A DNA stretch of 54,627 nucleotides, from positions 1 to 54,627 of the IMG/VR virus record IMGVR_UViG_3300032677_000040; one strand, given 5' to 3'. The position numbers and the translations under genes are program-made. This document shows, in pieces, positions 1 through 54,627 of this stretch (its first letter is position 1; each line of letters begins with the position of its first letter). This DNA comes from a virus. Under the pieces are notes generated by a model. The model was not told the origin of the DNA and did not search any database. It worked only from the letters and a program-made list of their open reading frames with translations.

Positions 1-264
1 ATTCCCTACCAGCCAGGGCAGTCGTTGATGAATCTTGCCGCTCCGCAGGGTTGGGTTGCGATCCTGCCAAATTACATGCTCGCGCAGGCGAAGAAAGCAG
101 AGTTGGACTTGGAATCAGCCAAGACTTTGGAGGATGCGTTTTTCAAAGAAGCGAATGAATGGATGTTGGCTAATAAGCCAGTGCCTCGGTTCGTGCAGGT
201 TGGTGGCGGAAGGGGTACACTTGCTTTCGATGTCGTATTGGACCAGGGTGTCATAGTCCCTTAG
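1..264 (+). CDS. C-terminal fragment of a structural protein, possibly head-tail adaptor
   Basis: The reading frame is open from the first base and ends at TAG 262-264, so this is the last 87 residues of a gene that begins outside the window. The visible part has a helical stretch (Trp-Val-Ala-Ile-Leu-Pro-Asn-Tyr, then a Lys/Glu/Ala-rich segment) and a short hydrophobic tail. The gene lies just upstream of the nozzle-like gene, where short-tailed phages keep the adaptor (P22 gp4 or T7 gp11 position), and the helix pattern resembles the end of such adaptors. The assignment rests on position and general look only. The ATG at 28 is internal to the frame and is probably not the true start. Confidence 0.45.
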   Translation: MPYQPGQSLMNLAAPQGWVAILPNYMLAQAKKAELDLESAKTLEDAFFKEANEWMLANKPVPRFVQVGGGRGTLAFDVVLDQGVIVP

Positions 265-276
265 AATCAACGATTT

Positions 277-3200
277 ATGGGTGTTAAGCCGTCAAGTTTC
301 GGGGCATTTGTGAAAATGATCGACGCAAGTACTGGTCGGCTCATTCAGCCGAAGGGTTCCATTCCTCGCGGTTCCAATCTGCTCGCGTCAAAAAGAGGAT
401 CGCTCCGCACTTGCGATGGTACCGACATAATCGACGCCTACAACGGCGTACCTACTTCCGGCCGCGGTCGCGCCATGGCTGAGTTCTTCTTTGCCCCTAC
501 TGGAGTTGCTGGCTACTACCTCCGGATCATGCAAGCTCTGGACCAGCATCTTGGGGCGCCCCGAAATCTCGCGGTGTCAGTCGTCAGTGGCGGTTCGCTG
601 GTGTCAGAAACCTACTACTGGGTGGTCACGGCGATTGACGGGGCCGGGGGTGAAACAGTCATCTCCAATGAAGTTTCTGCGACGGTCAGCGGGGGAGAAA
701 CGGCCGACTTGACTTGGAACGTTGTACCGAATGCCTTTGGCTACAACGTGTATCGCGGGACGACTCCGGGAGGAGAAGTTTTACTCAGTGGTCCGGGCTT
801 GCCTGCTTCGTCCAACTCGTATCAGGACAACGGCTCGGCTTCTCCGAGTGGTGGGACCTATGCCGTTGTGACCCTGCAGGCGACGTTTGAGGGGTTTGCG
901 ACGGTCACACTGACGACTCCGGTCAACAATGGTTTTATCGGCCAAGCAGGGGTGTACACGGCGGGCTCGAATGCGAGCTTCAATGGAAGCTATGAAATCG
1001 TCAATCAGACTGCTCCGACGGTGATTACCATCAAGGGAGGCACACAGACCGAACCAGCATTTTCCGATGGTGGAACGTTTGCCATCGGTGTGGCGATTAC
1101 CCCTCCTGACACCGACACGACGCAGCAGACAGCCTTATACGCCATGCCAGCGCCAATAGAGGGCGTTACCTACACCGACGAGAATATCGTTGCCCTGTTT
1201 CCCGCGGCTCAGGCTGGCGGGACCTTACAGCAAGGCTACAGCCCGTCTGGTGGGGTCATAGGTGCGGTAGGACTCCAGCCCCAGATGGCTCAGTTTACAA
1301 ATCAGGCTGTGTTGGCCCTCGGGAACGGATTCGCTCCACAGGTCTACTCCGATCCGAATGGAACACTGACGAATCCGGCAACTATTGTGCCGATTTCTGC
1401 GATCAGCGTGGATGCGAATGGGGTGGTCACGGTGACGACCTCGAGCCCGAACAATATCAACCCGACCGTGAATTCTTTCCCATCGTGGCAGAAGGACACG
1501 GCTTACAGTGTTGGAGACACGATTGTTCCGATTCCCGAAAACGGCTATTATTACACGGCCACGCGAGCGGGCACGAGCGGTTCAACGCAACCAATTTGGC
1601 CAACCACGATCGGGCAGAGCGTGGACGACGGCGGTTCCCTGTTTACCTCAGTGCTCTGGGACTGTGCCGGTCTGGTTTCGATCATTAACGCGCAGCAAGG
1701 CCTGGGAGCGAATGTTTACATCTCGGGGGTAGCAGACCCTGTTTACAATACAAACGGTTTTGGCGCGAGTGCCTTCACGACTATTTCGGTTCCGAGTGCA
1801 ACTGAAGTGCAGATTGTGAATCCGCACGCGATTGGGCAACCCCCGTCCAGCGGTGGGTTTATGACGGTGACGACCATTCCTATCGTTTCCACATTCCTGC
1901 CGTCCTTTCCGGTGTGGACTACGGCTGTTTCCTACGCGGTTAACTCGGTGATTGAGCCCACGGTATCGAATGGGTACTATTACACCGCAACAACTTCGGG
2001 AATCAGCGGCGGGACACAGCCTACCTTCCCGACAACCATCGGCGCCACGGTCACAGATGGCACGATCATATGGAAGAATTCAGGGACGTTGCTCAGTGCA
2101 GCTCCTCCCCCGCCTGGGTGTGGTCATCTTGCGGTCTATTCCGGGTCACTCTGGATGTTCAATACTTGGGTCACGAATACGGGCCCAAGTACGAACACGG
2201 GCACAGGTGCAACGCCGATCGCGCCTAATACTTCGACCGGATTGGACGGCCCATGCAGTCTGCGAATGTCGGACGTGAACAACCTGCAGTCATGGAACCC
2301 AGTCAATCAGGCGTTCCTTGACAAAGATGACGGCACGGAGGGCATGGGTTTAGGTTCGTTCACGATCGCCGCGCAGGGCATCCCGCCAGAGGGTAGCCTG
2401 TGCGCCTTTAAGAGACGTGCGGTTTATCAGATTGTTGGAGTTTTCGGTGCTTCCAACTTCCTGATTCAGCGCGTACAGAGCGATATGGGGATATTGTCTC
2501 CCCGGACACTCCAGTTCGTTCCCGGCTTCGGACTGATGCGGCTGACCTACATCGGCATTGGCGTGTTCGACGGGGTAAATGACCGCATTGTGAGCACGCA
2601 AGTTCAGCCCTACCTGATCGGTTCGAACGATCCGGACACGGCCGACATCGTTCCGATGGACCCGGAGTGGCAGACGGTATGCCAGTCGGCTCTAGTGGCT
2701 AATCCTCCGATGTACGTGACGGCCATCCCGATTGCCTCGACGCCGGGAGGTTCTGACGGGATGCTGACCAGAATCATGTGTTTCGATATGGTGCTCAAGG
2801 CGTGGGCCATTGTGGACCTTCCGTTTCCAATTTCTACGATGTTCGGGGTGGTGACATTCTCCACTATCGCCGCGACGGTTATGGGCTCGTTTAGCGATGG
2901 TACCTTACAGCAGTGGCAGAACGAGGATTTAACTTGGGCGACCTCCTCGAGCGGCTCTAGTATTCCGGGGCAGATCGCGTGGGCGATGCAGAGCCCGACG
3001 ACAGCAAGCAAGGACGCTTCGGGTCGCTTCTATCTCCGTCGGACGGTAGTTTTGGGCCAGCAAGATCCGAACGCTCCATCGACCATGACCATCCGGACTC
3101 GGAACGGTGGAGTGGTGTTTGCTACCCAGAATCTACCGATGCCAAACTCGGGTGATATTCAGGTGCAGGCGGCGGCGGGCTCGACGGGACGACGTTTCGA

Positions 3201-3297
3201 TGCGATTATCTCGGGGTTAGGCAGGATCACGATCGACAGTATCGAATTTCAAATCGAGCCTCGGCCAAGTGGGGTTATGGCGGGAGCTATAAGCTAG
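277..3297 (+). CDS. Large tail nozzle/tubular-B-like virion protein with Fn3-like and carbohydrate-binding-like inserts
   Basis: 1006-residue structural protein, longer than T7 gp12 (about 790 aa) or P22 gp10 (about 470 aa), whose position it occupies. The N-terminus (roughly 25-55) has the Gly-Ser-Asn-Leu-Leu..Lys-Arg-Gly pattern typical of nozzle/stabilisation proteins that describe a particle-wide ring. Residues about 95-170 look like a fibronectin-III-type fold (Pro-Arg-Asn-Leu, then Tyr-Trp-Val-Val-Thr-Ala, then Gly-Tyr-Asn-Val-Tyr-Arg-Gly). Two modules at about 402-465 and 545-605 share Trp..Tyr-x-Val-Gly-Asp..Gly-Tyr-Tyr-Tyr-Thr-Ala..Gly-Thr-Gln-Pro..Asp-Gly..Trp, resembling chitin/carbohydrate-binding type modules common in phage tails. 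It starts 12 bp after the preceding gene and its TAG overlaps the next GTG by one base. It probably forms the distal tail tube and adds glycan-binding surfaces. The nozzle role is inferred from gene order. Confidence 0.6.
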   Translation: MGVKPSSFGAFVKMIDASTGRLIQPKGSIPRGSNLLASKRGSLRTCDGTDIIDAYNGVPTSGRGRAMAEFFFAPTGVAGYYLRIMQALDQHLGAPRNLAVSVVSGGSLVSETYYWVVTAIDGAGGETVISNEVSATVSGGETADLTWNVVPNAFGYNVYRGTTPGGEVLLSGPGLPASSNSYQDNGSASPSGGTYAVVTLQATFEGFATVTLTTPVNNGFIGQAGVYTAGSNASFNGSYEIVNQTAPTVITIKGGTQTEPAFSDGGTFAIGVAITPPDTDTTQQTALYAMPAPIEGVTYTDENIVALFPAAQAGGTLQQGYSPSGGVIGAVGLQPQMAQFTNQAVLALGNGFAPQVYSDPNGTLTNPATIVPISAISVDANGVVTVTTSSPNNINPTVNSFPSWQKDTAYSVGDTIVPIPENGYYYTATRAGTSGSTQPIWPTTIGQSVDDGGSLFTSVLWDCAGLVSIINAQQGLGANVYISGVADPVYNTNGFGASAFTTISVPSATEVQIVNPHAIGQPPSSGGFMTVTTIPIVSTFLPSFPVWTTAVSYAVNSVIEPTVSNGYYYTATTSGISGGTQPTFPTTIGATVTDGTIIWKNSGTLLSAAPPPPGCGHLAVYSGSLWMFNTWVTNTGPSTNTGTGATPIAPNTSTGLDGPCSLRMSDVNNLQSWNPVNQAFLDKDDGTEGMGLGSFTIAAQGIPPEGSLCAFKRRAVYQIVGVFGASNFLIQRVQSDMGILSPRTLQFVPGFGLMRLTYIGIGVFDGVNDRIVSTQVQPYLIGSNDPDTADIVPMDPEWQTVCQSALVANPPMYVTAIPIASTPGGSDGMLTRIMCFDMVLKAWAIVDLPFPISTMFGVVTFSTIAATVMGSFSDGTLQQWQNEDLTWATSSSGSSIPGQIAWAMQSPTTASKDASGRFYLRRTVVLGQQDPNAPSTMTIRTRNGGVVFATQNLPMPNSGDIQVQAAAGSTGRRFDAIISGLGRITIDSIEFQIEPRPSGVMAGAIS

Positions 3298-3737
3298 TGA
3301 TTACAGAGACGCAAGACTTCGATGTGATGCAGTTTTTAGCACCAAAGGATGAGGCTCGCCTGCTTGGTCCGGATGAGGAAATCCCCGCTGAACTGGAAGC
3401 AGGGTTCGATCAACTCGGAAAGTTAGATCGAAACTGGGTCTGGGTTGTGCAGTCGGATTGGAAGATTAAGGGGGTGTTGCTTGCATCGCCATGTCACGGG
3501 TCTGCGTTCGTCTGGAGGATATGTTTGGATCCATCGCTTTCTAATGTCGCCGTTATACGCCTTTTAAGGCGATTCCTGAGCGATATAAGAGCGCGGGGAC
3601 TGGTAGGGTACATGACGATCATCGACCCCGCCAAGGCCCTGCAAGCGCGTCTAAAACACATCATCGTGAAAGCAGGCGGTCAGTCGTTCGGGAATTATGA
3701 GATGTTGGTGTCTCCAACGCCGCGGGAGGGGCTGTAA
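3297..3737 (+). CDS. GNAT-acetyltransferase-like small virion-module protein (T7 gp13 position)
   Basis: 146 residues from a GTG that overlaps the previous stop by one base. The pattern of strands and helices (Trp-Val-Trp-Val-Val-Gln-Ser-Asp, Gly-Val-Leu-Leu-Ala-Ser-Pro, a long Arg-rich helix, then Val-Gly-Tyr-Met-Thr-Ile and a C-terminal Phe-Gly-Asn-Tyr-Glu-Met) resembles the GNAT fold. T7 gp13, in the same place of the T7 gene order, is known to be related to acetyltransferases and is needed for virion assembly. No clear acetyl-CoA pyrophosphate loop (R/Q-x-x-G-x-G/A) is seen, so catalysis is doubtful. A structural or assembly role is the safer reading. Confidence 0.5.
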   Translation: MITETQDFDVMQFLAPKDEARLLGPDEEIPAELEAGFDQLGKLDRNWVWVVQSDWKIKGVLLASPCHGSAFVWRICLDPSLSNVAVIRLLRRFLSDIRARGLVGYMTIIDPAKALQARLKHIIVKAGGQSFGNYEMLVSPTPREGL

Positions 3738-4253
3738 GTGCCAGCAATCGCCGGGATTATCCCACTGATAACCGCTTCTCTGGCCGCAGTCGGCACCGGT
3801 GTGTCGATTGACGAGGCTCTGAACGCTCCGAGCGCCCCAAAGATTAGCACTACGCCCACGCCTTTGACTTCAACGCAGAATGCAGGGCAGGCAGCGGCGG
3901 TCAGCCAGCAACTACCGACGCTCCAAACTTTGACAGGCGGTTCGTTGTCGCCAGAGTATTACAGCCAGTTCGGTGGACAGGCGGCGGGAGTAGCGAATAA
4001 CCCGCAGGCGACTGGTAATATCCAGTCTGCAATCAATCAGTTGTTCGGGTTTTCCTCTCCCGGCCAGACTGGCTTAACGCCTGCGACTTCGACGGGAACA
4101 ACTCCGGCGACACAGGGCGGTGGAAGTGGGTTACCGGGGATATTGGACTTGCTGCAGAAGCCGAGTGGCGGGAGTTCCCCATTCGGCGGCGGTGGCCCGG
4201 CATGGCTATCGCAGGCATTGAACAACAATCCCTATCAGGGACTACAGGCATAG
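3738..4253 (+). CDS. Internal virion/ejection protein candidate, Gly/Pro/Thr-rich
   Basis: 171 residues starting at GTG directly after the preceding TAA. An N-terminal hydrophobic stretch (residues 2-20, Ala-Ile-Ala-Gly-Ile-Ile-Pro-Leu-Ile) is followed by low-complexity Ser/Thr/Gln/Gly/Pro sequence and a Gly-rich C-terminus. The position after the GNAT-like protein matches T7 gp14, a small internal core protein ejected into the cell envelope. There is no recognised domain. The hydrophobic segment would suit membrane insertion during DNA delivery, but this is inference. Confidence 0.45.
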   Translation: MPAIAGIIPLITASLAAVGTGVSIDEALNAPSAPKISTTPTPLTSTQNAGQAAAVSQQLPTLQTLTGGSLSPEYYSQFGGQAAGVANNPQATGNIQSAINQLFGFSSPGQTGLTPATSTGTTPATQGGGSGLPGILDLLQKPSGGSSPFGGGGPAWLSQALNNNPYQGLQA

Positions 4254-4256
4254 CTT

Positions 4257-4808
4257 ATGGATGGACTTGGAGCAATTGTACCTTTACTCAGCGGCGGGGC
4301 GGCGGTAGCCGGAACCGGTGGGAATATTTTGGAAGACGTCAAGAAAAACGACTACCAGAATTTTATTCTCAATCTGGTTAAAAATCCGACCGCTTTTGCC
4401 GCGTTGATTTCCAAACTCCAGCAACCGTTGAACGCTGGCCTAACGCAATCAGTGGGGAATCAGGTGCAGGGACAGATGGCAGAACGCGGGCTGTCGCAGG
4501 CCCCCGGTATCTTCGCTGGTGCGGAGTCTCAAGCCCTCGCTCCGTTCTATCAGCAGAACCAGAGCACGGCCACAAACGCTCTTTTACAAGCTCTTGGTTT
4601 GCCCGCGGGTACGTTTGGTCAGCCAGTTAATACGACTGGGGCGTGGCAGGGCTTGTTCAAGGGCTTACCGCCGCAGAGCAGTGGCAATTGGAGTGGACAG
4701 TTTAGCGACCCGGCGCTCGGCGGGATTCAGTACATGCCGGGTGGCTACGGCGGGGCAGTTGGGCCTGATCCGGCAGCACCGACCTATGATCCTTCGTGGG
4801 GGAGTTAA
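4257..4808 (+). CDS. Internal virion/ejection protein candidate with Gly-rich hydrophobic N-terminus
   Basis: 183 residues, ATG 4257, three bases after the previous stop. It has the same architecture as its left neighbour: a short hydrophobic Gly/Ala-rich N-terminus (about residues 3-22), a helical middle with Gln-rich repeats (Gln-Ser-Val-Gly-Asn-Gln-Val-Gln-Gly-Gln-Met), and a Gly/Pro-rich tail. The two may be diverged duplicates. The central motif, Met-Ala-Glu-Arg-Gly-Leu-Ser followed by Gly-Ala-Glu-Ser-Gln-Ala, is of a kind often seen in ejection-type proteins of short-tailed phages. No enzymatic motif is visible. Confidence 0.5.
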   Translation: MDGLGAIVPLLSGGAAVAGTGGNILEDVKKNDYQNFILNLVKNPTAFAALISKLQQPLNAGLTQSVGNQVQGQMAERGLSQAPGIFAGAESQALAPFYQQNQSTATNALLQALGLPAGTFGQPVNTTGAWQGLFKGLPPQSSGNWSGQFSDPALGGIQYMPGGYGGAVGPDPAAPTYDPSWGS

Positions 4809-4811
4809 CAA

Positions 4812-6107
4812 ATGGCGTGGCTCACTTCGATACTCCAAAACGTCGGGCGAACAGGGAGCGATATTTCCGACGCCAAGAGTGCAAATTTGCAGGAGAAGCA
4901 AAGGACACAACAGTTCCAGACTCAACAAAAGGAACTGCAGCAGCGCTTCCAGCAGAACGCGGCTCCCACGGTGGTGCATACCTATCGCGCCTCAGACGGG
5001 AAACTGCATAACCTCGTTCGGAACCCGATGGACGGGAAGATTACGGATCAGGTAGCAGAAGGGGCGGCGCAGGAACTCACTCCCGGCCAGCAGAAGATCA
5101 AAGACGCGGAAGTAGCGCTCGGGCGCCCGCTAAGCGACAAAGAAAAAGAGATTCTCACGGGAATCATTCCCAAGCCTTCCGCCTCGCAGGACTTGTCGGA
5201 CAAGTGGACCGAGGCAACGAAGATCGGCCAGCAGCAGTTCCCGAATGACCCGCAGAAGGCGATGGAGTTTGCCCGCTCGCTCATGCCGGGAGGGGCGTCG
5301 GTCAATCAGATGGTCTTTCCGCAGTTGAAGAAAACGACTGGCCTCGACCCGATCATTACGGCTCAGATTGGCAAGCCTCCGGATCCGTCGATCTACCCCA
5401 AGGGCGAAGATGACCCGATTTACAAGGCCAAGGCGAAGCAGTGGGGCGTGGAGGCCGAAAACATCAAGAATCGCATGGTAGAGGCTCGAGGGATGGGCTA
5501 CAACATGACCCGAATCGGGGCCTACGTCGATGACGATGGAAATCTAATAACCACGACCGGCGGTACTGCCATGGCGAAAGGCTATACGCCGGCAGCTCCC
5601 ACGTTTCAGTTGATGTCAAAGAACGCTCAGTTTCAGGAAATGGAGAATGCTTCCGGTAAACTTCGCGGAGCAATCGAAGCCTTGCAGCCGGGAGACGCTT
5701 TCACTCCCGATCAAGTGGCGAAACTATCACTGGCTTCGCGTGCGCCTGACGAGGGGGCATTCCACGCGATTATCAGTAATATGGCTTCCGGCACAACGAA
5801 CGAGCGCCAACAAGACTATCTGATTTGGCTTGGCCAGATGGGGGAGCGCATCTTGTCGCTGCGAAACATCGCTGGCATGGGCCAAGGCGCGCAAGATCTA
5901 CGCGCGGCGATTCAAGCTACGTTGCCGAATCTATCGTCTGGCTCGAAGGAATTTGCGCTGAAACGTCTGGATGCGGTGGATAACCAAATAAATCTGCTGC
6001 AGAAAGGTATCGGGAAACTGAAGAACAATCCGGCCACGAATGGTGCGGGACAGCTGCCTCCGGGTGCAAAGATTATCAAGTGGGACGACGTGAAACCAAA
6101 TGCCTGA
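4812..6107 (+). CDS. Internal virion protein candidate, Gln-rich coiled coil
   Basis: 431 residues, ATG 4812 three bases after the preceding TAA. The N-terminus (about 10-60) is a Gln/Lys/Glu-rich predicted coiled coil with many Gln-Gln pairs. The middle is hydrophilic and Pro-rich, and residues about 290-420 look mostly helical. Length, position and composition fit the internal core/ejection proteins that follow gp14 in T7-like gene order (gp15-like). It overlaps the next ATG by 8 bp, so the two are probably translationally coupled. No catalytic motif seen. It also contains one copy of the dispersed TGCAAATTTGCA palindrome. Confidence 0.5.
   Translation: MAWLTSILQNVGRTGSDISDAKSANLQEKQRTQQFQTQQKELQQRFQQNAAPTVVHTYRASDGKLHNLVRNPMDGKITDQVAEGAAQELTPGQQKIKDAEVALGRPLSDKEKEILTGIIPKPSASQDLSDKWTEATKIGQQQFPNDPQKAMEFARSLMPGGASVNQMVFPQLKKTTGLDPIITAQIGKPPDPSIYPKGEDDPIYKAKAKQWGVEAENIKNRMVEARGMGYNMTRIGAYVDDDGNLITTTGGTAMAKGYTPAAPTFQLMSKNAQFQEMENASGKLRGAIEALQPGDAFTPDQVAKLSLASRAPDEGAFHAIISNMASGTTNERQQDYLIWLGQMGERILSLRNIAGMGQGAQDLRAAIQATLPNLSSGSKEFALKRLDAVDNQINLLQKGIGKLKNNPATNGAGQLPPGAKIIKWDDVKPNA
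4880..4891. repeat. Dispersed palindrome TGCAAATTTGCA, copy 1
   Basis: Perfect 12-bp palindrome inside the internal-virion gene, read there as Ala-Asn-Leu-Gln codons. It is one of seven copies in the window, six of them exact; see the finding on dispersed palindromes. Confidence 0.85.
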
Positions 6108-7593
6108 CCGCTACGTGCAATTACCGAACGGATCCTACCTTCAGTGGCCAGAAGGTGTCAGTGCAGCCACGTTCAAAGCTAAGGCGACGAAGCTCATGGG
6201 CCCGTCGTTGCCAGTTTCGACGCGCAAGGCAGCGGATTTACCGTTGCCGACTGCTCAACCTCCAAAGCCGTTTATGAGTCGCCTGTCCGACTATGTTAGT
6301 CAAATCGCGCAGTCAACCGCCAAGACTCCCGGCTCGGTGATAGATAGTGCCCGGAACTACTACAAAGAAGGCGAGCAGCAGGGCGGTTTTACTGGTGGAA
6401 TGAGGATGGCGGAAGCTCCTATCATGGCCGAAGGTGACGCTATTACCGGGATGCTCAAATCTGTGCTCGGCGTTACTGCGCCAGGTATTGCCTATCGCGT
6501 ATCGAAGAATGAAGATCCCGCCAAGATTGCAGCGGACGCCGGTACGTTCCTTGGCGGCTACATGGCGGGAGGTCCGAAGGAAGCAACAGCGGGTGAAGGT
6601 TTGTCGGTAGGGGATGCAGCCAAGCAGATCACTGATGCGGTAAACCCAGCTCCGAAAGAAATGGCAGCGTTTCAACGGAGCGTCAGTCAGCATCTTGACA
6701 AGATCACCACATTCGCCAAGCAAAACGGCATTGACATTGGTTCAATCGGTGGCTTATCGGAGGCGATGAAGGGTGCCGGGAACTGGATCAGGACTCACTA
6801 CTACAACGAGATTCTTGGACCCGTTAAAGATCGGCCGGTTTCCATCGCCGGAACGATTCCGGGATATTCGGGCGAAACAGCCTCACCATCGACCGCCACG
6901 TTGGGCCAGTTGGACGCTCGCTTGTCGCAGATTAATGCGGAACTCAACCCGAAGTATTCCAAGGGCGGGATTGCTGGGCAGGCGGCGGTCAAGTCTGCCA
7001 CGGAACTGAACGCAGAAGCGGCGGGAATCAGGAAACAGCTTTACGATGCAGTCGGTAAAGCCACTGGCCTGACTCCGGAACAGGTAGCGCAGACTCGCGG
7101 GGCATTCGGATCGCTCGACTCGCTGGCCGAGAAAACTGCAACGGCGGCGGCAAAAGAGAGATTCGCGGCGAACAAGACTGCTCGGGCTCCGCTCACAGTC
7201 AATCCTTTCGGAGACAGCGGGAAGCAGTTTATTGCGGACAAGGCGGTAAATGCGGTGCGCGGCGATGTGGTGGGCAAGGGACTAAAGACGGCGCTCGGCA
7301 AGGTTAAAGTCAAGCCTTACGAATTACCAGCGGCCAAGCCCACGTCAGTCACTGCGAGGATCCGCACTCCATTGCGCGGGGAATCTGGCATTAAGACGAA
7401 CATTGAAACACCAGGTCCCGCGGAGCGTGCCGCGGTTCCAGAAAAACTAGACGCTCGCAGAACACTGAATGAAGTGACCCGAAAGAAAGCAGAACTCGAC
7501 AGGGCGAATGCGGAACTGCAAAGGACAATTAAGAGTTCTCGGCATCCATTTTGGCAAGATCCAAGAGGTTCATTTGAGAAGGGAGATCAGTAA
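6100..7593 (+). CDS. Large internal virion/ejection protein candidate
   Basis: 497 residues, overlapping the upstream gene by 8 bp. Residues 1-30 contain a Tyr-Val-Gln-Leu-Pro-Asn-Gly-Ser-Tyr..Trp-Pro-Glu-Gly-Val-Ser unit followed by a helix. This matches a short domain (PDG..FPDGMS type) often found in phage ejection proteins and virion transglycosylases. The middle is Ala/Gly-rich with a possible membrane-active segment near 130-150 (Gly-Tyr-Met-Ala-Gly-Gly). The C-terminus (about 440-497) is a charged helix. No lysozyme or transglycosylase motif was recognised, so a DNA-ejection role is inferred from position and the N-terminal unit. Confidence 0.5.
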   Translation: MPDRYVQLPNGSYLQWPEGVSAATFKAKATKLMGPSLPVSTRKAADLPLPTAQPPKPFMSRLSDYVSQIAQSTAKTPGSVIDSARNYYKEGEQQGGFTGGMRMAEAPIMAEGDAITGMLKSVLGVTAPGIAYRVSKNEDPAKIAADAGTFLGGYMAGGPKEATAGEGLSVGDAAKQITDAVNPAPKEMAAFQRSVSQHLDKITTFAKQNGIDIGSIGGLSEAMKGAGNWIRTHYYNEILGPVKDRPVSIAGTIPGYSGETASPSTATLGQLDARLSQINAELNPKYSKGGIAGQAAVKSATELNAEAAGIRKQLYDAVGKATGLTPEQVAQTRGAFGSLDSLAEKTATAAAKERFAANKTARAPLTVNPFGDSGKQFIADKAVNAVRGDVVGKGLKTALGKVKVKPYELPAAKPTSVTARIRTPLRGESGIKTNIETPGPAERAAVPEKLDARRTLNEVTRKKAELDRANAELQRTIKSSRHPFWQDPRGSFEKGDQ

Positions 7594-7761
7594 ATGGCGA
7601 AGAAGAAGAAACGCTCACCAGTTTCGATGAAGATCGGCAAGTTGATCAAGGAAGGCAAGGAACCCAAGGCCGCTGAGGGCGAGGCATTTGGAATGCAGCG
7701 CGAGGGCAGGCTGACAAAACGCGGCGGTTACAGACGGACTCGCGGGAAGAAGAGGAAGTAA
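7594..7761 (+). CDS. Tiny highly basic Lys/Arg-rich peptide
   Basis: 55 codons plus stop, ATG immediately after the preceding TAA; the stop overlaps the next ATG (TAATG). The protein begins Met-Ala-Lys-Lys-Lys-Lys-Arg and ends Arg-Gly-Lys-Lys-Arg-Lys, with net charge strongly positive and no Cys. GGGAG lies about 10 bases upstream of the ATG. It is unrecognised; a nucleic-acid-binding or packaged DNA-neutralising peptide is conceivable. Three other tiny basic genes exist in the window (7761, 50944, 51151). Confidence 0.65.
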   Translation: MAKKKKRSPVSMKIGKLIKEGKEPKAAEGEAFGMQREGRLTKRGGYRRTRGKKRK

Positions 7762-7859
7762 TGGCCAAAAAGAAACGTGGCGCAAAAGCATTATTCCTCA
7801 AGAACGTGAAACGGATTGCCGCCTACGACAATCGCGGCAGAGGGAAAACGAGGTCATAA
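7761..7859 (+). CDS. Tiny basic peptide, 32 aa
   Basis: ATG overlaps the previous stop (TAATG) and the TAA is followed at once by the next ATG, so three genes are packed without spacing. The peptide starts Met-Ala-Lys-Lys-Lys-Arg-Gly like its neighbour and ends Gly-Arg-Gly-Lys-Thr-Arg-Ser. The shared Met-Ala-Lys-Lys-Lys start suggests duplication. Function unknown. It is below the usual length cut-off of gene callers, and support comes from the packing and the composition. Confidence 0.55.
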   Translation: MAKKKRGAKALFLKNVKRIAAYDNRGRGKTRS

Positions 7860-8135
7860 ATGGTTGTAAGTCTGCAGGTAACAATCACAACTACGGGCGT
7901 AGCTCAGCAGATCAGTACGGCCCAGACCCAGGTTCGTTTCATCGATTTTCAGAATAACGCTGCCGCTGCAATGCGGATCGGTGACTCGACAGTGAGCGCA
8001 ACCAAAGGACATACCCTTGCGGCTACGGGAGGGGATTTCCCGGTCCACACAGGGGATGTGTATTTTTCCTACCTCAGCGATTGGTGGGTCGAAGGCACAT
8101 CTGGTCAGTTGCTCGACGTGACGTACATAACGTAA
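7860..8135 (+). CDS. Small beta-rich virion protein
   Basis: 91 residues, directly abutting upstream and overlapping the fibre gene start by one base (TAATG). Mostly Val/Thr/Gln-rich beta sequence with Val-Arg-Phe-Ile-Asp-Phe-Gln-Asn-Asn-Ala..Met-Arg-Ile-Gly-Asp-Ser..Val. This pattern is seen in small phage proteins that accompany fibres or act as decoration/attachment proteins. The position immediately before the first spike suggests a fibre connector or cap. No enzyme motif. Confidence 0.5.
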   Translation: MVVSLQVTITTTGVAQQISTAQTQVRFIDFQNNAAAAMRIGDSTVSATKGHTLAATGGDFPVHTGDVYFSYLSDWWVEGTSGQLLDVTYIT

Positions 8136-11100
8136 TGAAAAAGTGGATCGCCATCTCGTTGCTGTTCCTTGCAAGCATGGCCTTCGGGCAGTCCGTGGTT
8201 ATCACGGGCACGGTTTTGAGCCCATCCGGGCAGCCTTACAGCAACGGCAACGGGAAGGCTCAACTACAGCCAAGTAACGTACAGTGGTTGTTCGGAAATT
8301 CGCCTGTTCCTAGTCCCATAACGATCGCAAGCCTGGATTCATTCGGCCGTTTCAGCGTTACCCTAACCAGTACGGCCGTAATCCAGCCACAGTCCCAAGG
8401 ACCAACATGGCAGTTTAGCTTCTGCAGTCAGGTCTACGCCTCACAGACACAGCCTGTTTGCTTCACGATGACCCCGATGGCTCTAACGACATCGCAGGAC
8501 ATTAGCACGCAGATTCAGGCGCAGTCGGCACCATTGCCTTCGTCTGGTGGGGGGATTACGAGCTTAGGGCTTAGCGTCCCTCAAGGTTTGAGCGTGTCTC
8601 CGTCCAGCCTCTCAGCGCCGGGTACGTTTGCGATCACTTGGAACGGAACTCCAATCCCAAACTCTGCCATTCCTGCCCCAACCGCCTCAGCGCTTGGCGG
8701 GGTGGAATCGATCACCTGCACGAATCAGTTCTTGAGTGCCATTTCCACCTTGGGAGTGCCACTTTGCACTACACCGTCGTTCGTGTCGCTAACCACCACA
8801 GGAACGGCTGGAGCAGCGACTCTTTCCGGGGGTGTCCTGAACATCCCCCAGTACACAAGTAGCGGCGGCGTTGTCTCCTCCACTGCGCCATTTCAAGCTC
8901 TGTACAGCGGCACGCCCGGCAGTACGGTAACGACGGTTAGTGGCCAGCAGAAGCCCATCTATGACGTCCGAGATTACGGCCTCGCTTGCAACGGCTCAAC
9001 AAACGACACAGCGGCAATGGTTGCGCTCCGTACAGCGAACACACAAAATGCGGCAGTAGCGATTCCGGTTGACGCGACCCACCCGGGCCCCTGTGAACTT
9101 GGCGGCATCAATCTTCCGTTCGCGCTGGATTTCTCAGGCGGCGGCGCGATTGGAGTGATTGCCAACCCAGCTACTCCCGGCAACGGTGCTTTGGTGCAGG
9201 CGAGTCCTGGCACCGCGTACACCGGAAATAGTTGCACGGCAACTTTAAACTCGGCTCCGACCGCAGGCAATGCGGTCTTGATGGAAATTATCTATGAATT
9301 TGGTTCGGGCACGGTTCCAAATCTTCCCACGGACTCTGCCAACGACTCCTTCAATGTGCTGTTGCAATCGAACCTTAGTTTCGAATCTAACTCTACGTCG
9401 TGGGCTGCGGCTGCAGTGGCAGGGGGGAGCGCGAGTCAAGCGATCACAGTCACGCTCGCTGGTGCTTCCACGCACGGTGTTTGCTTCGCACAGGAAGTTT
9501 CCGGAGAAGGCACTGGAATCGCAGTCGATCCAGGCAGCACCTTTACATATGCTAGTGGCTCGTCGCCCTACAGTGGACCGTACAGCGTCACGGCGACCTT
9601 AGAGCCCGGTGACTTCGTTCTAGCCTACGGCGGGCAAGGCACAAATAACACGACATGCACCCAGGGCAGCGGATTTACTCAACCGTCCAGCACCGAGGGA
9701 AATGTCAATGGAATGTGTTTGCAGTACCAAGCGGATTCCTCCGCGGGCTCGGTAACCGCGACACAGACCACATCTCCCAACTCCTTCAGTGATTACTGGG
9801 TCTACAATATCGTCGGAATTCGGCCAGGAACTTCCGTCGTCCATCCACAAGCAGGAATCATCGATCCGGACCTGCATCAGGTTTTCGTGAACGCTACTGG
9901 TGCGAATGGCGCAATCAGTTTCTTTCACAACTTAGCCCTGAGTAGGGTCTATCCGGAATGGTGGGGCGGGTCCCCGCCTGTTTCGGCAGCAACCAATACT
10001 CCTGCTATCCAAGCGGCCATCAATGCGTCGTTCAATAACGGCGGACCGGCCTATAACAAAGTTCTCGACCTCGGCCGCGGCATTTACAACATCAACGCCG
10101 AAACCCAGTGGTACACGGTCGAAGGCAACGCGGGTGCGCGCTTTCAAGTAGACTGCGCGCCAGCCGGCGGAATCAACCAGACAACCGCAAATCTTCGTCT
10201 GATGGACTCGCAAGGTATGGACTACGGGCGATTTGATAACTGCTCGTGGAGTTCTTCGGCAACCGACACACAGGCCACGGCCCTGCTTGATATCGACTGG
10301 AACGGCACGACGACGCCGAACAGTCAGAAACCGCAGTTTCTGGACTTCTACTCAAACACGTTCGGCGGGAACAAACTCCGAGCAATCGGCGTCCTTGGAG
10401 CGAAAAGCGGCGGATCGGCACAGTTCTCAAACATCAACTTCTACGACCCGGAATTCATTGGCTTTACGCAGGCGGCTTACCAGATCGGAACACCGACAGT
10501 TCTCGCGGATAACGCGATTGAGAACTTCATCTGGGGCGGTGACATGCAGGGGAATAATGACTACGGGGCAGCCGTTTATGGCGGCAACATCGAAATCATC
10601 GGCACGAGCATGGAGAATGGGTTTTCAGCCACCACGAATGAAGGAGCGCAGACTGGTTACGACATGTACTGTGCTCAGAACCAAGGCAACTGCATCATGG
10701 AGTATGTCCGCTCTGAAAGTATGCACTTAGCGGCCTGCACAACCTGCATCATCAAGCACAGTTATACAACCGATCAAGGAGTATTCCCAGTTCCAGGTGG
10801 AACTCAGCCAGTAGGCACGATTGTAGATGGACACAACGAAGCAAATGCTTGGGACGGACGATATTATATCGTCACAGCAGACAACGGAGCGTTCGGAGGA
10901 GTTGGAAGCACAAGCACGCCGGTCATCGCATCAGGTGGGAGTGGGACGACCATCGTAGACACTAACGAAAATGTGGCAGGTTCGGTCACTACAAAAATTT
11001 CGCTCGCGGGAGAGACAGTTACCCAGACTGGAACTGGATCAACCGCAACTCTATTGAATGTTCCTGCCTCTATCGGTACGGTTGCCGGATCACTCGGCAT

Positions 11101-13150
11101 AACTCTTTGCACTGGTTTGGAAACAATGACGCAATCGAGCAGTGGAGTAACAGGCGTTTTGCAATTCCCGACGCCAAACAATACTGGCACTCCGTTGACG
11201 ATGAATAATTTCAGCGGTACGGCACTGGGAACGTCAGGCTTAACGTGGACTGGAGGGACCAGTGGTTGCGTTTGGACTCAAACTTCAGGCCCAACATTCT
11301 CCGCAACTACGATGGTGATTACGGCAGCAACGGGATCACCAAATTCCTCTGGGGCGTGGACTGGAGGAACTAGTGGATTTACTTTCACTCCGACAGCGGT
11401 TCCAGTTGCGATTGCGGCATGGACGACCAATCAGTTTGTTGGCATGGTGGTGGCTGTTGTTGGAGGAACGAACGCAGGCTGCAACGGAGTTGTGACCGCG
11501 AACTCCGCCCAGACGATTACTCTCAGTGCGGGATGGACCACGCAGTATTCATTGCTTAATTGTTCTTCTCCGGCCCTCAGCAGCACATTCATCGTTGAGC
11601 CGAACTGGGGAAGTGCAGGCACATTATATTCGTGTGCAACGGGCGCAACTTCTGCCTGCGCTGGAAGTGGTATGACGTTCGCTTTGGTAACTGGAGATGG
11701 AATTGGAACCTGCAATGGATGCTCCAGCAACACAGTTCAAGCTGAAGATGTCAGCGTTCCAGGTTTACTCTGGAGGATTTCACCTTCCAGTGGAACACAC
11801 CTTAAAAACGTTGTGGTTACCATGTCAAATTGGCTCGACACTACAGGCATAGGTGATCCACAGCAATGTTGCGCTCTCGACCGAGATTGGGACGTGCGAA
11901 GGTCTGAAACAATTGGCCTCCCTCTAGTGGGAGGGAACCTAGCAGGAACTTACTACCAAACATGGTCTCTACCTTCGACCGGGGGCATCCCAGCCACGGC
12001 TGCATTGCAAGAGAATCTAGGGACTAAACAGCTTACCTTTACAACTGGGATCGTTGGAAATATCGCCAACACTGGGTCCAATGATGTGTGGGTAGGAGGT
12101 CGAAGTGATCCAAATTGCGGTACAGACATTACCCGCTGCCATCTTGAAGTAAGTCCTAGTATTGGTCCCGCCGCCCCTTACGGGAAACTGAATGCCAATG
12201 GATCACCTTTCACGTTTGTCGCGGGACTTTCGACGGGGACAGGGACGCCCGGATCTTTTCAGTGGTACTGCGGAGCCACCGGCTCATCGGGAAGTGTTCC
12301 TAACGGCGGAGGGAGCAGTCCGTCGTACTGCATGACGCTAGGCACGAGCGGGCTTCTCCTTGGCGCTCCTACAGGCGGCGGGGAAGGTGCAGGAACACTG
12401 AACGCGACGGGCCTGTATGTCAACGGTGTCGCGGTGGGTGGCGGGTTCACGGCAGGCGGCGACCTATCAGGCACGTCTACCTCCCAAGAGGTTGTCGGGG
12501 TGCTGTCTCACGCTCTGCCGTCTATTGCAACGGGTTTCTTGAACTGGACTGGATCGGCATGGGCATTTTCTAGCCAGTACATTTCGTCTTTGACGACAAC
12601 CGGTACCAGTGGACCAGCTACAGTATCGGGCGGCGTTCTGAATATCCCACAATATGCAGGCGGTGGTGGAACCGGTTCTCAGTACCAATCCGCCTACTTC
12701 TCGAATACGAACACCGTGGGAGCCTTCGGACCGGGAATCACTGGTCAGGTAGCCACAAGCCAAGGCGCGAGCTCTGCGCCCGCCTATACGTCACAGGGGC
12801 TAGGTTTAGGCAATGGTGGGAGTCCGGTCACCGCATCAACCTACCTGGTGAAGTGTGACAGTGGAACAACGATCTTGGATCGGGGAACGGTCCTAGTCTT
12901 CCAGTCGGGCGCTTCCGCAATCACCGTGCCGGATACGGGCAATACTGGGTGCGGAGCCGGATTCGCCTTCAAGATTATTGACGATGCTGCGGGAACAATC
13001 ACGATCAGCCGTCAAACGTCATCCACGATCAACATAGCAAACGGGACGACGAATTCTGACGGCCAGACAAGTTTCACGATGGGAAATGGTGCATTTGCAA
13101 CATTCAGCGCGGACGGATCAGGTCACTACTGGGTTACGCTGACGCAATAG
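8135..13150 (+). CDS. Giant tail spike/fibre with N-terminal Sec-type signal
   Basis: 1671 residues from ATG 8135, chosen because it overlaps the previous stop (TAATG) and gives a textbook signal peptide (Lys-Lys, hydrophobic core, Ala-Phe-Gly-Gln at residue 19). An earlier in-frame start at 8081 lies inside the upstream gene. After about 140 residues of beta-rich sequence comes a Leu-Asn-Ile-Pro-Gln-Tyr fibre repeat (near 235). A pectate-lyase-like beta-helix entry follows (near 275, Val-Arg-Asp-Tyr-Gly-Leu then Asp-Thr-Ala-Ala-Met). A second Leu-Asn-Ile-Pro-Gln-Tyr repeat lies near residue 1505, and the C-terminus is a beta domain with Phe-Lys-Ile-Ile-Asp-Asp. This is the architecture of spikes that bind or cut surface polysaccharide. 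The export signal is unexpected for a virion protein. Confidence 0.75.
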   Translation: MKKWIAISLLFLASMAFGQSVVITGTVLSPSGQPYSNGNGKAQLQPSNVQWLFGNSPVPSPITIASLDSFGRFSVTLTSTAVIQPQSQGPTWQFSFCSQVYASQTQPVCFTMTPMALTTSQDISTQIQAQSAPLPSSGGGITSLGLSVPQGLSVSPSSLSAPGTFAITWNGTPIPNSAIPAPTASALGGVESITCTNQFLSAISTLGVPLCTTPSFVSLTTTGTAGAATLSGGVLNIPQYTSSGGVVSSTAPFQALYSGTPGSTVTTVSGQQKPIYDVRDYGLACNGSTNDTAAMVALRTANTQNAAVAIPVDATHPGPCELGGINLPFALDFSGGGAIGVIANPATPGNGALVQASPGTAYTGNSCTATLNSAPTAGNAVLMEIIYEFGSGTVPNLPTDSANDSFNVLLQSNLSFESNSTSWAAAAVAGGSASQAITVTLAGASTHGVCFAQEVSGEGTGIAVDPGSTFTYASGSSPYSGPYSVTATLEPGDFVLAYGGQGTNNTTCTQGSGFTQPSSTEGNVNGMCLQYQADSSAGSVTATQTTSPNSFSDYWVYNIVGIRPGTSVVHPQAGIIDPDLHQVFVNATGANGAISFFHNLALSRVYPEWWGGSPPVSAATNTPAIQAAINASFNNGGPAYNKVLDLGRGIYNINAETQWYTVEGNAGARFQVDCAPAGGINQTTANLRLMDSQGMDYGRFDNCSWSSSATDTQATALLDIDWNGTTTPNSQKPQFLDFYSNTFGGNKLRAIGVLGAKSGGSAQFSNINFYDPEFIGFTQAAYQIGTPTVLADNAIENFIWGGDMQGNNDYGAAVYGGNIEIIGTSMENGFSATTNEGAQTGYDMYCAQNQGNCIMEYVRSESMHLAACTTCIIKHSYTTDQGVFPVPGGTQPVGTIVDGHNEANAWDGRYYIVTADNGAFGGVGSTSTPVIASGGSGTTIVDTNENVAGSVTTKISLAGETVTQTGTGSTATLLNVPASIGTVAGSLGITLCTGLETMTQSSSGVTGVLQFPTPNNTGTPLTMNNFSGTALGTSGLTWTGGTSGCVWTQTSGPTFSATTMVITAATGSPNSSGAWTGGTSGFTFTPTAVPVAIAAWTTNQFVGMVVAVVGGTNAGCNGVVTANSAQTITLSAGWTTQYSLLNCSSPALSSTFIVEPNWGSAGTLYSCATGATSACAGSGMTFALVTGDGIGTCNGCSSNTVQAEDVSVPGLLWRISPSSGTHLKNVVVTMSNWLDTTGIGDPQQCCALDRDWDVRRSETIGLPLVGGNLAGTYYQTWSLPSTGGIPATAALQENLGTKQLTFTTGIVGNIANTGSNDVWVGGRSDPNCGTDITRCHLEVSPSIGPAAPYGKLNANGSPFTFVAGLSTGTGTPGSFQWYCGATGSSGSVPNGGGSSPSYCMTLGTSGLLLGAPTGGGEGAGTLNATGLYVNGVAVGGGFTAGGDLSGTSTSQEVVGVLSHALPSIATGFLNWTGSAWAFSSQYISSLTTTGTSGPATVSGGVLNIPQYAGGGGTGSQYQSAYFSNTNTVGAFGPGITGQVATSQGASSAPAYTSQGLGLGNGGSPVTASTYLVKCDSGTTILDRGTVLVFQSGASAITVPDTGNTGCGAGFAFKIIDDAAGTITISRQTSSTINIANGTTNSDGQTSFTMGNGAFATFSADGSGHYWVTLTQ

Positions 13151-13158
13151 GGAGGCTT

Positions 13159-15393
13159 ATGAAACGGATTATTTTGGTGCTTTTAGTGGCGGCCTGCTTC
13201 GGACAGAACGGTCTGCATGACTTCGCGCCTTCACTCGGCAGGGGGCTCAACGTCAACGTCGTTGGTGGGGTGGCGGCGATCAGCACCGTTCCAACGGCCA
13301 TCGCAGGGACTTCCGTAGGAGTCGCGGCGAATACCACAACCTACATCTATGTGGACCTGTCCGCGGCGATCATTTCGTCAAACACCAGCGGTTTTACCTC
13401 GACGGAATACCCCGTGGCCACGGTGGTGACTAATTCTACCCAGATTGTGACGTTGACGGATGATCGGCCGGGGGCCTATGCGGTGTCAGGCGGTGGGGGG
13501 AGCGGTACGGTTTCGTCTGTCTCTAACTCGGACGGAACCTTAACCATTACCCCCACGACAGGGGCCGTGATTGCTGCATTGGCCTTGGCTCATGCGAACA
13601 CTTGGACGGGACAGCAAACCTTTGTCGCTCCGATTTTAGGCACTCCTGCGTCCGGGATCATCACCAACCTGACCGGTACCTGTACGAGTTGCACGTCGAA
13701 TCTGGCCGTCAACATCAGTACAAACGGTACAGCAAACCAGGTTTGGGGCATGAACTCTGGTGCGACTGCGCAGGGATGGCAGACGGTGAGCGCAGCCGGC
13801 GCTAATACGTCACTCTCGAACCTCGTTTCCCCCGTCGCCAATGTGCCGATCGGACTGCCGGCCGGCACCATTTCAGCGCCATCAATCTTCGATTCCACCG
13901 ATGTGTCGACGGGAATTTACTTCGACGGGCAGGGCAGCGGGAGCATCGACTTCGTTCTGCATGGCGTCGAGTATTTGCAAATGGCGACGACGACCCATGG
14001 AGCATTTCAGATCCGTTCGCCCATCTGCGACTACGTCACATCGACTGGCTGCTGGACGTTCGCCAGCTCTGGCCTCACCGCGTCGGTGCCGGTTCTTCTC
14101 GCTGGATCTAGCAGCGGCACATTCGAGCTCAGCGCCAATAGCACCGGCTCCCAGCTCAACCTTGGTCCGGATGCGAACGTGACTTCAGCGGGAGCGCTGA
14201 CGGTCACGTCTTGCACGGGGTGCGGAGGCGGAGTCACATCTATTGCAACCACCTCCCCGATCACTGGTGGAACTATCACTACGACTGGAACTATCGCTTG
14301 CGCGACGTGCGTTACCTCGGCGGCTTCGCTGACTAGCACGGCTATTATGACTGGCGCTGGTTCGCAAGCGTCGCAGACGCCGGATACGACCGCGACCTTG
14401 AGTTCTGGCGGCGTACTGGCCGGTGTGTCAATGGCTGAAAATCTGCTCACCGGAGCGGCGGCGGCGGGGACAATCACCGAAGGCGGGTCAACTTTCAGCG
14501 TAACTCGCGCGGGTGTATCCACGGCTAACCTGACCGCCCCTTGGGTGTTTCAGAATACGAACTCCACTAACAACAACACGTCGATCACGCTGGGCATCAC
14601 TTCTCCGGGAACATCTACAGGCCAAACTACACTGAACATCAACGGCGCAACAACGGGGGGCGATCTCACAGATTGGGGCACCGGCGGGACATGGACGGCG
14701 GGAGTTTTGTCGGGACAGACGAACGTGGCCAAGGTCGGGATAACGGGCGGGTTTACCGGACTCAATTTCACAGGCAACGGAACAACTGCTGGATTCATTG
14801 ATTTCGCGCAAGGTTCAACCAGTGCAGCGGTAGCACCCTGCAATACGGCCAACAGCATTTGCGATCAAGCTCCAACGGCGGTAACAGCCGGCGTTCGCAC
14901 TCTTCCGCCCGCTCTGGCCCAAGGCGTGTTGACGAACGCTGGTTCTTCGTCGGCATTGCAGCAAGGTTATAGCGGGGATGCGGGCCACTCAACTACGGTG
15001 ACGATCAGTTCCGCAACTTCGGTTAGCTCCACGTCTTTGTGCTCAACCACGATTTGCCCGGCCGGTACCTATCAGATCAATGGCTATCTTGATGTGACCA
15101 CCGCCTGTTCGACGACCGGCGGATATTTTGTCAGCATCATCTTTACGGACGACGCGGGATCAAAGACCGTAGTGATGCCGCTGATCGGAACCGGGGTCAC
15201 GGCCAGTCTGCTCACTTCAACGGGAATCAGTTCATCGCTGGCGTTGTCATCAACCAGCAACTTCGCCCAAGGCGATCTGTTCATCCGTTCAACGGGCGCG
15301 GCATCAATCAACTATTCGACGACCGCCAGTGCATGCGCGACGGGTGGTCCGGCTGCGGGCAAACTGTATTTATCAGTTATCCCAGTTCAGTAG
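13159..15393 (+). CDS. Tail fibre-like protein with Sec-type signal
   Basis: 744 residues. ATG 13159 is preceded by GGAGG at 13151-13155. Residues 1-16 form a short signal peptide ending Ala-Cys-Phe-Gly-Gln. The protein is Ser/Thr/Gly-rich with long beta stretches. Near residue 145 it has Asn-Thr-Trp-Thr-Gly-Gln-Gln-Thr-Phe, a motif common in phage fibre shafts, followed by Leu-Thr-Gly-Thr. Paired Cys residues (Cys-Thr-Ser-Cys, Cys-Thr-Gly-Cys, Cys-Ala-Thr-Cys) recur, which would suit disulphides in an extracytoplasmic protein. The C-terminal 130 residues resemble a compact beta domain. It could be a fibre subunit or a secreted adhesin. Confidence 0.65.
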   Translation: MKRIILVLLVAACFGQNGLHDFAPSLGRGLNVNVVGGVAAISTVPTAIAGTSVGVAANTTTYIYVDLSAAIISSNTSGFTSTEYPVATVVTNSTQIVTLTDDRPGAYAVSGGGGSGTVSSVSNSDGTLTITPTTGAVIAALALAHANTWTGQQTFVAPILGTPASGIITNLTGTCTSCTSNLAVNISTNGTANQVWGMNSGATAQGWQTVSAAGANTSLSNLVSPVANVPIGLPAGTISAPSIFDSTDVSTGIYFDGQGSGSIDFVLHGVEYLQMATTTHGAFQIRSPICDYVTSTGCWTFASSGLTASVPVLLAGSSSGTFELSANSTGSQLNLGPDANVTSAGALTVTSCTGCGGGVTSIATTSPITGGTITTTGTIACATCVTSAASLTSTAIMTGAGSQASQTPDTTATLSSGGVLAGVSMAENLLTGAAAAGTITEGGSTFSVTRAGVSTANLTAPWVFQNTNSTNNNTSITLGITSPGTSTGQTTLNINGATTGGDLTDWGTGGTWTAGVLSGQTNVAKVGITGGFTGLNFTGNGTTAGFIDFAQGSTSAAVAPCNTANSICDQAPTAVTAGVRTLPPALAQGVLTNAGSSSALQQGYSGDAGHSTTVTISSATSVSSTSLCSTTICPAGTYQINGYLDVTTACSTTGGYFVSIIFTDDAGSKTVVMPLIGTGVTASLLTSTGISSSLALSSTSNFAQGDLFIRSTGAASINYSTTASACATGGPAAGKLYLSVIPVQ

Positions 15394-15400
15394 GAGGCAT

Positions 15401-16204
15401 ATGCGTTTTAGGGTAGCGATTGCGTGGCTGATTCTTGCGAACGGATTGATCTCCGGGCAGGGCATCGGAGGGCAAGCGGGAATAGGTGGTAAGGCTGGCT
15501 TGGGCGGAGGCGCACCGAGCGGCGGGGCTATTCCTGGATATGTCCAAGGGAAGGTGTGCGATAACCCCGCGACAACTACGACCATCACCTGCACTTACAC
15601 GAGCAACGTGACTTCCGGCGATTGTATGACGGTCGGGGGTGCCCTTTACGTGGGCGGCTTGGGCAGCAATCCAACAGTAACAATCACCTCCAGTGGAGAC
15701 ACTTGGACAACCGACACTTACTACATTCAGATTGCTAACTATAGTCGGGCCGTGTTTCTTGCGCACGGTAAAGCTGCTTCTGGTGGAAGCAAAACTATTA
15801 CGGCAACCTTCTCGGTTAGTTTTGGCGGCGGAGCATCCGAGGGGATTTTTGTCCAAGAATTATCCCATCTGAACTGTACTTTAGATAAGGCGATCACAGC
15901 CAATTCCGCCGGAAGCTTGAATTCCGGAACCACTTCATTTACCAGTGGCACGATGACGACAACGAGTGACGCGGTGGATATGCTCGTCGCCAATTGCGGA
16001 GCCGGAGCTTCGGAAACATGGACCGCTGGAGGGGTGCAGGATTCCGGAGTTGGTTATGCGATCGACGCGACCAACGGAGTAGACACAGCTTCTAGTCCTG
16101 CCGCGATTGAATATCAGGCCGTAAGCGCGACGGGGGCTTTTGCTGGGCTAATGACTATCAGTTCTGCGGCCAGTGGGCCGTGCGTGGTAGTAGCTCTGAA
16201 TTAA
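15401..16204 (+). CDS. Secreted fibre-locus protein, Gly-rich
   Basis: 267 residues from ATG 15401, with TAGGAGG ending 4 bases upstream; an in-frame start at 15329 would overlap the previous gene and lacks a ribosome site. A hydrophobic N-terminus (about 1-20, ending Ile-Ser-Gly-Gln) is followed by a Gly-rich linker (about 21-50) and a beta-sandwich-like body of alternating Thr/Ser/Val. The body pattern (Asp-Thr-Trp-Thr-Thr-Asp, Val-Gln-Glu-Leu-Ser, Ser-Asp-Ala-Val-Asp-Met-Leu) is of a type found in secreted and phage receptor-binding proteins. Gene order places it between two fibres. Confidence 0.6.
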   Translation: MRFRVAIAWLILANGLISGQGIGGQAGIGGKAGLGGGAPSGGAIPGYVQGKVCDNPATTTTITCTYTSNVTSGDCMTVGGALYVGGLGSNPTVTITSSGDTWTTDTYYIQIANYSRAVFLAHGKAASGGSKTITATFSVSFGGGASEGIFVQELSHLNCTLDKAITANSAGSLNSGTTSFTSGTMTTTSDAVDMLVANCGAGASETWTAGGVQDSGVGYAIDATNGVDTASSPAAIEYQAVSATGAFAGLMTISSAASGPCVVVALN

Positions 16205-16205
16205 C

Positions 16206-19200
16206 ATGAAGCGATTTCTCCTAATCCTGATTGTTTGCTGGGCGCGTCTAGCCTTCTCGCAAGGATCCTGCTCGAACTTTGCCGGAGGATCGTGTCCGGC
16301 GAACATCCCGTCGGGCGTTGTGCATTTTTATTTCATCGACCCTTCGTCGGGCTCGGACTCTAACAGCGGAGCATCCGAATCGGCGGCTTGGGCACATCTG
16401 CCGGGAATGACCGGCGTCACTGCTGGCGTCGGACCGGGAGTCATCGACAACTACGCAGGCACGGGAACAGACAATTGCGGTTCAAGCACTTGCGATTTCC
16501 ACGCCTATGGTTTCATCGTGCGCGGCGGCACAACCTTTACATCTGCTTCGCTGCCGATGTTCATGCGCGAGATGGGAACCTCAGCCGCACCACTTTACTT
16601 CGGCGTCGATCCCGGATGGTATTCGGGCGGATCCTGGTCGCGTCCGATCTTCAATGCTGGCGGATCGTCAGCTAACCTCTGCGGCAATACCGCGACCGCC
16701 GCCACCGGATCAACCTGCTTTGGCGGCAACGGGCTGATCACTTTTTCCCCGACCGGCTATGTCTACTGGGACAATTTCGAGTTCACGAACCTCTACTGGT
16801 ATGCCTCCGGAGTTACTAACGGGCAAGAAACCTATCTCAATTTCGCTCGCTGCAACAGCACCGGAAATTGCGTCCTCGAGCACAATTATGCGCACGGCTG
16901 GGCGCACCATGCCTACAGCTCGGGAGCGAACGCCGACGTTTGCAATCTTTTCGCGGGCGACACTTCGGTCGTGGACCGCACGTCCATTGCCGAGTTCAAC
17001 GTGGTTGACGGCTCGGATACGGCGGAAGATGCGTGCGTGGCCTTCTGGGGCGGTCCGCCCTTCGCCAACAACAACTACATCCATGGCGTCCCGAACGGGG
17101 CAGTCGTTGATAGCGTCATCTCGTGGTCAGGCAACTGGTTCGACACGATCACCACCTCCTACGATACGACGCAACACCAAAATACTTTCGAGGACAATGG
17201 AGCGCATAACAACGAATTCTTTTATAACAACGTCGCCACGAACACGACAAATTCTGACGGTCTAACTCTAAACTTCGCACCATGCACAGGGACAACGACT
17301 TACGTCTTCAACAATGTGGAAGGAAACACCGATGACACTCCGCTGAATGTGCAGCCAGAATGCGGCACCGGAACACTTTTCGTTTTCAACAACACCATCG
17401 AGCTCGGTGCGGACAGTGTGGCGGGCACCGGCAATAGTGGAGTGGGGACAGGCACTTATCCTGGCTGCCCAACCGGACTCGCGGGATGCACCTATCGCAA
17501 CAACCAGTTCATCGGCACAAATACGCAAGCGGATCAGACCTGTAACGCAACTTGCACCAACACCACGGATCTGAGTCAGACCATCGCGGTGGCGAAGGCG
17601 AACTCGAGCCCGGCCTTTAACCAGTACGCATTTTCGCAGTCCCCTTATATTTTCAGTCCCACCGCAAGCACCAATTCAACGGTTGGGGCGGGCACGAACA
17701 CGGCTAGCGTCTGCACCACGATCTCTGGACTAAACTCGGCGGCTGGCACGGCTTGCAGCAGCGATACGAATTATGGCGTGACCTATAACTCCACGGCGCA
17801 CACCGTCAGCGCTCCCGCTCGCACAGTGAATTCGCGGCCAGCATCCGGTGCGTGGGACATCGCAGCTTACGAATACGCGCTTTCCCAAGCTACTGCTCCT
17901 ACCTGCACTCCGACCTCGGGCAATGCACCACAGAGCTTAACGTGTTCCAATTCTAATTCGGCTCCTACCGTGATGTGTGCGGCGATTTCTCCGTCGAATC
18001 CTGTAAGCAATGGAGCAGGAACAGGATGCCATGTTGGCACCCCGCTAGGCACAGGAAGTTCAGAACCCTATTCAGCGCTCATCGGCGGAACCTACAATTT
18101 CATCGCAGGAACCGCCTCACTCGCAGATAGCAACGAAACGTCCTACACCTTCGGCAACTGCCCCACCTCCACCCAAGCCGGCGTCCCTGGCATCCCTAAT
18201 TATGGCGGGCTACGAGTCGATACCTGCACCATGAACATCGGAGCAATTCCAAATGTCTGGACGAGCTACTCCACAGACAATGGATTTACGGGTGCGGGGC
18301 TTTGCACAACGAATGATGCTGGGAATGTGATTTGCCGGGTTTCAGACGGAAACTCTGACCCCACGCTAATCGGTGGAACATTTACCACGAACTACTCCGG
18401 TTCGGACGTTGACCAGCACATTTCCCTAGACGGTTCACAGTTTGTCATCGGGCGGGATGGCTCATCGAATAGCTATCTGTACGTCTATTCTGGGATTGGA
18501 AGTCCACAACCTGTCACGATTTCCGGATCACCTTACACCATCCCGACCAAGATCGTAGCTTTTAGCCAGAGTACTCCCAAAAAACTGTACGCGATGAATA
18601 TCGTCCAGGGTGGACCATCGCCAGTGACGGCGGTTAACGGGTCGGGACAATACACCGGTACGATCGCAGCGGGGAGTTCCAACAACCTCGCGGGGGACTA
18701 CGGTATAACGTCCGGCTTCGGGGCTGGCGGCAATATCACTTCCCCGACGCTCATAACCGCTTCGACGGGAACCAGTGTTTCTTTCAGTGTGACAACAACC
18801 GCGCAATCCTGTCCTGGAACCTGTACGCTGACGGTCGTCTCGCAGGCAGCCATCTCGAGCTATAACCTCTCGGCCTGTACTGCAACCTCTTGCTCTCCAA
18901 CCCCAACTGCTATTTACGATTTCGCGCAGGGCACCTGCCTAAACTGGGCGAATGGCTTTCAGCCGTCGTGGTCTAGCGTTTGGCGCGTCTCAAACGACGA
19001 TTCGACGTTTAGCATTGCGTTTTCGAACAATCAGGGCGCGGCGGGAGGACAGAATACTGGGACGCTCATAGCGACCTACAAAGTGGGGAGTGGGTGTCGG
19101 GTGATGAACAGTTTCCCTGCCTCGATAGCTCTCACAGCCGTAAACGGCTCTGGAGTCTATTCCTGCACCTGCCCGGGCGCGGCGGCAAACCTCTATGCCT

Positions 19201-20750
19201 ACGCGACCATGACCGTCACCGGATTCACCAATTCGGATAACGACGTCACCAACGCGCTTATAACGGCTTCTAGCGCGACTTCAATTACGATCTCGGCTAC
19301 CACCACCACCGAGACTGCGAGCGCTTCAGCGGCCTTCTCTGTCGCAGGAATACCCGGTTCTACGATCGTTGGAGACTATGGACCGACCGGGGCCGTGGCG
19401 ATGACCAATTGTGGTGGCACTCCGGGGGCTTGCTCAACTCCAGACGCTTACGCGATTCACGATATGTACCAATTTGGGAACGCCAATGCGAATTATACCG
19501 TTGGCGAGAAGTGCTTAGGAGGCACAGGCTGTACGCCGGGAACGACCACCTTGGATCAGCCTTACGCGTGGCTCATCGATTCCCTGAACGTTCTCGCAAC
19601 GAACTCCTCTGGGCATTTTGGGGTGGGCTACGACTACATCATGCACGGGACAAACAGTCCGCAGGGGCAAACAGGATTGTTTGAAGTGCAGAGTGGTGGT
19701 TCGCTCGTAAGTTCTCCGAGCAGCATCAACATTGTCTCAACCACCTCGCCCGATAATCTGCCAAACCCCGGCGCCATCATTCTGGATATTCACTGCTCAT
19801 GGAATGACAACTTGGGTATCGATTACTACCCAGTAGAATGCGGGAATACGACCGTTGCCATTGACATGGCACAGACGCCGCCTCACTTTGCGAACAACGG
19901 ATGCGACCAGCACGGCTACCTCCAGAGTCCACCGAATTGCCTGACGACGAATCCGTTTACAGGGCCACTTGTCAACGAACTGATTATCTACCCTACAGCA
20001 CCTTTGGGAGGGCCAGTTTGCACTTCCGCGCCGTGCAGCGTCTTGCCCTTACTGCGCCTTGGGAATGGCTATATCAGTGCAGTCTCAAACGACTTTTCGG
20101 CAGCAAATCTGATTGAGAGCATATCCCCGAATGGTGCCTACGTCCTGTACACGACGGATCACATGTGCACTTTGGGTGCAACATCGGTGTCTATTACCGG
20201 GTTTACGGGGTCAAGCGGAACCTTGACCTTTACGGCGGTTAATGCGTTCTCTGCTGGAAATAGCTTCGCCCTCGGCGGATTCTCCGGAGCCAATGCTGGG
20301 CTCAACGGGCAGACGGTAACAGTCCTATCTGCCGGCCTAAGCGGGACACAGTTTGAGGCGACGGTGACAGGATCGGGCTATACGGGAGGCAACGGTAAGG
20401 CGATCAACGCCCCACCCTATATCTGTGGCGGTCCGTTATGGCAATCCACCAACAACTACAACGCTGGGGACGTAATGACCCCACTCACAGCGAATACACC
20501 GAACTGCACCTATCATGCCCAAGCGGCGGGCACTAGCGGGAGCACACAGCCAACATGGGTAAGTAGCAATCTGTGCATCACCACACCGATTACAGACGGC
20601 ACGGTAACGTGGATCTATGACGGGATGCAGAACATGAGAGGTGACGTTTTTATGGTCAAAACGGGGATCGCGAACGTTGTCATCCCGCCGAACAATTTTT
20701 TGCTCTTAGGTTCGACCTACGCAAACCGTCTTTTCGATGGAGGATATTGA
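16206..20750 (+). CDS. Giant right-handed beta-helix spike/adhesin with Sec-type signal
   Basis: 1514 residues, ATG one base after the previous TAA. The signal peptide (1-19) ends Leu-Ala-Phe-Ser-Gln. Residues 41-68 read Phe-Ile-Asp-Pro-Ser-Ser-Gly-Ser-Asp-Ser-Asn-Ser-Gly..Trp..Leu, the entry motif of DUF1565/pectate-lyase-like parallel beta-helices. Asn-rich rungs follow (Asn-Asn-Asn-Tyr-Ile-His-Gly, Phe-Asn-Asn-Val, Phe-Asn-Asn-Thr). Two modules with Thr-Ala-Val-Asn-Gly-Ser-Gly-x-Tyr lie near 803 and 977. A carbohydrate-binding-like unit near 1412-1472 matches those in the nozzle-like protein. It is likely a polysaccharide-binding or -degrading spike. No catalytic residues can be named with certainty. 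Confidence 0.7.
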   Translation: MKRFLLILIVCWARLAFSQGSCSNFAGGSCPANIPSGVVHFYFIDPSSGSDSNSGASESAAWAHLPGMTGVTAGVGPGVIDNYAGTGTDNCGSSTCDFHAYGFIVRGGTTFTSASLPMFMREMGTSAAPLYFGVDPGWYSGGSWSRPIFNAGGSSANLCGNTATAATGSTCFGGNGLITFSPTGYVYWDNFEFTNLYWYASGVTNGQETYLNFARCNSTGNCVLEHNYAHGWAHHAYSSGANADVCNLFAGDTSVVDRTSIAEFNVVDGSDTAEDACVAFWGGPPFANNNYIHGVPNGAVVDSVISWSGNWFDTITTSYDTTQHQNTFEDNGAHNNEFFYNNVATNTTNSDGLTLNFAPCTGTTTYVFNNVEGNTDDTPLNVQPECGTGTLFVFNNTIELGADSVAGTGNSGVGTGTYPGCPTGLAGCTYRNNQFIGTNTQADQTCNATCTNTTDLSQTIAVAKANSSPAFNQYAFSQSPYIFSPTASTNSTVGAGTNTASVCTTISGLNSAAGTACSSDTNYGVTYNSTAHTVSAPARTVNSRPASGAWDIAAYEYALSQATAPTCTPTSGNAPQSLTCSNSNSAPTVMCAAISPSNPVSNGAGTGCHVGTPLGTGSSEPYSALIGGTYNFIAGTASLADSNETSYTFGNCPTSTQAGVPGIPNYGGLRVDTCTMNIGAIPNVWTSYSTDNGFTGAGLCTTNDAGNVICRVSDGNSDPTLIGGTFTTNYSGSDVDQHISLDGSQFVIGRDGSSNSYLYVYSGIGSPQPVTISGSPYTIPTKIVAFSQSTPKKLYAMNIVQGGPSPVTAVNGSGQYTGTIAAGSSNNLAGDYGITSGFGAGGNITSPTLITASTGTSVSFSVTTTAQSCPGTCTLTVVSQAAISSYNLSACTATSCSPTPTAIYDFAQGTCLNWANGFQPSWSSVWRVSNDDSTFSIAFSNNQGAAGGQNTGTLIATYKVGSGCRVMNSFPASIALTAVNGSGVYSCTCPGAAANLYAYATMTVTGFTNSDNDVTNALITASSATSITISATTTTETASASAAFSVAGIPGSTIVGDYGPTGAVAMTNCGGTPGACSTPDAYAIHDMYQFGNANANYTVGEKCLGGTGCTPGTTTLDQPYAWLIDSLNVLATNSSGHFGVGYDYIMHGTNSPQGQTGLFEVQSGGSLVSSPSSINIVSTTSPDNLPNPGAIILDIHCSWNDNLGIDYYPVECGNTTVAIDMAQTPPHFANNGCDQHGYLQSPPNCLTTNPFTGPLVNELIIYPTAPLGGPVCTSAPCSVLPLLRLGNGYISAVSNDFSAANLIESISPNGAYVLYTTDHMCTLGATSVSITGFTGSSGTLTFTAVNAFSAGNSFALGGFSGANAGLNGQTVTVLSAGLSGTQFEATVTGSGYTGGNGKAINAPPYICGGPLWQSTNNYNAGDVMTPLTANTPNCTYHAQAAGTSGSTQPTWVSSNLCITTPITDGTVTWIYDGMQNMRGDVFMVKTGIANVVIPPNNFLLLGSTYANRLFDGGY

Positions 20751-21139
20751 TGAAACAAATTCCGTACGCCTTAACCGCTCTGATGCTGATTGTCTTAGCT
20801 TGGCGGGAGCCTATCAAAACCGTTCAGGCTCAGTCCTCCTACGCCTTCTTAGCCCCTGTAGCGTCACTGCAAGCATGTGCTTGGCCTTCGGGGATGACGA
20901 CAGGCTTTGCCCTATGCCCCATTACGGCAAACGGGTCTACGGTAGTTGCCTTCGCCGCGAGTGGGGGACCGTTTACAGTGCCCTCCCAAGGGCCTAGCGG
21001 GGCCGCTGGAGCGCCCGGGCAAGGGTTTGCGATAGGAACCGCCATCACGTTCAAAGAAACCTGCCCTAAGGGCTCCGGATCGATTCCGGCTGGATTTACG
21101 ACAAGCGGGTGTACTCTGACCATAACTGGGCTCAACTAG
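20750..21139 (+). CDS. Small exported protein with collagen-like segment
   Basis: 129 residues. ATG 20750 overlaps the previous TGA and has GGAGG at 20739-20743. The N-terminal hydrophobic helix (about residues 5-18) is followed by a Val-Gln-Ala-Gln-Ser cleavage-like site near 25-29. The middle has a short Gly-x-y run (Gly-Pro-Ser-Gly-Ala-Ala-Gly-Ala-Pro-Gly-Gln-Gly) like a collagen fragment, and Cys residues are paired along the chain. It could be a fibre tip, chaperone or secreted accessory. Confidence 0.55.
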   Translation: MKQIPYALTALMLIVLAWREPIKTVQAQSSYAFLAPVASLQACAWPSGMTTGFALCPITANGSTVVAFAASGGPFTVPSQGPSGAAGAPGQGFAIGTAITFKETCPKGSGSIPAGFTTSGCTLTITGLN

Positions 21140-21148
21140 GAGGCAAAC

Positions 21149-21442
21149 ATGTGGAACTTTATTTTGGCGCACCAGGTTACTGCGGGAGTAGTGCTGATGT
21201 GGGTAGTGTCCACGGCGATCGGGGCTATGCCGACTCCGAAAGACGGTTCCAGTGGTTTTTACGTGTTCCTGTTTCAGTTCGCGCAGGGCATCGGCGGGGC
21301 AATTCCCAGATTGTTGGCGATCTATGCTCCGACCACACTCAGTAGCCTGACTGGGCAGACGGTCAAAACCACGACGCCTCCGAATCCTCCGATTACTGAG
21401 GCGGCAGAGGAACGAATAGCTACTCCGGTGGCCCCAAAGTGA
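21149..21442 (+). CDS. Holin-like small membrane protein
   Basis: 97 residues with GGAGG about 8 bases upstream. Two hydrophobic segments (about 8-27 and 36-60) with a short polar turn are followed by a Thr/Pro-rich cytoplasmic-type tail ending Ala-Pro-Lys. Size, topology and place at the head of a membrane-protein run after the fibres suit a class II holin, but this is prediction from topology only. Confidence 0.45.
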   Translation: MWNFILAHQVTAGVVLMWVVSTAIGAMPTPKDGSSGFYVFLFQFAQGIGGAIPRLLAIYAPTTLSSLTGQTVKTTTPPNPPITEAAEERIATPVAPK

Positions 21443-21466
21443 CCATTTACTATTTCCGGAACGGGG

Positions 21467-21760
21467 TTGGAATGCGCCCAATATCTTAGCAAGTGTGAGG
21501 TAAATGATGTGGCTGTGGATTCCGGTGCATACATACTTCTGGTCGCAACTGCTAGTCTTCAGCTTGTTGCTTCTGTCATTCGCTCTGACGTTAATCGACG
21601 TATCAGAAAGTCTGAGGCTGCTCGCGCGGAAAAGGAGCGAATTGAGAGAGATTGGCGTCAGCGGGTGGAGCGAGAACTTAATGAATTTCGGTCAATTTTC
21701 TACAGACTTGAGGAGCCGGTCAAGAGCAAGATGGGAATTGATATTAGGTTGGAAAAATAA
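21467..21760 (+). CDS. Membrane-anchored coiled-coil protein (possible spanin-like)
   Basis: Frame with a single hydrophobic helix followed by a highly charged coiled coil (Arg/Glu/Lys-rich, about the last 55 residues). This topology is like an inner-membrane spanin or a membrane-tethered scaffold. TTG 21467 gives 97 residues, but a GTG at 21509 with GTGAGG ending 8 bases upstream is the better start (83 residues). It shares 257 bases with the gene starting at 21504 in another frame, and the same ribosome site could serve both. The composition of this frame looks genuinely coding. Confidence 0.5.
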   Translation: MECAQYLSKCEVNDVAVDSGAYILLVATASLQLVASVIRSDVNRRIRKSEAARAEKERIERDWRQRVERELNEFRSIFYRLEEPVKSKMGIDIRLEK

Positions 21761-22124
21761 ATGGCGTGGCCGCACGGTCATAGAGAATTTGGTCTTCGTG
21801 TTTCCTTGCATGTTGGTCATGGTCCTAGCCTCGCTGGTGATCCCGGCAGAACACGCGGCGGTGCTAAATCAGGTCACGACGACCGGGCCTCTGTATCTAC
21901 CTCACATCGAACAGAACATGGACCAGTACCACTTTTACGCCGATCCAGATGGGGACTCTAGCAGGCGCATGTTGCTGACGTTCTGCCAAGACAAGGGATT
22001 CAAGCCAGAGTGGGATGAGGGGCAAACATTGCGCTGGATTCGCTACAAGGCGTGGCCGGACTGCCTTGAACTCATTGGGGTAGCAGGAGAAAGAGATGCA
22101 AACGGGAAGCTAATTCAGCGGTAA
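21504..22124 (+). CDS. Membrane protein of unknown function, long overlap with previous frame
   Basis: Up to 206 residues from ATG 21504 (or 21507), with TGAGG just upstream. The part beyond 21761 is the convincing one: a hydrophobic helix (Phe-Val-Phe-Pro..Met-Val-Leu-Ala-Ser-Leu-Val-Ile-Pro) and then a soluble domain with Tyr-Leu-Pro-His-Ile-Glu, Phe-Cys-Gln-Asp-Lys-Gly-Phe and Trp-Ile-Arg-Tyr-Lys-Ala-Trp. The first 85 codons overlap the coiled-coil gene and have a Ser/Arg/Leu composition typical of a shifted frame, so the true start may be TTG 21738 or TTG 21783. Unknown function. Confidence 0.5.
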   Translation: MMWLWIPVHTYFWSQLLVFSLLLLSFALTLIDVSESLRLLARKRSELREIGVSGWSENLMNFGQFSTDLRSRSRARWELILGWKNKWRGRTVIENLVFVFPCMLVMVLASLVIPAEHAAVLNQVTTTGPLYLPHIEQNMDQYHFYADPDGDSSRRMLLTFCQDKGFKPEWDEGQTLRWIRYKAWPDCLELIGVAGERDANGKLIQR

Positions 22125-22134
22125 AGGGGGTTTT

Positions 22135-22326
22135 ATGGTGGATCATGAAGGGAATGCAATCACGAACGGGTATCAGGGATTCATCCCGGTAACATTCAAC
22201 ATCGCCAACGACGGTACGGTGTCGATCGTGACTGCGTACAACAATGTTACCCTGTCGGACAATCCGACACAGATTGCCCCGGACACGCACAAGGGTAATC
22301 CGCAGTGGCCAGATTTGCCTTCGTAA
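22135..22326 (+). CDS. Small hypothetical protein
   Basis: 63 residues, ATG after AAGGGGG at a normal distance; the TAA overlaps the next ATG (TAATG). Polar, with Ile-Ala-Asn-Asp-Gly-Thr-Val-Ser-Ile-Val, which suggests a short beta hairpin. No family recognised. It lies in the lysis/host-interaction region. Confidence 0.5.
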   Translation: MVDHEGNAITNGYQGFIPVTFNIANDGTVSIVTAYNNVTLSDNPTQIAPDTHKGNPQWPDLPS

Positions 22327-22544
22327 TGGTTGACCGTCCCAAGTCCCCATGGCCGAGCCCGGACGATGTATTGCACGGGTGGAAACTGCTAAAGGCGAGC
22401 GATGGAGACGGGAGGGTTCACTTGGGCGACAAGTATTGGAAGTTTTCAGAACGCAGGTGGTATGACGTTAGGGATAAAAAGACGTTTCTCGGTGACAGCG
22501 TAGCAACGTCGATGGGCCGATTTATTCGCAGAATCGGGAAGTAA
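22326..22544 (+). CDS. Small hypothetical protein with aromatic/charged sequence
   Basis: 72 residues from ATG 22326, which overlaps the previous stop by one base; a GTG at 22305 would extend into that gene. Sequence features are Gly-Trp-Lys-Leu-Leu, Lys-Tyr-Trp-Lys-Phe-Ser-Glu-Arg-Arg-Trp-Tyr and an Arg-rich end. It looks like a compact soluble protein. Unknown. Confidence 0.5.
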   Translation: MVDRPKSPWPSPDDVLHGWKLLKASDGDGRVHLGDKYWKFSERRWYDVRDKKTFLGDSVATSMGRFIRRIGK

Positions 22545-22555
22545 AGGGAGGCTGT

Positions 22556-22726
22556 ATGCCAATGTCAATCTTGTTCTGGGTTATCTACATCATTTCGTTG
22601 CTGGTTGGGTTTTGGGGCTATTACGAGCCAACAGGAGCTTGGGTCCGCCGCGCAGGAGGCTATATTGCCCTGTGGGTGTTGGTGGGCATCCTAGGCTGGA
22701 GCGTCTTTGGACCTGCTATCAAGTAG
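22556..22726 (+). CDS. Tiny two-helix membrane protein, holin-like
   Basis: 56 residues, ATG 22556 with AAGGGAGG upstream. Two hydrophobic helices (about 4-20 and 36-52) are joined by a Tyr-Tyr-Glu-Pro..Arg-Arg turn, and the protein ends Gly-Trp-Ser-Val-Phe-Gly-Pro-Ala-Ile-Lys. The ending and topology match a widespread family of very small phage membrane proteins usually found near lysis genes. It may be the holin, or partner the larger candidate at 21149. Confidence 0.6.
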   Translation: MPMSILFWVIYIISLLVGFWGYYEPTGAWVRRAGGYIALWVLVGILGWSVFGPAIK

Positions 22727-22752
22727 GGTTCTATACGGTACTCTAGCAAACT

Positions 22753-23160
22753 ATGAGCGAACTGGCCCAAGGGTTAACGATCGCTGCGTTCTCAGTAATT
22801 CTCGCCGCGATACTGGCGTTCATCGTCAGGCTGAACGGTCGGATCGACGCTCTGACGGTCAGCACCGCGAAACTGGAAACGCAAATATCTCCCTTTTGGG
22901 CTAGCGTGCAGCTCCAGATTTCAAAGGACCTGCACCATCCGAATCCGCGCTATCACGAGATGGATGACCTACTGGAGAAGTTGGAGGCTCTGACGATCTC
23001 CCCGGAGGAGCGTGAGCGTCTAAAGGCTCTGCTGGTGGAGCGCTCCTCGGATACGCACGAGGACATATCCGAAGACCAGCGCAAAAAAGCCAGTCTCATG
23101 ATTCCGCTGATGGACATGGTGACGGAAGAAGCGAAGCAGAGGGAAGTCCATGAACATTAA
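22753..23160 (+). CDS. Single-TM protein with helical domain of a phage-associated family
   Basis: 135 residues. One transmembrane helix (about 8-28) precedes a cytoplasmic or periplasmic helical region with Leu-His-His-Pro-Asn-Pro-Arg-Tyr-His-Glu-Met-Asp-Asp-Leu-Leu-Glu-Lys-Leu-Glu. This His-His-Pro..Asp-Asp-Leu-Leu-Glu pattern recurs in small phage proteins near lysis cassettes and other accessory regions. It overlaps the next ATG by 11 bp. The role is unproven; a holin or lysis-timing accessory is possible. Confidence 0.55.
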   Translation: MSELAQGLTIAAFSVILAAILAFIVRLNGRIDALTVSTAKLETQISPFWASVQLQISKDLHHPNPRYHEMDDLLEKLEALTISPEERERLKALLVERSSDTHEDISEDQRKKASLMIPLMDMVTEEAKQREVHEH

Positions 23161-24070
23161 ACACGCCGTACAGAACGCCATCCCCGGCTGGACCGGTCGG
23201 CTCGCAGCCCACTACATTTCGTACAATGCGAACGGACAAGTACATCGAGATTTACCCTACGCCAACCCAAACGATCCCAAGGTCATTGCCAAACAACTGG
23301 AACTGATTCAGGCGTGTGGATTCGATGTGGTCATATCGACTTGGCAGGGGCCGTGGGCTACAGCCTGCAACCAGAACGCCATGGCCGTTTCGGCGCTCTG
23401 TACTGCGATGGGCCTCCAGTTCGCTCTGTTACTGGACCCGTGGTGTGCCAAGCTCAATTCTCAAGGGCAGGCGACAGCACCGTCGATCAGTAACCTGATT
23501 GCAGCTTTGCAATACTCAACCACTCAGACCATGCTCAAGGCGACGAGCTACGTCCCTGAAAAGTACGTGCTCGATTTCAACACCCTTAACCCTACGACGT
23601 TGACCAACCTGAACGCCCTGACCACGGCCATCCCGGGAGTTGAGTTTCTCGCGCAGAACACCGAGTTTTCGTGGATTGCCTACCCTCCGGCGACGATTAC
23701 CGACTCGGTAGCCAAAAACGCTTGGGCCACTGCAAATTTGCAGGTGCAGAATAAGAACGCTGGGATGAAAGTTCCTGGCGTTTGCATGTCGTTTAACGAT
23801 TCGGGCTTGCCATTGCCTCAAGGAGTTCCCACGCAGGCCGCTTTTGATGCGTCAGGAGGCGTTCGGGACTGGTCTATGAGCGTTTGGCTACCCCCAGCCC
23901 CCAATCGCGTCCTAGGGAGCTTTGGAGGGCAATTCCTCCTGCAGCAGTTGGCGGTTACACCAGCGGCCGCACCCATAATTGCCATAATTACCTGGAACGA
24001 TTACGACGAGGGCACGGCGCTCGAGCCTAAAATCTCTGAATTGCTGGGTGTAAACTGGGCTAGCCTATGA
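23150..24070 (+). CDS. TIM-barrel glycoside-hydrolase-like protein (GH99/GH71-like)
   Basis: 306 residues, starting inside the previous gene's 3' end. The N-terminal His-Tyr-Ile-Ser-Tyr..His-Arg-Asp-Leu-Pro-Tyr (about 21-38), followed by a helix and Gly-Phe-Asp-Val-Val-Ile-Ser-Thr-Trp-Gln-Gly (about 57-67), and the C-terminal Ile-Ile-Thr-Trp-Asn-Asp-Tyr-Asp-Glu-Gly-Thr-Ala-Leu-Glu-Pro, are the hallmarks of barrel glycosidases related to GH99/GH71. The acidic Asn-Asp..Asp-Glu-Gly cluster would be near the active site. No signal peptide is seen. The position between membrane proteins and a DUF5675 gene suggests a role in wall or capsule breakdown. No classical endolysin is visible in the window, so this could be the lytic enzyme. 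Specificity cannot be told. Confidence 0.6.
   Translation: MNIKHAVQNAIPGWTGRLAAHYISYNANGQVHRDLPYANPNDPKVIAKQLELIQACGFDVVISTWQGPWATACNQNAMAVSALCTAMGLQFALLLDPWCAKLNSQGQATAPSISNLIAALQYSTTQTMLKATSYVPEKYVLDFNTLNPTTLTNLNALTTAIPGVEFLAQNTEFSWIAYPPATITDSVAKNAWATANLQVQNKNAGMKVPGVCMSFNDSGLPLPQGVPTQAAFDASGGVRDWSMSVWLPPAPNRVLGSFGGQFLLQQLAVTPAAAPIIAIITWNDYDEGTALEPKISELLGVNWASL
23731..23742. repeat. Dispersed palindrome TGCAAATTTGCA, copy 2
   Basis: Exact 12-bp palindrome inside the glycosidase-like gene, where it encodes Ala-Asn-Leu-Gln. Confidence 0.85.
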
Positions 24071-24474
24071 TCTTCGTGGTTCAGCGCAGAGTCATCAGTT
24101 CGGTATGCACAATGGGAACGTTGTCGATCGACTGGAAACAGAACTGCTACACCCTTGAGCCCCCCTACGCCGCCGATACGGTCAAGCCTCGAGCCATCCC
24201 CGCGGGAACCTATGATCTAGCCGTCGGATACTCCCCGCACTTCAACCGGCTAATGCCACAGGTTCAGAACGTGCCCGGATTTGAGGGCATACTGATTCAC
24301 TGGGGAAACTATCCGGACGATACTGAAGGCTGTACCATCGTTGGCACCCTCGAGGAAGCGAATTTTGTTGGTCACTCCGTAATAGCCTTTGACGAACTGT
24401 TCAAAGTGATTCAAGATGCAGTTGCATCCGGTCCCCAGGTCATCACGTACCTAGATCCTCCCAAAGGAGCCTAA
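24067..24474 (+). CDS. DUF5675-family protein
   Basis: 135 residues, ATG overlapping the previous TGA by four bases (ATGA). It contains the family landmarks: Tyr-Thr-Leu-Glu near 32-35, Ala-Ile-Pro-Ala-Gly-Thr-Tyr near 47-53, Ser-Pro-His-Phe-Asn-Arg, Val-Pro-Gly-Phe-Glu-Gly-Ile-Leu-Ile-His-Trp-Gly-Asn and Thr-Glu-Gly-Cys-Thr-Ile-Val-Gly. The conserved His and Gly-Cys resemble the geometry of L,D-transpeptidase-like active sites, which has been taken to imply cell-wall work, but activity is not established to my knowledge. It is often found in phage lysis regions, as here. Confidence 0.75.
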   Translation: MIFVVQRRVISSVCTMGTLSIDWKQNCYTLEPPYAADTVKPRAIPAGTYDLAVGYSPHFNRLMPQVQNVPGFEGILIHWGNYPDDTEGCTIVGTLEEANFVGHSVIAFDELFKVIQDAVASGPQVITYLDPPKGA

Positions 24475-24475
24475 A

Positions 24476-24838
24476 ATGGCTAACAAGTTTCTCGGATTTC
24501 TCGAGGCAGTCGGACGAGACCTAAAAAAGGCTCTGCCGTGGATTCAGACGGCAGGAGAAGCCGCAGTTCAGGTATTCCTCCCCGGCGCCAGTGTGCTTTT
24601 TAACCAGACCGTTAACGCGGTCGTAACCGCCGAACAGAGTTATGCCGCCATCGGGCAGCAGGGCAAGACAGGAGTTTCAAAGTTGGCCGCTGTCGTCCAA
24701 CTCATGGGGCCGCTTATTGCTCAAGGGCTGGCAGACGCGGGCAAAGCCAACGATCAGGCCGCGGTCGAAGCATACATTAACGCCATTGTGCTCATCTTGA
24801 ACACTACGCCGGTGAGTACAGCGCCGGCCGCAACTTAA
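24476..24838 (+). CDS. Small helical protein of the lysis region
   Basis: 120 residues, ATG two bases after the previous TAA, with AAAGGAGC upstream. Ala/Val/Gln-rich amphipathic helices throughout, a weakly hydrophobic segment near 100-110 and a Pro/Ala tail. The pattern Gly-Lys-Thr-Gly-Val-Ser-Lys-Leu-Ala-Ala-Val-Val-Gln-Leu-Met is one I have seen in small phage proteins near lysis genes, but no function is known to me. A strong hairpin follows its stop. Confidence 0.5.
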   Translation: MANKFLGFLEAVGRDLKKALPWIQTAGEAAVQVFLPGASVLFNQTVNAVVTAEQSYAAIGQQGKTGVSKLAAVVQLMGPLIAQGLADAGKANDQAAVEAYINAIVLILNTTPVSTAPAAT

Positions 24839-24850
24839 CTTCTCTCCCGT

Positions 24851-24889
24851 CCGGGATGCTGTCTTAGAGGCCAGCGTCCCGGAATTTTA
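24851..24889 (+). terminator. Rho-independent terminator-like hairpin
   Basis: An 11-bp stem (24851-24861 with 24872-24882, one G:U pair) with a 10-base loop, followed by AATTTTA. It sits 12 bases after the stop of the preceding gene and before the last secreted gene, so it probably ends or attenuates the long late transcript. Confidence 0.65.
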
Positions 24890-24898
24890 CGAGGCTTT

Positions 24899-25360
24899 AT
24901 GAAACGACTCGCACTGCTTCTGCTGTTCGCTCTTACCTGTAGTGGCTTTGGACAAACCCTGAGCCAAGGAACCGTAACCTTCGCCCTCGAAGCCATCGTT
25001 CCCGGCACGACAGATTACATCTACGACTTCACTGTCGCAGGCGGGTTTCCAGAGCAAAAGGGCGGTCACCTCCCAGATGGATTTGGTTACAACGCGGGCA
25101 CGCTGACTCTGGAATACACCCAAGCCCAAGTAGGCAACGCATACAACGTCACAGCCAACTTTGTGGGCTATGCCCAGTCTCCGATGATGGATGACTTCTG
25201 CTCCATCGTCAGCGCTAATCTAACCGACGTAACGCTGACTTCTACGAAGGGCGGGACGCTGACTAATTTCGTGGGAGAGTACGCGCAATTGACGTGCTTA
25301 GAGGACGGGGTTTACTGGTATGGTCCGGGAGGAATCACGATTCACGCGTCTAGGTTTTGA
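24899..25360 (+). CDS. Secreted protein of unknown function
   Basis: 153 residues, ATG 24899 with GAGG upstream. A clear Sec signal (1-19, ending Ser-Gly-Phe-Gly-Gln) and a beta-rich mature part with three Cys (Phe-Cys-Ser-Ile-Val near 100, Leu-Thr-Cys-Leu near 136). Because it lies behind the terminator-like hairpin, at the end of the late strand, and next to the convergent early operon, it may be an independently expressed cargo gene, such as a surface modifier made in the lysogen. It overlaps the convergent minus-strand gene by 11 bp at the 3' ends. Confidence 0.6.
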   Translation: MKRLALLLLFALTCSGFGQTLSQGTVTFALEAIVPGTTDYIYDFTVAGGFPEQKGGHLPDGFGYNAGTLTLEYTQAQVGNAYNVTANFVGYAQSPMMDDFCSIVSANLTDVTLTSTKGGTLTNFVGEYAQLTCLEDGVYWYGPGGITIHASRF

Positions 25361-25622
25361 TGGTCAGAAGAGCATGTATCTCCGTTCGCAGTCTCTCCAG
25401 TTCTCGGGATTGCGCCGCCAACGCTATAGACACTAATCGGTGCTCGCGCTGACACATCAAACAAGAACTCCCATTCTCCTGAAATTTGAAATGACCATGA
25501 ACCCCACAAAATGACGGCTTCAATATGTCGGCACGGGCTGTGGCGAGTTCGGCTTCCTTCTCTCGGAGCGCCGATTTAGCCGCCTCAAGGTCGTGTGTAG
25601 CTGCGACCAAATCTCCGAACAT
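25350..25622 (-). CDS. Coiled-coil plus zinc-knuckle-like small protein
   Basis: Last gene of the minus operon. From ATG 25622 it gives 90 residues: a coiled coil (Leu-Glu-Ala-Ala-Lys..Arg-Glu-Lys-Glu-Ala-Glu-Leu) and then Phe-Cys-Gly-Val-His..Cys-Leu-Met-Cys-Gln-Arg-Glu-His, a possible Cys/His zinc site. The frame is open up to 25736. It overlaps the upstream gene by 103 bp, far more than its neighbours do. A TTG at 25523 making a 4-bp TTGA overlap is an alternative start (57 residues). It may instead be the shifted second half of the upstream gene. Confidence 0.45.
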   Translation of the reverse strand: MFGDLVAATHDLEAAKSALREKEAELATARADILKPSFCGVHGHFKFQENGSSCLMCQREHRLVSIALAAQSRELERLRTEIHALLTIKT

Positions 25623-25831
25623 TTCACTGCATTCGCGAAGTAGTTCCGCATCAATTCGAGCGCTTCTTTCTTTCCCTCGCCTGAGCCGTCTGGCATCCAA
25701 TGGACGCCGTGATGCCGATAGTTTCCGCAGTCGCACACAACGTGACGCAGAACGTCACTCATAAACCTATTCTCTAATTGTTCGGGCGTGGGCATCGTTG
25801 TCTCCTGTGTCTTGGACGGCTTATCGGTCAT
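25520..25831 (-). CDS. Small protein with Cys-x-Cys motif
   Basis: 103 residues from ATG 25831, chosen for GGGAG nine bases upstream and the ATGA overlap with the preceding gene's stop; the frame is open to 25987. Contains Val-Val-Cys-Asp-Cys-Gly-Asn-Tyr-Arg-His-His near residue 35 and a helix Glu-Ala-Leu-Glu-Leu-Met-Arg-Asn-Tyr-Phe. After about residue 75 the composition turns Arg/Ser/Pro-rich, which hints that coding continues in the other frame. Function unknown. Confidence 0.5.
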   Translation of the reverse strand: MTDKPSKTQETTMPTPEQLENRFMSDVLRHVVCDCGNYRHHGVHWMPDGSGEGKKEALELMRNYFANAVKCSEIWSQLHTTLRRLNRRSERRKPNSPQPVPTY

Positions 25832-26478
25832 AGCTTTTCTCCCGTCAATCCGTGGTCGATTCGCCAGACGATTAGGCAAGCGCCCGCTAGATCGTATGGA
25901 TTTGTCAGCGAAGAAACCGCAGTGAGTAGTCCGATATGCTTGGCCAATTTTATGGTCGTCTGCCAGTCGGACGAATACGGTGGGCACATATACGCCTTAC
26001 CGATCTTTCCTATTCGCGGCAACTCAAAATCCTTTGGAAATTTCCCGTCGGGAGTGAGAATGTCACACTCGTTCTGACCGTGAGCATCAGGTCCGACATG
26101 CGTGAGTTTCCAACCGTAGATCGTCTCCGCAATTTCCGCGTCTAGTTCCCGCTCCTTCGGTGTCTCTACTGGGGTAGTGGACTCGCTGGGACGGCTAACA
26201 TTGCACTTCGCGCAATAGCGTCCGAGATAACCGTAACTCGCCTTCGTGCCGCAAACATGACAAACGTCCTTAACCTTTTGGGGCGTCCGGACTGTGGCGC
26301 TTATCACTGCCTGATCACACGGAGGCTTACCGCAATGTTTCCCGGTGTCCACTCCGCATTCGTCGCACGGGCAATCACAATCTCCTACATAGTTAGCACT
26401 CATCAGAATGTCCTGCGCCCTCGTTCTGTATTGAAATCTTTCTCGTCCTTCATGGTCGTAGGCCAGATCGTGGATCAA
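25828..26478 (-). CDS. Cys-rich protein with two zinc-ribbon-like clusters
   Basis: 216 residues if TTG 26478 is used, which overlaps the upstream stop as TTGA; GTG 26598 or ATG 26583 would add up to 40 residues that run over the upstream gene. Cys clusters: Cys-Asp-Cys-Pro-Cys-Asp-Glu-Cys..Cys near residue 35-50 and Cys-His-Val-Cys..Tyr-Cys-Ala-Lys-Cys near 75-95. The C-terminal half is different and looks globular (Ile-Tyr-Gly-Trp-Lys-Leu-Thr, Cys-Asp-Ile-Leu-Thr-Pro-Asp-Gly). Probably a zinc-binding early protein; role unknown. Confidence 0.5.
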   Translation of the reverse strand: MIHDLAYDHEGRERFQYRTRAQDILMSANYVGDCDCPCDECGVDTGKHCGKPPCDQAVISATVRTPQKVKDVCHVCGTKASYGYLGRYCAKCNVSRPSESTTPVETPKERELDAEIAETIYGWKLTHVGPDAHGQNECDILTPDGKFPKDFELPRIGKIGKAYMCPPYSSDWQTTIKLAKHIGLLTAVSSLTNPYDLAGACLIVWRIDHGLTGEKL

Positions 26479-26696
26479 GCCGAATGCGTCTCGGGGAATA
26501 TCGCTACGAGAAATCTTGTCCTCGTCGTCTCGGGCGTCTGGGCTGTGGCGCTTCCCTTGTGCCCAATCGTGTAAATTTCGCATCCGCAGTCGTAGCACGG
26601 ATATGGCGGCTCAATTTCGTGGCGATCTCGCGGACAGCCGCATACGCATCGTGGGCACTTCTCTTCCCGGCTCGCTTCCTGCTTAACTGGATTCAT
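26475..26696 (-). CDS. Small Cys-rich zinc-binding protein
   Basis: 73 residues. The start overlaps the upstream stop as ATGA. Cys-Pro-Arg-Cys-Val-Cys-Gly-Cys then Cys-Tyr-Asp-Cys-Gly-Cys (residues 14-38) forms a dense zinc-ligand pattern. The last third has unremarkable Thr/Arg composition. The N-terminal Lys-Gln-Glu-Ala-Ser is shared with the next upstream gene, suggesting a copied start region. Confidence 0.5.
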   Translation of the reverse strand: MNPVKQEASREEKCPRCVCGCPRDRHEIEPPYPCYDCGCEIYTIGHKGSATAQTPETTRTRFLVAIFPETHSA

Positions 26697-26929
26697 CGCT
26701 TGATCTCCTCGTCACACTCGCACGATTCCACGATCTTGTGGCCGCACAATTTCTCCCCGACAAATGGAAACAAACTACATTCCAGACGCTTTAATTGGCT
26801 TTCTGAGGGGTGGTAGCCAGATTGGAACCGCTCAAGTACTGCGCTTGCGTCCCGAACTAGGTTCGCAGTTAAGTCATCGACGGCTTCACGATTCATTGGC
26901 GTGCTCGCTTCCTGCTTGGATTCGCTCAT
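26693..26929 (-). CDS. Small hypothetical early protein
   Basis: 78 residues from ATG 26929, with GGAGG six bases upstream; the open frame extends to 26992 without a better start. Starts Met-Ser-Glu-Ser-Lys-Gln-Glu-Ala-Ser. Helical and acidic, with two Cys at the end (Leu-Cys-Gly-His..Glu-Ser-Cys-Glu-Cys-Asp). Both ends overlap neighbours by 4 bp, typical of a tightly coupled operon. Confidence 0.55.
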   Translation of the reverse strand: MSESKQEASTPMNREAVDDLTANLVRDASAVLERFQSGYHPSESQLKRLECSLFPFVGEKLCGHKIVESCECDEEIKR

Positions 26930-27219
26930 CGCTTGCCTCCGACCTTTCTGACCAAGAATGGTTGAGACGGTGAATCGCCGTCTATCCAACAAACGCTGCG
27001 CCAGTCATCCGTTTCGTGAAAGTGGACCGCCCGATGAATGCCTGTGCTGCCCAACTCAATCAACTCAAATTCCGTAAATGGTGGCGGGAAGTGGAAGTAT
27101 CTCGGCTCTTGCCAGCCCATACGCTTCAGGGCTTCCCACGCGGAGAATATCTTCAGCACTTCCTTAAACTCCGCCGACGTTACTACTGGCTTCGGGGCCT
27201 GCTTGGATTCAGCGCTCAT
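26926..27219 (-). CDS. Small hypothetical early protein
   Basis: 97 residues from ATG 27219 (AGGGAG directly upstream, ATGA overlap with the previous gene). N-terminal Met-Ser-Ala-Glu-Ser-Lys-Gln repeats the start of the gene downstream. The body has His-Phe-Pro-Pro-Pro-Phe-Thr-Glu-Phe-Glu-Leu-Ile and Val-Cys-Trp-Ile-Asp-Gly-Asp. It looks like a compact alpha/beta protein; not recognised. Confidence 0.5.
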   Translation of the reverse strand: MSAESKQAPKPVVTSAEFKEVLKIFSAWEALKRMGWQEPRYFHFPPPFTEFELIELGSTGIHRAVHFHETDDWRSVCWIDGDSPSQPFLVRKVGGKR

Positions 27220-27416
27220 CTCCCTGACCCTCCCCTTGGACGTCCGTATTTGTTGCGCGGAATCATGATGTAATCCCGCATCCAGTGCTCCCTGCGTCCC
27301 AGTTCTCCACTTCGCAGTCCAAGCGTGTATTCTGCGGCCATGAGCCAATTCGCCCCTCGTTTATCGTAGAAGGCAATTAGTTCGCGAACCTCCTGTATCC
27401 GCTCCTCGTCGCTCAT
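27216..27416 (-). CDS. Small hypothetical early protein
   Basis: 66 residues, ATG 27416 preceded by AAGGAGGG at good spacing. Helical, with Glu-Arg-Ile-Gln-Glu-Val-Arg-Glu-Leu-Ile-Ala-Phe-Tyr, and a basic Arg/Gly tail. It begins a run of five coupled genes (27416 down to 25520). Function unknown. Confidence 0.55.
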   Translation of the reverse strand: MSDEERIQEVRELIAFYDKRGANWLMAAEYTLGLRSGELGRREHWMRDYIMIPRNKYGRPRGGSGR

Positions 27417-27481
27417 GCTCTCACCCTCCTTGCGGTAACTGCTGTGTAGATTAAAAGGATTGCTCCCCCTTCAGTAAGCGC

Positions 27482-27934
27482 TCAGAACTTGCCTTCTGCG
27501 ACTTGGAACACTCGCAGCCCTCTAGCGCGGTACATGTCCACGACTTGCTGGCGATCCTCGAAGATGCCTGCAATTTGAAAGTGTTTCGGTACTCCCCACT
27601 CTACGATCAGTTGGTCGAGAAGTTCTGATTTAACGACCCAGTCCTCGCGGTGATCGCCTGCCTTTCGCATGAAAATCTTCCGCCCCGGCGCTGGGAATTT
27701 ATGCTTTCCTATCCACGCCATCGTCTGTTCCCTGCATTCGTCGCTACGTCCGCTAACGAGGACCGTTTCGTTCTTATCAGCAATGATCCGCGCCAACGAG
27801 AACATGTCGTGAATCGGTTCGTCATCTCCGCAGGCCGCGAAAAACGCAGGCCAATCCGAAGGCTTCTGTTGAATGAAATGTAGACGGTGCTCCAAGTTGG
27901 CGATCGTCCCGTCAATGTCGAATATGTAGATCAT
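27482..27934 (-). CDS. HAD-superfamily phosphatase, polynucleotide 3'-phosphatase-like
   Basis: 150 residues, GGGAG upstream of ATG 27934. Motif I Phe-Asp-Ile-Asp-Gly-Thr has the nucleophile Asp6 and acid Asp8. Motif II Ser-Gly-Arg is at 61-63, Lys102 is the likely motif III, and motif IV is Glu126-Asp127. Length and motif spacing match the stand-alone phosphatase domain of T4 PseT-type polynucleotide kinases, which remove 3'-phosphates from DNA or RNA ends; no kinase P-loop is present. In a phage it would repair nicked nucleic acid or salvage nucleotides. All catalytic residues appear intact. Confidence 0.7.
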   Translation of the reverse strand: MIYIFDIDGTIANLEHRLHFIQQKPSDWPAFFAACGDDEPIHDMFSLARIIADKNETVLVSGRSDECREQTMAWIGKHKFPAPGRKIFMRKAGDHREDWVVKSELLDQLIVEWGVPKHFQIAGIFEDRQQVVDMYRARGLRVFQVAEGKF

Positions 27935-27997
27935 CTAAGCTCCCTTCAGTACCCCGTAGAACGAAATGCTCGATAACTTCTTACGCGATATAAAGTC

Positions 27998-28714
27998 TCA
28001 CTTGTAGAAGTTGGGCACTATCTCTGCGATGATTTCTCGCTTTAGGCTTGCGAATTTGCTTTCGTCCACGTTCACTACTGGCGGGTAAAGAGCTACCACC
28101 CAGAGACGTTCACCTTTCCATTTCTCCGGAGTTAGGGTTGCGTGCAAGGCTGATTTGGTGCACGGAACAAGCGTGCACTCCAATTCCTCGACCGTCCCAA
28201 CTTTTCGACTCTCACCGCCCCCGCCATTGCTCGGCTTGCCGTTCTTGTCTGAGCGCCAGAAGGCAAGAACTCCACCATCTGCTTTGATTTTGGGTGCACG
28301 ATCGCCAGCCGCGCTGTCTGCGACGGCTTGGAGATACTCCATCGAAATAGACCCGGACCCGTACCCGGACCCGTCCCCGTACCCGGACCCGTACCCGTCC
28401 CCGGACCCGTCCCCGTACCCGTACCCGGACCCGTCCCCGGACCCGTCCCCGTACCCGGACCCGGACCCGTACCCGTACCCGTACCCGTCCCCGGACCCGT
28501 ACCCGGACCCGTACCCGGACCCGTACCCGTACCCGGACCCGGACCCGTACCCGGACCCGTACCCGGACCCGTCCCCGTACCCGTACCCGGACCCGTCCCC
28601 GGACCCGTCCCCGTACCCGGACCCGGACCCGTACCCGTCCCCGTACCCGGACCCGTCCCCGTCCCCGGACCCGTACAATTTTATATTTTTAACAGAACCG
28701 TAAATTACCGCCAC
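27998..28714 (-). CDS. DUF7666-like protein with 54-unit [Ser/Tyr/Asp]-Gly repeat domain
   Basis: 238 residues from GTG 28714, chosen for GGAAGGTGG just upstream and the 10-bp overlap with the previous gene; the open frame extends to 28813. Residues 14-121 are 54 dipeptides of Gly alternating with Ser, Tyr or Asp. The C-terminal domain (about 125-238) ends with Ser-Ala-Leu-His-Ala-Thr-Leu-Thr-Pro..Lys-Trp, then Trp-Val-Val-Ala-Leu-Tyr and Leu-Lys-Arg-Glu-Ile-Ile-Ala-Glu-Ile, which fits DUF7666, a domain seen in phages and plasmids with no known function. The repeat should be flexible and phase- or adhesion-prone. It lies among recombination genes. Confidence 0.65.
   Translation of the reverse strand: MAVIYGSVKNIKLYGSGDGDGSGYGDGYGSGSGYGDGSGDGSGYGYGDGSGYGSGYGSGSGYGYGSGYGSGYGSGDGYGYGYGSGSGYGDGSGDGSGYGYGDGSGDGYGSGYGDGSGYGSGSISMEYLQAVADSAAGDRAPKIKADGGVLAFWRSDKNGKPSNGGGGESRKVGTVEELECTLVPCTKSALHATLTPEKWKGERLWVVALYPPVVNVDESKFASLKREIIAEIVPNFYK
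28352..28675 (-). repeat. Hexanucleotide tandem repeat inside coding sequence, 54 units
   Basis: Minus-strand units alternate GGG with TCC, TAC or GAC, so every second codon is invariant Gly and every other codon is one of three that differ by single transversions. An 11-unit block (units 9-19) is exactly repeated at units 36-46, 162 bp away, pointing to segmental duplication. No frame disruption is seen. Confidence 0.95.
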
Positions 28715-28992
28715 GGTCCACCTTCCCAATTCTCGGCGGCCTCTGGTGTGACTTCGATCACCGCTGTGATTTTGTTGAGTGTGACGCTCGGAACCGCAGG
28801 ACCAATCTTGCAATCCTTCGACGGACCCGTAGCGGCCAGCCCCATGAATCCTCTCACATCTTGGGACCAGTAGACGCAGTTTCTTGCCCTTTTGATCGTT
28901 ATGGAGCCATCAGCGGGAGGCTCATCCATGTACCCGAAAAACACGCCGCGAAATTCAGTGGTGACCACGACTGCACGTTCTTTAGCTTTCAT
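28705..28992 (-). CDS. DUF6948-like small phage protein
   Basis: 95 residues starting Met-Lys-Ala-Lys-Glu-Arg. Landmarks Thr-Glu-Phe-Arg-Gly-Val-Phe-Phe-Gly-Tyr, Ala-Arg-Asn-Cys-Val-Tyr-Trp-Ser and Gly-Leu-Ala-Ala-Thr-Gly-Pro match a widespread small phage family (DUF6948) that often lies beside recombination genes. Function unknown. It overlaps the repeat gene by 10 bp and follows recT, so it is likely co-expressed early. Confidence 0.65.
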   Translation of the reverse strand: MKAKERAVVVTTEFRGVFFGYMDEPPADGSITIKRARNCVYWSQDVRGFMGLAATGPSKDCKIGPAVPSVTLNKITAVIEVTPEAAENWEGGPWR

Positions 28993-29029
28993 AAACTCTC
29001 CAGAATCTTTAATGCCTCTTCCGTGGTTT

Positions 29030-30175
29030 CTAGAAGTCCTCCGCCCATGTGCAAACGTGATCGTACTGAGCCTTGTTTAGTTGATTGATATGATCAAGGC
29101 CATAGCTTTCTTTGATGTACTGCCGGATATCAGACTCCGGCTTGTTGGCAGTTTTGGCGATGGCAAACAGGCGTGAGACCTGCTTGGCGGTGATCCCCCC
29201 TTGCCTTGGCTCCGCGGTGGCTTCTGGTGCGTTCGGGGTACTGTGGGGTGCTTCGGCCTCTGGCTCGCTGTCCTGGTTCGCCTGTGCCTCAGGGGGAGCC
29301 TGTTTATTGTGCTTGCAGAGTTTGTGGTGTGAGCCAATCTGGCGGCAATCGGCACAAAGTTCCGGGAGAGATTCCTTGGTCGTCTCGGTCTGCTCTTCGG
29401 GTACGGTCACGTCGCTCACCACCGTTCCCTCGATGATCCCCTGAACGTCTTTGATTTCCAACTTCTGTTCGCCCATCTCGGCCTCAGCGTCCAACCGGAA
29501 GGCGGTTGCCAGTTCTACCGATCGTGGTACATACTTTAGAGCCTGCAGTAGGGCTACTTTTCGGGCGTACATCTCAGGATGCTTGTAAGAGTAATGGGCG
29601 TCTCCGACTTTGTTGTTTTTGTTCCGATGCTCCCAAACTTTCTTGACCGGCCAAACCTCGATGATTGGATAATCCGATCCCTTCGTGCGCGCAATGGCGT
29701 AGACGTGGGTAAGCGTCGTTTCCTCGCCGCACGGCCGGTGCGTCACAAACGGCTTATCCCCTAGCGCCCACTCGAACTCATCTCCCGCATAGACGGCTCC
29801 CGTCCATGCCGTTGCTTTGCCGGCGCGGTTTACAAGATCGAGTATCCCAAGCCAACCTGGTACCAGACTGCAAACCATTTGCTTTGTTTTGTGGTCTTTG
29901 TATGGAACCAAGAAAGCCTGCCCCAGTACTCCCGGCTCCAACCCAAGCTGGGAGGCGAGCATAACCGATGCCATGACCGATTGTGCATCGCACTCCGCCA
30001 GTTTGGGATTAGTCCGCAAGCAGGTAATCGCTATGCGGACCATGCGCTCCGGTGTCAAGTGACGGGGAAGTGCCAGGGCGATCTGCGCTTTCATTGAATC
30101 CAGCTTCTCAAAGATCGTTATCGGCTTCTTTTGCAGCCCGGCCTGTTGCTTCAATGCTTCAGTAGCGCTTGCCAT
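29030..30175 (-). CDS. recT: RecT-family single-strand annealing protein
   Basis: 381 residues. The first 230 residues show the RecT pattern: Pro-Arg-His-Leu-Thr-Pro-Glu-Arg near 37-44, Ala-Ser-Gln-Leu-Gly-Leu-Glu-Pro near 73-80, Phe-Leu-Val-Pro-Tyr-Lys, and Tyr-Ser-Tyr-Lys-His-Pro-Glu-Met-Tyr-Ala-Arg-Lys. These proteins bind single-stranded DNA and anneal complementary strands during phage recombination. A C-terminal extension has Cys-Ala-Asp-Cys..His-His..Cys-Lys-His (about 268-285), possibly a zinc site, then a Glu/Pro/Ala linker and a terminal helical domain. The partner exonuclease lies upstream, 8 bp away, giving a lambda Exo/Bet-like pair. Confidence 0.9.
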   Translation of the reverse strand: MASATEALKQQAGLQKKPITIFEKLDSMKAQIALALPRHLTPERMVRIAITCLRTNPKLAECDAQSVMASVMLASQLGLEPGVLGQAFLVPYKDHKTKQMVCSLVPGWLGILDLVNRAGKATAWTGAVYAGDEFEWALGDKPFVTHRPCGEETTLTHVYAIARTKGSDYPIIEVWPVKKVWEHRNKNNKVGDAHYSYKHPEMYARKVALLQALKYVPRSVELATAFRLDAEAEMGEQKLEIKDVQGIIEGTVVSDVTVPEEQTETTKESLPELCADCRQIGSHHKLCKHNKQAPPEAQANQDSEPEAEAPHSTPNAPEATAEPRQGGITAKQVSRLFAIAKTANKPESDIRQYIKESYGLDHINQLNKAQYDHVCTWAEDF

Positions 30176-30183
30176 GATTTCTC

Positions 30184-31080
30184 CTAGGTTCTAAGTGTCC
30201 AGAAGTCAGTTTCTTTAACCGTGTATCCCGAACGGTGCTCGTAGCTCAGGCTCGCCGTGCGCTTGCCGGTTACGTCTTGAATCGTGAATTTTTTCGGCGT
30301 GTCGGTGACCCCTGCAGCCTCGGCCAACACCAGCAATCGGCGCTTGATTTCCAGTTCGTATTCTTTCTTCAATTCCTCGACTTCTTTCGCTGACTCCTTG
30401 ACCATCCGTAACTTGCGAAGTGTTTCCATGACTTCCGGATCGTTCTGCACTGGGAACCCTCCGTATCTGAAAAGAATCTTGTGTGTGTCGCCTGCGGTCT
30501 GCGGCGGCGGCGCTACTCTCTTCTCGACGTGGTTGAGCCAGAAGTCCACAGCTCGCTTCCGCATCTCTGCTATCAGTTCGTCGTCCCGTTTCACCTCGTA
30601 CACGCGGAGATCGTCAGCCCCGATCAGGACAGCCACAAGACAGGATGGACGTCCAGTTACCATCATTCCCCAGTGGAACTGTAGGCAGTAGGAAAGCGGA
30701 ATCTCGTCCGTGCCTTCCTCTCCCCACTCCGACACGGCGAACGGAGAAACCGTCTTTACGTCGCCATTGCAGAGTCCGGCGTCCGATTGGTACTCGAAGT
30801 CAATCTCGGCTGTCATCCACGGATATTCCGAGTCCGTATAGCGTTGGTTGCGTTTGAAGATGAAGATTCCGCGTTCTTCCTCCAGCATCTCCATTACCCA
30901 AGGCTCCAGACGCTTGCCGCGGCGGTACAGTTTATCCCGCTTCGGCTCTACTTCCGGCTGAACAAACTCTAATGCCGTCTTTTCCTCCCAGAGGTCATAC
31001 GCTGATTTCCACTGATTGACCCCGAAGATGGAGCCTATATCGCTGCCGCCGAGTAGATGCCTTCGATCTTCGCTTGCCAT
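30184..31080 (-). CDS. YqaJ-type viral exonuclease (lambda Exo-like)
   Basis: 298 residues. Leu-Gly-Gly-Ser-Asp-Ile-Gly-Ser-Ile-Phe-Gly (about 9-19), an Arg-Arg-Gly-Lys..Glu-Pro block near 53-59, Ala-Glu-Ile-Asp-Phe-Glu near 90-95 and Leu-Cys-Asn-Gly-Asp-Val-Lys-Thr-Val near 102-110 are the PD-(D/E)XK nuclease landmarks of the YqaJ family, with Glu-Ile-Asp and Asp-x-Lys as metal and catalytic residues. Resects double-strand ends 5' to 3' so RecT can anneal the strand left. A structured leader precedes it (31096-31155). A YqaJ/RecT pair is common in temperate phages. Confidence 0.88.
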   Translation of the reverse strand: MASEDRRHLLGGSDIGSIFGVNQWKSAYDLWEEKTALEFVQPEVEPKRDKLYRRGKRLEPWVMEMLEEERGIFIFKRNQRYTDSEYPWMTAEIDFEYQSDAGLCNGDVKTVSPFAVSEWGEEGTDEIPLSYCLQFHWGMMVTGRPSCLVAVLIGADDLRVYEVKRDDELIAEMRKRAVDFWLNHVEKRVAPPPQTAGDTHKILFRYGGFPVQNDPEVMETLRKLRMVKESAKEVEELKKEYELEIKRRLLVLAEAAGVTDTPKKFTIQDVTGKRTASLSYEHRSGYTVKETDFWTLRT

Positions 31081-31095
31081 TCAATCTCCCTAAAA

Positions 31096-31155
31096 CCGTG
31101 CCGACGGGCGGGTGCGCTCAGTACACCCACTTAGATCCCTGTTTTATCGGCACGG
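31096..31155 (-). promoter_or_regulatory. Nested stem-loop in the leader of the exonuclease gene
   Basis: On the minus strand a perfect 9-bp stem (CCGTGCCGA at 31155-31147 with TCGGCACGG at 31104-31096) encloses a second 5-bp stem (GGGTG/CACCC). The outer right arm is followed by TTTTAGGGAG, just ahead of the exonuclease start. The left arm lies in the last codons of the upstream gene. It could act as an attenuator or translational control element, or merely a processing site. Confidence 0.4.
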
Positions 31156-31347
31156 AACCGTCTCCTGCTCTCTGATTCCCATAGAAACGTTGATTTGGTG
31201 GATCTGACCCTCCATGAAGGCTGCCTGCCAGGTATTCCATTCGGCGGTAGCCGTTGGCCCGTCCAGTCTCATCCCCGGATAGACTCTTTCAAAGTATTCC
31301 TCAAACCGCTTACGCATCTGTTTCACCCTCGCCCTGCAAATTTGCAC
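31144..31347 (-). CDS. Small helical early protein
   Basis: 67 residues; the annotated GTG start at 31347 overlaps a copy of the TGCAAATTTGCA palindrome, and ATG 31317 is an alternative. Arg-Lys-Arg-Phe-Glu-Glu-Tyr-Phe-Glu-Arg-Val-Tyr-Pro-Gly, then Trp-Asn-Thr-Trp-Gln-Ala-Ala-Phe-Met-Glu-Gly, is a pattern of small phage proteins found near recombination genes. Function unknown. Confidence 0.5.
   Translation of the reverse strand: MQICRARVKQMRKRFEEYFERVYPGMRLDGPTATAEWNTWQAAFMEGQIHQINVSMGIREQETVPCR
31335..31346. repeat. Dispersed palindrome TGCAAATTTGCA, copy 3
   Basis: Exact 12-bp palindrome that covers the start codon region of the small minus-strand gene, so a bound protein could block its translation start region or transcription through it. 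Confidence 0.85.
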
Positions 31348-31377
31348 CGCTACAAAGTCGCTCTTGGGTTACTGTGG

Positions 31378-32649
31378 CTAGGTTTCCTGTACGAGAGCCT
31401 TGGCATACTCGTCCGGCGTCATTCCGAACGTCCACGCCACCGCCTGTCGGGACGTCTTCATATCCGGGGGAACCCTAAGCCAATAATTCTTGAATTCTCC
31501 GTCTGGTTCGGGAGTGGAGTTAACCAATTTAATCATGCAAATCGGTTCGTCATCTGCAATCTCCGTCTGGTACAATTCCCCAAACTCATCTTCCGCCAGT
31601 TTTTTGGCGCCCGAATCCATCAGGAATCGCGACAAGCCATAACGTTCGACCATCACGCGTCGAACCTCTGCGTTCCGCTCCTCTTGAATTTCTTTAACCG
31701 TCAATTCGGAAGGGTGCTCGATGACGCGATATGAAACCCGTACGCCGTGCCAAGCATAGATAGCCCAACCGTCTGGATAAGCTACCGCAGGTCCGTCCTC
31801 ACAGTGAAGCCTGTTGCGGTCGTCTTGCTTGCAAACGTTGTGACGCTCAGAAATCCAGCAGGTGTTTTCGTGAGGAAGAAACCAGCCGGCGTTCTTGGTG
31901 ATTAGCGTCAATCCCTCTAGTTTTTCTGTCTGTTCAGTTAGTCCGGTGACTTCGCGGAAGTAGTTATAGAAAGCGATCCATGCGGCATCGTGCTGTCCGT
32001 AACCCGAATCCCAGACCGAAGCCCAGACCGAAGCCCCGACCGAATCCCAGACCGAAGCCCCGACCGAAGCCCCGACCGAATCCCCGACCGAATCCCAGAC
32101 CGAAGCCCCGACCGAAGCCCCGACCGAATCCCTGACCGAATCCCTGACCGAAGCCCAGACCGAATCCCTGACCGAAGCCCAGACCGAATCCCTGACCGAA
32201 GCCCAGACCGAATCACTGACCGAAGCCCTGACCGAATCCCAGACCGAATCCCAGACCGAATCCCAGACCGAATCACTGACCGAAGCCCTGACCGAATCAC
32301 TGACCGAAGCCCAGACCGAATCACTGACCGAAGCCCAGACCGAATCACTGACCGAAGCCCCGACCGAATCCCAGACCGAAGCCCAGACCGAATCCCCGAC
32401 CGAAGCCCCGATTTTTTTGTTTTTGACGAGATCGACAACTATCGCTCGCGTGAAGCCCTGCGCCAGTGGCGACGAGCACCATACGATTCGCGGTTCGTTC
32501 TTGCCGGCGGCCTTGTAGGCCAACCGTATCCCGCGCTCAGCTTCGGCACGATTGGCCGGAGCCGTACTCAGGCCGATGGCGAGCCACTTATCCCGCCATT
32601 CGGCCATCTTTGCGTGCTGTTCTGGAGTGAGCTTCTCAATATTTTTCAC
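31378..32649 (-). CDS. DUF6745-like protein with 34-unit x-[Ala/Asp]-Ser-Val repeat
   Basis: 423 residues from GTG 32649 with AAAGGA six bases upstream; ATG 32688 adds 13 residues but lacks a ribosome site. Residues 1-80 include Leu-Thr-Pro-Glu-Gln..Trp-Leu-Ala-Ile-Gly-Leu-Ser-Thr, then Arg-Ala-Glu-Ala-Glu, and residues about 81-216 are the tetrapeptide repeat. The C-terminal half has Leu-His-Cys-Glu-Asp-Gly-Pro-Ala-Val, Asp-Gly-Trp-Ala-Ile-Tyr-Ala-Trp-His-Gly, Asn-Ala-Glu-Val-Arg-Arg-Val-Met and Asn-Ser-Thr-Pro-Glu-Pro-Asp-Gly. This matches DUF6745, a family of unknown function in bacteria and phages. The repeat splits the N-terminal part from the rest. Confidence 0.65.
   Translation of the reverse strand: MKNIEKLTPEQHAKMAEWRDKWLAIGLSTAPANRAEAERGIRLAYKAAGKNEPRIVWCSSPLAQGFTRAIVVDLVKNKKIGASVGDSVWASVWDSVGASVSDSVWASVSDSVWASVSDSVRASVSDSVWDSVWDSVWDSVRASVSDSVWASVRDSVWASVRDSVWASVRDSVRDSVGASVGASVWDSVGDSVGASVGASVWDSVGASVWASVWDSGYGQHDAAWIAFYNYFREVTGLTEQTEKLEGLTLITKNAGWFLPHENTCWISERHNVCKQDDRNRLHCEDGPAVAYPDGWAIYAWHGVRVSYRVIEHPSELTVKEIQEERNAEVRRVMVERYGLSRFLMDSGAKKLAEDEFGELYQTEIADDEPICMIKLVNSTPEPDGEFKNYWLRVPPDMKTSRQAVAWTFGMTPDEYAKALVQET
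32002..32409 (-). repeat. 12-bp tandem repeat inside coding sequence, 34 units
   Basis: Each minus-strand unit is a variable codon (TGG, AGG, GGG or AGT), then GCT or GAT, then invariant TCG GTC. All units keep the frame with no insertion or deletion. It is the longest repeat in the window and lies in the same operon as the 54-unit repeat. Confidence 0.95.
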
Positions 32650-32741
32650 GGACCATCCTTTGCGTGCATATTTTGTGGAACCACGCATTACGTAAAACTG
32701 GCCAGCCGCACCAACCGCAAAGCCTGATACGGCTGAACCAT

Positions 32742-33047
32742 CTAGTCGGCAACATTGCGAATCTCTTCTGGGCTATACTCCCGCTGAATCGTAATCTCGT
32801 AATTTCCAGCAGGGAGCATGATCGGCGCGTGTTCATCGTGAACGATACGGACGCCATCTTCGCTGACGCGTAGATACAAGTCCGTGCCCACTTCGAGAAC
32901 TTCGGCCTGATTCAAGTTCTCAACCTTGTGGCAATGTCCAGTTACTTCTCCGAAAGCCAAGATGCCGCTCTCGCGCTTGTTGGCTGTGGTCTGCGGGACA
33001 GCCTTGACCCGCTTGATGAGTACGTCTCCTTGCCGGTAAACCTTCAT
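32742..33047 (-). CDS. Small phage protein of the RQGDVL / GEVTGH family
   Basis: 101 residues. Tyr-Arg-Gln-Gly-Asp-Val-Leu-Ile at 4-11, Gly-Glu-Val-Thr-Gly-His-Cys-His near 33-40, His-Asp-Glu-His near 70-73, Leu-Pro-Ala-Gly-Asn-Tyr-Glu-Ile near 78-85 and the end Arg-Glu-Tyr-Ser-Pro-Glu-Glu-Ile-Arg-Asn-Val-Ala-Asp are landmarks of a very common small phage family. The conserved His/Glu cluster suggests a metal-binding cupin-like fold. Function is not established. Confidence 0.6.
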   Translation of the reverse strand: MKVYRQGDVLIKRVKAVPQTTANKRESGILAFGEVTGHCHKVENLNQAEVLEVGTDLYLRVSEDGVRIVHDEHAPIMLPAGNYEITIQREYSPEEIRNVAD

Positions 33048-33068
33048 TGTGGAACCTCCGTGGATATT

Positions 33069-33200
33069 CTATGCCTTGACAACTGCTCCGCAGGTAGTGC
33101 AGACGCGTTCGAGAGTCTTTAACCGGAAGTAGGTTTGACTGGAGCCACACACTGAGCACTTCGGCTTTGGCAGAACTTCAACTTGTTTTGGTTTTGCCAT
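33069..33200 (-). CDS. Tiny zinc-ribbon protein, first gene of the leftward early operon
   Basis: 43 residues. Cys15-Ser-Val-Cys18 and Cys34-Thr-Thr-Cys37 form a classic zinc ribbon, with a basic Lys/Pro N-terminus. The ATG lies 7 bases from the predicted -10 box, with no Shine-Dalgarno sequence, so a leaderless mRNA is expected. As the first early gene it may be a transcription or recombination accessory factor. Too short for many callers. Confidence 0.7.
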   Translation of the reverse strand: MAKPKQVEVLPKPKCSVCGSSQTYFRLKTLERVCTTCGAVVKA

Positions 33201-33207
33201 GAGCGGG

Positions 33208-33236
33208 AGTATTATCTATTTATTTTTGTTTGTCAA
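33208..33236 (-). promoter_or_regulatory. Leftward early promoter (sigma70-like)
   Basis: Minus-strand -35 TTGACA (33236-33231), 17-bp spacer, -10 AATACT (33213-33208, 4 of 6). The start codon of the zinc-ribbon gene begins 7 bases downstream, so transcription should start at or next to the ATG. Confidence 0.6.
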
Positions 33237-33240
33237 GGGA

Positions 33241-33289
33241 ATTCTGTAATAATTATTTAGTTGACTTGTTTACAGAATAAGTTTACGAT
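33241..33289 (+). promoter_or_regulatory. Rightward replication promoter with flanking operator-like dyad
   Basis: -35 TTGACT (33261-33266), 17-bp spacer, -10 TACGAT (33284-33289). The GTG start of the initiator-like gene is 5 bases further, again predicting leaderless mRNA. A perfect inverted repeat ATTCTGTAA (33241-33249) and TTACAGAAT (33270-33278) brackets the -35, a good candidate repressor operator. Confidence 0.55.
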
Positions 33290-33294
33290 GCGCC

Positions 33295-33777
33295 GTGACT
33301 TTCACCAAACTTTTCTCTTCAATAACAGCTTCTACCATCTGGTGTGAGGACGATCAAACACGCATCGTGTGGATCACGATGCTGGCGATGGCGAATAAGA
33401 ATGGATTTGTGTTTGCTTCCGTTCCGGGATTGGCTAAGATGGCGGTCGTCCCCGTCGAAGCAACCAGATCAGCTCTCGAGAAGTTTATGCAACCGGATAG
33501 AGATTCCCGCAGCCAGGAGCACGAAGGACGAAGAATAGAAGTCATTGACGGCGGATGGCGTCTGCTCACGTACATGAAGCACCGAGCGATCCGAGACGAA
33601 GAGGAGCGCAGGGAATACCTAAAACTGTATATGCGCGAGTACCGTAAACAAAATTCGTTAACAAATGTAACCAATGTAAACCACGGTAAACCGAAGTTAA
33701 CCCAAGCAGAAGCAGAAGCAGAAGCAGAAGCAGAAGCAGAAGCAAGAGTCAAAAGCAAAAGTCAAAAGCTCCGTTAG
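33295..33777 (+). CDS. Phage replication initiator/replisome-organiser-like protein
   Basis: 160 residues from GTG 33295. Phe-Thr-Lys-Leu-Phe..Ser-Thr-Ile-Trp near 3-16, Arg-Ile-Val-Trp-Ile-Thr-Met-Leu-Ala-Met-Ala near 23-33, Val-Pro-Gly-Leu-Ala, Gly-Arg-Arg-Ile-Glu and Gly-Gly-Trp-Arg-Leu-Leu-Thr-Tyr are landmarks of a common phage winged-helix family that sits before helicases and helicase loaders. It probably binds the phage origin and recruits helicase. The C-terminus holds (Ala-Glu)6, an acidic low-complexity tail often seen in this family. Iteron-like repeats lie inside the gene at 33644-33703. Confidence 0.65.
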   Translation: MTFTKLFSSITASTIWCEDDQTRIVWITMLAMANKNGFVFASVPGLAKMAVVPVEATRSALEKFMQPDRDSRSQEHEGRRIEVIDGGWRLLTYMKHRAIRDEEERREYLKLYMREYRKQNSLTNVTNVNHGKPKLTQAEAEAEAEAEAEARVKSKSQKLR

Positions 33778-33830
33778 GAGCAAAAGATTTAAACCCTACT
33801 GGTCATATAGGGTATATACAGGCGGGGGTA
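33644..33830 (+). other. Candidate replication origin: iteron-like repeats and AT-rich stretch
   Basis: Six variants of GTAAAC/GTTAAC start at 33644, 33657, 33667, 33676, 33686 and 33696; the last five are spaced 9-10 bp, about one helical turn. They are followed by the GCAGAA repeat and then an AT-rich segment (33780-33825). Initiator genes of lambdoid phages carry their own iterons in the same way (lambda O). They also encode Thr-Asn-Val-type residues, so chance codon choice is possible. Confidence 0.4.
33706..33744 (+). repeat. Hexanucleotide repeat (GCAGAA)6 GCA
   Basis: Pure in-frame microsatellite coding for Ala-Glu repeats at the end of the initiator-like gene. Each slippage step would add or remove exactly two residues. 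Confidence 0.9.
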
Positions 33831-33835
33831 GAGCG

Positions 33836-35395
33836 GTGAATCAGTCCCACCTTTTCCAGTCGGATGCCATTGAACCGTCATCCCTCAGGCCATTGCGACC
33901 TAGACAGGCCGAAGCGCTGGACAAGATTCGAGAGGCCGTGCGCGAGGGTCACCGCCGGATAATCGTTCAAGCTCCTTGCGGATATGGCAAGACCCTGACG
34001 GCGGCGCACTTGTGCTTTTCTTCCATGGCAAAGTCACGTCGTCCCCTGTTTACCTGCCCTGCCATCGTGCTGGTCAATCAGACCCTGAAAGCATTCGAGG
34101 ACGAAGGAATTACGGACATTGGCGTCATCCAGGCCGACCATGATCGCACTGACTACTCCTGTCAAATGCAGATTGCCTCAGTGCAAACGCTCATCCGACG
34201 TGAATTGCCAGAGGTTGATTTCATCATCGTTGACGAGGCTCATCTGAGCTGGGAAGCACTTTATAAGCGGCTCGACAGCGAGGAGTGGAAAGATAAGATC
34301 GCCATCGGCCTGACAGCTACCCCGTGGGCTAAGGGCATGGGACTGCACTGGACGAAGCTCATTATCGCGGCGACGATTGATGATTTGATTTCAGACGGGC
34401 ATCTCTCGCCATTCGTGGTCTACGCCCCGTCAAAGGAATTTGAGCCAGACCTGAGGGGCGTCAAGGTGGTAGCGGGAGAGTTTGCCGAAGATGGATTGGC
34501 GGCTGCCGTGGATAAGCCCCCAATCGTGGCCGATATTGTCAAAACGTGGAAGGAAAAGGCGGAAGGACTACCGACTTTCATGTTTGCCGTAAACAGGGCG
34601 CACGCACAACACTTACAGCGGGAGTTCGAAGCTGCCGGCGTAGCTTGTGGGTACATCGACGCCTATACCGACGATTACTGGCGAGCGAAAACATTCAGAC
34701 GATTCCGTTCTGGTGACGACAAGGTAATTTCCTCTGTCGGATGTTTGATTCAAGGGGTTGACGAGGACGTGCGAGCCATTATTGACGCCGCTCCGACGAG
34801 AAGTGAAATCCGACATGTGCAGAAGATTGGCCGTGGTTTACGCACGGCGCCGGGGAAGGGTCGCTGCCTAATCCTGGACCACGCAGGAAACACGATCCGG
34901 CTGGGGATGGTCACTGACATTTACCATGACACCTTAGATTCCAGGACGACGGCAGATCGCGGAGAGGCTTACGAGAACGACAGGAAGCCAGCAAAGCCAA
35001 AGCAGTGCAAAGAGTGTCACATGGTTATTCCTCAAGGGAAACGGGAGTGTCCCGGCTGCGGCAGTCCGGCGCTCCGCAATGACGTGATGACCCTTGACGG
35101 GGAACTAGTGGAGTTCAACGGGCAGAGAAAGAAGCACGAACACAAGGCCAAACGGGAGCCATCGCAGCATGAAAAGCAGTTGTTTTACTCAGGTTTCCTG
35201 TATATAGCCCGCGAACGAGGTTACAGCGAAGGTTGGGCGGCTCATGCGTATCGAGAAAAGTATGGCGTTTGGCCGCGGAACCTGAGTAAGATCGCAACCG
35301 AACCGACGTGGGAAACCAAGCAGTACGATCGCCATCGCAGGATTAAGTGGGCCAAATCGAGAGACAAAAAGCAGGCAGGAAACAGTGCGAGCTGA
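33836..35395 (+). CDS. SF2 DEAH-type helicase (RadD-like) with C-terminal zinc motif
   Basis: 519 residues from GTG 33836 with GGGGG upstream. Motifs: Q-region Arg-Pro-Arg-Gln-Ala near 21, Walker A Ala-Pro-Cys-Gly-Tyr-Gly-Lys-Thr (46-53), Asp-Glu-Ala-His (about 134), Leu-Thr-Ala-Thr-Pro (about 160), motif VI Gln-Lys-Ile-Gly-Arg-Gly-Leu-Arg (about 330). Near 392-410, Cys-Lys-Glu-Cys..Cys-Pro-Gly-Cys forms a zinc finger, as in RadD-like helicases. It likely unwinds DNA at the phage origin or at recombination forks. It follows the initiator-like gene and precedes a primase-finger protein. Confidence 0.85.
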   Translation: MNQSHLFQSDAIEPSSLRPLRPRQAEALDKIREAVREGHRRIIVQAPCGYGKTLTAAHLCFSSMAKSRRPLFTCPAIVLVNQTLKAFEDEGITDIGVIQADHDRTDYSCQMQIASVQTLIRRELPEVDFIIVDEAHLSWEALYKRLDSEEWKDKIAIGLTATPWAKGMGLHWTKLIIAATIDDLISDGHLSPFVVYAPSKEFEPDLRGVKVVAGEFAEDGLAAAVDKPPIVADIVKTWKEKAEGLPTFMFAVNRAHAQHLQREFEAAGVACGYIDAYTDDYWRAKTFRRFRSGDDKVISSVGCLIQGVDEDVRAIIDAAPTRSEIRHVQKIGRGLRTAPGKGRCLILDHAGNTIRLGMVTDIYHDTLDSRTTADRGEAYENDRKPAKPKQCKECHMVIPQGKRECPGCGSPALRNDVMTLDGELVEFNGQRKKHEHKAKREPSQHEKQLFYSGFLYIARERGYSEGWAAHAYREKYGVWPRNLSKIATEPTWETKQYDRHRRIKWAKSRDKKQAGNSAS

Positions 35396-35413
35396 CGAGT
35401 TTGCGAGGACACA

Positions 35414-35932
35414 GTGACCGCAGAAGAATTTGCTCGGCTTCTCGACGGTCGCAGAGTTGGGCGTGGCAAGTGGATAGCTAGATGTCCAGCACATGCTGAT
35501 TCTCACCCGTCCCTCTCTATAACTACAGGGAGAAAGGTTGACGTTGTTTTCAGATGTATGAGTCAAGGGTGTACGGCTAACGAAATACTAGCAGCGATGG
35601 GCTTACGCTGGCGTGATTTGCTAGGGAGACGCCCACAGATGAGCAGAGAAGCGCGTAGCAGGCTCGCAGACGAGCGGGCATTGCATTCCTTGAGAGACAT
35701 CAGGCGGCTAATGGCGATCGACACCTACCTGTCATTTCCTGAGATGGGCGTCAGTCAGCGTCAGGTCGAAGGGTGGGATGCTATTACGCGCCAGATACGC
35801 GATATCGAGGAGCGGTTAAATCCAAAGCTCAAGGAGATTCGCTTACGGGGTGAAAAGACGTACAGATTCGTCAAAAAGTGGGGATGGGACAAGCTATGGA
35901 ATTTATATCTTGAGAGGAGCAACGCTTTATGA
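35414..35932 (+). CDS. CHC2 zinc-finger protein (DnaG-type N-terminal domain only)
   Basis: 172 residues from GTG 35414. Cys24-x2-His27..Cys48-x4-Cys53 with His-Pro-Ser-Leu-Ser-Ile in between is the zinc-binding domain of DnaG-type primases. The TOPRIM catalytic part is absent, and the remainder is an Arg-rich helical region. It may bind single-stranded template and recruit host primase, or be a cut-down primase. Overlap of 4 bp (ATGA) with the next gene. Confidence 0.7.
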   Translation: MTAEEFARLLDGRRVGRGKWIARCPAHADSHPSLSITTGRKVDVVFRCMSQGCTANEILAAMGLRWRDLLGRRPQMSREARSRLADERALHSLRDIRRLMAIDTYLSFPEMGVSQRQVEGWDAITRQIRDIEERLNPKLKEIRLRGEKTYRFVKKWGWDKLWNLYLERSNAL

Positions 35933-36570
35933 GTACGCAGCTAGTACCGTCGGAGTTTTCCACAGGTGCAAATTTGCGCTCCGACGAGGTTCAGGAATTT
36001 GAGGCCATCGACGCCATGGTGCGAGCCTACGAGAAGCAATGGGTTCTGATCGCCCAGCAGTGCATTCGAGTCCAATCCGCGGCGCTCTGGCGGCATGGGG
36101 GGTACCACAGCTACGAGCACTGGCTAAACGAAGCCGCTCCTAAGTCAGCGAGAACGATCTTCTACCACGTTGGGGTGGTCAAGGATCTGGCTCCAGACTT
36201 CACATCGGAAGAACTCGCAGAGATGCCCCCAGAGACCGCGAAGGTCATGCGGAGGCTGTCAACCTCAACCAGACGTGATCCGGCTGTCAGAGAGGCTGGG
36301 AAGCGCAAGAAACGGCAATTTATAGAGACCGTCCAAGAATTGCACCCCGAAGAACACCTTGAATCGACATTTAAGCTCGAATTGCAGTTTGAAGATTCGT
36401 TCTCGGGGATCTTCCGCACTTTTGTAGACGGAATCAGGGCTATCGAGGATGATCCGGAACTGAGCTACGAGAAATGCTTCGAGTTATCGATTCTCTCCTG
36501 GCTGAATGAGTCTTTCTGTGAAAATACGACGAACCTGCAGCGGTTGAAGCAGTTGGAGATGTTAAAGTGA
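35929..36570 (+). CDS. Replication-operon protein of unknown function
   Basis: 213 residues, coupled at both ends by 4-bp overlaps. The N-terminal half is helical with Tyr-His-Ser-Tyr-Glu-His-Trp-Leu-Asn-Glu and Ala-Arg-Thr-Ile-Phe-Tyr-His-Val-Gly, suggestive of a DNA-binding helix-turn-helix. A long Lys/Arg-rich stretch follows near 120-130. It resembles parts of ParB-like or plasmid-type regulators only loosely. It holds palindrome copy 4 near its start. Confidence 0.5.
   Translation: MSTQLVPSEFSTGANLRSDEVQEFEAIDAMVRAYEKQWVLIAQQCIRVQSAALWRHGGYHSYEHWLNEAAPKSARTIFYHVGVVKDLAPDFTSEELAEMPPETAKVMRRLSTSTRRDPAVREAGKRKKRQFIETVQELHPEEHLESTFKLELQFEDSFSGIFRTFVDGIRAIEDDPELSYEKCFELSILSWLNESFCENTTNLQRLKQLEMLK
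35967..35978. repeat. Dispersed palindrome, copy 4 (TGCAAATTTGCG)
   Basis: The 10-bp core GCAAATTTGC is intact; only the last outer base differs from the other six copies. It lies 38 bases after a start codon. Confidence 0.75.
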
Positions 36571-36863
36571 TCCGTGTCACAAAAGACGGACGCACGATCC
36601 GGACCGCGAAGGACTATACCGCCTTCCGCCATGCTCTCTGGGAAATAAACCATGGGAACTGTTGGAAGTGTGAGCGGCGTACTAACCTGGTAGCGCATCC
36701 GAGCGCAGATAACTCGTTTCACGTTCACCACAAGGGCGGCCGAGGGCTCGGAGGGTCGAAGAGGGATGACACGTTTTTGAAGTGCAGCGGCTTATGTGGC
36801 TTCTGCCATCGTGGTCTTCATAATCAGGGCTGTAGCGGAGTTCCGCAATGGAGCAGAGCATGA
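36567..36863 (+). CDS. HNH endonuclease-like protein
   Basis: 98 residues from GTG 36567 overlapping the previous stop (GTGA). Cys32-x2-Cys35, then His-Val-His-His-Lys-Gly-Gly-Arg-Gly (52-60) and Cys77-x2-Cys80-His81..His85, form a beta-beta-alpha metal HNH fold with structural zinc. Here it is in the replication operon rather than beside the terminase, so it may act in recombination or as a homing/restriction-type nuclease rather than in packaging. Its stop overlaps the RusA-type gene. Confidence 0.7.
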   Translation: MIRVTKDGRTIRTAKDYTAFRHALWEINHGNCWKCERRTNLVAHPSADNSFHVHHKGGRGLGGSKRDDTFLKCSGLCGFCHRGLHNQGCSGVPQWSRA

Positions 36864-37327
36864 AACTTGAGTTCACAGTTTACGGGGAACCGATTCCGCA
36901 AGGTTCAATGAAAGCCTTCATCCCGAAGGGTTGGACTCGAGCCGTGCTGACCTCGGACAACAAACGCACAAAGCCATGGCGCCAGGAGGTAGCCAGCTCA
37001 GCACTCGAAGTCATGGACAAAGAAAACCTTGAGTGTGCCGGCAAGAACGTGCCATTTCTGCTGGCAGTAGTATTTCGCTTTACGAAGCCCAGGAGCGTTC
37101 GCAAGTCGATTCTCGAGAAAACTACCAAGCCAGACATAGATAAGCTCGTGCGGAGCATCCTAGACGCACTGACGGGCATTCTATTCGTTGACGACTCGCA
37201 AGTTGTGGCTATCTATGCTCGGAAGGAGTTTGGAGCACAGCCCATGGCGAAGATTTCAGCTTGGGAGATTGAGGAATTTCCGGTTGGAAAACCGGTCGTG
37301 CCGGAATGGGTTGAAATACCGTTTTGA
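36860..37327 (+). CDS. rusA: RusA-family Holliday junction resolvase
   Basis: 155 residues from ATG 36860, chosen for GGAG six bases upstream and the ATGA overlap; ATG 36848 adds four residues. Gly-Glu-Pro-Ile-Pro-Gln-Gly-Ser-Met-Lys at 9-18 and Lys-Pro-Asp-Ile-Asp-Lys at 90-95 with Asp102 and Asp111-Asp112 match RusA metal-binding acidic residues. Cuts four-way junctions made by RecT-type recombination or replication. It is the last gene before a terminator. Confidence 0.85.
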   Translation: MKLEFTVYGEPIPQGSMKAFIPKGWTRAVLTSDNKRTKPWRQEVASSALEVMDKENLECAGKNVPFLLAVVFRFTKPRSVRKSILEKTTKPDIDKLVRSILDALTGILFVDDSQVVAIYARKEFGAQPMAKISAWEIEEFPVGKPVVPEWVEIPF

Positions 37328-37364
37328 AAGGAGGCCGTGAGAAACTAGCTGGAGACAAATCCGA

Positions 37365-37526
37365 CTACTGAAAGTGGCGGGCTCCTTGGATAAGGGAGCC
37401 CGTTATTCTTTTGTGATCGAAAAAACCACGACCTTTTCGAATGAACCTGTAACTCTCGTTGATCACTCTGAACGGGCTACCTTGTTCGCAGACGATGGGA
37501 GGTGCGAATTGTTTCCACTTTTCCAT
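37365..37526 (-). CDS. Small basic hypothetical protein
   Basis: 53 residues, ATG 37526 with GAGGAG at good spacing. Aromatic and basic: Phe-Arg-Val-Ile-Asn-Glu-Ser-Tyr-Arg-Phe-Ile-Arg-Lys-Gly-Arg-Gly-Phe-Phe. It is the last gene of the leftward 39.5-37.4 kb operon, and its 3' end runs through the convergent terminator hairpin. Unknown. Confidence 0.5.
   Translation of the reverse strand: MEKWKQFAPPIVCEQGSPFRVINESYRFIRKGRGFFDHKRITGSLIQGARHFQ
37378..37412 (+). terminator. Terminator of the replication operon
   Basis: Stem CGGGCTCC (37378-37385) with GGAGCCCG (37395-37402), 9-base loop, then TTATTCTTTT. Placed 50 bases after rusA, between convergent operons. Confidence 0.75.
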
Positions 37527-37560
37527 TCTGGTCTCCTCAGTGCGGACCCTGATCGAGGGA

Positions 37561-37746
37561 TTACTCCCCCTTGGCCTTGCGGATCGCGGCTCTCATCTGC
37601 GGAATGCAGGCGCATATTCCGTCGCATTTGATAATAGGGTCGTCATCCTCGTGTCCAGTTTCCTTGTGCCAAGACTCGGCCTCGGCACAAATATGCTCCA
37701 GCGCTTCGAGCAGTTCCGGCGCGGCGGCGATCATGGGCTTGGTCAT
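37561..37746 (-). CDS. Small phage protein, AAPELL family
   Basis: 61 residues from ATG 37746. Ala-Ala-Ala-Pro-Glu-Leu-Leu-Glu-Ala-Leu-Glu is the signature of a very common small phage family of unknown role. Asp-Gly-Ile-Cys-Ala-Cys-Ile-Pro follows. A second member lies three genes upstream (37886). ATGA overlap with the previous gene. Confidence 0.6.
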   Translation of the reverse strand: MTKPMIAAAPELLEALEHICAEAESWHKETGHEDDDPIIKCDGICACIPQMRAAIRKAKGE

Positions 37747-37889
37747 TCCGACTTCTCCGACTGCAAAATCACCGCCTCGAAAATCTTCTCCAGTTGAGCG
37801 CCACGCCCGCAATGCGGACAATCGACCATGAGCACGATTTCTTTGTCGGGCAGCGAATTGAGATATTCGATCGCTTCGCGGACGGTCAT
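37743..37889 (-). CDS. Small protein with Cys-x2-Cys
   Basis: 48 residues from ATG 37889 (overlaps upstream stop). Thr-Val-Arg-Glu-Ala-Ile-Glu-Tyr-Leu is followed by Met-Val-Asp-Cys-Pro-His-Cys-Gly-Arg-Gly, one half of a zinc knuckle. The open frame reaches 37928. Unknown. Confidence 0.5.
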   Translation of the reverse strand: MTVREAIEYLNSLPDKEIVLMVDCPHCGRGAQLEKIFEAVILQSEKSE

Positions 37890-38185
37890 CGCGAATGCTC
37901 CGTCAGCAGAACGGCTTTTTCGGCCCAAACTTTGATTTTAAAGAGATCCTCTCCGCGTTTCCATGCAGTCTGGGCGGCGTCTTCTTCTATGGGTTGTTCG
38001 GCGGCAAGTTGTGCGATTGTGCGCATCACCTTCAAGAGCATCGGTGCGGCCGCGATCAGTTGCGCGTCATCTGGAGTTTGATTGCAAATGCAGACCGTAG
38101 TCTGATCGGCGGCATAAACGACGTGGGGATTCGCTACCCCTTGGTGCCAGGGGCCGTCAGTGGGCTTGATACCGGCGAGTTTCAT
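37886..38185 (-). CDS. Small phage protein, AAPxLL family
   Basis: 99 residues from ATG 38185 with AGGAG upstream. Gly-Pro-Trp-His near 13-16, Ala-Gln-Leu-Ile-Ala-Ala-Ala-Pro-Met-Leu-Leu-Lys near 45-56, helical C-terminus. It resembles the widespread small phage proteins of unknown function that contain this Ala-Ala-Pro motif. The neighbour at 37561 shares the motif. Confidence 0.6.
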   Translation of the reverse strand: MKLAGIKPTDGPWHQGVANPHVVYAADQTTVCICNQTPDDAQLIAAAPMLLKVMRTIAQLAAEQPIEEDAAQTAWKRGEDLFKIKVWAEKAVLLTEHSR

Positions 38186-38370
38186 TACTTCTCCTCTCGT
38201 AGAATGTTGACCAAGTTGGGCAGCGCTTCGCGCTCTGCGATCGCCTCTTGAAGCCATTCGCGGTAAAGGTCGAGATGCACTTGCGCGTCGAGTCCGTGTG
38301 CGAGTTCAACGTACTTCTCGAGCAAGGCGACGATGCGGCGGAGTAGGCTGATTTCTTTATTAAGGCTCAT
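38185..38370 (-). CDS. Small helical protein
   Basis: 61 residues from ATG 38370. Amphipathic helices, Leu-Leu-Arg-Arg-Ile-Val-Ala-Leu-Leu-Glu-Lys-Tyr-Val-Glu-Leu-Ala. One-base overlap with the next gene (TAATG). Possibly a small coiled-coil partner. Unknown. Confidence 0.5.
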   Translation of the reverse strand: MSLNKEISLLRRIVALLEKYVELAHGLDAQVHLDLYREWLQEAIAEREALPNLVNILREEK

Positions 38371-38551
38371 GCGTTCCGATGGGCGTGCTGCTCTCGCGGG
38401 ATTCGTTTTCAAGGTTCACTCTCACGTTCTGATGCCGCGGTGCGCGGACTTCCGGCTGGCCTAGCCGATGCTGGACGGGATTTTCTACTCGGCATCTAAG
38501 ATTCCCGCCCGCCACTGTCCGCGCACCCAAAACTTTGGGAACTATATACAT
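38360..38551 (-). CDS. Doubtful small basic ORF
   Basis: 63 residues, ATG 38551 with AGGGAG two bases upstream, too close for an ideal site. It fills the only sizeable gap in this packed operon and its stop overlaps the next start by 11 bp, which argues for it. The Arg/Pro/Ser composition argues against. Confidence 0.35.
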   Translation of the reverse strand: MYIVPKVLGARTVAGGNLRCRVENPVQHRLGQPEVRAPRHQNVRVNLENESRESSTPIGTHEP

Positions 38552-38572
38552 AACTCCCTAAGTACAATGAAA

Positions 38573-38767
38573 TCACTCTCTGCACAAACTACACTTGCAG
38601 TCGCAGAAAAAGGATTCGCAGCCATTTCCGCGCAGCAGACAATGAGGCATTATCCTTCCGTGTTGGCGTGCCATCCAGCTAAGACCCCAATCGTGGACGC
38701 GCACGATGGCTCCCCTGTCGCAGGAGTGAATAATCGAGGCGTTGATTTGCGTCTTTTCTTCTGCCAT
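38573..38767 (-). CDS. Small Cys-rich protein
   Basis: 64 residues from ATG 38767 with GGAAAGGG upstream. The C-terminus has Cys-Glu-Ser-Phe-Phe-Cys-Asp-Cys-Lys-Cys-Ser-Leu-Cys, a dense cysteine cluster that would bind zinc. Unknown. Confidence 0.5.
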   Translation of the reverse strand: MAEEKTQINASIIHSCDRGAIVRVHDWGLSWMARQHGRIMPHCLLRGNGCESFFCDCKCSLCRE

Positions 38768-38791
38768 GAATTCGACCCTTTCCAAATAAAA

Positions 38792-39028
38792 TTATGCCCA
38801 TTGATGCTCAGTGATAGAGATTGGTTCATTTTCAAACATGCTAGCGATTTGCTCAGCGTCCTCGCGTCGGCAGAAACGTATTGCCTTAGTCGAGTCATTG
38901 GTCCAATCGAACTGCCACGCCGCTATGAGCCACATTGGCTCGCGCATGGGCGGAAGGCAACGCTCTATAAGCCAACCCGCCTCTTTGGTTGTTGCGCGAT
39001 TCTCGATTCTCGCTTGCTCGAGGTTCAT
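38792..39028 (-). CDS. Small hypothetical protein
   Basis: 78 residues from ATG 39028, ATGA overlap with the upstream gene. Trp-Thr-Asn-Asp-Ser-Thr-Lys-Ala-Ile-Arg-Phe-Cys-Arg-Arg-Glu-Asp-Ala near 47-63 is a pattern found in small phage proteins with an N-terminal single strand. Unknown. Confidence 0.5.
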   Translation of the reverse strand: MNLEQARIENRATTKEAGWLIERCLPPMREPMWLIAAWQFDWTNDSTKAIRFCRREDAEQIASMFENEPISITEHQWA

Positions 39029-39276
39029 CGCGCCACCTTGCCCAGGGAATCGATTGCGCTCCCGATGGCCCCACCACACCAAACCAGTATCGAAGCGATG
39101 GCTAAGGCCACCAGAACGTAAACACAGGCCATTGCAGTGTCGATCTGGCGCATCTCGCGCTGATAGCGAGCCTCGGTTTCGCCGGACCGGGCTAAAATCG
39201 GCCCATCCAATCTAGCGAGTACCCGGTCCAGTTCTTGTTCGGTTGAATCAGGGCATCCTTCCCAAGCGATGGACAT
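39025..39276 (-). CDS. Small single-TM protein
   Basis: 83 residues from ATG 39276. A charged N-terminal helix is followed by a hydrophobic stretch near 52-78 (Val-Tyr-Val-Leu-Val-Ala-Leu-Ala-Ile-Ala-Ser-Ile-Leu-Val). It is predicted to sit in the inner membrane. As part of an early/lysogeny operon it might be involved in exclusion or membrane control. No family recognised. Confidence 0.5.
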   Translation of the reverse strand: MSIAWEGCPDSTEQELDRVLARLDGPILARSGETEARYQREMRQIDTAMACVYVLVALAIASILVWCGGAIGSAIDSLGKVAR

Positions 39277-39278
39277 TG

Positions 39279-39506
39279 CTAATTCTCCTTCCAAAGAGCT
39301 TTGATACTTGGCAGTTCGCAGCAAATTCCGTTGTAGCCGAGGAAGTTGTTCCAGTCCTTCGACAGAAGGGTAATGGGGTCGGCGGTGACACGGTTTAAAA
39401 CCTTACCGAGGGATAACAGAGCCGTGCTGCCGCAGTCGCAACAGACGGGCGAATCCCCAATGTGATCGTTGCCGCAGAGCCATGATTTATCGAGTGGTAT
39501 CAGCAT
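39279..39506 (-). CDS. Small Cys/His zinc-binding protein, first gene of leftward operon
   Basis: 75 residues. Trp-Leu-Cys-Gly-Asn-Asp-His-Ile-Gly-Asp-Ser-Pro-Val-Cys-Cys-Asp-Cys-Gly near 9-26 is a zinc-site pattern of small phage proteins. The SD-like GGAGAG lies upstream. Its leader holds palindrome copy 5. As the first gene under a divergent promoter it may be a regulator or accessory. Confidence 0.6.
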   Translation of the reverse strand: MLIPLDKSWLCGNDHIGDSPVCCDCGSTALLSLGKVLNRVTADPITLLSKDWNNFLGYNGICCELPSIKALWKEN

Positions 39507-39524
39507 TTCAGGTTCTCTCCGAGG

Positions 39525-39536
39525 TGCAAATTTGCA
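39525..39536. repeat. Dispersed palindrome TGCAAATTTGCA, copy 5 (intergenic)
   Basis: The only copy outside coding sequence. It lies between the leftward promoter and its first gene, where a repressor or roadblock site would be expected. Confidence 0.85.
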
Positions 39537-39562
39537 GCTTTAAGTCGTTGTGAACTGGTGCA

Positions 39563-39592
39563 AGAGTAGCGCAGAGAGCTATTGTTTGTCAA
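39563..39592 (-). promoter_or_regulatory. Leftward promoter candidate
   Basis: -35 TTGACA (39592-39587), with only a weak -10 such as TACTCT at 18-bp spacing. The first bases after the -35 (AACAA) are the same as in the leftward promoter at 33236. It is back to back with the rightward promoter. Confidence 0.45.
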
Positions 39593-39601
39593 GGAAAATC
39601 A

Positions 39602-39630
39602 TTGACAAGCAAATAAAACCTTGGTAATGT
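39602..39630 (+). promoter_or_regulatory. Rightward promoter of the RHH/recombinase genes
   Basis: -35 TTGACA (39602-39607), 17-bp spacer, -10 TAATGT (39625-39630). ATG 39638 begins 7 bases later without a ribosome site, so the mRNA should be leaderless. The two divergent -35 boxes are only 9 bases apart, so one polymerase would exclude the other. Confidence 0.6.
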
Positions 39631-39637
39631 ATAGGTC

Positions 39638-39808
39638 ATGATCAATGAAACAAAGCAGAAACCAAAAACCAGATTCGTCGCGTTGCCTTCGGAAATTGAC
39701 GATCGCGTGGTACAGCTCGCGGCGGAGGAGCGCAGAAGCGTTTCGAACATGATTATGCTCTTGGTCGAAAAGGGCCTCGATAGCGACCTACACAGTCGGG
39801 AGGAATAG
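39638..39808 (+). CDS. Ribbon-helix-helix (Arc/CopG-like) regulator
   Basis: 56 residues. A short strand (Thr-Arg-Phe-Val-Ala-Leu-Pro, 11-17), helix A (Glu-Ile-Asp-Asp-Arg-Val-Val-Gln-Leu-Ala, 19-28) and helix B (Ser-Val-Ser-Asn-Met-Ile-Met-Leu-Leu-Val, 34-43) give the RHH fold. Such dimers bind palindromic operators through the strand. Gene order, with the recombinase directly downstream and divergent promoters upstream, suggests it autoregulates and controls the integration/early decision. It is a natural candidate for recognising TGCAAATTTGCA or the nearby dyads. Confidence 0.7.
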   Translation: MINETKQKPKTRFVALPSEIDDRVVQLAAEERRSVSNMIMLLVEKGLDSDLHSREE

Positions 39809-39810
39809 CC

Positions 39811-40347
39811 TTGAAACACCTTCAGATGGAACAAATCACCACTCTCTTGGACGCTACGAAGAACGACCGCGACCGCTTGTTTCTAACGATGACCTACGAG
39901 CACGGCCTGCGCGTCTCGGAGGCTTTGGCTCTGTCTCCGGATCGGGTCAAGAGCGGCCATTTACTAACAAAACCCGGCAAGGATGGAAAGTTAACAGTTC
40001 AGAAGTTGGCCCCAGATACGCTTAAGCTCTGGTCGGCGCTGACCTTGAACCTAGCGTCGGGCACGCGCGTTTTCCCGTTCACGCGCCAGCGTGCTCACAC
40101 CATCTTCCACGCTGCTTGTGAAGCGGCCGGCATTGCCTTGGCCCCCCGCCAGGGTATTCACTCTCTACGCCACAGCATCGCGCACCACCTACTCGACTGT
40201 GGTTACACGCTTCCCATGGTTCAGCGCAAGCTCGGCCACCAATCCATTTCCTCCACTGGCTGCTACCTCCTTGCCGACGACTCCCAGGTCGATGCAGCCA
40301 CAGCCGCGGTAATCTCCAGGCGAAAGGCTTGCGGGAAGGTTGCATAA
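39811..40347 (+). CDS. Minimal tyrosine recombinase (catalytic domain only)
   Basis: 178 residues from TTG 39811 with GGGAGG upstream. Catalytic set: Arg34 (Gly-Leu-Arg-Val-Ser-Glu), Lys near 54-60, His117-x2-Arg120 (His-Ser-Leu-Arg), His143 (Leu-Gly-His-Gln-Ser), Tyr152. The N-terminal arm-binding and core-binding domains of phage integrases are missing, so it is closer in size to FimB/FimE or to simple Xer-like recombinases. Could integrate the phage, resolve dimers or invert a segment. Inverted repeats for a substrate were not found. The next ATG overlaps its stop. Confidence 0.8.
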   Translation: MKHLQMEQITTLLDATKNDRDRLFLTMTYEHGLRVSEALALSPDRVKSGHLLTKPGKDGKLTVQKLAPDTLKLWSALTLNLASGTRVFPFTRQRAHTIFHAACEAAGIALAPRQGIHSLRHSIAHHLLDCGYTLPMVQRKLGHQSISSTGCYLLADDSQVDAATAAVISRRKACGKVA

Positions 40348-40532
40348 TGCAAGATCACCTGAAATCGGTCGGTAAGACTATCGCTAACATCGAGTTAGAT
40401 CATCCCAATGACCCAGAAACCTGCACCATCGCATTCACCGACGGCACGTCCCTCCAACTCTCCGCTTACTCCCCCGACATCTGCTACCTTTTCATCCAGT
40501 TCTCCCCAAACAAGCGCCCCATGAGCCGCTAA
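40347..40532 (+). CDS. Small hypothetical protein
   Basis: 61 residues, ATG overlapping the recombinase stop, GGGAAGG upstream. Acidic beta-type sequence: Thr-Ile-Ala-Phe-Thr-Asp-Gly-Thr-Ser-Leu-Gln-Leu-Ser. It could be a directionality factor or unrelated; no HTH is obvious. Confidence 0.5.
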   Translation: MQDHLKSVGKTIANIELDHPNDPETCTIAFTDGTSLQLSAYSPDICYLFIQFSPNKRPMSR

Positions 40533-40588
40533 TCGCTCGCACAAGGCACTTTACAGCACGTACCTACCTCGTTTACCCTCGTTAACCA

Positions 40589-40855
40589 GTGAATGTACCT
40601 TCTCCAGCTCCGAACAAAACAGAACGATTTGCTGCGATCCGCGCTCGCATGTCTGACCCGCGTGTTGGCTTCAAGATGTTGTCAACAAAGGGCGCTCGCC
40701 ATGCGCACAAAACGATCCTCGCCCAAGGTAGGAAGCTCTGCGAGGAGGCAAACGCGGCACGTAGGGCCAACGCGGCGCGCCGCCGCGAGGAAAAGGCCAA
40801 ACAGGCGCTCCTGGGCCCGGCCTGGCGCTACGGGAACACCACGCAGAACGGGTAA
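40589..40855 (+). CDS. Small basic helical protein
   Basis: 88 residues from GTG 40589. The C-terminal half is an Ala/Arg/Glu-rich helix (Ala-Asn-Ala-Ala-Arg-Arg-Arg-Glu-Glu-Lys-Ala-Lys). No ribosome site is clear, so the start is uncertain. Confidence 0.4.
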   Translation: MNVPSPAPNKTERFAAIRARMSDPRVGFKMLSTKGARHAHKTILAQGRKLCEEANAARRANAARRREEKAKQALLGPAWRYGNTTQNG

Positions 40856-41084
40856 TCGGCCCGCCGCCTGGATAGACAATCGTGTGTATCTCCTTTGTTA
40901 TCAACGAGAGTTAACGAACTGTTAGATTGTAAACCGATTCATTTCCAGCCCAGGGACCCCCCGCGGGCACCCCATCGGGAAAAGGCAAGCCCCCCGGCTC
41001 ACTAATGAGGGTGCGGGGAAATACTAATGCAGTCCTCCGTGGAGATTTTCGTAGGATTTTGGTGGTACAGAGACCAGATACCTG
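40856..41084. other. Gene-poor stretch between recombinase region and promoter
   Basis: No convincing gene on either strand. Contains GC-rich runs (CCCCCCGCGGG near 40960) and a weak GCACCC/GGGTGC pairing. It could hold an att site or a leader, but nothing distinct is seen. Confidence 0.4.
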
Positions 41085-41112
41085 TTGACAATGCGCACAG
41101 TCGGTGTACATT
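41085..41112 (+). promoter_or_regulatory. Promoter of the zinc-ribbon gene run
   Basis: -35 TTGACA (41085-41090), 16-bp spacer, -10 TACATT (41107-41112). ATG 41119 is 6 bases further and lacks a ribosome site: another predicted leaderless start. Confidence 0.6.
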
Positions 41113-41141
41113 GTCACCATGGTTCCTGTGTACATTGTCAC
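41086..41141 (+). promoter_or_regulatory. Operator-like repeats over the promoter
   Basis: TGACAATG (41086-41093) and CATTGTCA (41109-41116) form an inverted repeat covering -35 and -10. GTGTACATTGTCAC occurs twice (41104-41117 and 41128-41141), 24 bp apart, the second copy just inside the gene. A dimeric repressor bound to these would close the promoter. Confidence 0.5.
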
Positions 41142-41502
41142 AGTACAGGCGTGGGAATGTGGAAGGTGCCAGTGGAAGTGGATACCGAGGGGGAAGGAGA
41201 TGCCCCGGCAGTGTCCGAATCGGGATTGCAGGCAGAGACTAGTTCTAGGAGTGGCCGATGAAATTTCCAGGGAAAAGGTTTTGTCCGGACTGCCCGAGGC
41301 TGAGTTGGGAAAAACACCAACTGACGGAGCACGCGGATCATTTGGCGACACACAACCCGTCTCCGGCGGCATGGGCGACGGCGTACATTCGGATTCAGGA
41401 GTGGAAAGACCGGGCAAAGGGAAAGGATTAAGCGCGGAGCAGTTTATGAATCTCTCGAACTCGGACAAGCTGCGGGCGAAGCGCGAAGGTAAGGCGCCAT
41501 GA
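41119..41502 (+). CDS. Zinc-ribbon protein
   Basis: 127 residues from ATG 41119. Trp-Glu-Cys-Gly-Arg-Cys-Gln-Trp-Lys-Trp-Ile-Pro-Arg, then Cys-Pro-Asn-Arg-Asp-Cys, is a zinc ribbon of a kind frequent in short mobile-element proteins. The Gly/Ser-rich middle and Lys-rich end are probably disordered. ATG 41104, five codons upstream, lies inside the promoter and is unlikely. Confidence 0.55.
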   Translation: MVPVYIVTVQAWECGRCQWKWIPRGKEMPRQCPNRDCRQRLVLGVADEISREKVLSGLPEAELGKTPTDGARGSFGDTQPVSGGMGDGVHSDSGVERPGKGKGLSAEQFMNLSNSDKLRAKREGKAP

Positions 41503-41582
41503 AGCCCCTGGACTGGTTGGTGCTGGTGATGATTGTTTCGTTGGCGGTAGCCCTGGCGGTGTCGTGTAGGGTGATTGGGTGA
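41499..41582 (+). CDS. Tiny single-TM peptide
   Basis: 27 residues overlapping both neighbours by 4 bp (ATGA and GTGA). A single hydrophobic helix (residues 5-22) with no cleavage motif. Packing and coupling support translation; role unknown. Confidence 0.4.
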   Translation: MKPLDWLVLVMIVSLAVALAVSCRVIG

Positions 41583-41737
41583 TTGTTAAGATCCAAGACG
41601 GCGGGATTTTGAAGTGGAAATGTTTGATCTGCGGTAAAACGTGGCTACCGAGGATCGACCAGGAGTACAAGTATCTCAGGTGCGCGAACAAGGCTTGCAG
41701 GAAGCCAGTGAACTTTTCAGGGACGAAGAATGGGTAG
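41579..41737 (+). CDS. Tiny zinc-ribbon protein
   Basis: 52 residues, GTG coupled to the previous stop. Lys-Cys-Leu-Ile-Cys-Gly-Lys-Thr-Trp-Leu-Pro-Arg and Arg-Cys-Ala-Asn-Lys-Ala-Cys-Arg-Lys-Pro are two zinc half-sites about 20 residues apart. The Trp-Leu-Pro-Arg after the first Cys pair is like Trp-Ile-Pro-Arg in the gene at 41119, so the two are probably related. Confidence 0.6.
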   Translation: MIVKIQDGGILKWKCLICGKTWLPRIDQEYKYLRCANKACRKPVNFSGTKNG

Positions 41738-41981
41738 AGAGCGGAAGGTTTACGAGCGGATCATGTCGGATCGTCCCGAAAAACTGAATGAGGACGAGGC
41801 AGGATACACCGATCCGTCGTCGGTGAGGTACAAGTGCTCAGGTTGTCTGCACTTCCTTGAGCGCAAGGTAGATGGGTTTGGGGTTTGCGAACTGGTCAGA
41901 TTGCGGGATGATGATTCGATTGAACCGAAGGCGGTCTGCGATTATTGGACCGACGACGGAGAGGTTTTTCCCCTGCTATGA
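41730..41981 (+). CDS. Small Cys-rich protein (HiPIP-like pattern)
   Basis: 83 residues (ATG 41730; ATG 41763 is an alternative). Cys-Ser-Gly-Cys-Leu-His-Phe near 36-42, Gly-Val-Cys-Glu-Leu-Val and Ala-Val-Cys-Asp-Tyr-Trp: four Cys with spacing that could bind zinc or an iron-sulphur cluster. The pattern is seen in small phage proteins. Unknown role. Confidence 0.55.
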   Translation: MGRERKVYERIMSDRPEKLNEDEAGYTDPSSVRYKCSGCLHFLERKVDGFGVCELVRLRDDDSIEPKAVCDYWTDDGEVFPLL

Positions 41982-42229
41982 ACATTCCCCAATGCCCGAA
42001 CCACCTGAAATCAAAGTCTATCTGCGAGGTCAGTAAACTCCGCCTGATCGGGGAGAGCGACCAGGCCTTTAATTTCTTCTGCGCCTCCTGCCAGTTGCTC
42101 TGGTCGGTCACCAAGCCTCGGACGAAAGAAAAGGCTCGCTTCGAAAACAGTGTCCGGAAAATTCAGCAGGCATCCGAAATTGAAAGACAGAAAGCCGCAA
42201 GGCGGTTGTACTCCTTCCCATCCAAATGA
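41978..42229 (+). CDS. Small zinc-ribbon protein
   Basis: 83 residues, ATGA overlaps at both ends. Cys-Pro-Asn-His and Phe-Phe-Cys-Ala-Ser-Cys-Gln-Leu-Leu-Trp make the zinc site, and the C-terminal half is an Arg/Lys/Glu helix. Fourth small zinc-type gene in a row, ending at the glycosyltransferase fusion. Confidence 0.55.
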   Translation: MNIPQCPNHLKSKSICEVSKLRLIGESDQAFNFFCASCQLLWSVTKPRTKEKARFENSVRKIQQASEIERQKAARRLYSFPSK

Positions 42230-43572
42230 TAAACTTTTGCACGACCTGCCGCGGACGAACCTCCCACTTAAAAATAACCCTTCCCCGTAATCTTGCAGAC
42301 AACAAATCTCCCAACTCCCGTTTTGTAGTGCTCAATTACAACAGCCCCGACGGGCTCCTGGACTATGTCGTGACGCACCACCGGGAAGACCTGCGAACTG
42401 GAAAACTAGTGGTCTATAGTTTCGCTCCCGATGATGGTAAGTGGCATATGGCGCACGCCAAGAGTATGGCGATGCGGCTGGGCATCTTGGAGGGAGCCGA
42501 CACGGTTGTGACCCTCGATGCCGATAACTTCGCCGGTCCGAACTTGGACGAATACATCGCCGCTAATCTTGAGCCGGGGAGCTTCCTGCATCCCGACTTC
42601 GCCGCCATCAAGAAAATGCCATGGACTGCAGAAAGGCCTTTACGTGGTTTTGCCGGCCGGTTGGCCATTCGGTCGCAGGATTTCCTGAAACTCGGTGGCT
42701 ACGACGAACAGTTCGATATTTGGGGCAGCGAAGACATTGACCTGCTAGGCCGCCTGCACCGTTCTGGATACACTCCGAAGTTCTTTCATTACAAAAACCT
42801 CTACACCATTCCCCACGGGCCAGAGGTCCGCTTCAAGGAATACCCTGAGGCGGAAAAGAACGAAGCCAAGGAACATAGTCGTTGGATTGATTCGCGGACG
42901 GAAACCGTAGTCAACTATGGGAAGTTTGGCATGGGGACCGTCTACAGGAATGGTGATCCAACTCCGATCACGCTAGGCCCAGTTCCCACCCGAGTATTCG
43001 GTATCGGACTCCACAAGACAGCCACTAGTTCCCTGCACAAGGCGTTTCAGTCTCTAGGCTTCGATAGCCTGCATTGGGGTAATGGTGAAGCCCCGCTGAT
43101 CTGGCAGGAAGTCAACGCCGCAGGCCGGTCGAAAACCTTGGAGCGCTTCTACGCCGCTTGCGATATTCCCATCCCCTTGCTCTATCAAAAACTGGATAAG
43201 GCGTATCCCGGATCGAAGTTCATCTTGACTACCAGAGATGAATCCGAGTGGCTGACGAGCGTGGAGAGGATGTGGGACGCGAAGTACAACCCAACGCGAT
43301 GGCAGTGGGATGTTTGGCCGATTTCCAATCGACTGCATACGGCGTTGTATGGCCGCAGCGACTTCGACGCGCAAACGATGCTAAGCCGCTACCGCCAGCA
43401 CAATGCCGAAGTTGTGGAGTACTTTAAGGATCGTCCTGACGACCTGTTGGTCATGGATATGTCGAACGGGGCCGGATGGCTGCAAATTTGCACCTTTTTA
43501 GGGAAGCCGGTCCAGAGCGCTCCCTACCCTAGGGAGTACCCAACGCGGGAAGTGGGGTCGCCAGAATCATGA
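42226..43572 (+). CDS. Glycosyltransferase-sulfotransferase fusion
   Basis: 448 residues, start coupled (ATGA). Residues 1-215 form a GT-A family 2-type glycosyltransferase: Thr-Thr-Cys-Arg-Gly-Arg-Thr near 6-12, Asp98-Ala-Asp100 metal motif, Gly-Phe-Ala-Gly-Arg-Leu-Ala and Gly-Gly-Tyr-Asp-Glu..Gly-Ser-Glu-Asp-Ile-Asp-Leu. It resembles chondroitin-type N-terminal GT domains. Residues about 258-430 look like a sulfotransferase: Phe-Gly-Ile-Gly-Leu-His-Lys-Thr-Ala-Thr-Ser-Ser for PAPS 5'-phosphosulphate binding and Thr-Thr-Arg-Asp-Glu-Ser-Glu-Trp for the 3'-phosphate. It would add and then sulfate a sugar, either on the host surface or on a virion protein. Palindrome copy 6 lies inside. Confidence 0.75.
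   Translation: MINFCTTCRGRTSHLKITLPRNLADNKSPNSRFVVLNYNSPDGLLDYVVTHHREDLRTGKLVVYSFAPDDGKWHMAHAKSMAMRLGILEGADTVVTLDADNFAGPNLDEYIAANLEPGSFLHPDFAAIKKMPWTAERPLRGFAGRLAIRSQDFLKLGGYDEQFDIWGSEDIDLLGRLHRSGYTPKFFHYKNLYTIPHGPEVRFKEYPEAEKNEAKEHSRWIDSRTETVVNYGKFGMGTVYRNGDPTPITLGPVPTRVFGIGLHKTATSSLHKAFQSLGFDSLHWGNGEAPLIWQEVNAAGRSKTLERFYAACDIPIPLLYQKLDKAYPGSKFILTTRDESEWLTSVERMWDAKYNPTRWQWDVWPISNRLHTALYGRSDFDAQTMLSRYRQHNAEVVEYFKDRPDDLLVMDMSNGAGWLQICTFLGKPVQSAPYPREYPTREVGSPES
43481..43492. repeat. Dispersed palindrome TGCAAATTTGCA, copy 6
   Basis: Exact copy near the end of the fusion gene, read here in a different codon phase (Leu-Gln-Ile-Cys) than copies 1 and 2, so amino acid sequence does not explain it. 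Confidence 0.85.
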
Positions 43573-44150
43573 ATATCGAACGAGCGCTAAAGATCAAAGA
43601 CGGGTGGATGAGCAGGCAAGAACTTCAATGGCTTGCCGCGTCGGCGTCCGTAAACGCTCGCATTGCCGAAGTCGGATCATGGACAGGACGCTCGACGCGT
43701 GCTTTGGTGGACAACACCCCCGGCACTGTCCTTGCCGTGGACACATGGTTGGGTTCCCCAGGGGACTTGGATGATATTGTTGCCCTGCGAGGGGCATGGT
43801 GGGCATTTGGCAAGTTTCACCACAACCTGATGGATGCTTTCGAGGGGAACAGGCTCTCCGTTATGCGAATGGACTCATTGAAAGCCGCCGCTGAATTGAG
43901 AGATCGCTACGAAAGTTTTAACATGGTCTTCATCGACGCCAACCATACTTACGAGTCCGTAAAGGCTGACATTCTGGCGTGGACGCCACTGCTTAGACGT
44001 TCTGTTTCAGGGCGTGGGGGCTTGCTCTGTGGGCACGATTTTACAGAGCAATGGCCCGGTGTCATGCGAGCCGTGAGCGAACTGATTCCTAACTATCGTC
44101 TCATGGACAATCCGTCAACGGATAGAACGATCTGGTGGAAGCCAGTCTAG
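43569..44150 (+). CDS. Class I SAM-dependent methyltransferase (Methyltransf_24-like)
   Basis: 193 residues, ATGA overlap with the fusion gene. Motif I Ile-Ala-Glu-Val-Gly-Ser-Trp-Thr-Gly-Arg-Ser-Thr (32-43), acidic loop Ala-Val-Asp-Thr-Trp (56-60 region), Met-Val-Phe-Ile-Asp-Ala-Asn-His-Thr-Tyr (about 118-127) and Gly-Leu-Leu-Cys-Gly-His-Asp-Phe are typical of O-methyltransferases acting on sugars or small molecules. Because it is coupled to the glycosyltransferase-sulfotransferase, it probably modifies the same glycan. Confidence 0.8.
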   Translation: MNIERALKIKDGWMSRQELQWLAASASVNARIAEVGSWTGRSTRALVDNTPGTVLAVDTWLGSPGDLDDIVALRGAWWAFGKFHHNLMDAFEGNRLSVMRMDSLKAAAELRDRYESFNMVFIDANHTYESVKADILAWTPLLRRSVSGRGGLLCGHDFTEQWPGVMRAVSELIPNYRLMDNPSTDRTIWWKPV

Positions 44151-44162
44151 GAGGGAAAAATT

Positions 44163-44366
44163 ATGCACCACAATCGCAGGAGGAAATGGATCAACCAGCA
44201 ACGTGAAATAGCGAGGGCAATTGCCGATGTACAGATGCGACCGCAGCCGTTCACGGACTCCCCACTCGCCGCGCTGCGCAGATACTTCCAAGTATCTACC
44301 GCAAGTGATAATTACGAAAACGTGCAGACCCTACTGACGGCGCTGAAATTGGCAACCAAGAAATAG
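44163..44366 (+). CDS. Small basic helical protein
   Basis: 67 residues with AGGAGGG upstream. Arg/Gln-rich N-terminus (His-His-Asn-Arg-Arg-Arg-Lys-Trp) then helices. It opens the packaging cluster; maybe a small terminase-associated or DNA-binding factor. Unknown. Confidence 0.45.
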   Translation: MHHNRRRKWINQQREIARAIADVQMRPQPFTDSPLAALRRYFQVSTASDNYENVQTLLTALKLATKK

Positions 44367-44375
44367 GAGGCTACA

Positions 44376-44945
44376 TTGATTTTTACCCCAGAGATGCGAG
44401 CCAAAGGAGCCGCAACACGAGCGGCAAACAAGTTGAAGCGGGAAGAAAAAGCAAGACGAAAGGAGGAGCGCGATACTGCAAATCATAGCCCGAACAATGG
44501 TTCCGAAAAGGAGTCGAGTCAAGTTGACCAAAGTGTTCGAGCAGAACTTCCCAGTAACCCGGTATCGATGGTACCTGGCAACGTGTTCGACTGGGAAAAC
44601 TGCCCGCTGGTTGATGCGATCAACAAACAAGCAGACATGAAAAGGGAATATGAGCGCATCTCTCAAATCGTACTCCGCCGTCAGAACCCACCGGGGCGGA
44701 GATGGACCTGCTGGACGGACAGTCATAAAGACTTGATCCGGGCGAACATGACTGCGCCCAATTCGCGGGCGGTCATTCAGGCGTGCTTGAAGTCTGGGGA
44801 AGACGGGAAGCAGAGTTTTCGTGATGACGGGCGGTTCATCATCGAGAACGGGGTGAAGCGCCTGCAACCGGCTTTTTGCTGCAACGCGTTCTGTTTCAGG
44901 GCGTATCAGCAGTTGCACAAGTTGGAGAATCAGCCATTAACCTAG
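44376..44945 (+). CDS. Possible small terminase subunit or packaging accessory
   Basis: 189 residues from TTG 44376 with GGAGG upstream. The N-terminus is a Lys/Arg/Glu coiled coil, followed by a disordered Ser/Asn linker. A globular C-terminal part includes Trp-Thr-Asp-Ser-His-Lys-Asp and Asp-Asp-Gly-Arg-Phe-Ile-Ile-Glu-Asn-Gly-Val. It immediately precedes the large terminase, the usual place for a small subunit. No typical HTH is seen, so this is position-based. Confidence 0.4.
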   Translation: MIFTPEMRAKGAATRAANKLKREEKARRKEERDTANHSPNNGSEKESSQVDQSVRAELPSNPVSMVPGNVFDWENCPLVDAINKQADMKREYERISQIVLRRQNPPGRRWTCWTDSHKDLIRANMTAPNSRAVIQACLKSGEDGKQSFRDDGRFIIENGVKRLQPAFCCNAFCFRAYQQLHKLENQPLT

Positions 44946-46699
44946 ATCACGCCAAGCAACTACTGGCCAAGCTCGATATCAAGCACCGGGACGAAGGTGT
45001 GTCTGTTCCCTTTGTACTGAATCCCAACCAGCTTAAGTGTCACAACATTGTCAAAGAACACTACAAGAAACACGGATCAATCAGGGTTGTGGTGCTCAAA
45101 GCTCGCAGGGTCGGGATGAGCAGTTACATCGACGGCCTGGCGACGATGCACTGCCTGGCCAAGCCCCAGGCCCACGCTCTGATTGTTGCGCACTTGAAAG
45201 ACGTTGCCGACAAAGGCTTGTTCCGCGTGCCCCGCGACCTGGCTGTGTCACTGAATGACCGCCTTCCGGGCGCCTGCGACGTCAGGACGCGCAGCATCAT
45301 CTTCCCGCATACGAAGGGCGCATCGAACCTCGACATCGCAACCGCGGGCTCCGTAGGCGCAGGGCGGGGGCTTACGCTTTCGTTCCTGCATCTTTCAGAA
45401 GCGGCCTCTTATCCCGGACAGAAATCATTCCTATCGATTCTCCCCAGTGTGTCGAAGGCCCCCGACACCGTCATCGCCTTGGAATCCACCGCTCAGGGCC
45501 GCACCGGAATTGGCGAGACGTTTTACAACTACTGGAACGGTGCCAATGAAACTGGATCGCACTGGAACGGATACACGCCGATTTTCCTTTCGTGGCTGGA
45601 CGATCCGACATGCCATCGCCCCGCACACGAAGCGGAAGATGCCCCTGCGACCGACCTGGAAAGGGAGCTGATGGGGAAACCGTTCAACGCCTCCCTGTCG
45701 CAGATAGCTTGGATGAGAATGGTCCTAGAAGGCGAGTGCGAAGGTTCCGAGTTGATGTTTAATCAGGAATATCCCCACTCCGCACTCGTCGCGTTCGTGG
45801 CTACCGGTGACCCCGCATTCACCGCTCCCGAGATCCGTTACGCGATGGGGACGAAGCAAAAGCCTGTAAAGAAGGGACATTTCGAGCGCCAAGGCAAAGG
45901 GGCGGCCTTTGTAGACAACGTGCGTGGCAAGGCCTTGATGTACGAGACGGTCAAAGAAAAATGTACCTACTTTGTTGGAGTGGATTGTGCGAGAGGAATG
46001 GAGCAAGACAGCGGCCGCGCCACAGGAGACTTCGCGTCGTTCATGGTCTTGAATGGCACTACCGGAGACTTCGCCATGCAATTCAGTGACTGGGTCAATC
46101 CGGTGGAAATGGCGAAGCACGTGGACGCTGTTGGGCGTTACTATAACAACGCCATGATGATCGTGGAACTAACCGGCAACTTAGGGTTGTGGTGTCAGCA
46201 GGTTCTCCGCGATCAGTATCAATATCCGAATTGGTACATGTGGAAAGGCAAGGACGATAAGACCTGGGGCAAGGGTAAGTCGCCAGCTCTCGGCTGGGAG
46301 ACGACGGGAAGAACGCGCGACCTGCTACTCTCGACTTTCCGTGGAGCGTTGCACAATGGGATGAAGAATATCCCTGGCGGCCTCCGGGTAAAAGACGAGG
46401 AGTTCTGCCGCCAAATGGATCTGATGACGATGAGCACTGGGATGCGATGGGATGTTGAGCACGGTCATGACGATGTCTTCATGGCGGGATGTCTCGCCGT
46501 TATCGCGTGCGCTCAGTACCCACCGACGAACATTATCAGCTTTAAGGGCAACACCTTGGACAAAGACAAATCCGGCAATCCCGCACTCAGTAAACTGAAA
46601 CCGCAAACGGACTTGGCCCATGCGCTATATCGGGACCAGTTGCAGATATTGAAGCCGGATAAGAAATTTTGCCGAAGCGTGATGCAGCCGCCGTTCTAG
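44876..46699 (+). CDS. terL: Large terminase subunit (TerL)
   Basis: Up to 607 residues from TTG 44876; GTG 44999 or an ATT near 44937 with GGAG upstream are alternatives because the first 40 codons overlap the previous gene. Pro-Phe-Val-Leu-Asn-Pro-Asn-Gln precedes the P-loop-like Leu-Lys-Ala-Arg-Arg-Val-Gly-Met-Ser-Ser (74-83). Leu-His-Leu-Ser-Glu-Ala-Ala carries the Walker B-type acid, and Leu-Glu-Ser-Thr-Ala-Gln-Gly is the coupling motif. The nuclease domain has Gly-Val-Asp-Cys-Ala-Arg-Gly (about 368), Val-Glu-Leu-Thr-Gly and His-Asp-Asp (about 530), giving the three acidic metal ligands. It packages DNA into the prohead and cuts the concatemer. Confidence 0.9.
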   Translation: MLQRVLFQGVSAVAQVGESAINLDHAKQLLAKLDIKHRDEGVSVPFVLNPNQLKCHNIVKEHYKKHGSIRVVVLKARRVGMSSYIDGLATMHCLAKPQAHALIVAHLKDVADKGLFRVPRDLAVSLNDRLPGACDVRTRSIIFPHTKGASNLDIATAGSVGAGRGLTLSFLHLSEAASYPGQKSFLSILPSVSKAPDTVIALESTAQGRTGIGETFYNYWNGANETGSHWNGYTPIFLSWLDDPTCHRPAHEAEDAPATDLERELMGKPFNASLSQIAWMRMVLEGECEGSELMFNQEYPHSALVAFVATGDPAFTAPEIRYAMGTKQKPVKKGHFERQGKGAAFVDNVRGKALMYETVKEKCTYFVGVDCARGMEQDSGRATGDFASFMVLNGTTGDFAMQFSDWVNPVEMAKHVDAVGRYYNNAMMIVELTGNLGLWCQQVLRDQYQYPNWYMWKGKDDKTWGKGKSPALGWETTGRTRDLLLSTFRGALHNGMKNIPGGLRVKDEEFCRQMDLMTMSTGMRWDVEHGHDDVFMAGCLAVIACAQYPPTNIISFKGNTLDKDKSGNPALSKLKPQTDLAHALYRDQLQILKPDKKFCRSVMQPPF

Positions 46700-46752
46700 G
46701 ATAATATGTGCGGTAATTATATAGTTAACTCCCCGAAAGGAATCAGTGACTT

Positions 46753-46986
46753 ATGACGCTTTCTACATGGGTTTCTACGAACCACTCGGAGCCGGATGTT
46801 TACATCCGATGCCAAGGCCCAAATTGCGGCGGCGTCATCATGTTTAACGCTAAAGAGATAACCGACCGCAAGAATCTTCCGACCAGCACCTCTACTCCGT
46901 GTCGGCATTGCGGATGGCACCCATCGTATCCGCCCGAACCGTGGTTGCCCCTGAAAGGCGCGGAAGGGCACGGAGTGATCTTATAG
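46753..46986 (+). CDS. Small zinc-ribbon protein
   Basis: 77 residues. Cys-Gln-Gly-Pro-Asn-Cys and Cys-Arg-His-Cys-Gly-Trp-His with a Pro-rich C-terminus. Zinc-binding fold likely; no known role. AAAGGAA about 10 bases upstream. It lies between terminase and a run of small head-region genes. Confidence 0.55.
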   Translation: MTLSTWVSTNHSEPDVYIRCQGPNCGGVIMFNAKEITDRKNLPTSTSTPCRHCGWHPSYPPEPWLPLKGAEGHGVIL

Positions 46987-47006
46987 GAAGGTACCTAGGG
47001 AGTTTT

Positions 47007-47249
47007 ATGGCGCATGACGAAGATCAACCTCTGCCGTGGAACGGGACTTATCTTTTCAGCAATACCGACGAGTGCTCGCGGGCTGACCGACTACGGCAAA
47101 GGATAACCAGGGCTTTCGAGAAAGCCGGAGAGGCGGGCGTGTTCTCCACTCTCCGCCCGTACGAAGCAGATTTTATCATCCGGGAATTGGCCGACCAGTT
47201 GTTTGCGAGGATAGAACCGTTCTTCACTTTACCCGCCCGAAAAGGATGA
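47007..47249 (+). CDS. Small hypothetical protein
   Basis: 80 residues from ATG 47007 with AGGGAG upstream (the frame is open to 46899). Predicted helical: Arg-Gln-Arg-Ile-Thr-Arg-Ala-Phe-Glu-Lys and Glu-Ala-Asp-Phe-Ile-Ile-Arg-Glu-Leu-Ala-Asp-Gln. Unknown. Confidence 0.5.
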   Translation: MAHDEDQPLPWNGTYLFSNTDECSRADRLRQRITRAFEKAGEAGVFSTLRPYEADFIIRELADQLFARIEPFFTLPARKG

Positions 47250-47256
47250 GCCTATT

Positions 47257-47583
47257 ATGAAGACAACAATACCATCTAAAGTTCAGGTAGGTCCGTACCG
47301 GTACTCGATCAAGATCGTCAATCCAAATCAGTTGCCGGAATTGTCAGATTACGGAGCGGCTGACCACCATACGTTAGAAATTAGACTTCGCGAGGGCTTA
47401 TGTGCCGATCAAATGAAGGTGACCCTACTGCACGAGATAATGCACTGTTGCTCGCGTGTAAAATTCGACTACTCAACGGCGTCAGATGTTTCTGAGGAAA
47501 CGTGGATCTCCTTTACTTCCCCAACGCTTTACGGAACGATCCGGGACAATCCGATCGTAAGAAAATTCCTGTTCGGAGATTAA
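47257..47583 (+). CDS. Zincin-type metalloprotease-like phage protein
   Basis: 108 residues. Leu-Leu-His-Glu-Ile-Met-His-Cys-Cys is an HExxH zinc-peptidase core near 57-65, preceded by Leu-Glu-Ile-Arg-Leu and followed by Glu-Glu-Thr-Trp and a final Asn-Pro..Phe-Leu. It resembles small phage zinc peptidase-like proteins (ImmA-related pattern). With no partner repressor in sight it could be a decoy or a head-maturation helper. Activity not proven. Confidence 0.6.
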   Translation: MKTTIPSKVQVGPYRYSIKIVNPNQLPELSDYGAADHHTLEIRLREGLCADQMKVTLLHEIMHCCSRVKFDYSTASDVSEETWISFTSPTLYGTIRDNPIVRKFLFGD

Positions 47584-47586
47584 ACG

Positions 47587-48039
47587 ATGCCCCCCACTGA
47601 CACCACCCCGCAGTCGCAGATCCGGTATTTTAAAAAGCTACTCGCTGCTCTGGTTATTCAGGCTGGTGGAGAACTCCGCATCCCGCAGAAGTTTATCCGG
47701 GAGGTTGCATCGGAGACTTCCCCGCAGGGCCTGTTTGAAGATTCCGACACTCCCGCCGATGAACTTGTGCTACGATTCGGCTCGAAGCTCTCCGCTGTGT
47801 ACACGGTAGAGCCAGAACCATGCGCTTCTCCGACGCCCCGATCACCGACCTCTCCGCAACCATCCCCGCAAGTCGTAGACCCATTGTCCCGCCCGACAGC
47901 GGGACGCCCGCCCCTGACCGACGAGAAGCTGGCACAGATGGAGCGGGCGATAATGCAAAGGAGAGCGCGTATTCGCATGAAGCACGCACAAGAGCAGAAC
48001 AACTCATCCGAGACATCGGAACTGAATTTTCCCGTCTGA
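47587..48039 (+). CDS. Head-region hypothetical protein
   Basis: 150 residues, ATG 47587 right after the previous stop. The N-terminal half is helical with Phe-Lys-Lys-Leu-Leu-Ala-Ala-Leu. A Ser/Pro/Thr-rich linker follows, then Gly-Arg-Pro-Pro-Leu-Thr-Asp-Glu-Lys and an Arg-rich helix. It overlaps the next gene by 220 bp in a different frame, and both frames look coding. Confidence 0.5.
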   Translation: MPPTDTTPQSQIRYFKKLLAALVIQAGGELRIPQKFIREVASETSPQGLFEDSDTPADELVLRFGSKLSAVYTVEPEPCASPTPRSPTSPQPSPQVVDPLSRPTAGRPPLTDEKLAQMERAIMQRRARIRMKHAQEQNNSSETSELNFPV

Positions 48040-48284
48040 GGAAGCAAAACCGGAGTGGAGCGTGGGCTGACCTTGAGGATAAGATAGCGAAGTCCGGAGA
48101 TGTGATGATTTCGAGTGGAATGATCTCCTCGAAAGACTGGGTAGGGATGCTGATCGACATTGAGCAGTTTCGGAAGGCGGAGACAGGAACAGCGGAGTCT
48201 CCGGGGGATGCCTTGGCAAAGTGGCTGTCGGAAGGCGCGGAAGATAAGCCAAAGCGCAAGAAGGCGAAGGAGGTAGCGCAATGA
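47820..48284 (+). CDS. Head-region hypothetical protein, overlapping frame
   Basis: 154 residues from ATG 47820; no internal start is available before 48000, so either the start is correct or a -1 shift joins it to the previous frame. C-terminal two-thirds: an amphipathic helix (Glu-Ala-Arg-Thr-Arg-Ala-Glu-Gln-Leu-Ile-Arg-Asp), Trp-Ala-Asp-Leu-Glu-Asp-Lys-Ile-Ala-Lys and a Lys-rich end. Unknown function. Confidence 0.55.
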   Translation: MRFSDAPITDLSATIPASRRPIVPPDSGTPAPDRREAGTDGAGDNAKESAYSHEARTRAEQLIRDIGTEFSRLRKQNRSGAWADLEDKIAKSGDVMISSGMISSKDWVGMLIDIEQFRKAETGTAESPGDALAKWLSEGAEDKPKRKKAKEVAQ

Positions 48285-48718
48285 TGGAACGAAGAGGATT
48301 CTTGAAGAATCTAGCCCCGTTGGCGTTAATTAGCAGCATGTCTCCGCTAGCGGCAATCAAGCACGCGTTTGGTAAGGTGACCACTGCAATCGTTCCAAAG
48401 AAAGTTGTTCCAGTGCGGGACTTCGCTTTGCAAATCGCTGGACGCATTTTGTTTTTGGAATCGAGAGGGGTGAACCTTGACGAGGTCGTTTTTGATGGCG
48501 ACAACATAAGAGTGGCGAGCGGTAACGAGCCTGCGGAATCAGATCCGCTTGTTGAGGTATTTAGCGATACGGAGGTCGATAAATTTAAATGCAACCTGAT
48601 AGCATTTGAACCGTGCGATAGGATTGCTTTTGGGAACGAGAAATTGCTTAATGTCCCATCGATAAACGAGGATTTGAAACGATTGCGGGCAGGATTTGAC
48701 ACTGGACCGGCAAGGTAA
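48281..48718 (+). CDS. Exported protein with Tat-like signal
   Basis: 145 residues from ATG 48281 (or 48284), with AAGGAGG upstream and ATGA coupling. The N-terminus reads Glu-Arg-Arg-Gly-Phe-Leu-Lys followed by a mild hydrophobic stretch to about residue 25, ending Ser-Pro-Leu-Ala-Ala. This closely matches the twin-arginine consensus (S/T-R-R-x-F-L-K). The mature part has Val-Arg-Asp-Phe-Ala-Leu-Gln-Ile-Ala-Gly-Arg-Ile and Val-Asn-Leu-Asp-Glu-Val-Val-Phe. Unusual between terminase and portal. It could be a secreted phage-encoded protein or a membrane-anchored assembly factor. Confidence 0.55.
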   Translation: MMERRGFLKNLAPLALISSMSPLAAIKHAFGKVTTAIVPKKVVPVRDFALQIAGRILFLESRGVNLDEVVFDGDNIRVASGNEPAESDPLVEVFSDTEVDKFKCNLIAFEPCDRIAFGNEKLLNVPSINEDLKRLRAGFDTGPAR

Positions 48719-48723
48719 TTTAG

Positions 48724-50454
48724 ATGCCCCAATTTGTCGGCTACGACGTAGTAACGGAGCGTAAGACTTCTCCTGCTTACAACAACCCCGACAAGGTAGT
48801 TACGGACCAACTGAACGAACTGGAGCGTATTTCGCGCACCGAGCGCGACAAGCACCTTGGCAAAGACTACTTCGATGACATCAAAGACTTCTACGACCTG
48901 CAAACGGTAGGCTCTGGGTTTGTAAACTCGTTCAAGCCGCAGGTGATGATTCCACAGCTTCAAACCTTGGTACTGAACGAAGCCACCGACATCACCGACG
49001 CCTCAATCAAGGTCTACATCACAAACGACGGGAAGCGGGACAACGACCGCGAAAAATACTATCAGGCCAACTGGCGGCAGGGCTGCTACAACAACCGTAT
49101 TCTGGAATCAATTATCTGGGCCATGCTGACGAATCTGGGTTACCTCCAGATAGGGTTTTCCCCGTCGGCAAGGCGCGGCAAGGGGATGACGTGGATAGAG
49201 TCCCGCGATCCAGCCACGGTGAATCCTGACCCGTTCTGTAAGTCCGATTCAAACTGGTCATGGACGCAGTGGTGGGACTGGATGTACATCGATGAAGTCC
49301 GGAGACGTTGGCCGGACGAGGGCTGGAAGATCAGGCCGAAACTTTATGCCGGCAGTGCAGACCCCTACGGGCAGATTGACACCACGTTAGATTTCCCGGA
49401 ATACTCCCCACTGAGCAACCAAGGGAACGAGCCGGAGAAGCGCATCTTCCGGGATAACCGGGTTCGGGTCAGAAGCACATTCCTGTTTGACAACACGAGA
49501 GAAAAAGTTGAGTCTTACGCTGGTAGTTCTAGTGAAGCTGCTGGTCTGGTTCATCCTCGTTTCGGGTATAAGTACCCGGACGGGCGGTGGCTCGTAGACT
49601 GCGATGACGTGGTTTTAGCGGACGGGAACAACTGGTGTCCGCAGTTGCCTGACGATGAGAGAGGCACGTTTCCGCTCGTCAGGGTGGCCGCCATGCCCAC
49701 GATAGCGAATTTCTGGGGTCCAGCCCCCATAAACCTCTCGCGGAGCCTGCAGAACCTCGGGGAACGTATCTACACCCAGTTGTTCGAGAACATCGTTCGA
49801 ATCAATAACGGCGTGATCGTGTTTGAGGAGCGTACGGGTTTAGATCCCAACTCAATCGGCTGGCTGCCGGGTGAAGTTCTGGTTATCAAGAATGGTTCTA
49901 CTCCCCCGGTGGTGACTCCAATTACTCCCATGCCTCAACACATGATTACCGTGCCGGCGTCCCTGTTTGCGCTGCAAAAGGAATTGCAGGGCTTCTCCGA
50001 GGCTCGCCAGGGGCAGTCTGGGGGCGGGAACGTGTCGCCTGACCTATTTGACGCTACGCTGTGGCAGAGTCACTACCAGACTAGATTACGCGGGCGACTG
50101 CTGGCTGAATCGCTCCAGCGCCTCGCCCAGATTGTGTTCTATACCGACGCGCGGTATAAGAGCATCGCGGACAAAGTTTCCGTTCCCGACAAAGGGGACA
50201 TGATGCGGGCCGAATGGACTCCGATCGATTCGACGTCGATGGATCAGTACGACGCGCAGTTAGATCCCGGTAGCCTCAAGGTAGTAAGCGCGGGGGCCAT
50301 GCGCTCGGTCGTCATGGCGCTGAGTAAGACGGGCATGATTCCGACCGAAACGGTACTAGAAACATTTGATATTCCCGAGGCCCAGAAAATAAGCGAAATG
50401 AACATTCGCGAGAAGGAACTTTCTGCGATGGCTAAACTAAAGAAACCAAGGTAG
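48724..50454 (+). CDS. Portal protein
   Basis: 576 residues, ATG 48724. Trp-Arg-Gln-Gly-Cys-Tyr-Asn-Asn, Gly-Tyr-Leu-Gln-Ile-Gly-Phe, Arg-Asp-Pro-Ala-Thr-Val-Asn-Pro-Asp and Trp-Trp-Asp-Trp-Met-Tyr-Ile-Asp-Glu-Val-Arg-Arg are typical of portals, as are the long helical region with Ser-Glu-Ala-Arg-Gln-Gly near 430 and the Gln-rich C-terminal barrel. Length and place (between TerL and scaffold/capsid genes) support this. Forms the dodecameric DNA gate at the head vertex. Confidence 0.8.
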   Translation: MPQFVGYDVVTERKTSPAYNNPDKVVTDQLNELERISRTERDKHLGKDYFDDIKDFYDLQTVGSGFVNSFKPQVMIPQLQTLVLNEATDITDASIKVYITNDGKRDNDREKYYQANWRQGCYNNRILESIIWAMLTNLGYLQIGFSPSARRGKGMTWIESRDPATVNPDPFCKSDSNWSWTQWWDWMYIDEVRRRWPDEGWKIRPKLYAGSADPYGQIDTTLDFPEYSPLSNQGNEPEKRIFRDNRVRVRSTFLFDNTREKVESYAGSSSEAAGLVHPRFGYKYPDGRWLVDCDDVVLADGNNWCPQLPDDERGTFPLVRVAAMPTIANFWGPAPINLSRSLQNLGERIYTQLFENIVRINNGVIVFEERTGLDPNSIGWLPGEVLVIKNGSTPPVVTPITPMPQHMITVPASLFALQKELQGFSEARQGQSGGGNVSPDLFDATLWQSHYQTRLRGRLLAESLQRLAQIVFYTDARYKSIADKVSVPDKGDMMRAEWTPIDSTSMDQYDAQLDPGSLKVVSAGAMRSVVMALSKTGMIPTETVLETFDIPEAQKISEMNIREKELSAMAKLKKPR

Positions 50455-50462
50455 TTATATCG

Positions 50463-50705
50463 ATGGAGCAGGAAATCACATGGGTTCCCGTATCGGTCAT
50501 CGCCGCGGAGTATCAGCGCACCCCGCAGATGATCCGTAACTGGGTGCGCTCGGGATTCATTGTCGAGATAGGTTTTTCGGTGCGCCGCGACATGACCGGC
50601 CACTTCATAATCGGGGTGCCAACCTCGGAGTATGAGAAGTTCCAAAATGCAAACAATGCAAAACTAGCAAACCAACCTGTTGTAAACCTCTCGCAAATCT
50701 TGTAG
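50463..50705 (+). CDS. Small winged-helix/MerR-like DNA-binding protein
   Basis: 80 residues. Ser-Val-Ile-Ala-Ala-Glu-Tyr-Gln-Arg-Thr-Pro-Gln-Met-Ile-Arg-Asn-Trp-Val-Arg-Ser-Gly (about 11-31) is a MerR/excisionase-type helix-turn-helix. Located between portal and small genes; might act as a late regulator or excisionase, though its place in the head operon is odd. Confidence 0.6.
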   Translation: MEQEITWVPVSVIAAEYQRTPQMIRNWVRSGFIVEIGFSVRRDMTGHFIIGVPTSEYEKFQNANNAKLANQPVVNLSQIL

Positions 50706-50716
50706 TTCTCTGAGTC

Positions 50717-50947
50717 GTGGACGGCTTCTACCCTGAGATTGTAGGTCACCGCTTCGAGATCCTCCGGCTGGAAAGCATGGGGGAAATGTGGTACGCCCAA
50801 TTCGCGGTAGATGGCAGGCCATATCCGGCGTTCTTTGAGCCGAAAAGCAATGTGGATGCGATGAAGGAAGACGAATTTTTGGCGTACATGAAGTGTCAAT
50901 CGCTCACGATGGTGGCACACGTCGAGCAGAAAATGGGGCACGCATGA
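50717..50947 (+). CDS. Small hypothetical protein
   Basis: 76 residues from GTG 50717. Gly-His-Arg-Phe-Glu-Ile-Leu-Arg-Leu-Glu, then Trp-Tyr-Ala-Gln-Phe. Mixed strands and a C-terminal helix. It overlaps the next tiny gene by 4 bp. Unknown. Confidence 0.45.
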   Translation: MDGFYPEIVGHRFEILRLESMGEMWYAQFAVDGRPYPAFFEPKSNVDAMKEDEFLAYMKCQSLTMVAHVEQKMGHA

Positions 50948-51066
50948 AGGGTCGAGGATCGAAACTGAAAAGATTTGGGCCGCACAAGATGGCGACGAAG
51001 CTCCAGACGAAGCGGAGCGGTGGCCGTGGTGGGCGCATGTCCGGCAAGCGCGGGATGCGGTCCTAG
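50944..51066 (+). CDS. Tiny Gly/Arg/Lys-rich peptide, 40 aa
   Basis: ATGA-coupled to the previous gene. Starts Met-Lys-Gly-Arg-Gly-Ser-Lys and carries Gly-Gly-Arg-Gly-Gly-Arg near 26-31. Very basic, no acidic residue. Looks like a nucleic-acid-binding peptide. It shares the Gly-Gly-Arg-Gly-Gly-Arg motif with the gene at 51151. Confidence 0.55.
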   Translation: MKGRGSKLKRFGPHKMATKLQTKRSGGRGGRMSGKRGMRS

Positions 51067-51150
51067 CGAGGTTGTTAAGCAGTAATAGACGCTGATATTG
51101 CTCTGGTGCCGCAAGGCGTCCGTGTTCAGCGTCGGAAGGGAGCACACACA

Positions 51151-51219
51151 ATGATCGACCGTTTCGAGTCCCAAGCCCGCAAGGGTGGACGCGGTGGCCG
51201 GAAACACAAGCGCCACTAG
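51151..51219 (+). CDS. Tiny Gly/Arg/Lys-rich peptide, 22 aa
   Basis: ATG 51151 with GGAAGGGAG at usable distance. Phe-Glu-Ser-Gln-Ala-Arg-Lys then Gly-Gly-Arg-Gly-Gly-Arg and a Lys-His-Lys-Arg-His end. Only 22 codons, so support is limited to the ribosome site and the motif shared with its neighbour. Confidence 0.45.
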   Translation: MIDRFESQARKGGRGGRKHKRH

Positions 51220-51244
51220 AAAGAACGCAAGTCAACTGAACTAG

Positions 51245-51270
51245 GGGCGGTCCACCGGGGTGTACTGCCC
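51245..51270 (+). other. Short hairpin between small genes
   Basis: GGGCGGT (51245-51251) pairs with ACTGCCC (51264-51270), one G:U. No T-run follows, so it is not a clear terminator; it may be an RNA processing or stability element. Confidence 0.3.
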
Positions 51271-51288
51271 TAAGTTCACAGGGGAAAA

Positions 51289-51492
51289 ATGGCAAAGAAC
51301 ATCCCAGGGTTGCACAACGATAGTCCGTTCAACGCGACTCGCGCGGACCGATTCACAACCCTGAGTCCCGCCCAAGAAAGTTTTGAAGGCAACAACCTGG
51401 CAGACCCTCCCCCGTTTAATGGTGAAGAACCACCGGACCCGCTAGGGATCTGTCCTGAGAGGGACAAAGTTTTTGGAAAGAAGAGGAGATAA
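51289..51492 (+). CDS. Small Pro/Asp-rich head-module protein
   Basis: 67 residues, GGGG about 4 bases upstream. Hydrophilic, disordered-looking (Pro-Pro-Pro-Phe-Asn-Gly-Glu-Glu-Pro-Pro), ending Lys-Lys-Arg-Arg. Lies before capsid genes; may be a scaffold-like or decoration accessory. Unknown. Confidence 0.5.
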   Translation: MAKNIPGLHNDSPFNATRADRFTTLSPAQESFEGNNLADPPPFNGEEPPDPLGICPERDKVFGKKRR

Positions 51493-51494
51493 AA

Positions 51495-51677
51495 ATGTAT
51501 CCAGACCCCTATGGAAAGGCGACAAAAGCTTTACCCGACATACTCGGACCGCTGAACATCGCATCCCAAGGCGACAAGTTGGTTCCCGAAAACGACATGG
51601 CAGAAGTAGCTCCGTCGTGGGCCTCCGGCAAAGAGAGCAAAGATCCTCTCGGCGTAGTGATTAAAGGCGGCAAATAG
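51495..51677 (+). CDS. Small hypothetical head-module protein
   Basis: 60 residues, ATG 51495 with GAGGAG upstream; its TAG overlaps the next GTG. Mixed polar sequence with no motif: Pro-Asp-Ile-Leu-Gly-Pro-Leu-Asn-Ile-Ala. Unknown. Confidence 0.5.
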   Translation: MYPDPYGKATKALPDILGPLNIASQGDKLVPENDMAEVAPSWASGKESKDPLGVVIKGGK

Positions 51678-52102
51678 TGGCTGCTGGTCCTGGCGGAATC
51701 GGGCAGTTGATTATGTCTGCACTGCAGGCTCGCACTGGAGCTGGCGGTGGACAGCCCGGTCAGACTATGCCGGGGCAAGGTGGCCCTGACCAGCAAGATC
51801 CCGGAGCGCAGTATGCGCAGCAGGTAGCATCCCTCAAGGGTGCCGACCCCGGAATGCTTCTCCAGACTATGAAGGCCATGAAGCAGCAATGCGCCGTGCT
51901 CATGGTGCAGAACCTTGAACGGCTCCCGAATGTCAGCGGCCAGCTTTCGAAGTTGGTACCCATGTTTGACCGCGTGATTAAGGAGATAAGCCAGGCCCAG
52001 AACGTAAATTCAGCAGTACGAAATCCGATCGGCATGGGGGCCGCGATGCCCCCGACTGATTCACCCAACGCAACCGCTCCACCCAACCCCGGAGGGATGT
52101 AA
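51677..52102 (+). CDS. Gln/Gly-rich head-module protein
   Basis: 141 residues from GTG 51677. A Gly/Gln/Pro-rich middle flanked by helices; the C-terminal helical part has Val-Leu-Met-Val-Gln-Asn-Leu-Glu-Arg-Leu and Lys-Leu-Val-Pro-Met-Phe. One-base overlaps at both ends. Precedes the scaffold and may be a portal- or scaffold-associated protein. Confidence 0.5.
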   Translation: MAAGPGGIGQLIMSALQARTGAGGGQPGQTMPGQGGPDQQDPGAQYAQQVASLKGADPGMLLQTMKAMKQQCAVLMVQNLERLPNVSGQLSKLVPMFDRVIKEISQAQNVNSAVRNPIGMGAAMPPTDSPNATAPPNPGGM

Positions 52103-52902
52103 TGAATCTAGAGCAAGTTTTGCAGGACAAAACAGGCTACGAGGACAGTATTGAGATTGTCATCAAAGGGGAGAAGGTTACCCTTGGCGATTTGCGAACT
52201 CTGTCCGCTACTCAGCAACGTCAACTTTCGGACAAAATTTCTGGTGCCGAACGGCGCGAATCCGAAGCGCGAGATGTGGCCCAGAAGGCTGCCACGATGC
52301 TGGCCGAACTGAAAACCGCCCATGACGCATTACAGGCGCAGCGCACGACCCCGCCAAGTGAGGACGACTTCGACAAGGAAGAGTTCTGGGGCCCCGTGCG
52401 AAAAAGGTTTTCTGATCGTGATGCAAAGATCGATCAGGCCCTCAAGGGGATCGAGGCCCTAACGAACAGCGTGAAGCAGGCCGCTACCATTTGGGCGGAA
52501 GATCGCTTCCAGGGCCAGTTTGAAAAGAACGCCTCCCGGTTGAAGAAGGTTGATCAGTACAAAGACTGGGATTACAAGAAAGTCCGCGACTACGCGGCTG
52601 AGCACAAGGTTCTCGATGACTACGGGATGCCTTCGGTCGAAAGAGCCATTCTCGAACTGACCAAAGCCAACGACATTGAGACGATCCGCAAGGAAGCCTA
52701 CGCGGAAGGCCTGAAAGCCGCCAAGACCAAAAATCGCCTCGAAGCTCAACCCCGCCCCTCGTCCGCTACCGGTGGGCGTCAGCCGGCAGACAAGAGCGCC
52801 GTTGCTGAAATCGGCCTTGAAGGTTTGGGGGATGACGCAATCAATGATCCCGAACTGATGGAAATGTTTGCCCAGATCCAGAATGGTGGAGAAGTTCAAT
52901 GA
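52102..52902 (+). CDS. Scaffolding-like protein
   Basis: 266 residues. The N-terminal Tyr-Glu-Asp-Ser..Ile-Val-Ile-Lys-Gly-Glu-Lys-Val-Thr-Leu is followed by long Lys/Glu/Ala/Gln coiled-coil helices and an acidic, disordered C-terminus (Leu-Gly-Asp-Asp..Asp-Pro-Glu-Leu). Size and location just before the capsid gene match scaffolding proteins, which guide coat assembly and then leave. ATGA overlap with the next gene. Confidence 0.65.
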   Translation: MNLEQVLQDKTGYEDSIEIVIKGEKVTLGDLRTLSATQQRQLSDKISGAERRESEARDVAQKAATMLAELKTAHDALQAQRTTPPSEDDFDKEEFWGPVRKRFSDRDAKIDQALKGIEALTNSVKQAATIWAEDRFQGQFEKNASRLKKVDQYKDWDYKKVRDYAAEHKVLDDYGMPSVERAILELTKANDIETIRKEAYAEGLKAAKTKNRLEAQPRPSSATGGRQPADKSAVAEIGLEGLGDDAINDPELMEMFAQIQNGGEVQ

Positions 52903-53252
52903 AAAACGTATCGAGTTTCTTGTCAGGCACGATCGATAAGGCCCTGCTCGCTAACGGCGTGCAGTTGACCGGTAAAGAACTAACTCCGGTTTCAAGGCAG
53001 GTTGCGGAGTACGTCTACCTGAACGAGGAAGCATTCAATAAGGCGTTTGCAGAGGACAAGAAAGTGCGCGCCGAAGTGGATGCCGCCGAAGCACAAGCGG
53101 AGAGAGAACGCGCCGAGGCCGCGGGAGAGCCGGTTAAGGAAGCGCCTGCAAATTTGCAGCCAGCTCCGGCGCAAGGTGGCAAAAGCTGGTGGTGGAGACA
53201 GCAGCAGGCCCGAGCTGTGACGGCAGAAGATCAGGCGGGTGAAAAGGTTTAG
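52899..53252 (+). CDS. Head-assembly accessory protein
   Basis: 117 residues. Helical N-terminal region, an Ala/Glu-rich helix near 55-78, then Pro/Gln/Ala linker and a basic aromatic patch (Ser-Trp-Trp-Trp-Arg-Gln-Gln-Gln). Probably a small scaffold or decoration partner of the capsid; no family recognised. It carries palindrome copy 7. Confidence 0.5.
   Translation: MKNVSSFLSGTIDKALLANGVQLTGKELTPVSRQVAEYVYLNEEAFNKAFAEDKKVRAEVDAAEAQAERERAEAAGEPVKEAPANLQPAPAQGGKSWWWRQQQARAVTAEDQAGEKV
53147..53158. repeat. Dispersed palindrome TGCAAATTTGCA, copy 7
   Basis: Exact copy inside the head-accessory gene, again encoding Ala-Asn-Leu-Gln. Confidence 0.85.
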
Positions 53253-53286
53253 TAAGAGGGAGAAAATCACTCCCTAAGGAGACGGT

Positions 53287-54351
53287 ATGTTTTCAGTTAT
53301 TCGATGGCTGGCGAGTTTCTGGATTAGGCAGATTCTAAACGCCATAGCACCGACCATTGGCGTCGTGGGTACTGGAATCTACTCGCCACCTGCGTTGATG
53401 CAGAACACGCTCGACGCTTTGACCCAGAAGAAAATCGCACCATATCTCGCGGACATCGTGAACAAGCCATCTCCGACGCATTGGGCCTTGCAGCGGTCGG
53501 GGAAGCATGTTACGGGTGGAGCTTTGATCTTTCCGCTGTTGACGGCAGAGGACCCCGCGGGCGGAGCGTTCTGGGGTGACCAGAATTTGAACACGTCGGT
53601 ATTTGATCCGGTGATTCCGGCTGAGCAACAGTGGCGGTTTTACTATCAGAACATAGCCATTGCGACGACCGACATCATTCTCGGATCTGGCGGGGCGTCT
53701 GCAGTAGACATCGTGAAGGCGAAGATGCAAATCGGGGCGGCATCATTGCTGCCGAAATTGGCCAGAGCGAACTGGGGCATTTACCCACAGAATACGTCGA
53801 TTGACATCGACAACATCCCGAACTGGATTGGGGTTCAGGGGAACACCATCGCTGGCGTCAACCGGTCTACGGTGACGGCTTGGAATCCTGGCGCCGCTGT
53901 ATCGAACGGCTCAGGAGCTTTGACTATTCCGAACTTTGAACAAGCGTATCAGTCGGTAACCTTTGGCTATGACGAGCCGGACACGCTGTTCCTGAACAAC
54001 TACGACTACGGACGATTCAAGACTCAGTTCATCAATGCCGGCGCGGCGCCGGGGTCTGTGGTTCGAATGAATGACAACATCACAGACAAGGAGCCCGCTC
54101 AGCTTGGTCTGCGGTATCACTTCCGCGTGGATAACGCGGTGATTTTGGCCGATCAGTACATCACGGCGGGAACCGGATGGCTGTGGAACTCAAAGTACAT
54201 GTGGATGAACTACCACAAGAACGGTTACTACGTGGTTCGTCCATGGCTGATGTCGAGTTCTCAGGAAGTGATTGCCAGCCGCATTGTGGTGGCAGAACAG
54301 TTGACGAATGTGCGGCCGTTGAGCGCTTGCACGATTACGAACTTAACCTAA
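53287..54351 (+). CDS. Major capsid protein, HK97-type
   Basis: 354 residues, ATG 53287 with AGGAG at good spacing. Helical N-arm with Ala-Pro-Tyr-Leu-Ala-Asp-Ile-Val-Asn-Lys-Pro near 49-60, then a central beta region with Phe-Asp-Pro-Val-Ile-Pro-Ala-Glu-Gln-Gln-Trp-Arg-Phe-Tyr. The C-terminal part has Phe-Gly-Tyr-Asp-Glu-Pro-Asp and a Leu-Arg-Tyr-His-Phe-Arg-Val-Asp motif. Length, composition and place after scaffold match HK97-fold capsid proteins of short-tailed phages. The starting Phe-Ser-Val-Ile-Arg-Trp segment is unusually hydrophobic. Confidence 0.75.
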   Translation: MFSVIRWLASFWIRQILNAIAPTIGVVGTGIYSPPALMQNTLDALTQKKIAPYLADIVNKPSPTHWALQRSGKHVTGGALIFPLLTAEDPAGGAFWGDQNLNTSVFDPVIPAEQQWRFYYQNIAIATTDIILGSGGASAVDIVKAKMQIGAASLLPKLARANWGIYPQNTSIDIDNIPNWIGVQGNTIAGVNRSTVTAWNPGAAVSNGSGALTIPNFEQAYQSVTFGYDEPDTLFLNNYDYGRFKTQFINAGAAPGSVVRMNDNITDKEPAQLGLRYHFRVDNAVILADQYITAGTGWLWNSKYMWMNYHKNGYYVVRPWLMSSSQEVIASRIVVAEQLTNVRPLSACTITNLT

Positions 54352-54360
54352 GGAGCAGGT

Positions 54361-54627
54361 ATGGCGTTTAAAAATCGGCTTTTGAGTATGGTCAACGGGC
54401 CTGGAGTTCCACTCCAGAACGATGCGCTGTTCCTCTCGGTGGGCAATGCGCTGACGACGACCAACACGACTTCTTTGACCGGATTGACTCCAACGATTTC
54501 GAAGGGGTTGATTCGGTGCAAGGTGTATCAGGGCTTATCGTCTCCGACGCTGGCGACTTTGGCGCTAATCGTTTCTGACGGAACGACCTTCGTGGAAGTC
54601 TTTGACTTCGCTCCGGGAACTGCTATC
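54361..54627 (+). CDS. N-terminal part of a small structural protein after capsid gene
   Basis: 89 residues visible from ATG 54361 (GGAGC upstream); the frame runs off the end of the window. Asn-Arg-Leu-Leu-Ser..Ile-Val-Ser-Asp-Gly-Thr-Thr-Phe-Val-Glu-Val-Phe-Asp-Phe-Ala-Pro-Gly-Thr-Ala resembles small beta-sandwich proteins beside capsid genes, probable decoration or head-fibre proteins. It is in the same frame as the fragment at base 1, but the two halves do not look like one family. Confidence 0.6.
   Translation, partial: MAFKNRLLSMVNGPGVPLQNDALFLSVGNALTTTNTTSLTGLTPTISKGLIRCKVYQGLSSPTLATLALIVSDGTTFVEVFDFAPGTAI

Follow-up and report, generated by a model that had tools for sequence, protein, structure and literature searches.

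What role might a short palindrome play when it recurs, in almost identical form, at distant places of a single phage genome? The question is raised by the window, i.e., the whole stretch of viral DNA analyzed here (54,627 nucleotides, IMG/VR record IMGVR_UViG_3300032677_000040), whose genes encode a terminase, a major head protein, a RecE/RecT pair, a helicase, RusA, a ribbon-helix-helix (RHH) protein, and a catalytic-domain tyrosine recombinase. All seven scattered 12-bp palindromes claimed by an earlier sequence-only reading were confirmed at their positions. Six of them are TGCAAATTTGCA, in which the core GCAAATTTGC is flanked by T and A (4880, 23731, 31335, 39525, 43481, and 53147), and the seventh, TGCAAATTTGCG at 35967, has its final base changed to G. 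The core occurs seven times in this 54.6-kb contig compared with 0.16 expected (sd 0.42, maximum 2; 100 dinucleotide shuffles), which bears out the claim of a frequency far beyond chance. Two-mismatch variants of the palindrome are present at background level (three seen, 2.05 expected), and thus the set is sharp. All 14 half-sites have G or C as their second base outward, counted from the core, with no constraint on the positions beyond, giving the unit (G/C)TGCAAATTTGCA(G/C), which is G-ending in one copy. The longer GTGCAAATTTGCAG said to be common to four copies does reflect a shared flank, but its true form is the looser (G/C)TGCAAATTTGC(A/G)(G/C).

Further examination showed that selection on this palindrome acts at the DNA level. 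In 1000 synonymous-codon shuffles of the window genes (52 hand-picked gene calls), a mean of 0.166 coding copies was obtained with a maximum of 2, compared with the five observed. These five copies have two readings, Ala-Asn-Leu in four and Gln-Ile-Cys in one, and the window genes spell Ala-Asn-Leu by other codons at eight further places, in agreement with the earlier statement that amino acid sequence does not explain the repeats. Moreover, no 10-bp palindrome other than GCAAATTTGC occurs more than once in the window. Chance, codon usage, and an amino-acid effect were ruled out by the dinucleotide shuffles, the codon shuffles, and the lack of other repeated 10-bp palindromes. Coincidence as the origin of the sharing of the motif between phages was likewise rejected: none of 232 viral stretches of at least 8 kb carries another 12-bp palindrome at three or more separated places, this set being a non-random one of window relatives or motif-fetched sequences in stretches shorter than whole contigs. 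A hairpin or terminator was also ruled out for the window, as none of the seven copies is, by eye, a perfect palindrome past 14 bp; elsewhere, among 14- and 16-mer matches, the palindrome frequently extends into a longer inverted repeat.

With respect to the adjoining genes, site 1 (4880..4891) lies ~69 nt inside ORF 4812-6107 and site 2 (23731..23742) in the middle of ORF 23150-24070, with no copy in the 4.9-23.7 kb between them. Site 3 (31335..31346) directly precedes, in a leader read by eye, a Shine-Dalgarno-like GGGCGAGG and the ATG at 31317 on the minus strand, and has the RecE-like gene ~255 bp downstream. The variant site 4 (35967..35978) is ~39 nt inside the gene of a 213-aa protein (35929..36570, plus strand), and site 5 (39525..39536) occupies the leader of the gene of a 75-aa CxxC protein (39279..39506, minus strand), 20 bp upstream of its ATG. 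On the other side of site 5, at ~110 bp, starts the RHH protein (RHH_5) gene (39638..39808, plus strand), directly followed by a gene (39811-40347) for a 178-aa tyrosine recombinase with a catalytic-domain match. Site 6 (43481..43492) is close to the end of ORF 42226-43572, 87 bp before the next gene, and site 7 (53147..53158) has a similar place near the end of its own ORF (52899-53252), with the gene of the major head protein 139 bp downstream. The protein encoded by 42226-43572 joins a glycosyltransferase part and a sulfotransferase domain and is followed by a methyltransferase gene. We also observed 12-bp direct repeats of the ACCCGGACCCGT type at 32004-32411, in an ORF with a C-terminal DUF6745 domain; a similar repeat is present in the DNA of the relative G016 and a Gly/Tyr/Ser repeat protein in another relative, G006.

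Four contigs are near-identical to the window and contain four or five copies each, whose spacings equal those of the window within 1 bp where covered. They carry ~1.9 kb at or near the window end and start that is missing from the record. Since these contigs span the record ends (1 and 54627), the record is incomplete, and the genome is either a circle, a concatemer, or circularly permuted. In the near-identical L001, differences are found beside site 5 with the palindrome itself unchanged. Three window copies also have counterparts at matching places in diverged relatives. G020 shares 77% DNA identity with the window over 48739-53367, and there site 7 is preserved as an island, 18 bases long without a mismatch, while the surrounding gene end varies. 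G085 shares several proteins with the window, two of which, at 61% identity, come with matching-place copies, one ahead of the 75-aa coding sequence, in its leader, and one at the 5' end of the 213-aa coding sequence. In the former, site 5 falls in a 13-base identity island, TGCAAATTTGCAG, within an otherwise diverged leader (54% identity over the aligned stretch); in the latter, the Ala-Asn-Leu common to both proteins could in part account for the match at site 4. Other relatives hold few copies or none: G006, whose TerL is 83% identical to that of the window, carries a single copy in its 56 kb, G016 has none, and among fragments G013 has one and G009 and G011 have none. Thus, the set varies within the phage group to which the window belongs. 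A megablast search of window positions 20001-45000 and of positions 1-20000 of the multi-copy contig G120 against phage records returned nothing useful.

To find further carriers, IMG/VR was scanned with GTGCAAATTTGCAG, which matched 108 stretches, and with CTGCAAATTTGCAG, which matched at least 118. Whole-record counts of the copies covered 97 of the 108 stretches of the first scan, 50 of the 118 listed in the second, G021, and contigs near-identical to the window. Five further multi-copy contigs emerged, namely G021 (4 copies), G085 (5), G119 (4), G120 (7), and G161 (12 cores, seven of them full 12-mers), and the remaining whole-counted records mostly contain one core and some two. A third form of the motif matched at least 120 stretches, and four of the 120 listed have more than one core when counted within the fetched stretches only. 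The outer flanks of the palindrome vary between phages. No protein common to all six multi-copy phages (including the window) was detected. The 213-aa family is present in the window, G085, and G119; the window protein at 36567-36863 has a counterpart in G119, and the window helicase and methyltransferase have counterparts in G161. Proteins are also shared between G085 and G119 and between G021 and G119, and one family of the latter pair (genes at 2879 in G021 and 17536 in G119) has a copy near the 3' end of each gene, these copies not being aligned column on column.

Besides these contigs, closely spaced palindromes were observed in several loci. Pairs exactly 33 bp apart (L167 815-857, L184 6525-6567, L245 3687-3729, and L259 3861-3903) are located in related phage genes of ~210-320 aa and read SANLQ followed by SANLQ or SANLH. 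In L254 (2343-2386), L263 (4315), and L269 (1493), two palindromes are 34 bp apart, one of them part of a perfect inverted repeat of 26 bp, and the gene immediately downstream by eye resembles a terminase small subunit. A proteobacterial contig (L349 2080-2219) has three GCAAATTTGC cores in 140 bp after an ORF that, read by eye, is tape-measure-like.

Using simple longest ORFs as gene calls, 20 of the 36 copies in the six phages lie within -150 to +100 of a called start, compared with 11.1 expected (p 0.0015), and eight of 36 are intergenic, compared with 1.9 expected. The interval was picked after the distances had been seen and eight intervals were then tried; in none of them does p for the pooled six phages exceed 0.0095. 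In the window itself, six of seven copies are near starts compared with 1.9 expected, with p ranging from 0.0025 to 0.26 over the eight intervals and two upstream-only intervals not significant (0.16 and 0.26). The window, G021, G085, and G119 together have 16 of 20 copies near starts against a null of 6.4, whereas G120 and G161 have four of 16 against 4.7 and are unenriched whichever of the eight intervals is used. The outer consensus in G120 and G161 differs, and the motif that they share with the others may be there by coincidence. Five copies appear by eye to stand directly before a Shine-Dalgarno-like stretch and a start codon (window 31335 and 39525, G085 13002 and 27095, and G119 4683), and TTGACT-18-TATATT is found just upstream of G085 27095. 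Promoter matches of at least 9/12 precede three of 19 near-start copies (the twentieth being too near a contig end) compared with 2.9% of random near-start places; in window positions 31000-44000, promoter-like matches are at chance level (9 versus 7.4 expected). A mark for replication, packaging, or recombination would suit copies spread around the genome and a palindrome that has no orientation, but the near-start excess in four phages and the long copy-free stretch after site 1 make this explanation extremely improbable.

Taken at about 55% probability, our main reading is that the palindrome serves as operator for a regulator that the phage uses and would itself encode, a dimeric protein binding DNA in a sequence-specific manner. 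In favor of this reading are the excess over both kinds of shuffles, the sharpness of the set, the DNA-level selection, the copies retained at corresponding positions of relatives, and the siting near gene starts; that a protein binds there and represses is our inference. Bound at leaders and gene beginnings, such a regulator would block transcription start or early elongation, and through the dispersed copies several operons could be blocked, and hence controlled, together. The earlier suggestion of a repressor or stoperator-like site fits the placement near gene starts in four of the six phages, but does not extend to G120 and G161. Besides these two unenriched phages, the mid-gene position of site 2, the overlap of six of the seven window copies with called ORFs, the lack of significance of the window alone in the upstream-only intervals, the chance-level promoter-like matches in window positions 31000-44000, and the single and missing copies of G006 and G016, respectively, count against an operator.

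Which protein would bind the sites? The sequence-only reading had proposed the RHH protein at 39638. CopG recognizes TGCA boxes, and MetJ sites have an 8-bp spacing; the window protein might similarly contact, in every copy, a pair of TGCA boxes separated by 8 bp. It scores over the cut-off for RHH_5 and is encoded next to site 5, and in G085 a weak RHH match reaches close to the site at 13002. That match is below cut-off, however, and is equalled in G016, which has no copy, and in G098. RHH_1 was met in the window only, no RHH protein was found by sequence in G021, G119, G120, or G161, and a G021 protein that looks RHH-like by eye gained no support from any tool. A profile from the window and G085 proteins found no third member and, being built partly from G085, adds nothing for that phage. 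By our own reading, the predicted DNA-contacting strands of the two proteins are also unlike each other. A role of this protein at the sites is very unlikely, its general use in other phages being doubtful.

For the operator reading, the best lead to the binder is the 213-aa protein, which holds site 4 in the 5' end of its own gene and has a weakly ParB-like predicted fold. The same protein bears on another explanation, in which the copies are centromere- or KorB-like dispersed sites, through which a ParB/KorB-type protein would partition a plasmid-like prophage or silence it over long distances. The model of the 213-aa protein is helical and of low confidence (mean pLDDT 59.7). Its best row in a second PDB comparison is residues 131-230 of Myxococcus xanthus ParB (Z 5.9, rmsd 3.9, 94 aligned residues), a Z under 8 possibly reflecting just a common arrangement; TAL effectors came next (Z 4.9) and, like the other rows under ParB, were set aside. 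Foldseek gave no match at E 0.001 in the PDB or viral models, and no solved structural relative of the family was found (best E 0.76). Homologues occur in G085 and G119 and were not found in G006 and G016, which favors this explanation, but they were not found in G021, G120, or G161 either. AAA_31, ParB_N, and HTH_ParB are over cut-off in none of eight records, the one ParB_N match, below cut-off, lying inside a 2241-aa frame of G120. For the ParA-type ATPase (PF13614), none of the eight records has a match at E 1, compared with 14 of 14 controls, and these records may be fragments. The segregation site suggested earlier, taken as one of ParABS, found no support in these searches, and sites of the centromere or KorB kind seem quite unlikely. 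A search for further relatives of the 213-aa and 75-aa proteins returned only already-known contigs, and the predicted structure of the 75-aa protein was uninformative (mean pLDDT 39.9). When 76 proteins from G085 and G119, 102 from G120 and G021 (25 of 29 families), and 49 from G161 (25 of 40) were compared with Pfam, no regulator in common was seen among the families listed.

A host protein, i.e., a global regulator or nucleoid protein whose sites several unrelated phages exploit, might also be the binder, as the six multi-copy phages have no detected protein in common. Tetranucleotide usage correlates at 0.51-0.69 among the window, G085, and G021, compared with mean controls of 0.31-0.33. 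Single controls, however, reach 0.57 with the window, above the window-G021 value (three still higher "controls" are pieces of the same phages), and G006 correlates at 0.68-0.73 with these three phages yet has one copy. The 16-bp form ACTGCAAATTTGCAGT matches 113 scattered stretches in GTDB, where ~60 would be expected at even base composition by our own arithmetic. No clade dominates among the 80 of 113 listed, which are spread over phyla, and the actual host may be absent from that collection. In the 48 genomes picked from these matches, of 1.1-6.9 Mb, the 12-mer is present 1-7 times. A mark spread over bacterial genomes was not seen with this one form. In one genome (G189, that of L378), three of seven 12-mers in 4.1 Mb are within 130 bases of contig starts, as if in a repeated element. 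Together with the phage-specific outer flanks, these results make a host binder possible but rather unlikely. A binder from the host would mean that unrelated phages are tuned to a single host regulator. We consider it unlikely that one palindromic operator serves as a common currency of unrelated phages, in which case the same scattered sites, in several phages with no detectable repressor in common, could let one regulator, from the host or from a co-resident phage, switch many phages at once. For the operator reading as such, a sharp palindromic set in environmental phages with no evident shared repressor offers a precise bait for the binder.

A literature search for TGCAAATTTGCA and GCAAATTTGC found no phage operator among the matches listed. 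HIP1 is likewise a single short palindrome in large excess, but is described as a cyanobacterial genome feature, whereas no enriched bacterial clade was seen here among the listed GTDB matches. Scattered inverted repeats are also reported for the genome of N15 (an excerpt of PMC5016525, citing the N15 paper), in contrast to which no ParA/ParB family was detected over cut-off in our records. KorB of the IncP plasmid RK2 is a plasmid-wide repressor with short inverted-repeat operators (an operator oligonucleotide is given in PMC11790492), and its OB sites are scattered according to the same excerpt of PMC5016525; the present sites resemble these operators in being short inverted repeats and differ in sequence and in the lack of a ParB_N match over cut-off. 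In cluster A mycobacteriophages such as L5 and Bxb1, the stoperators are described, in excerpts of PMC9283540 and PMC6550527, as short repressor sites across the genome, in promoters and elsewhere, with a group-specific consensus. The window set is alike in consisting of short sites scattered over a phage genome. Compared with the promoters and short intergenic spaces typical of stoperators, copies are near starts in four of six phages, but six of seven window copies overlap called ORFs. Two defining features set stoperators apart: they are 13-bp, asymmetric, and oriented with transcription, whereas the window site is a perfect palindrome, and they number over twenty per genome compared with seven in the window, whose record misses ~1.9 kb. 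The set is thus best read, by analogy, as resembling stoperators or KorB operators, lacking those two stoperator features and, as far as searched, partition proteins. Its layout would be that of dispersed operators, stoperator-like yet palindromic. As phage-wide scattered operators are best known in cluster A mycobacteriophages, this palindromic set would be a second, differently built example.
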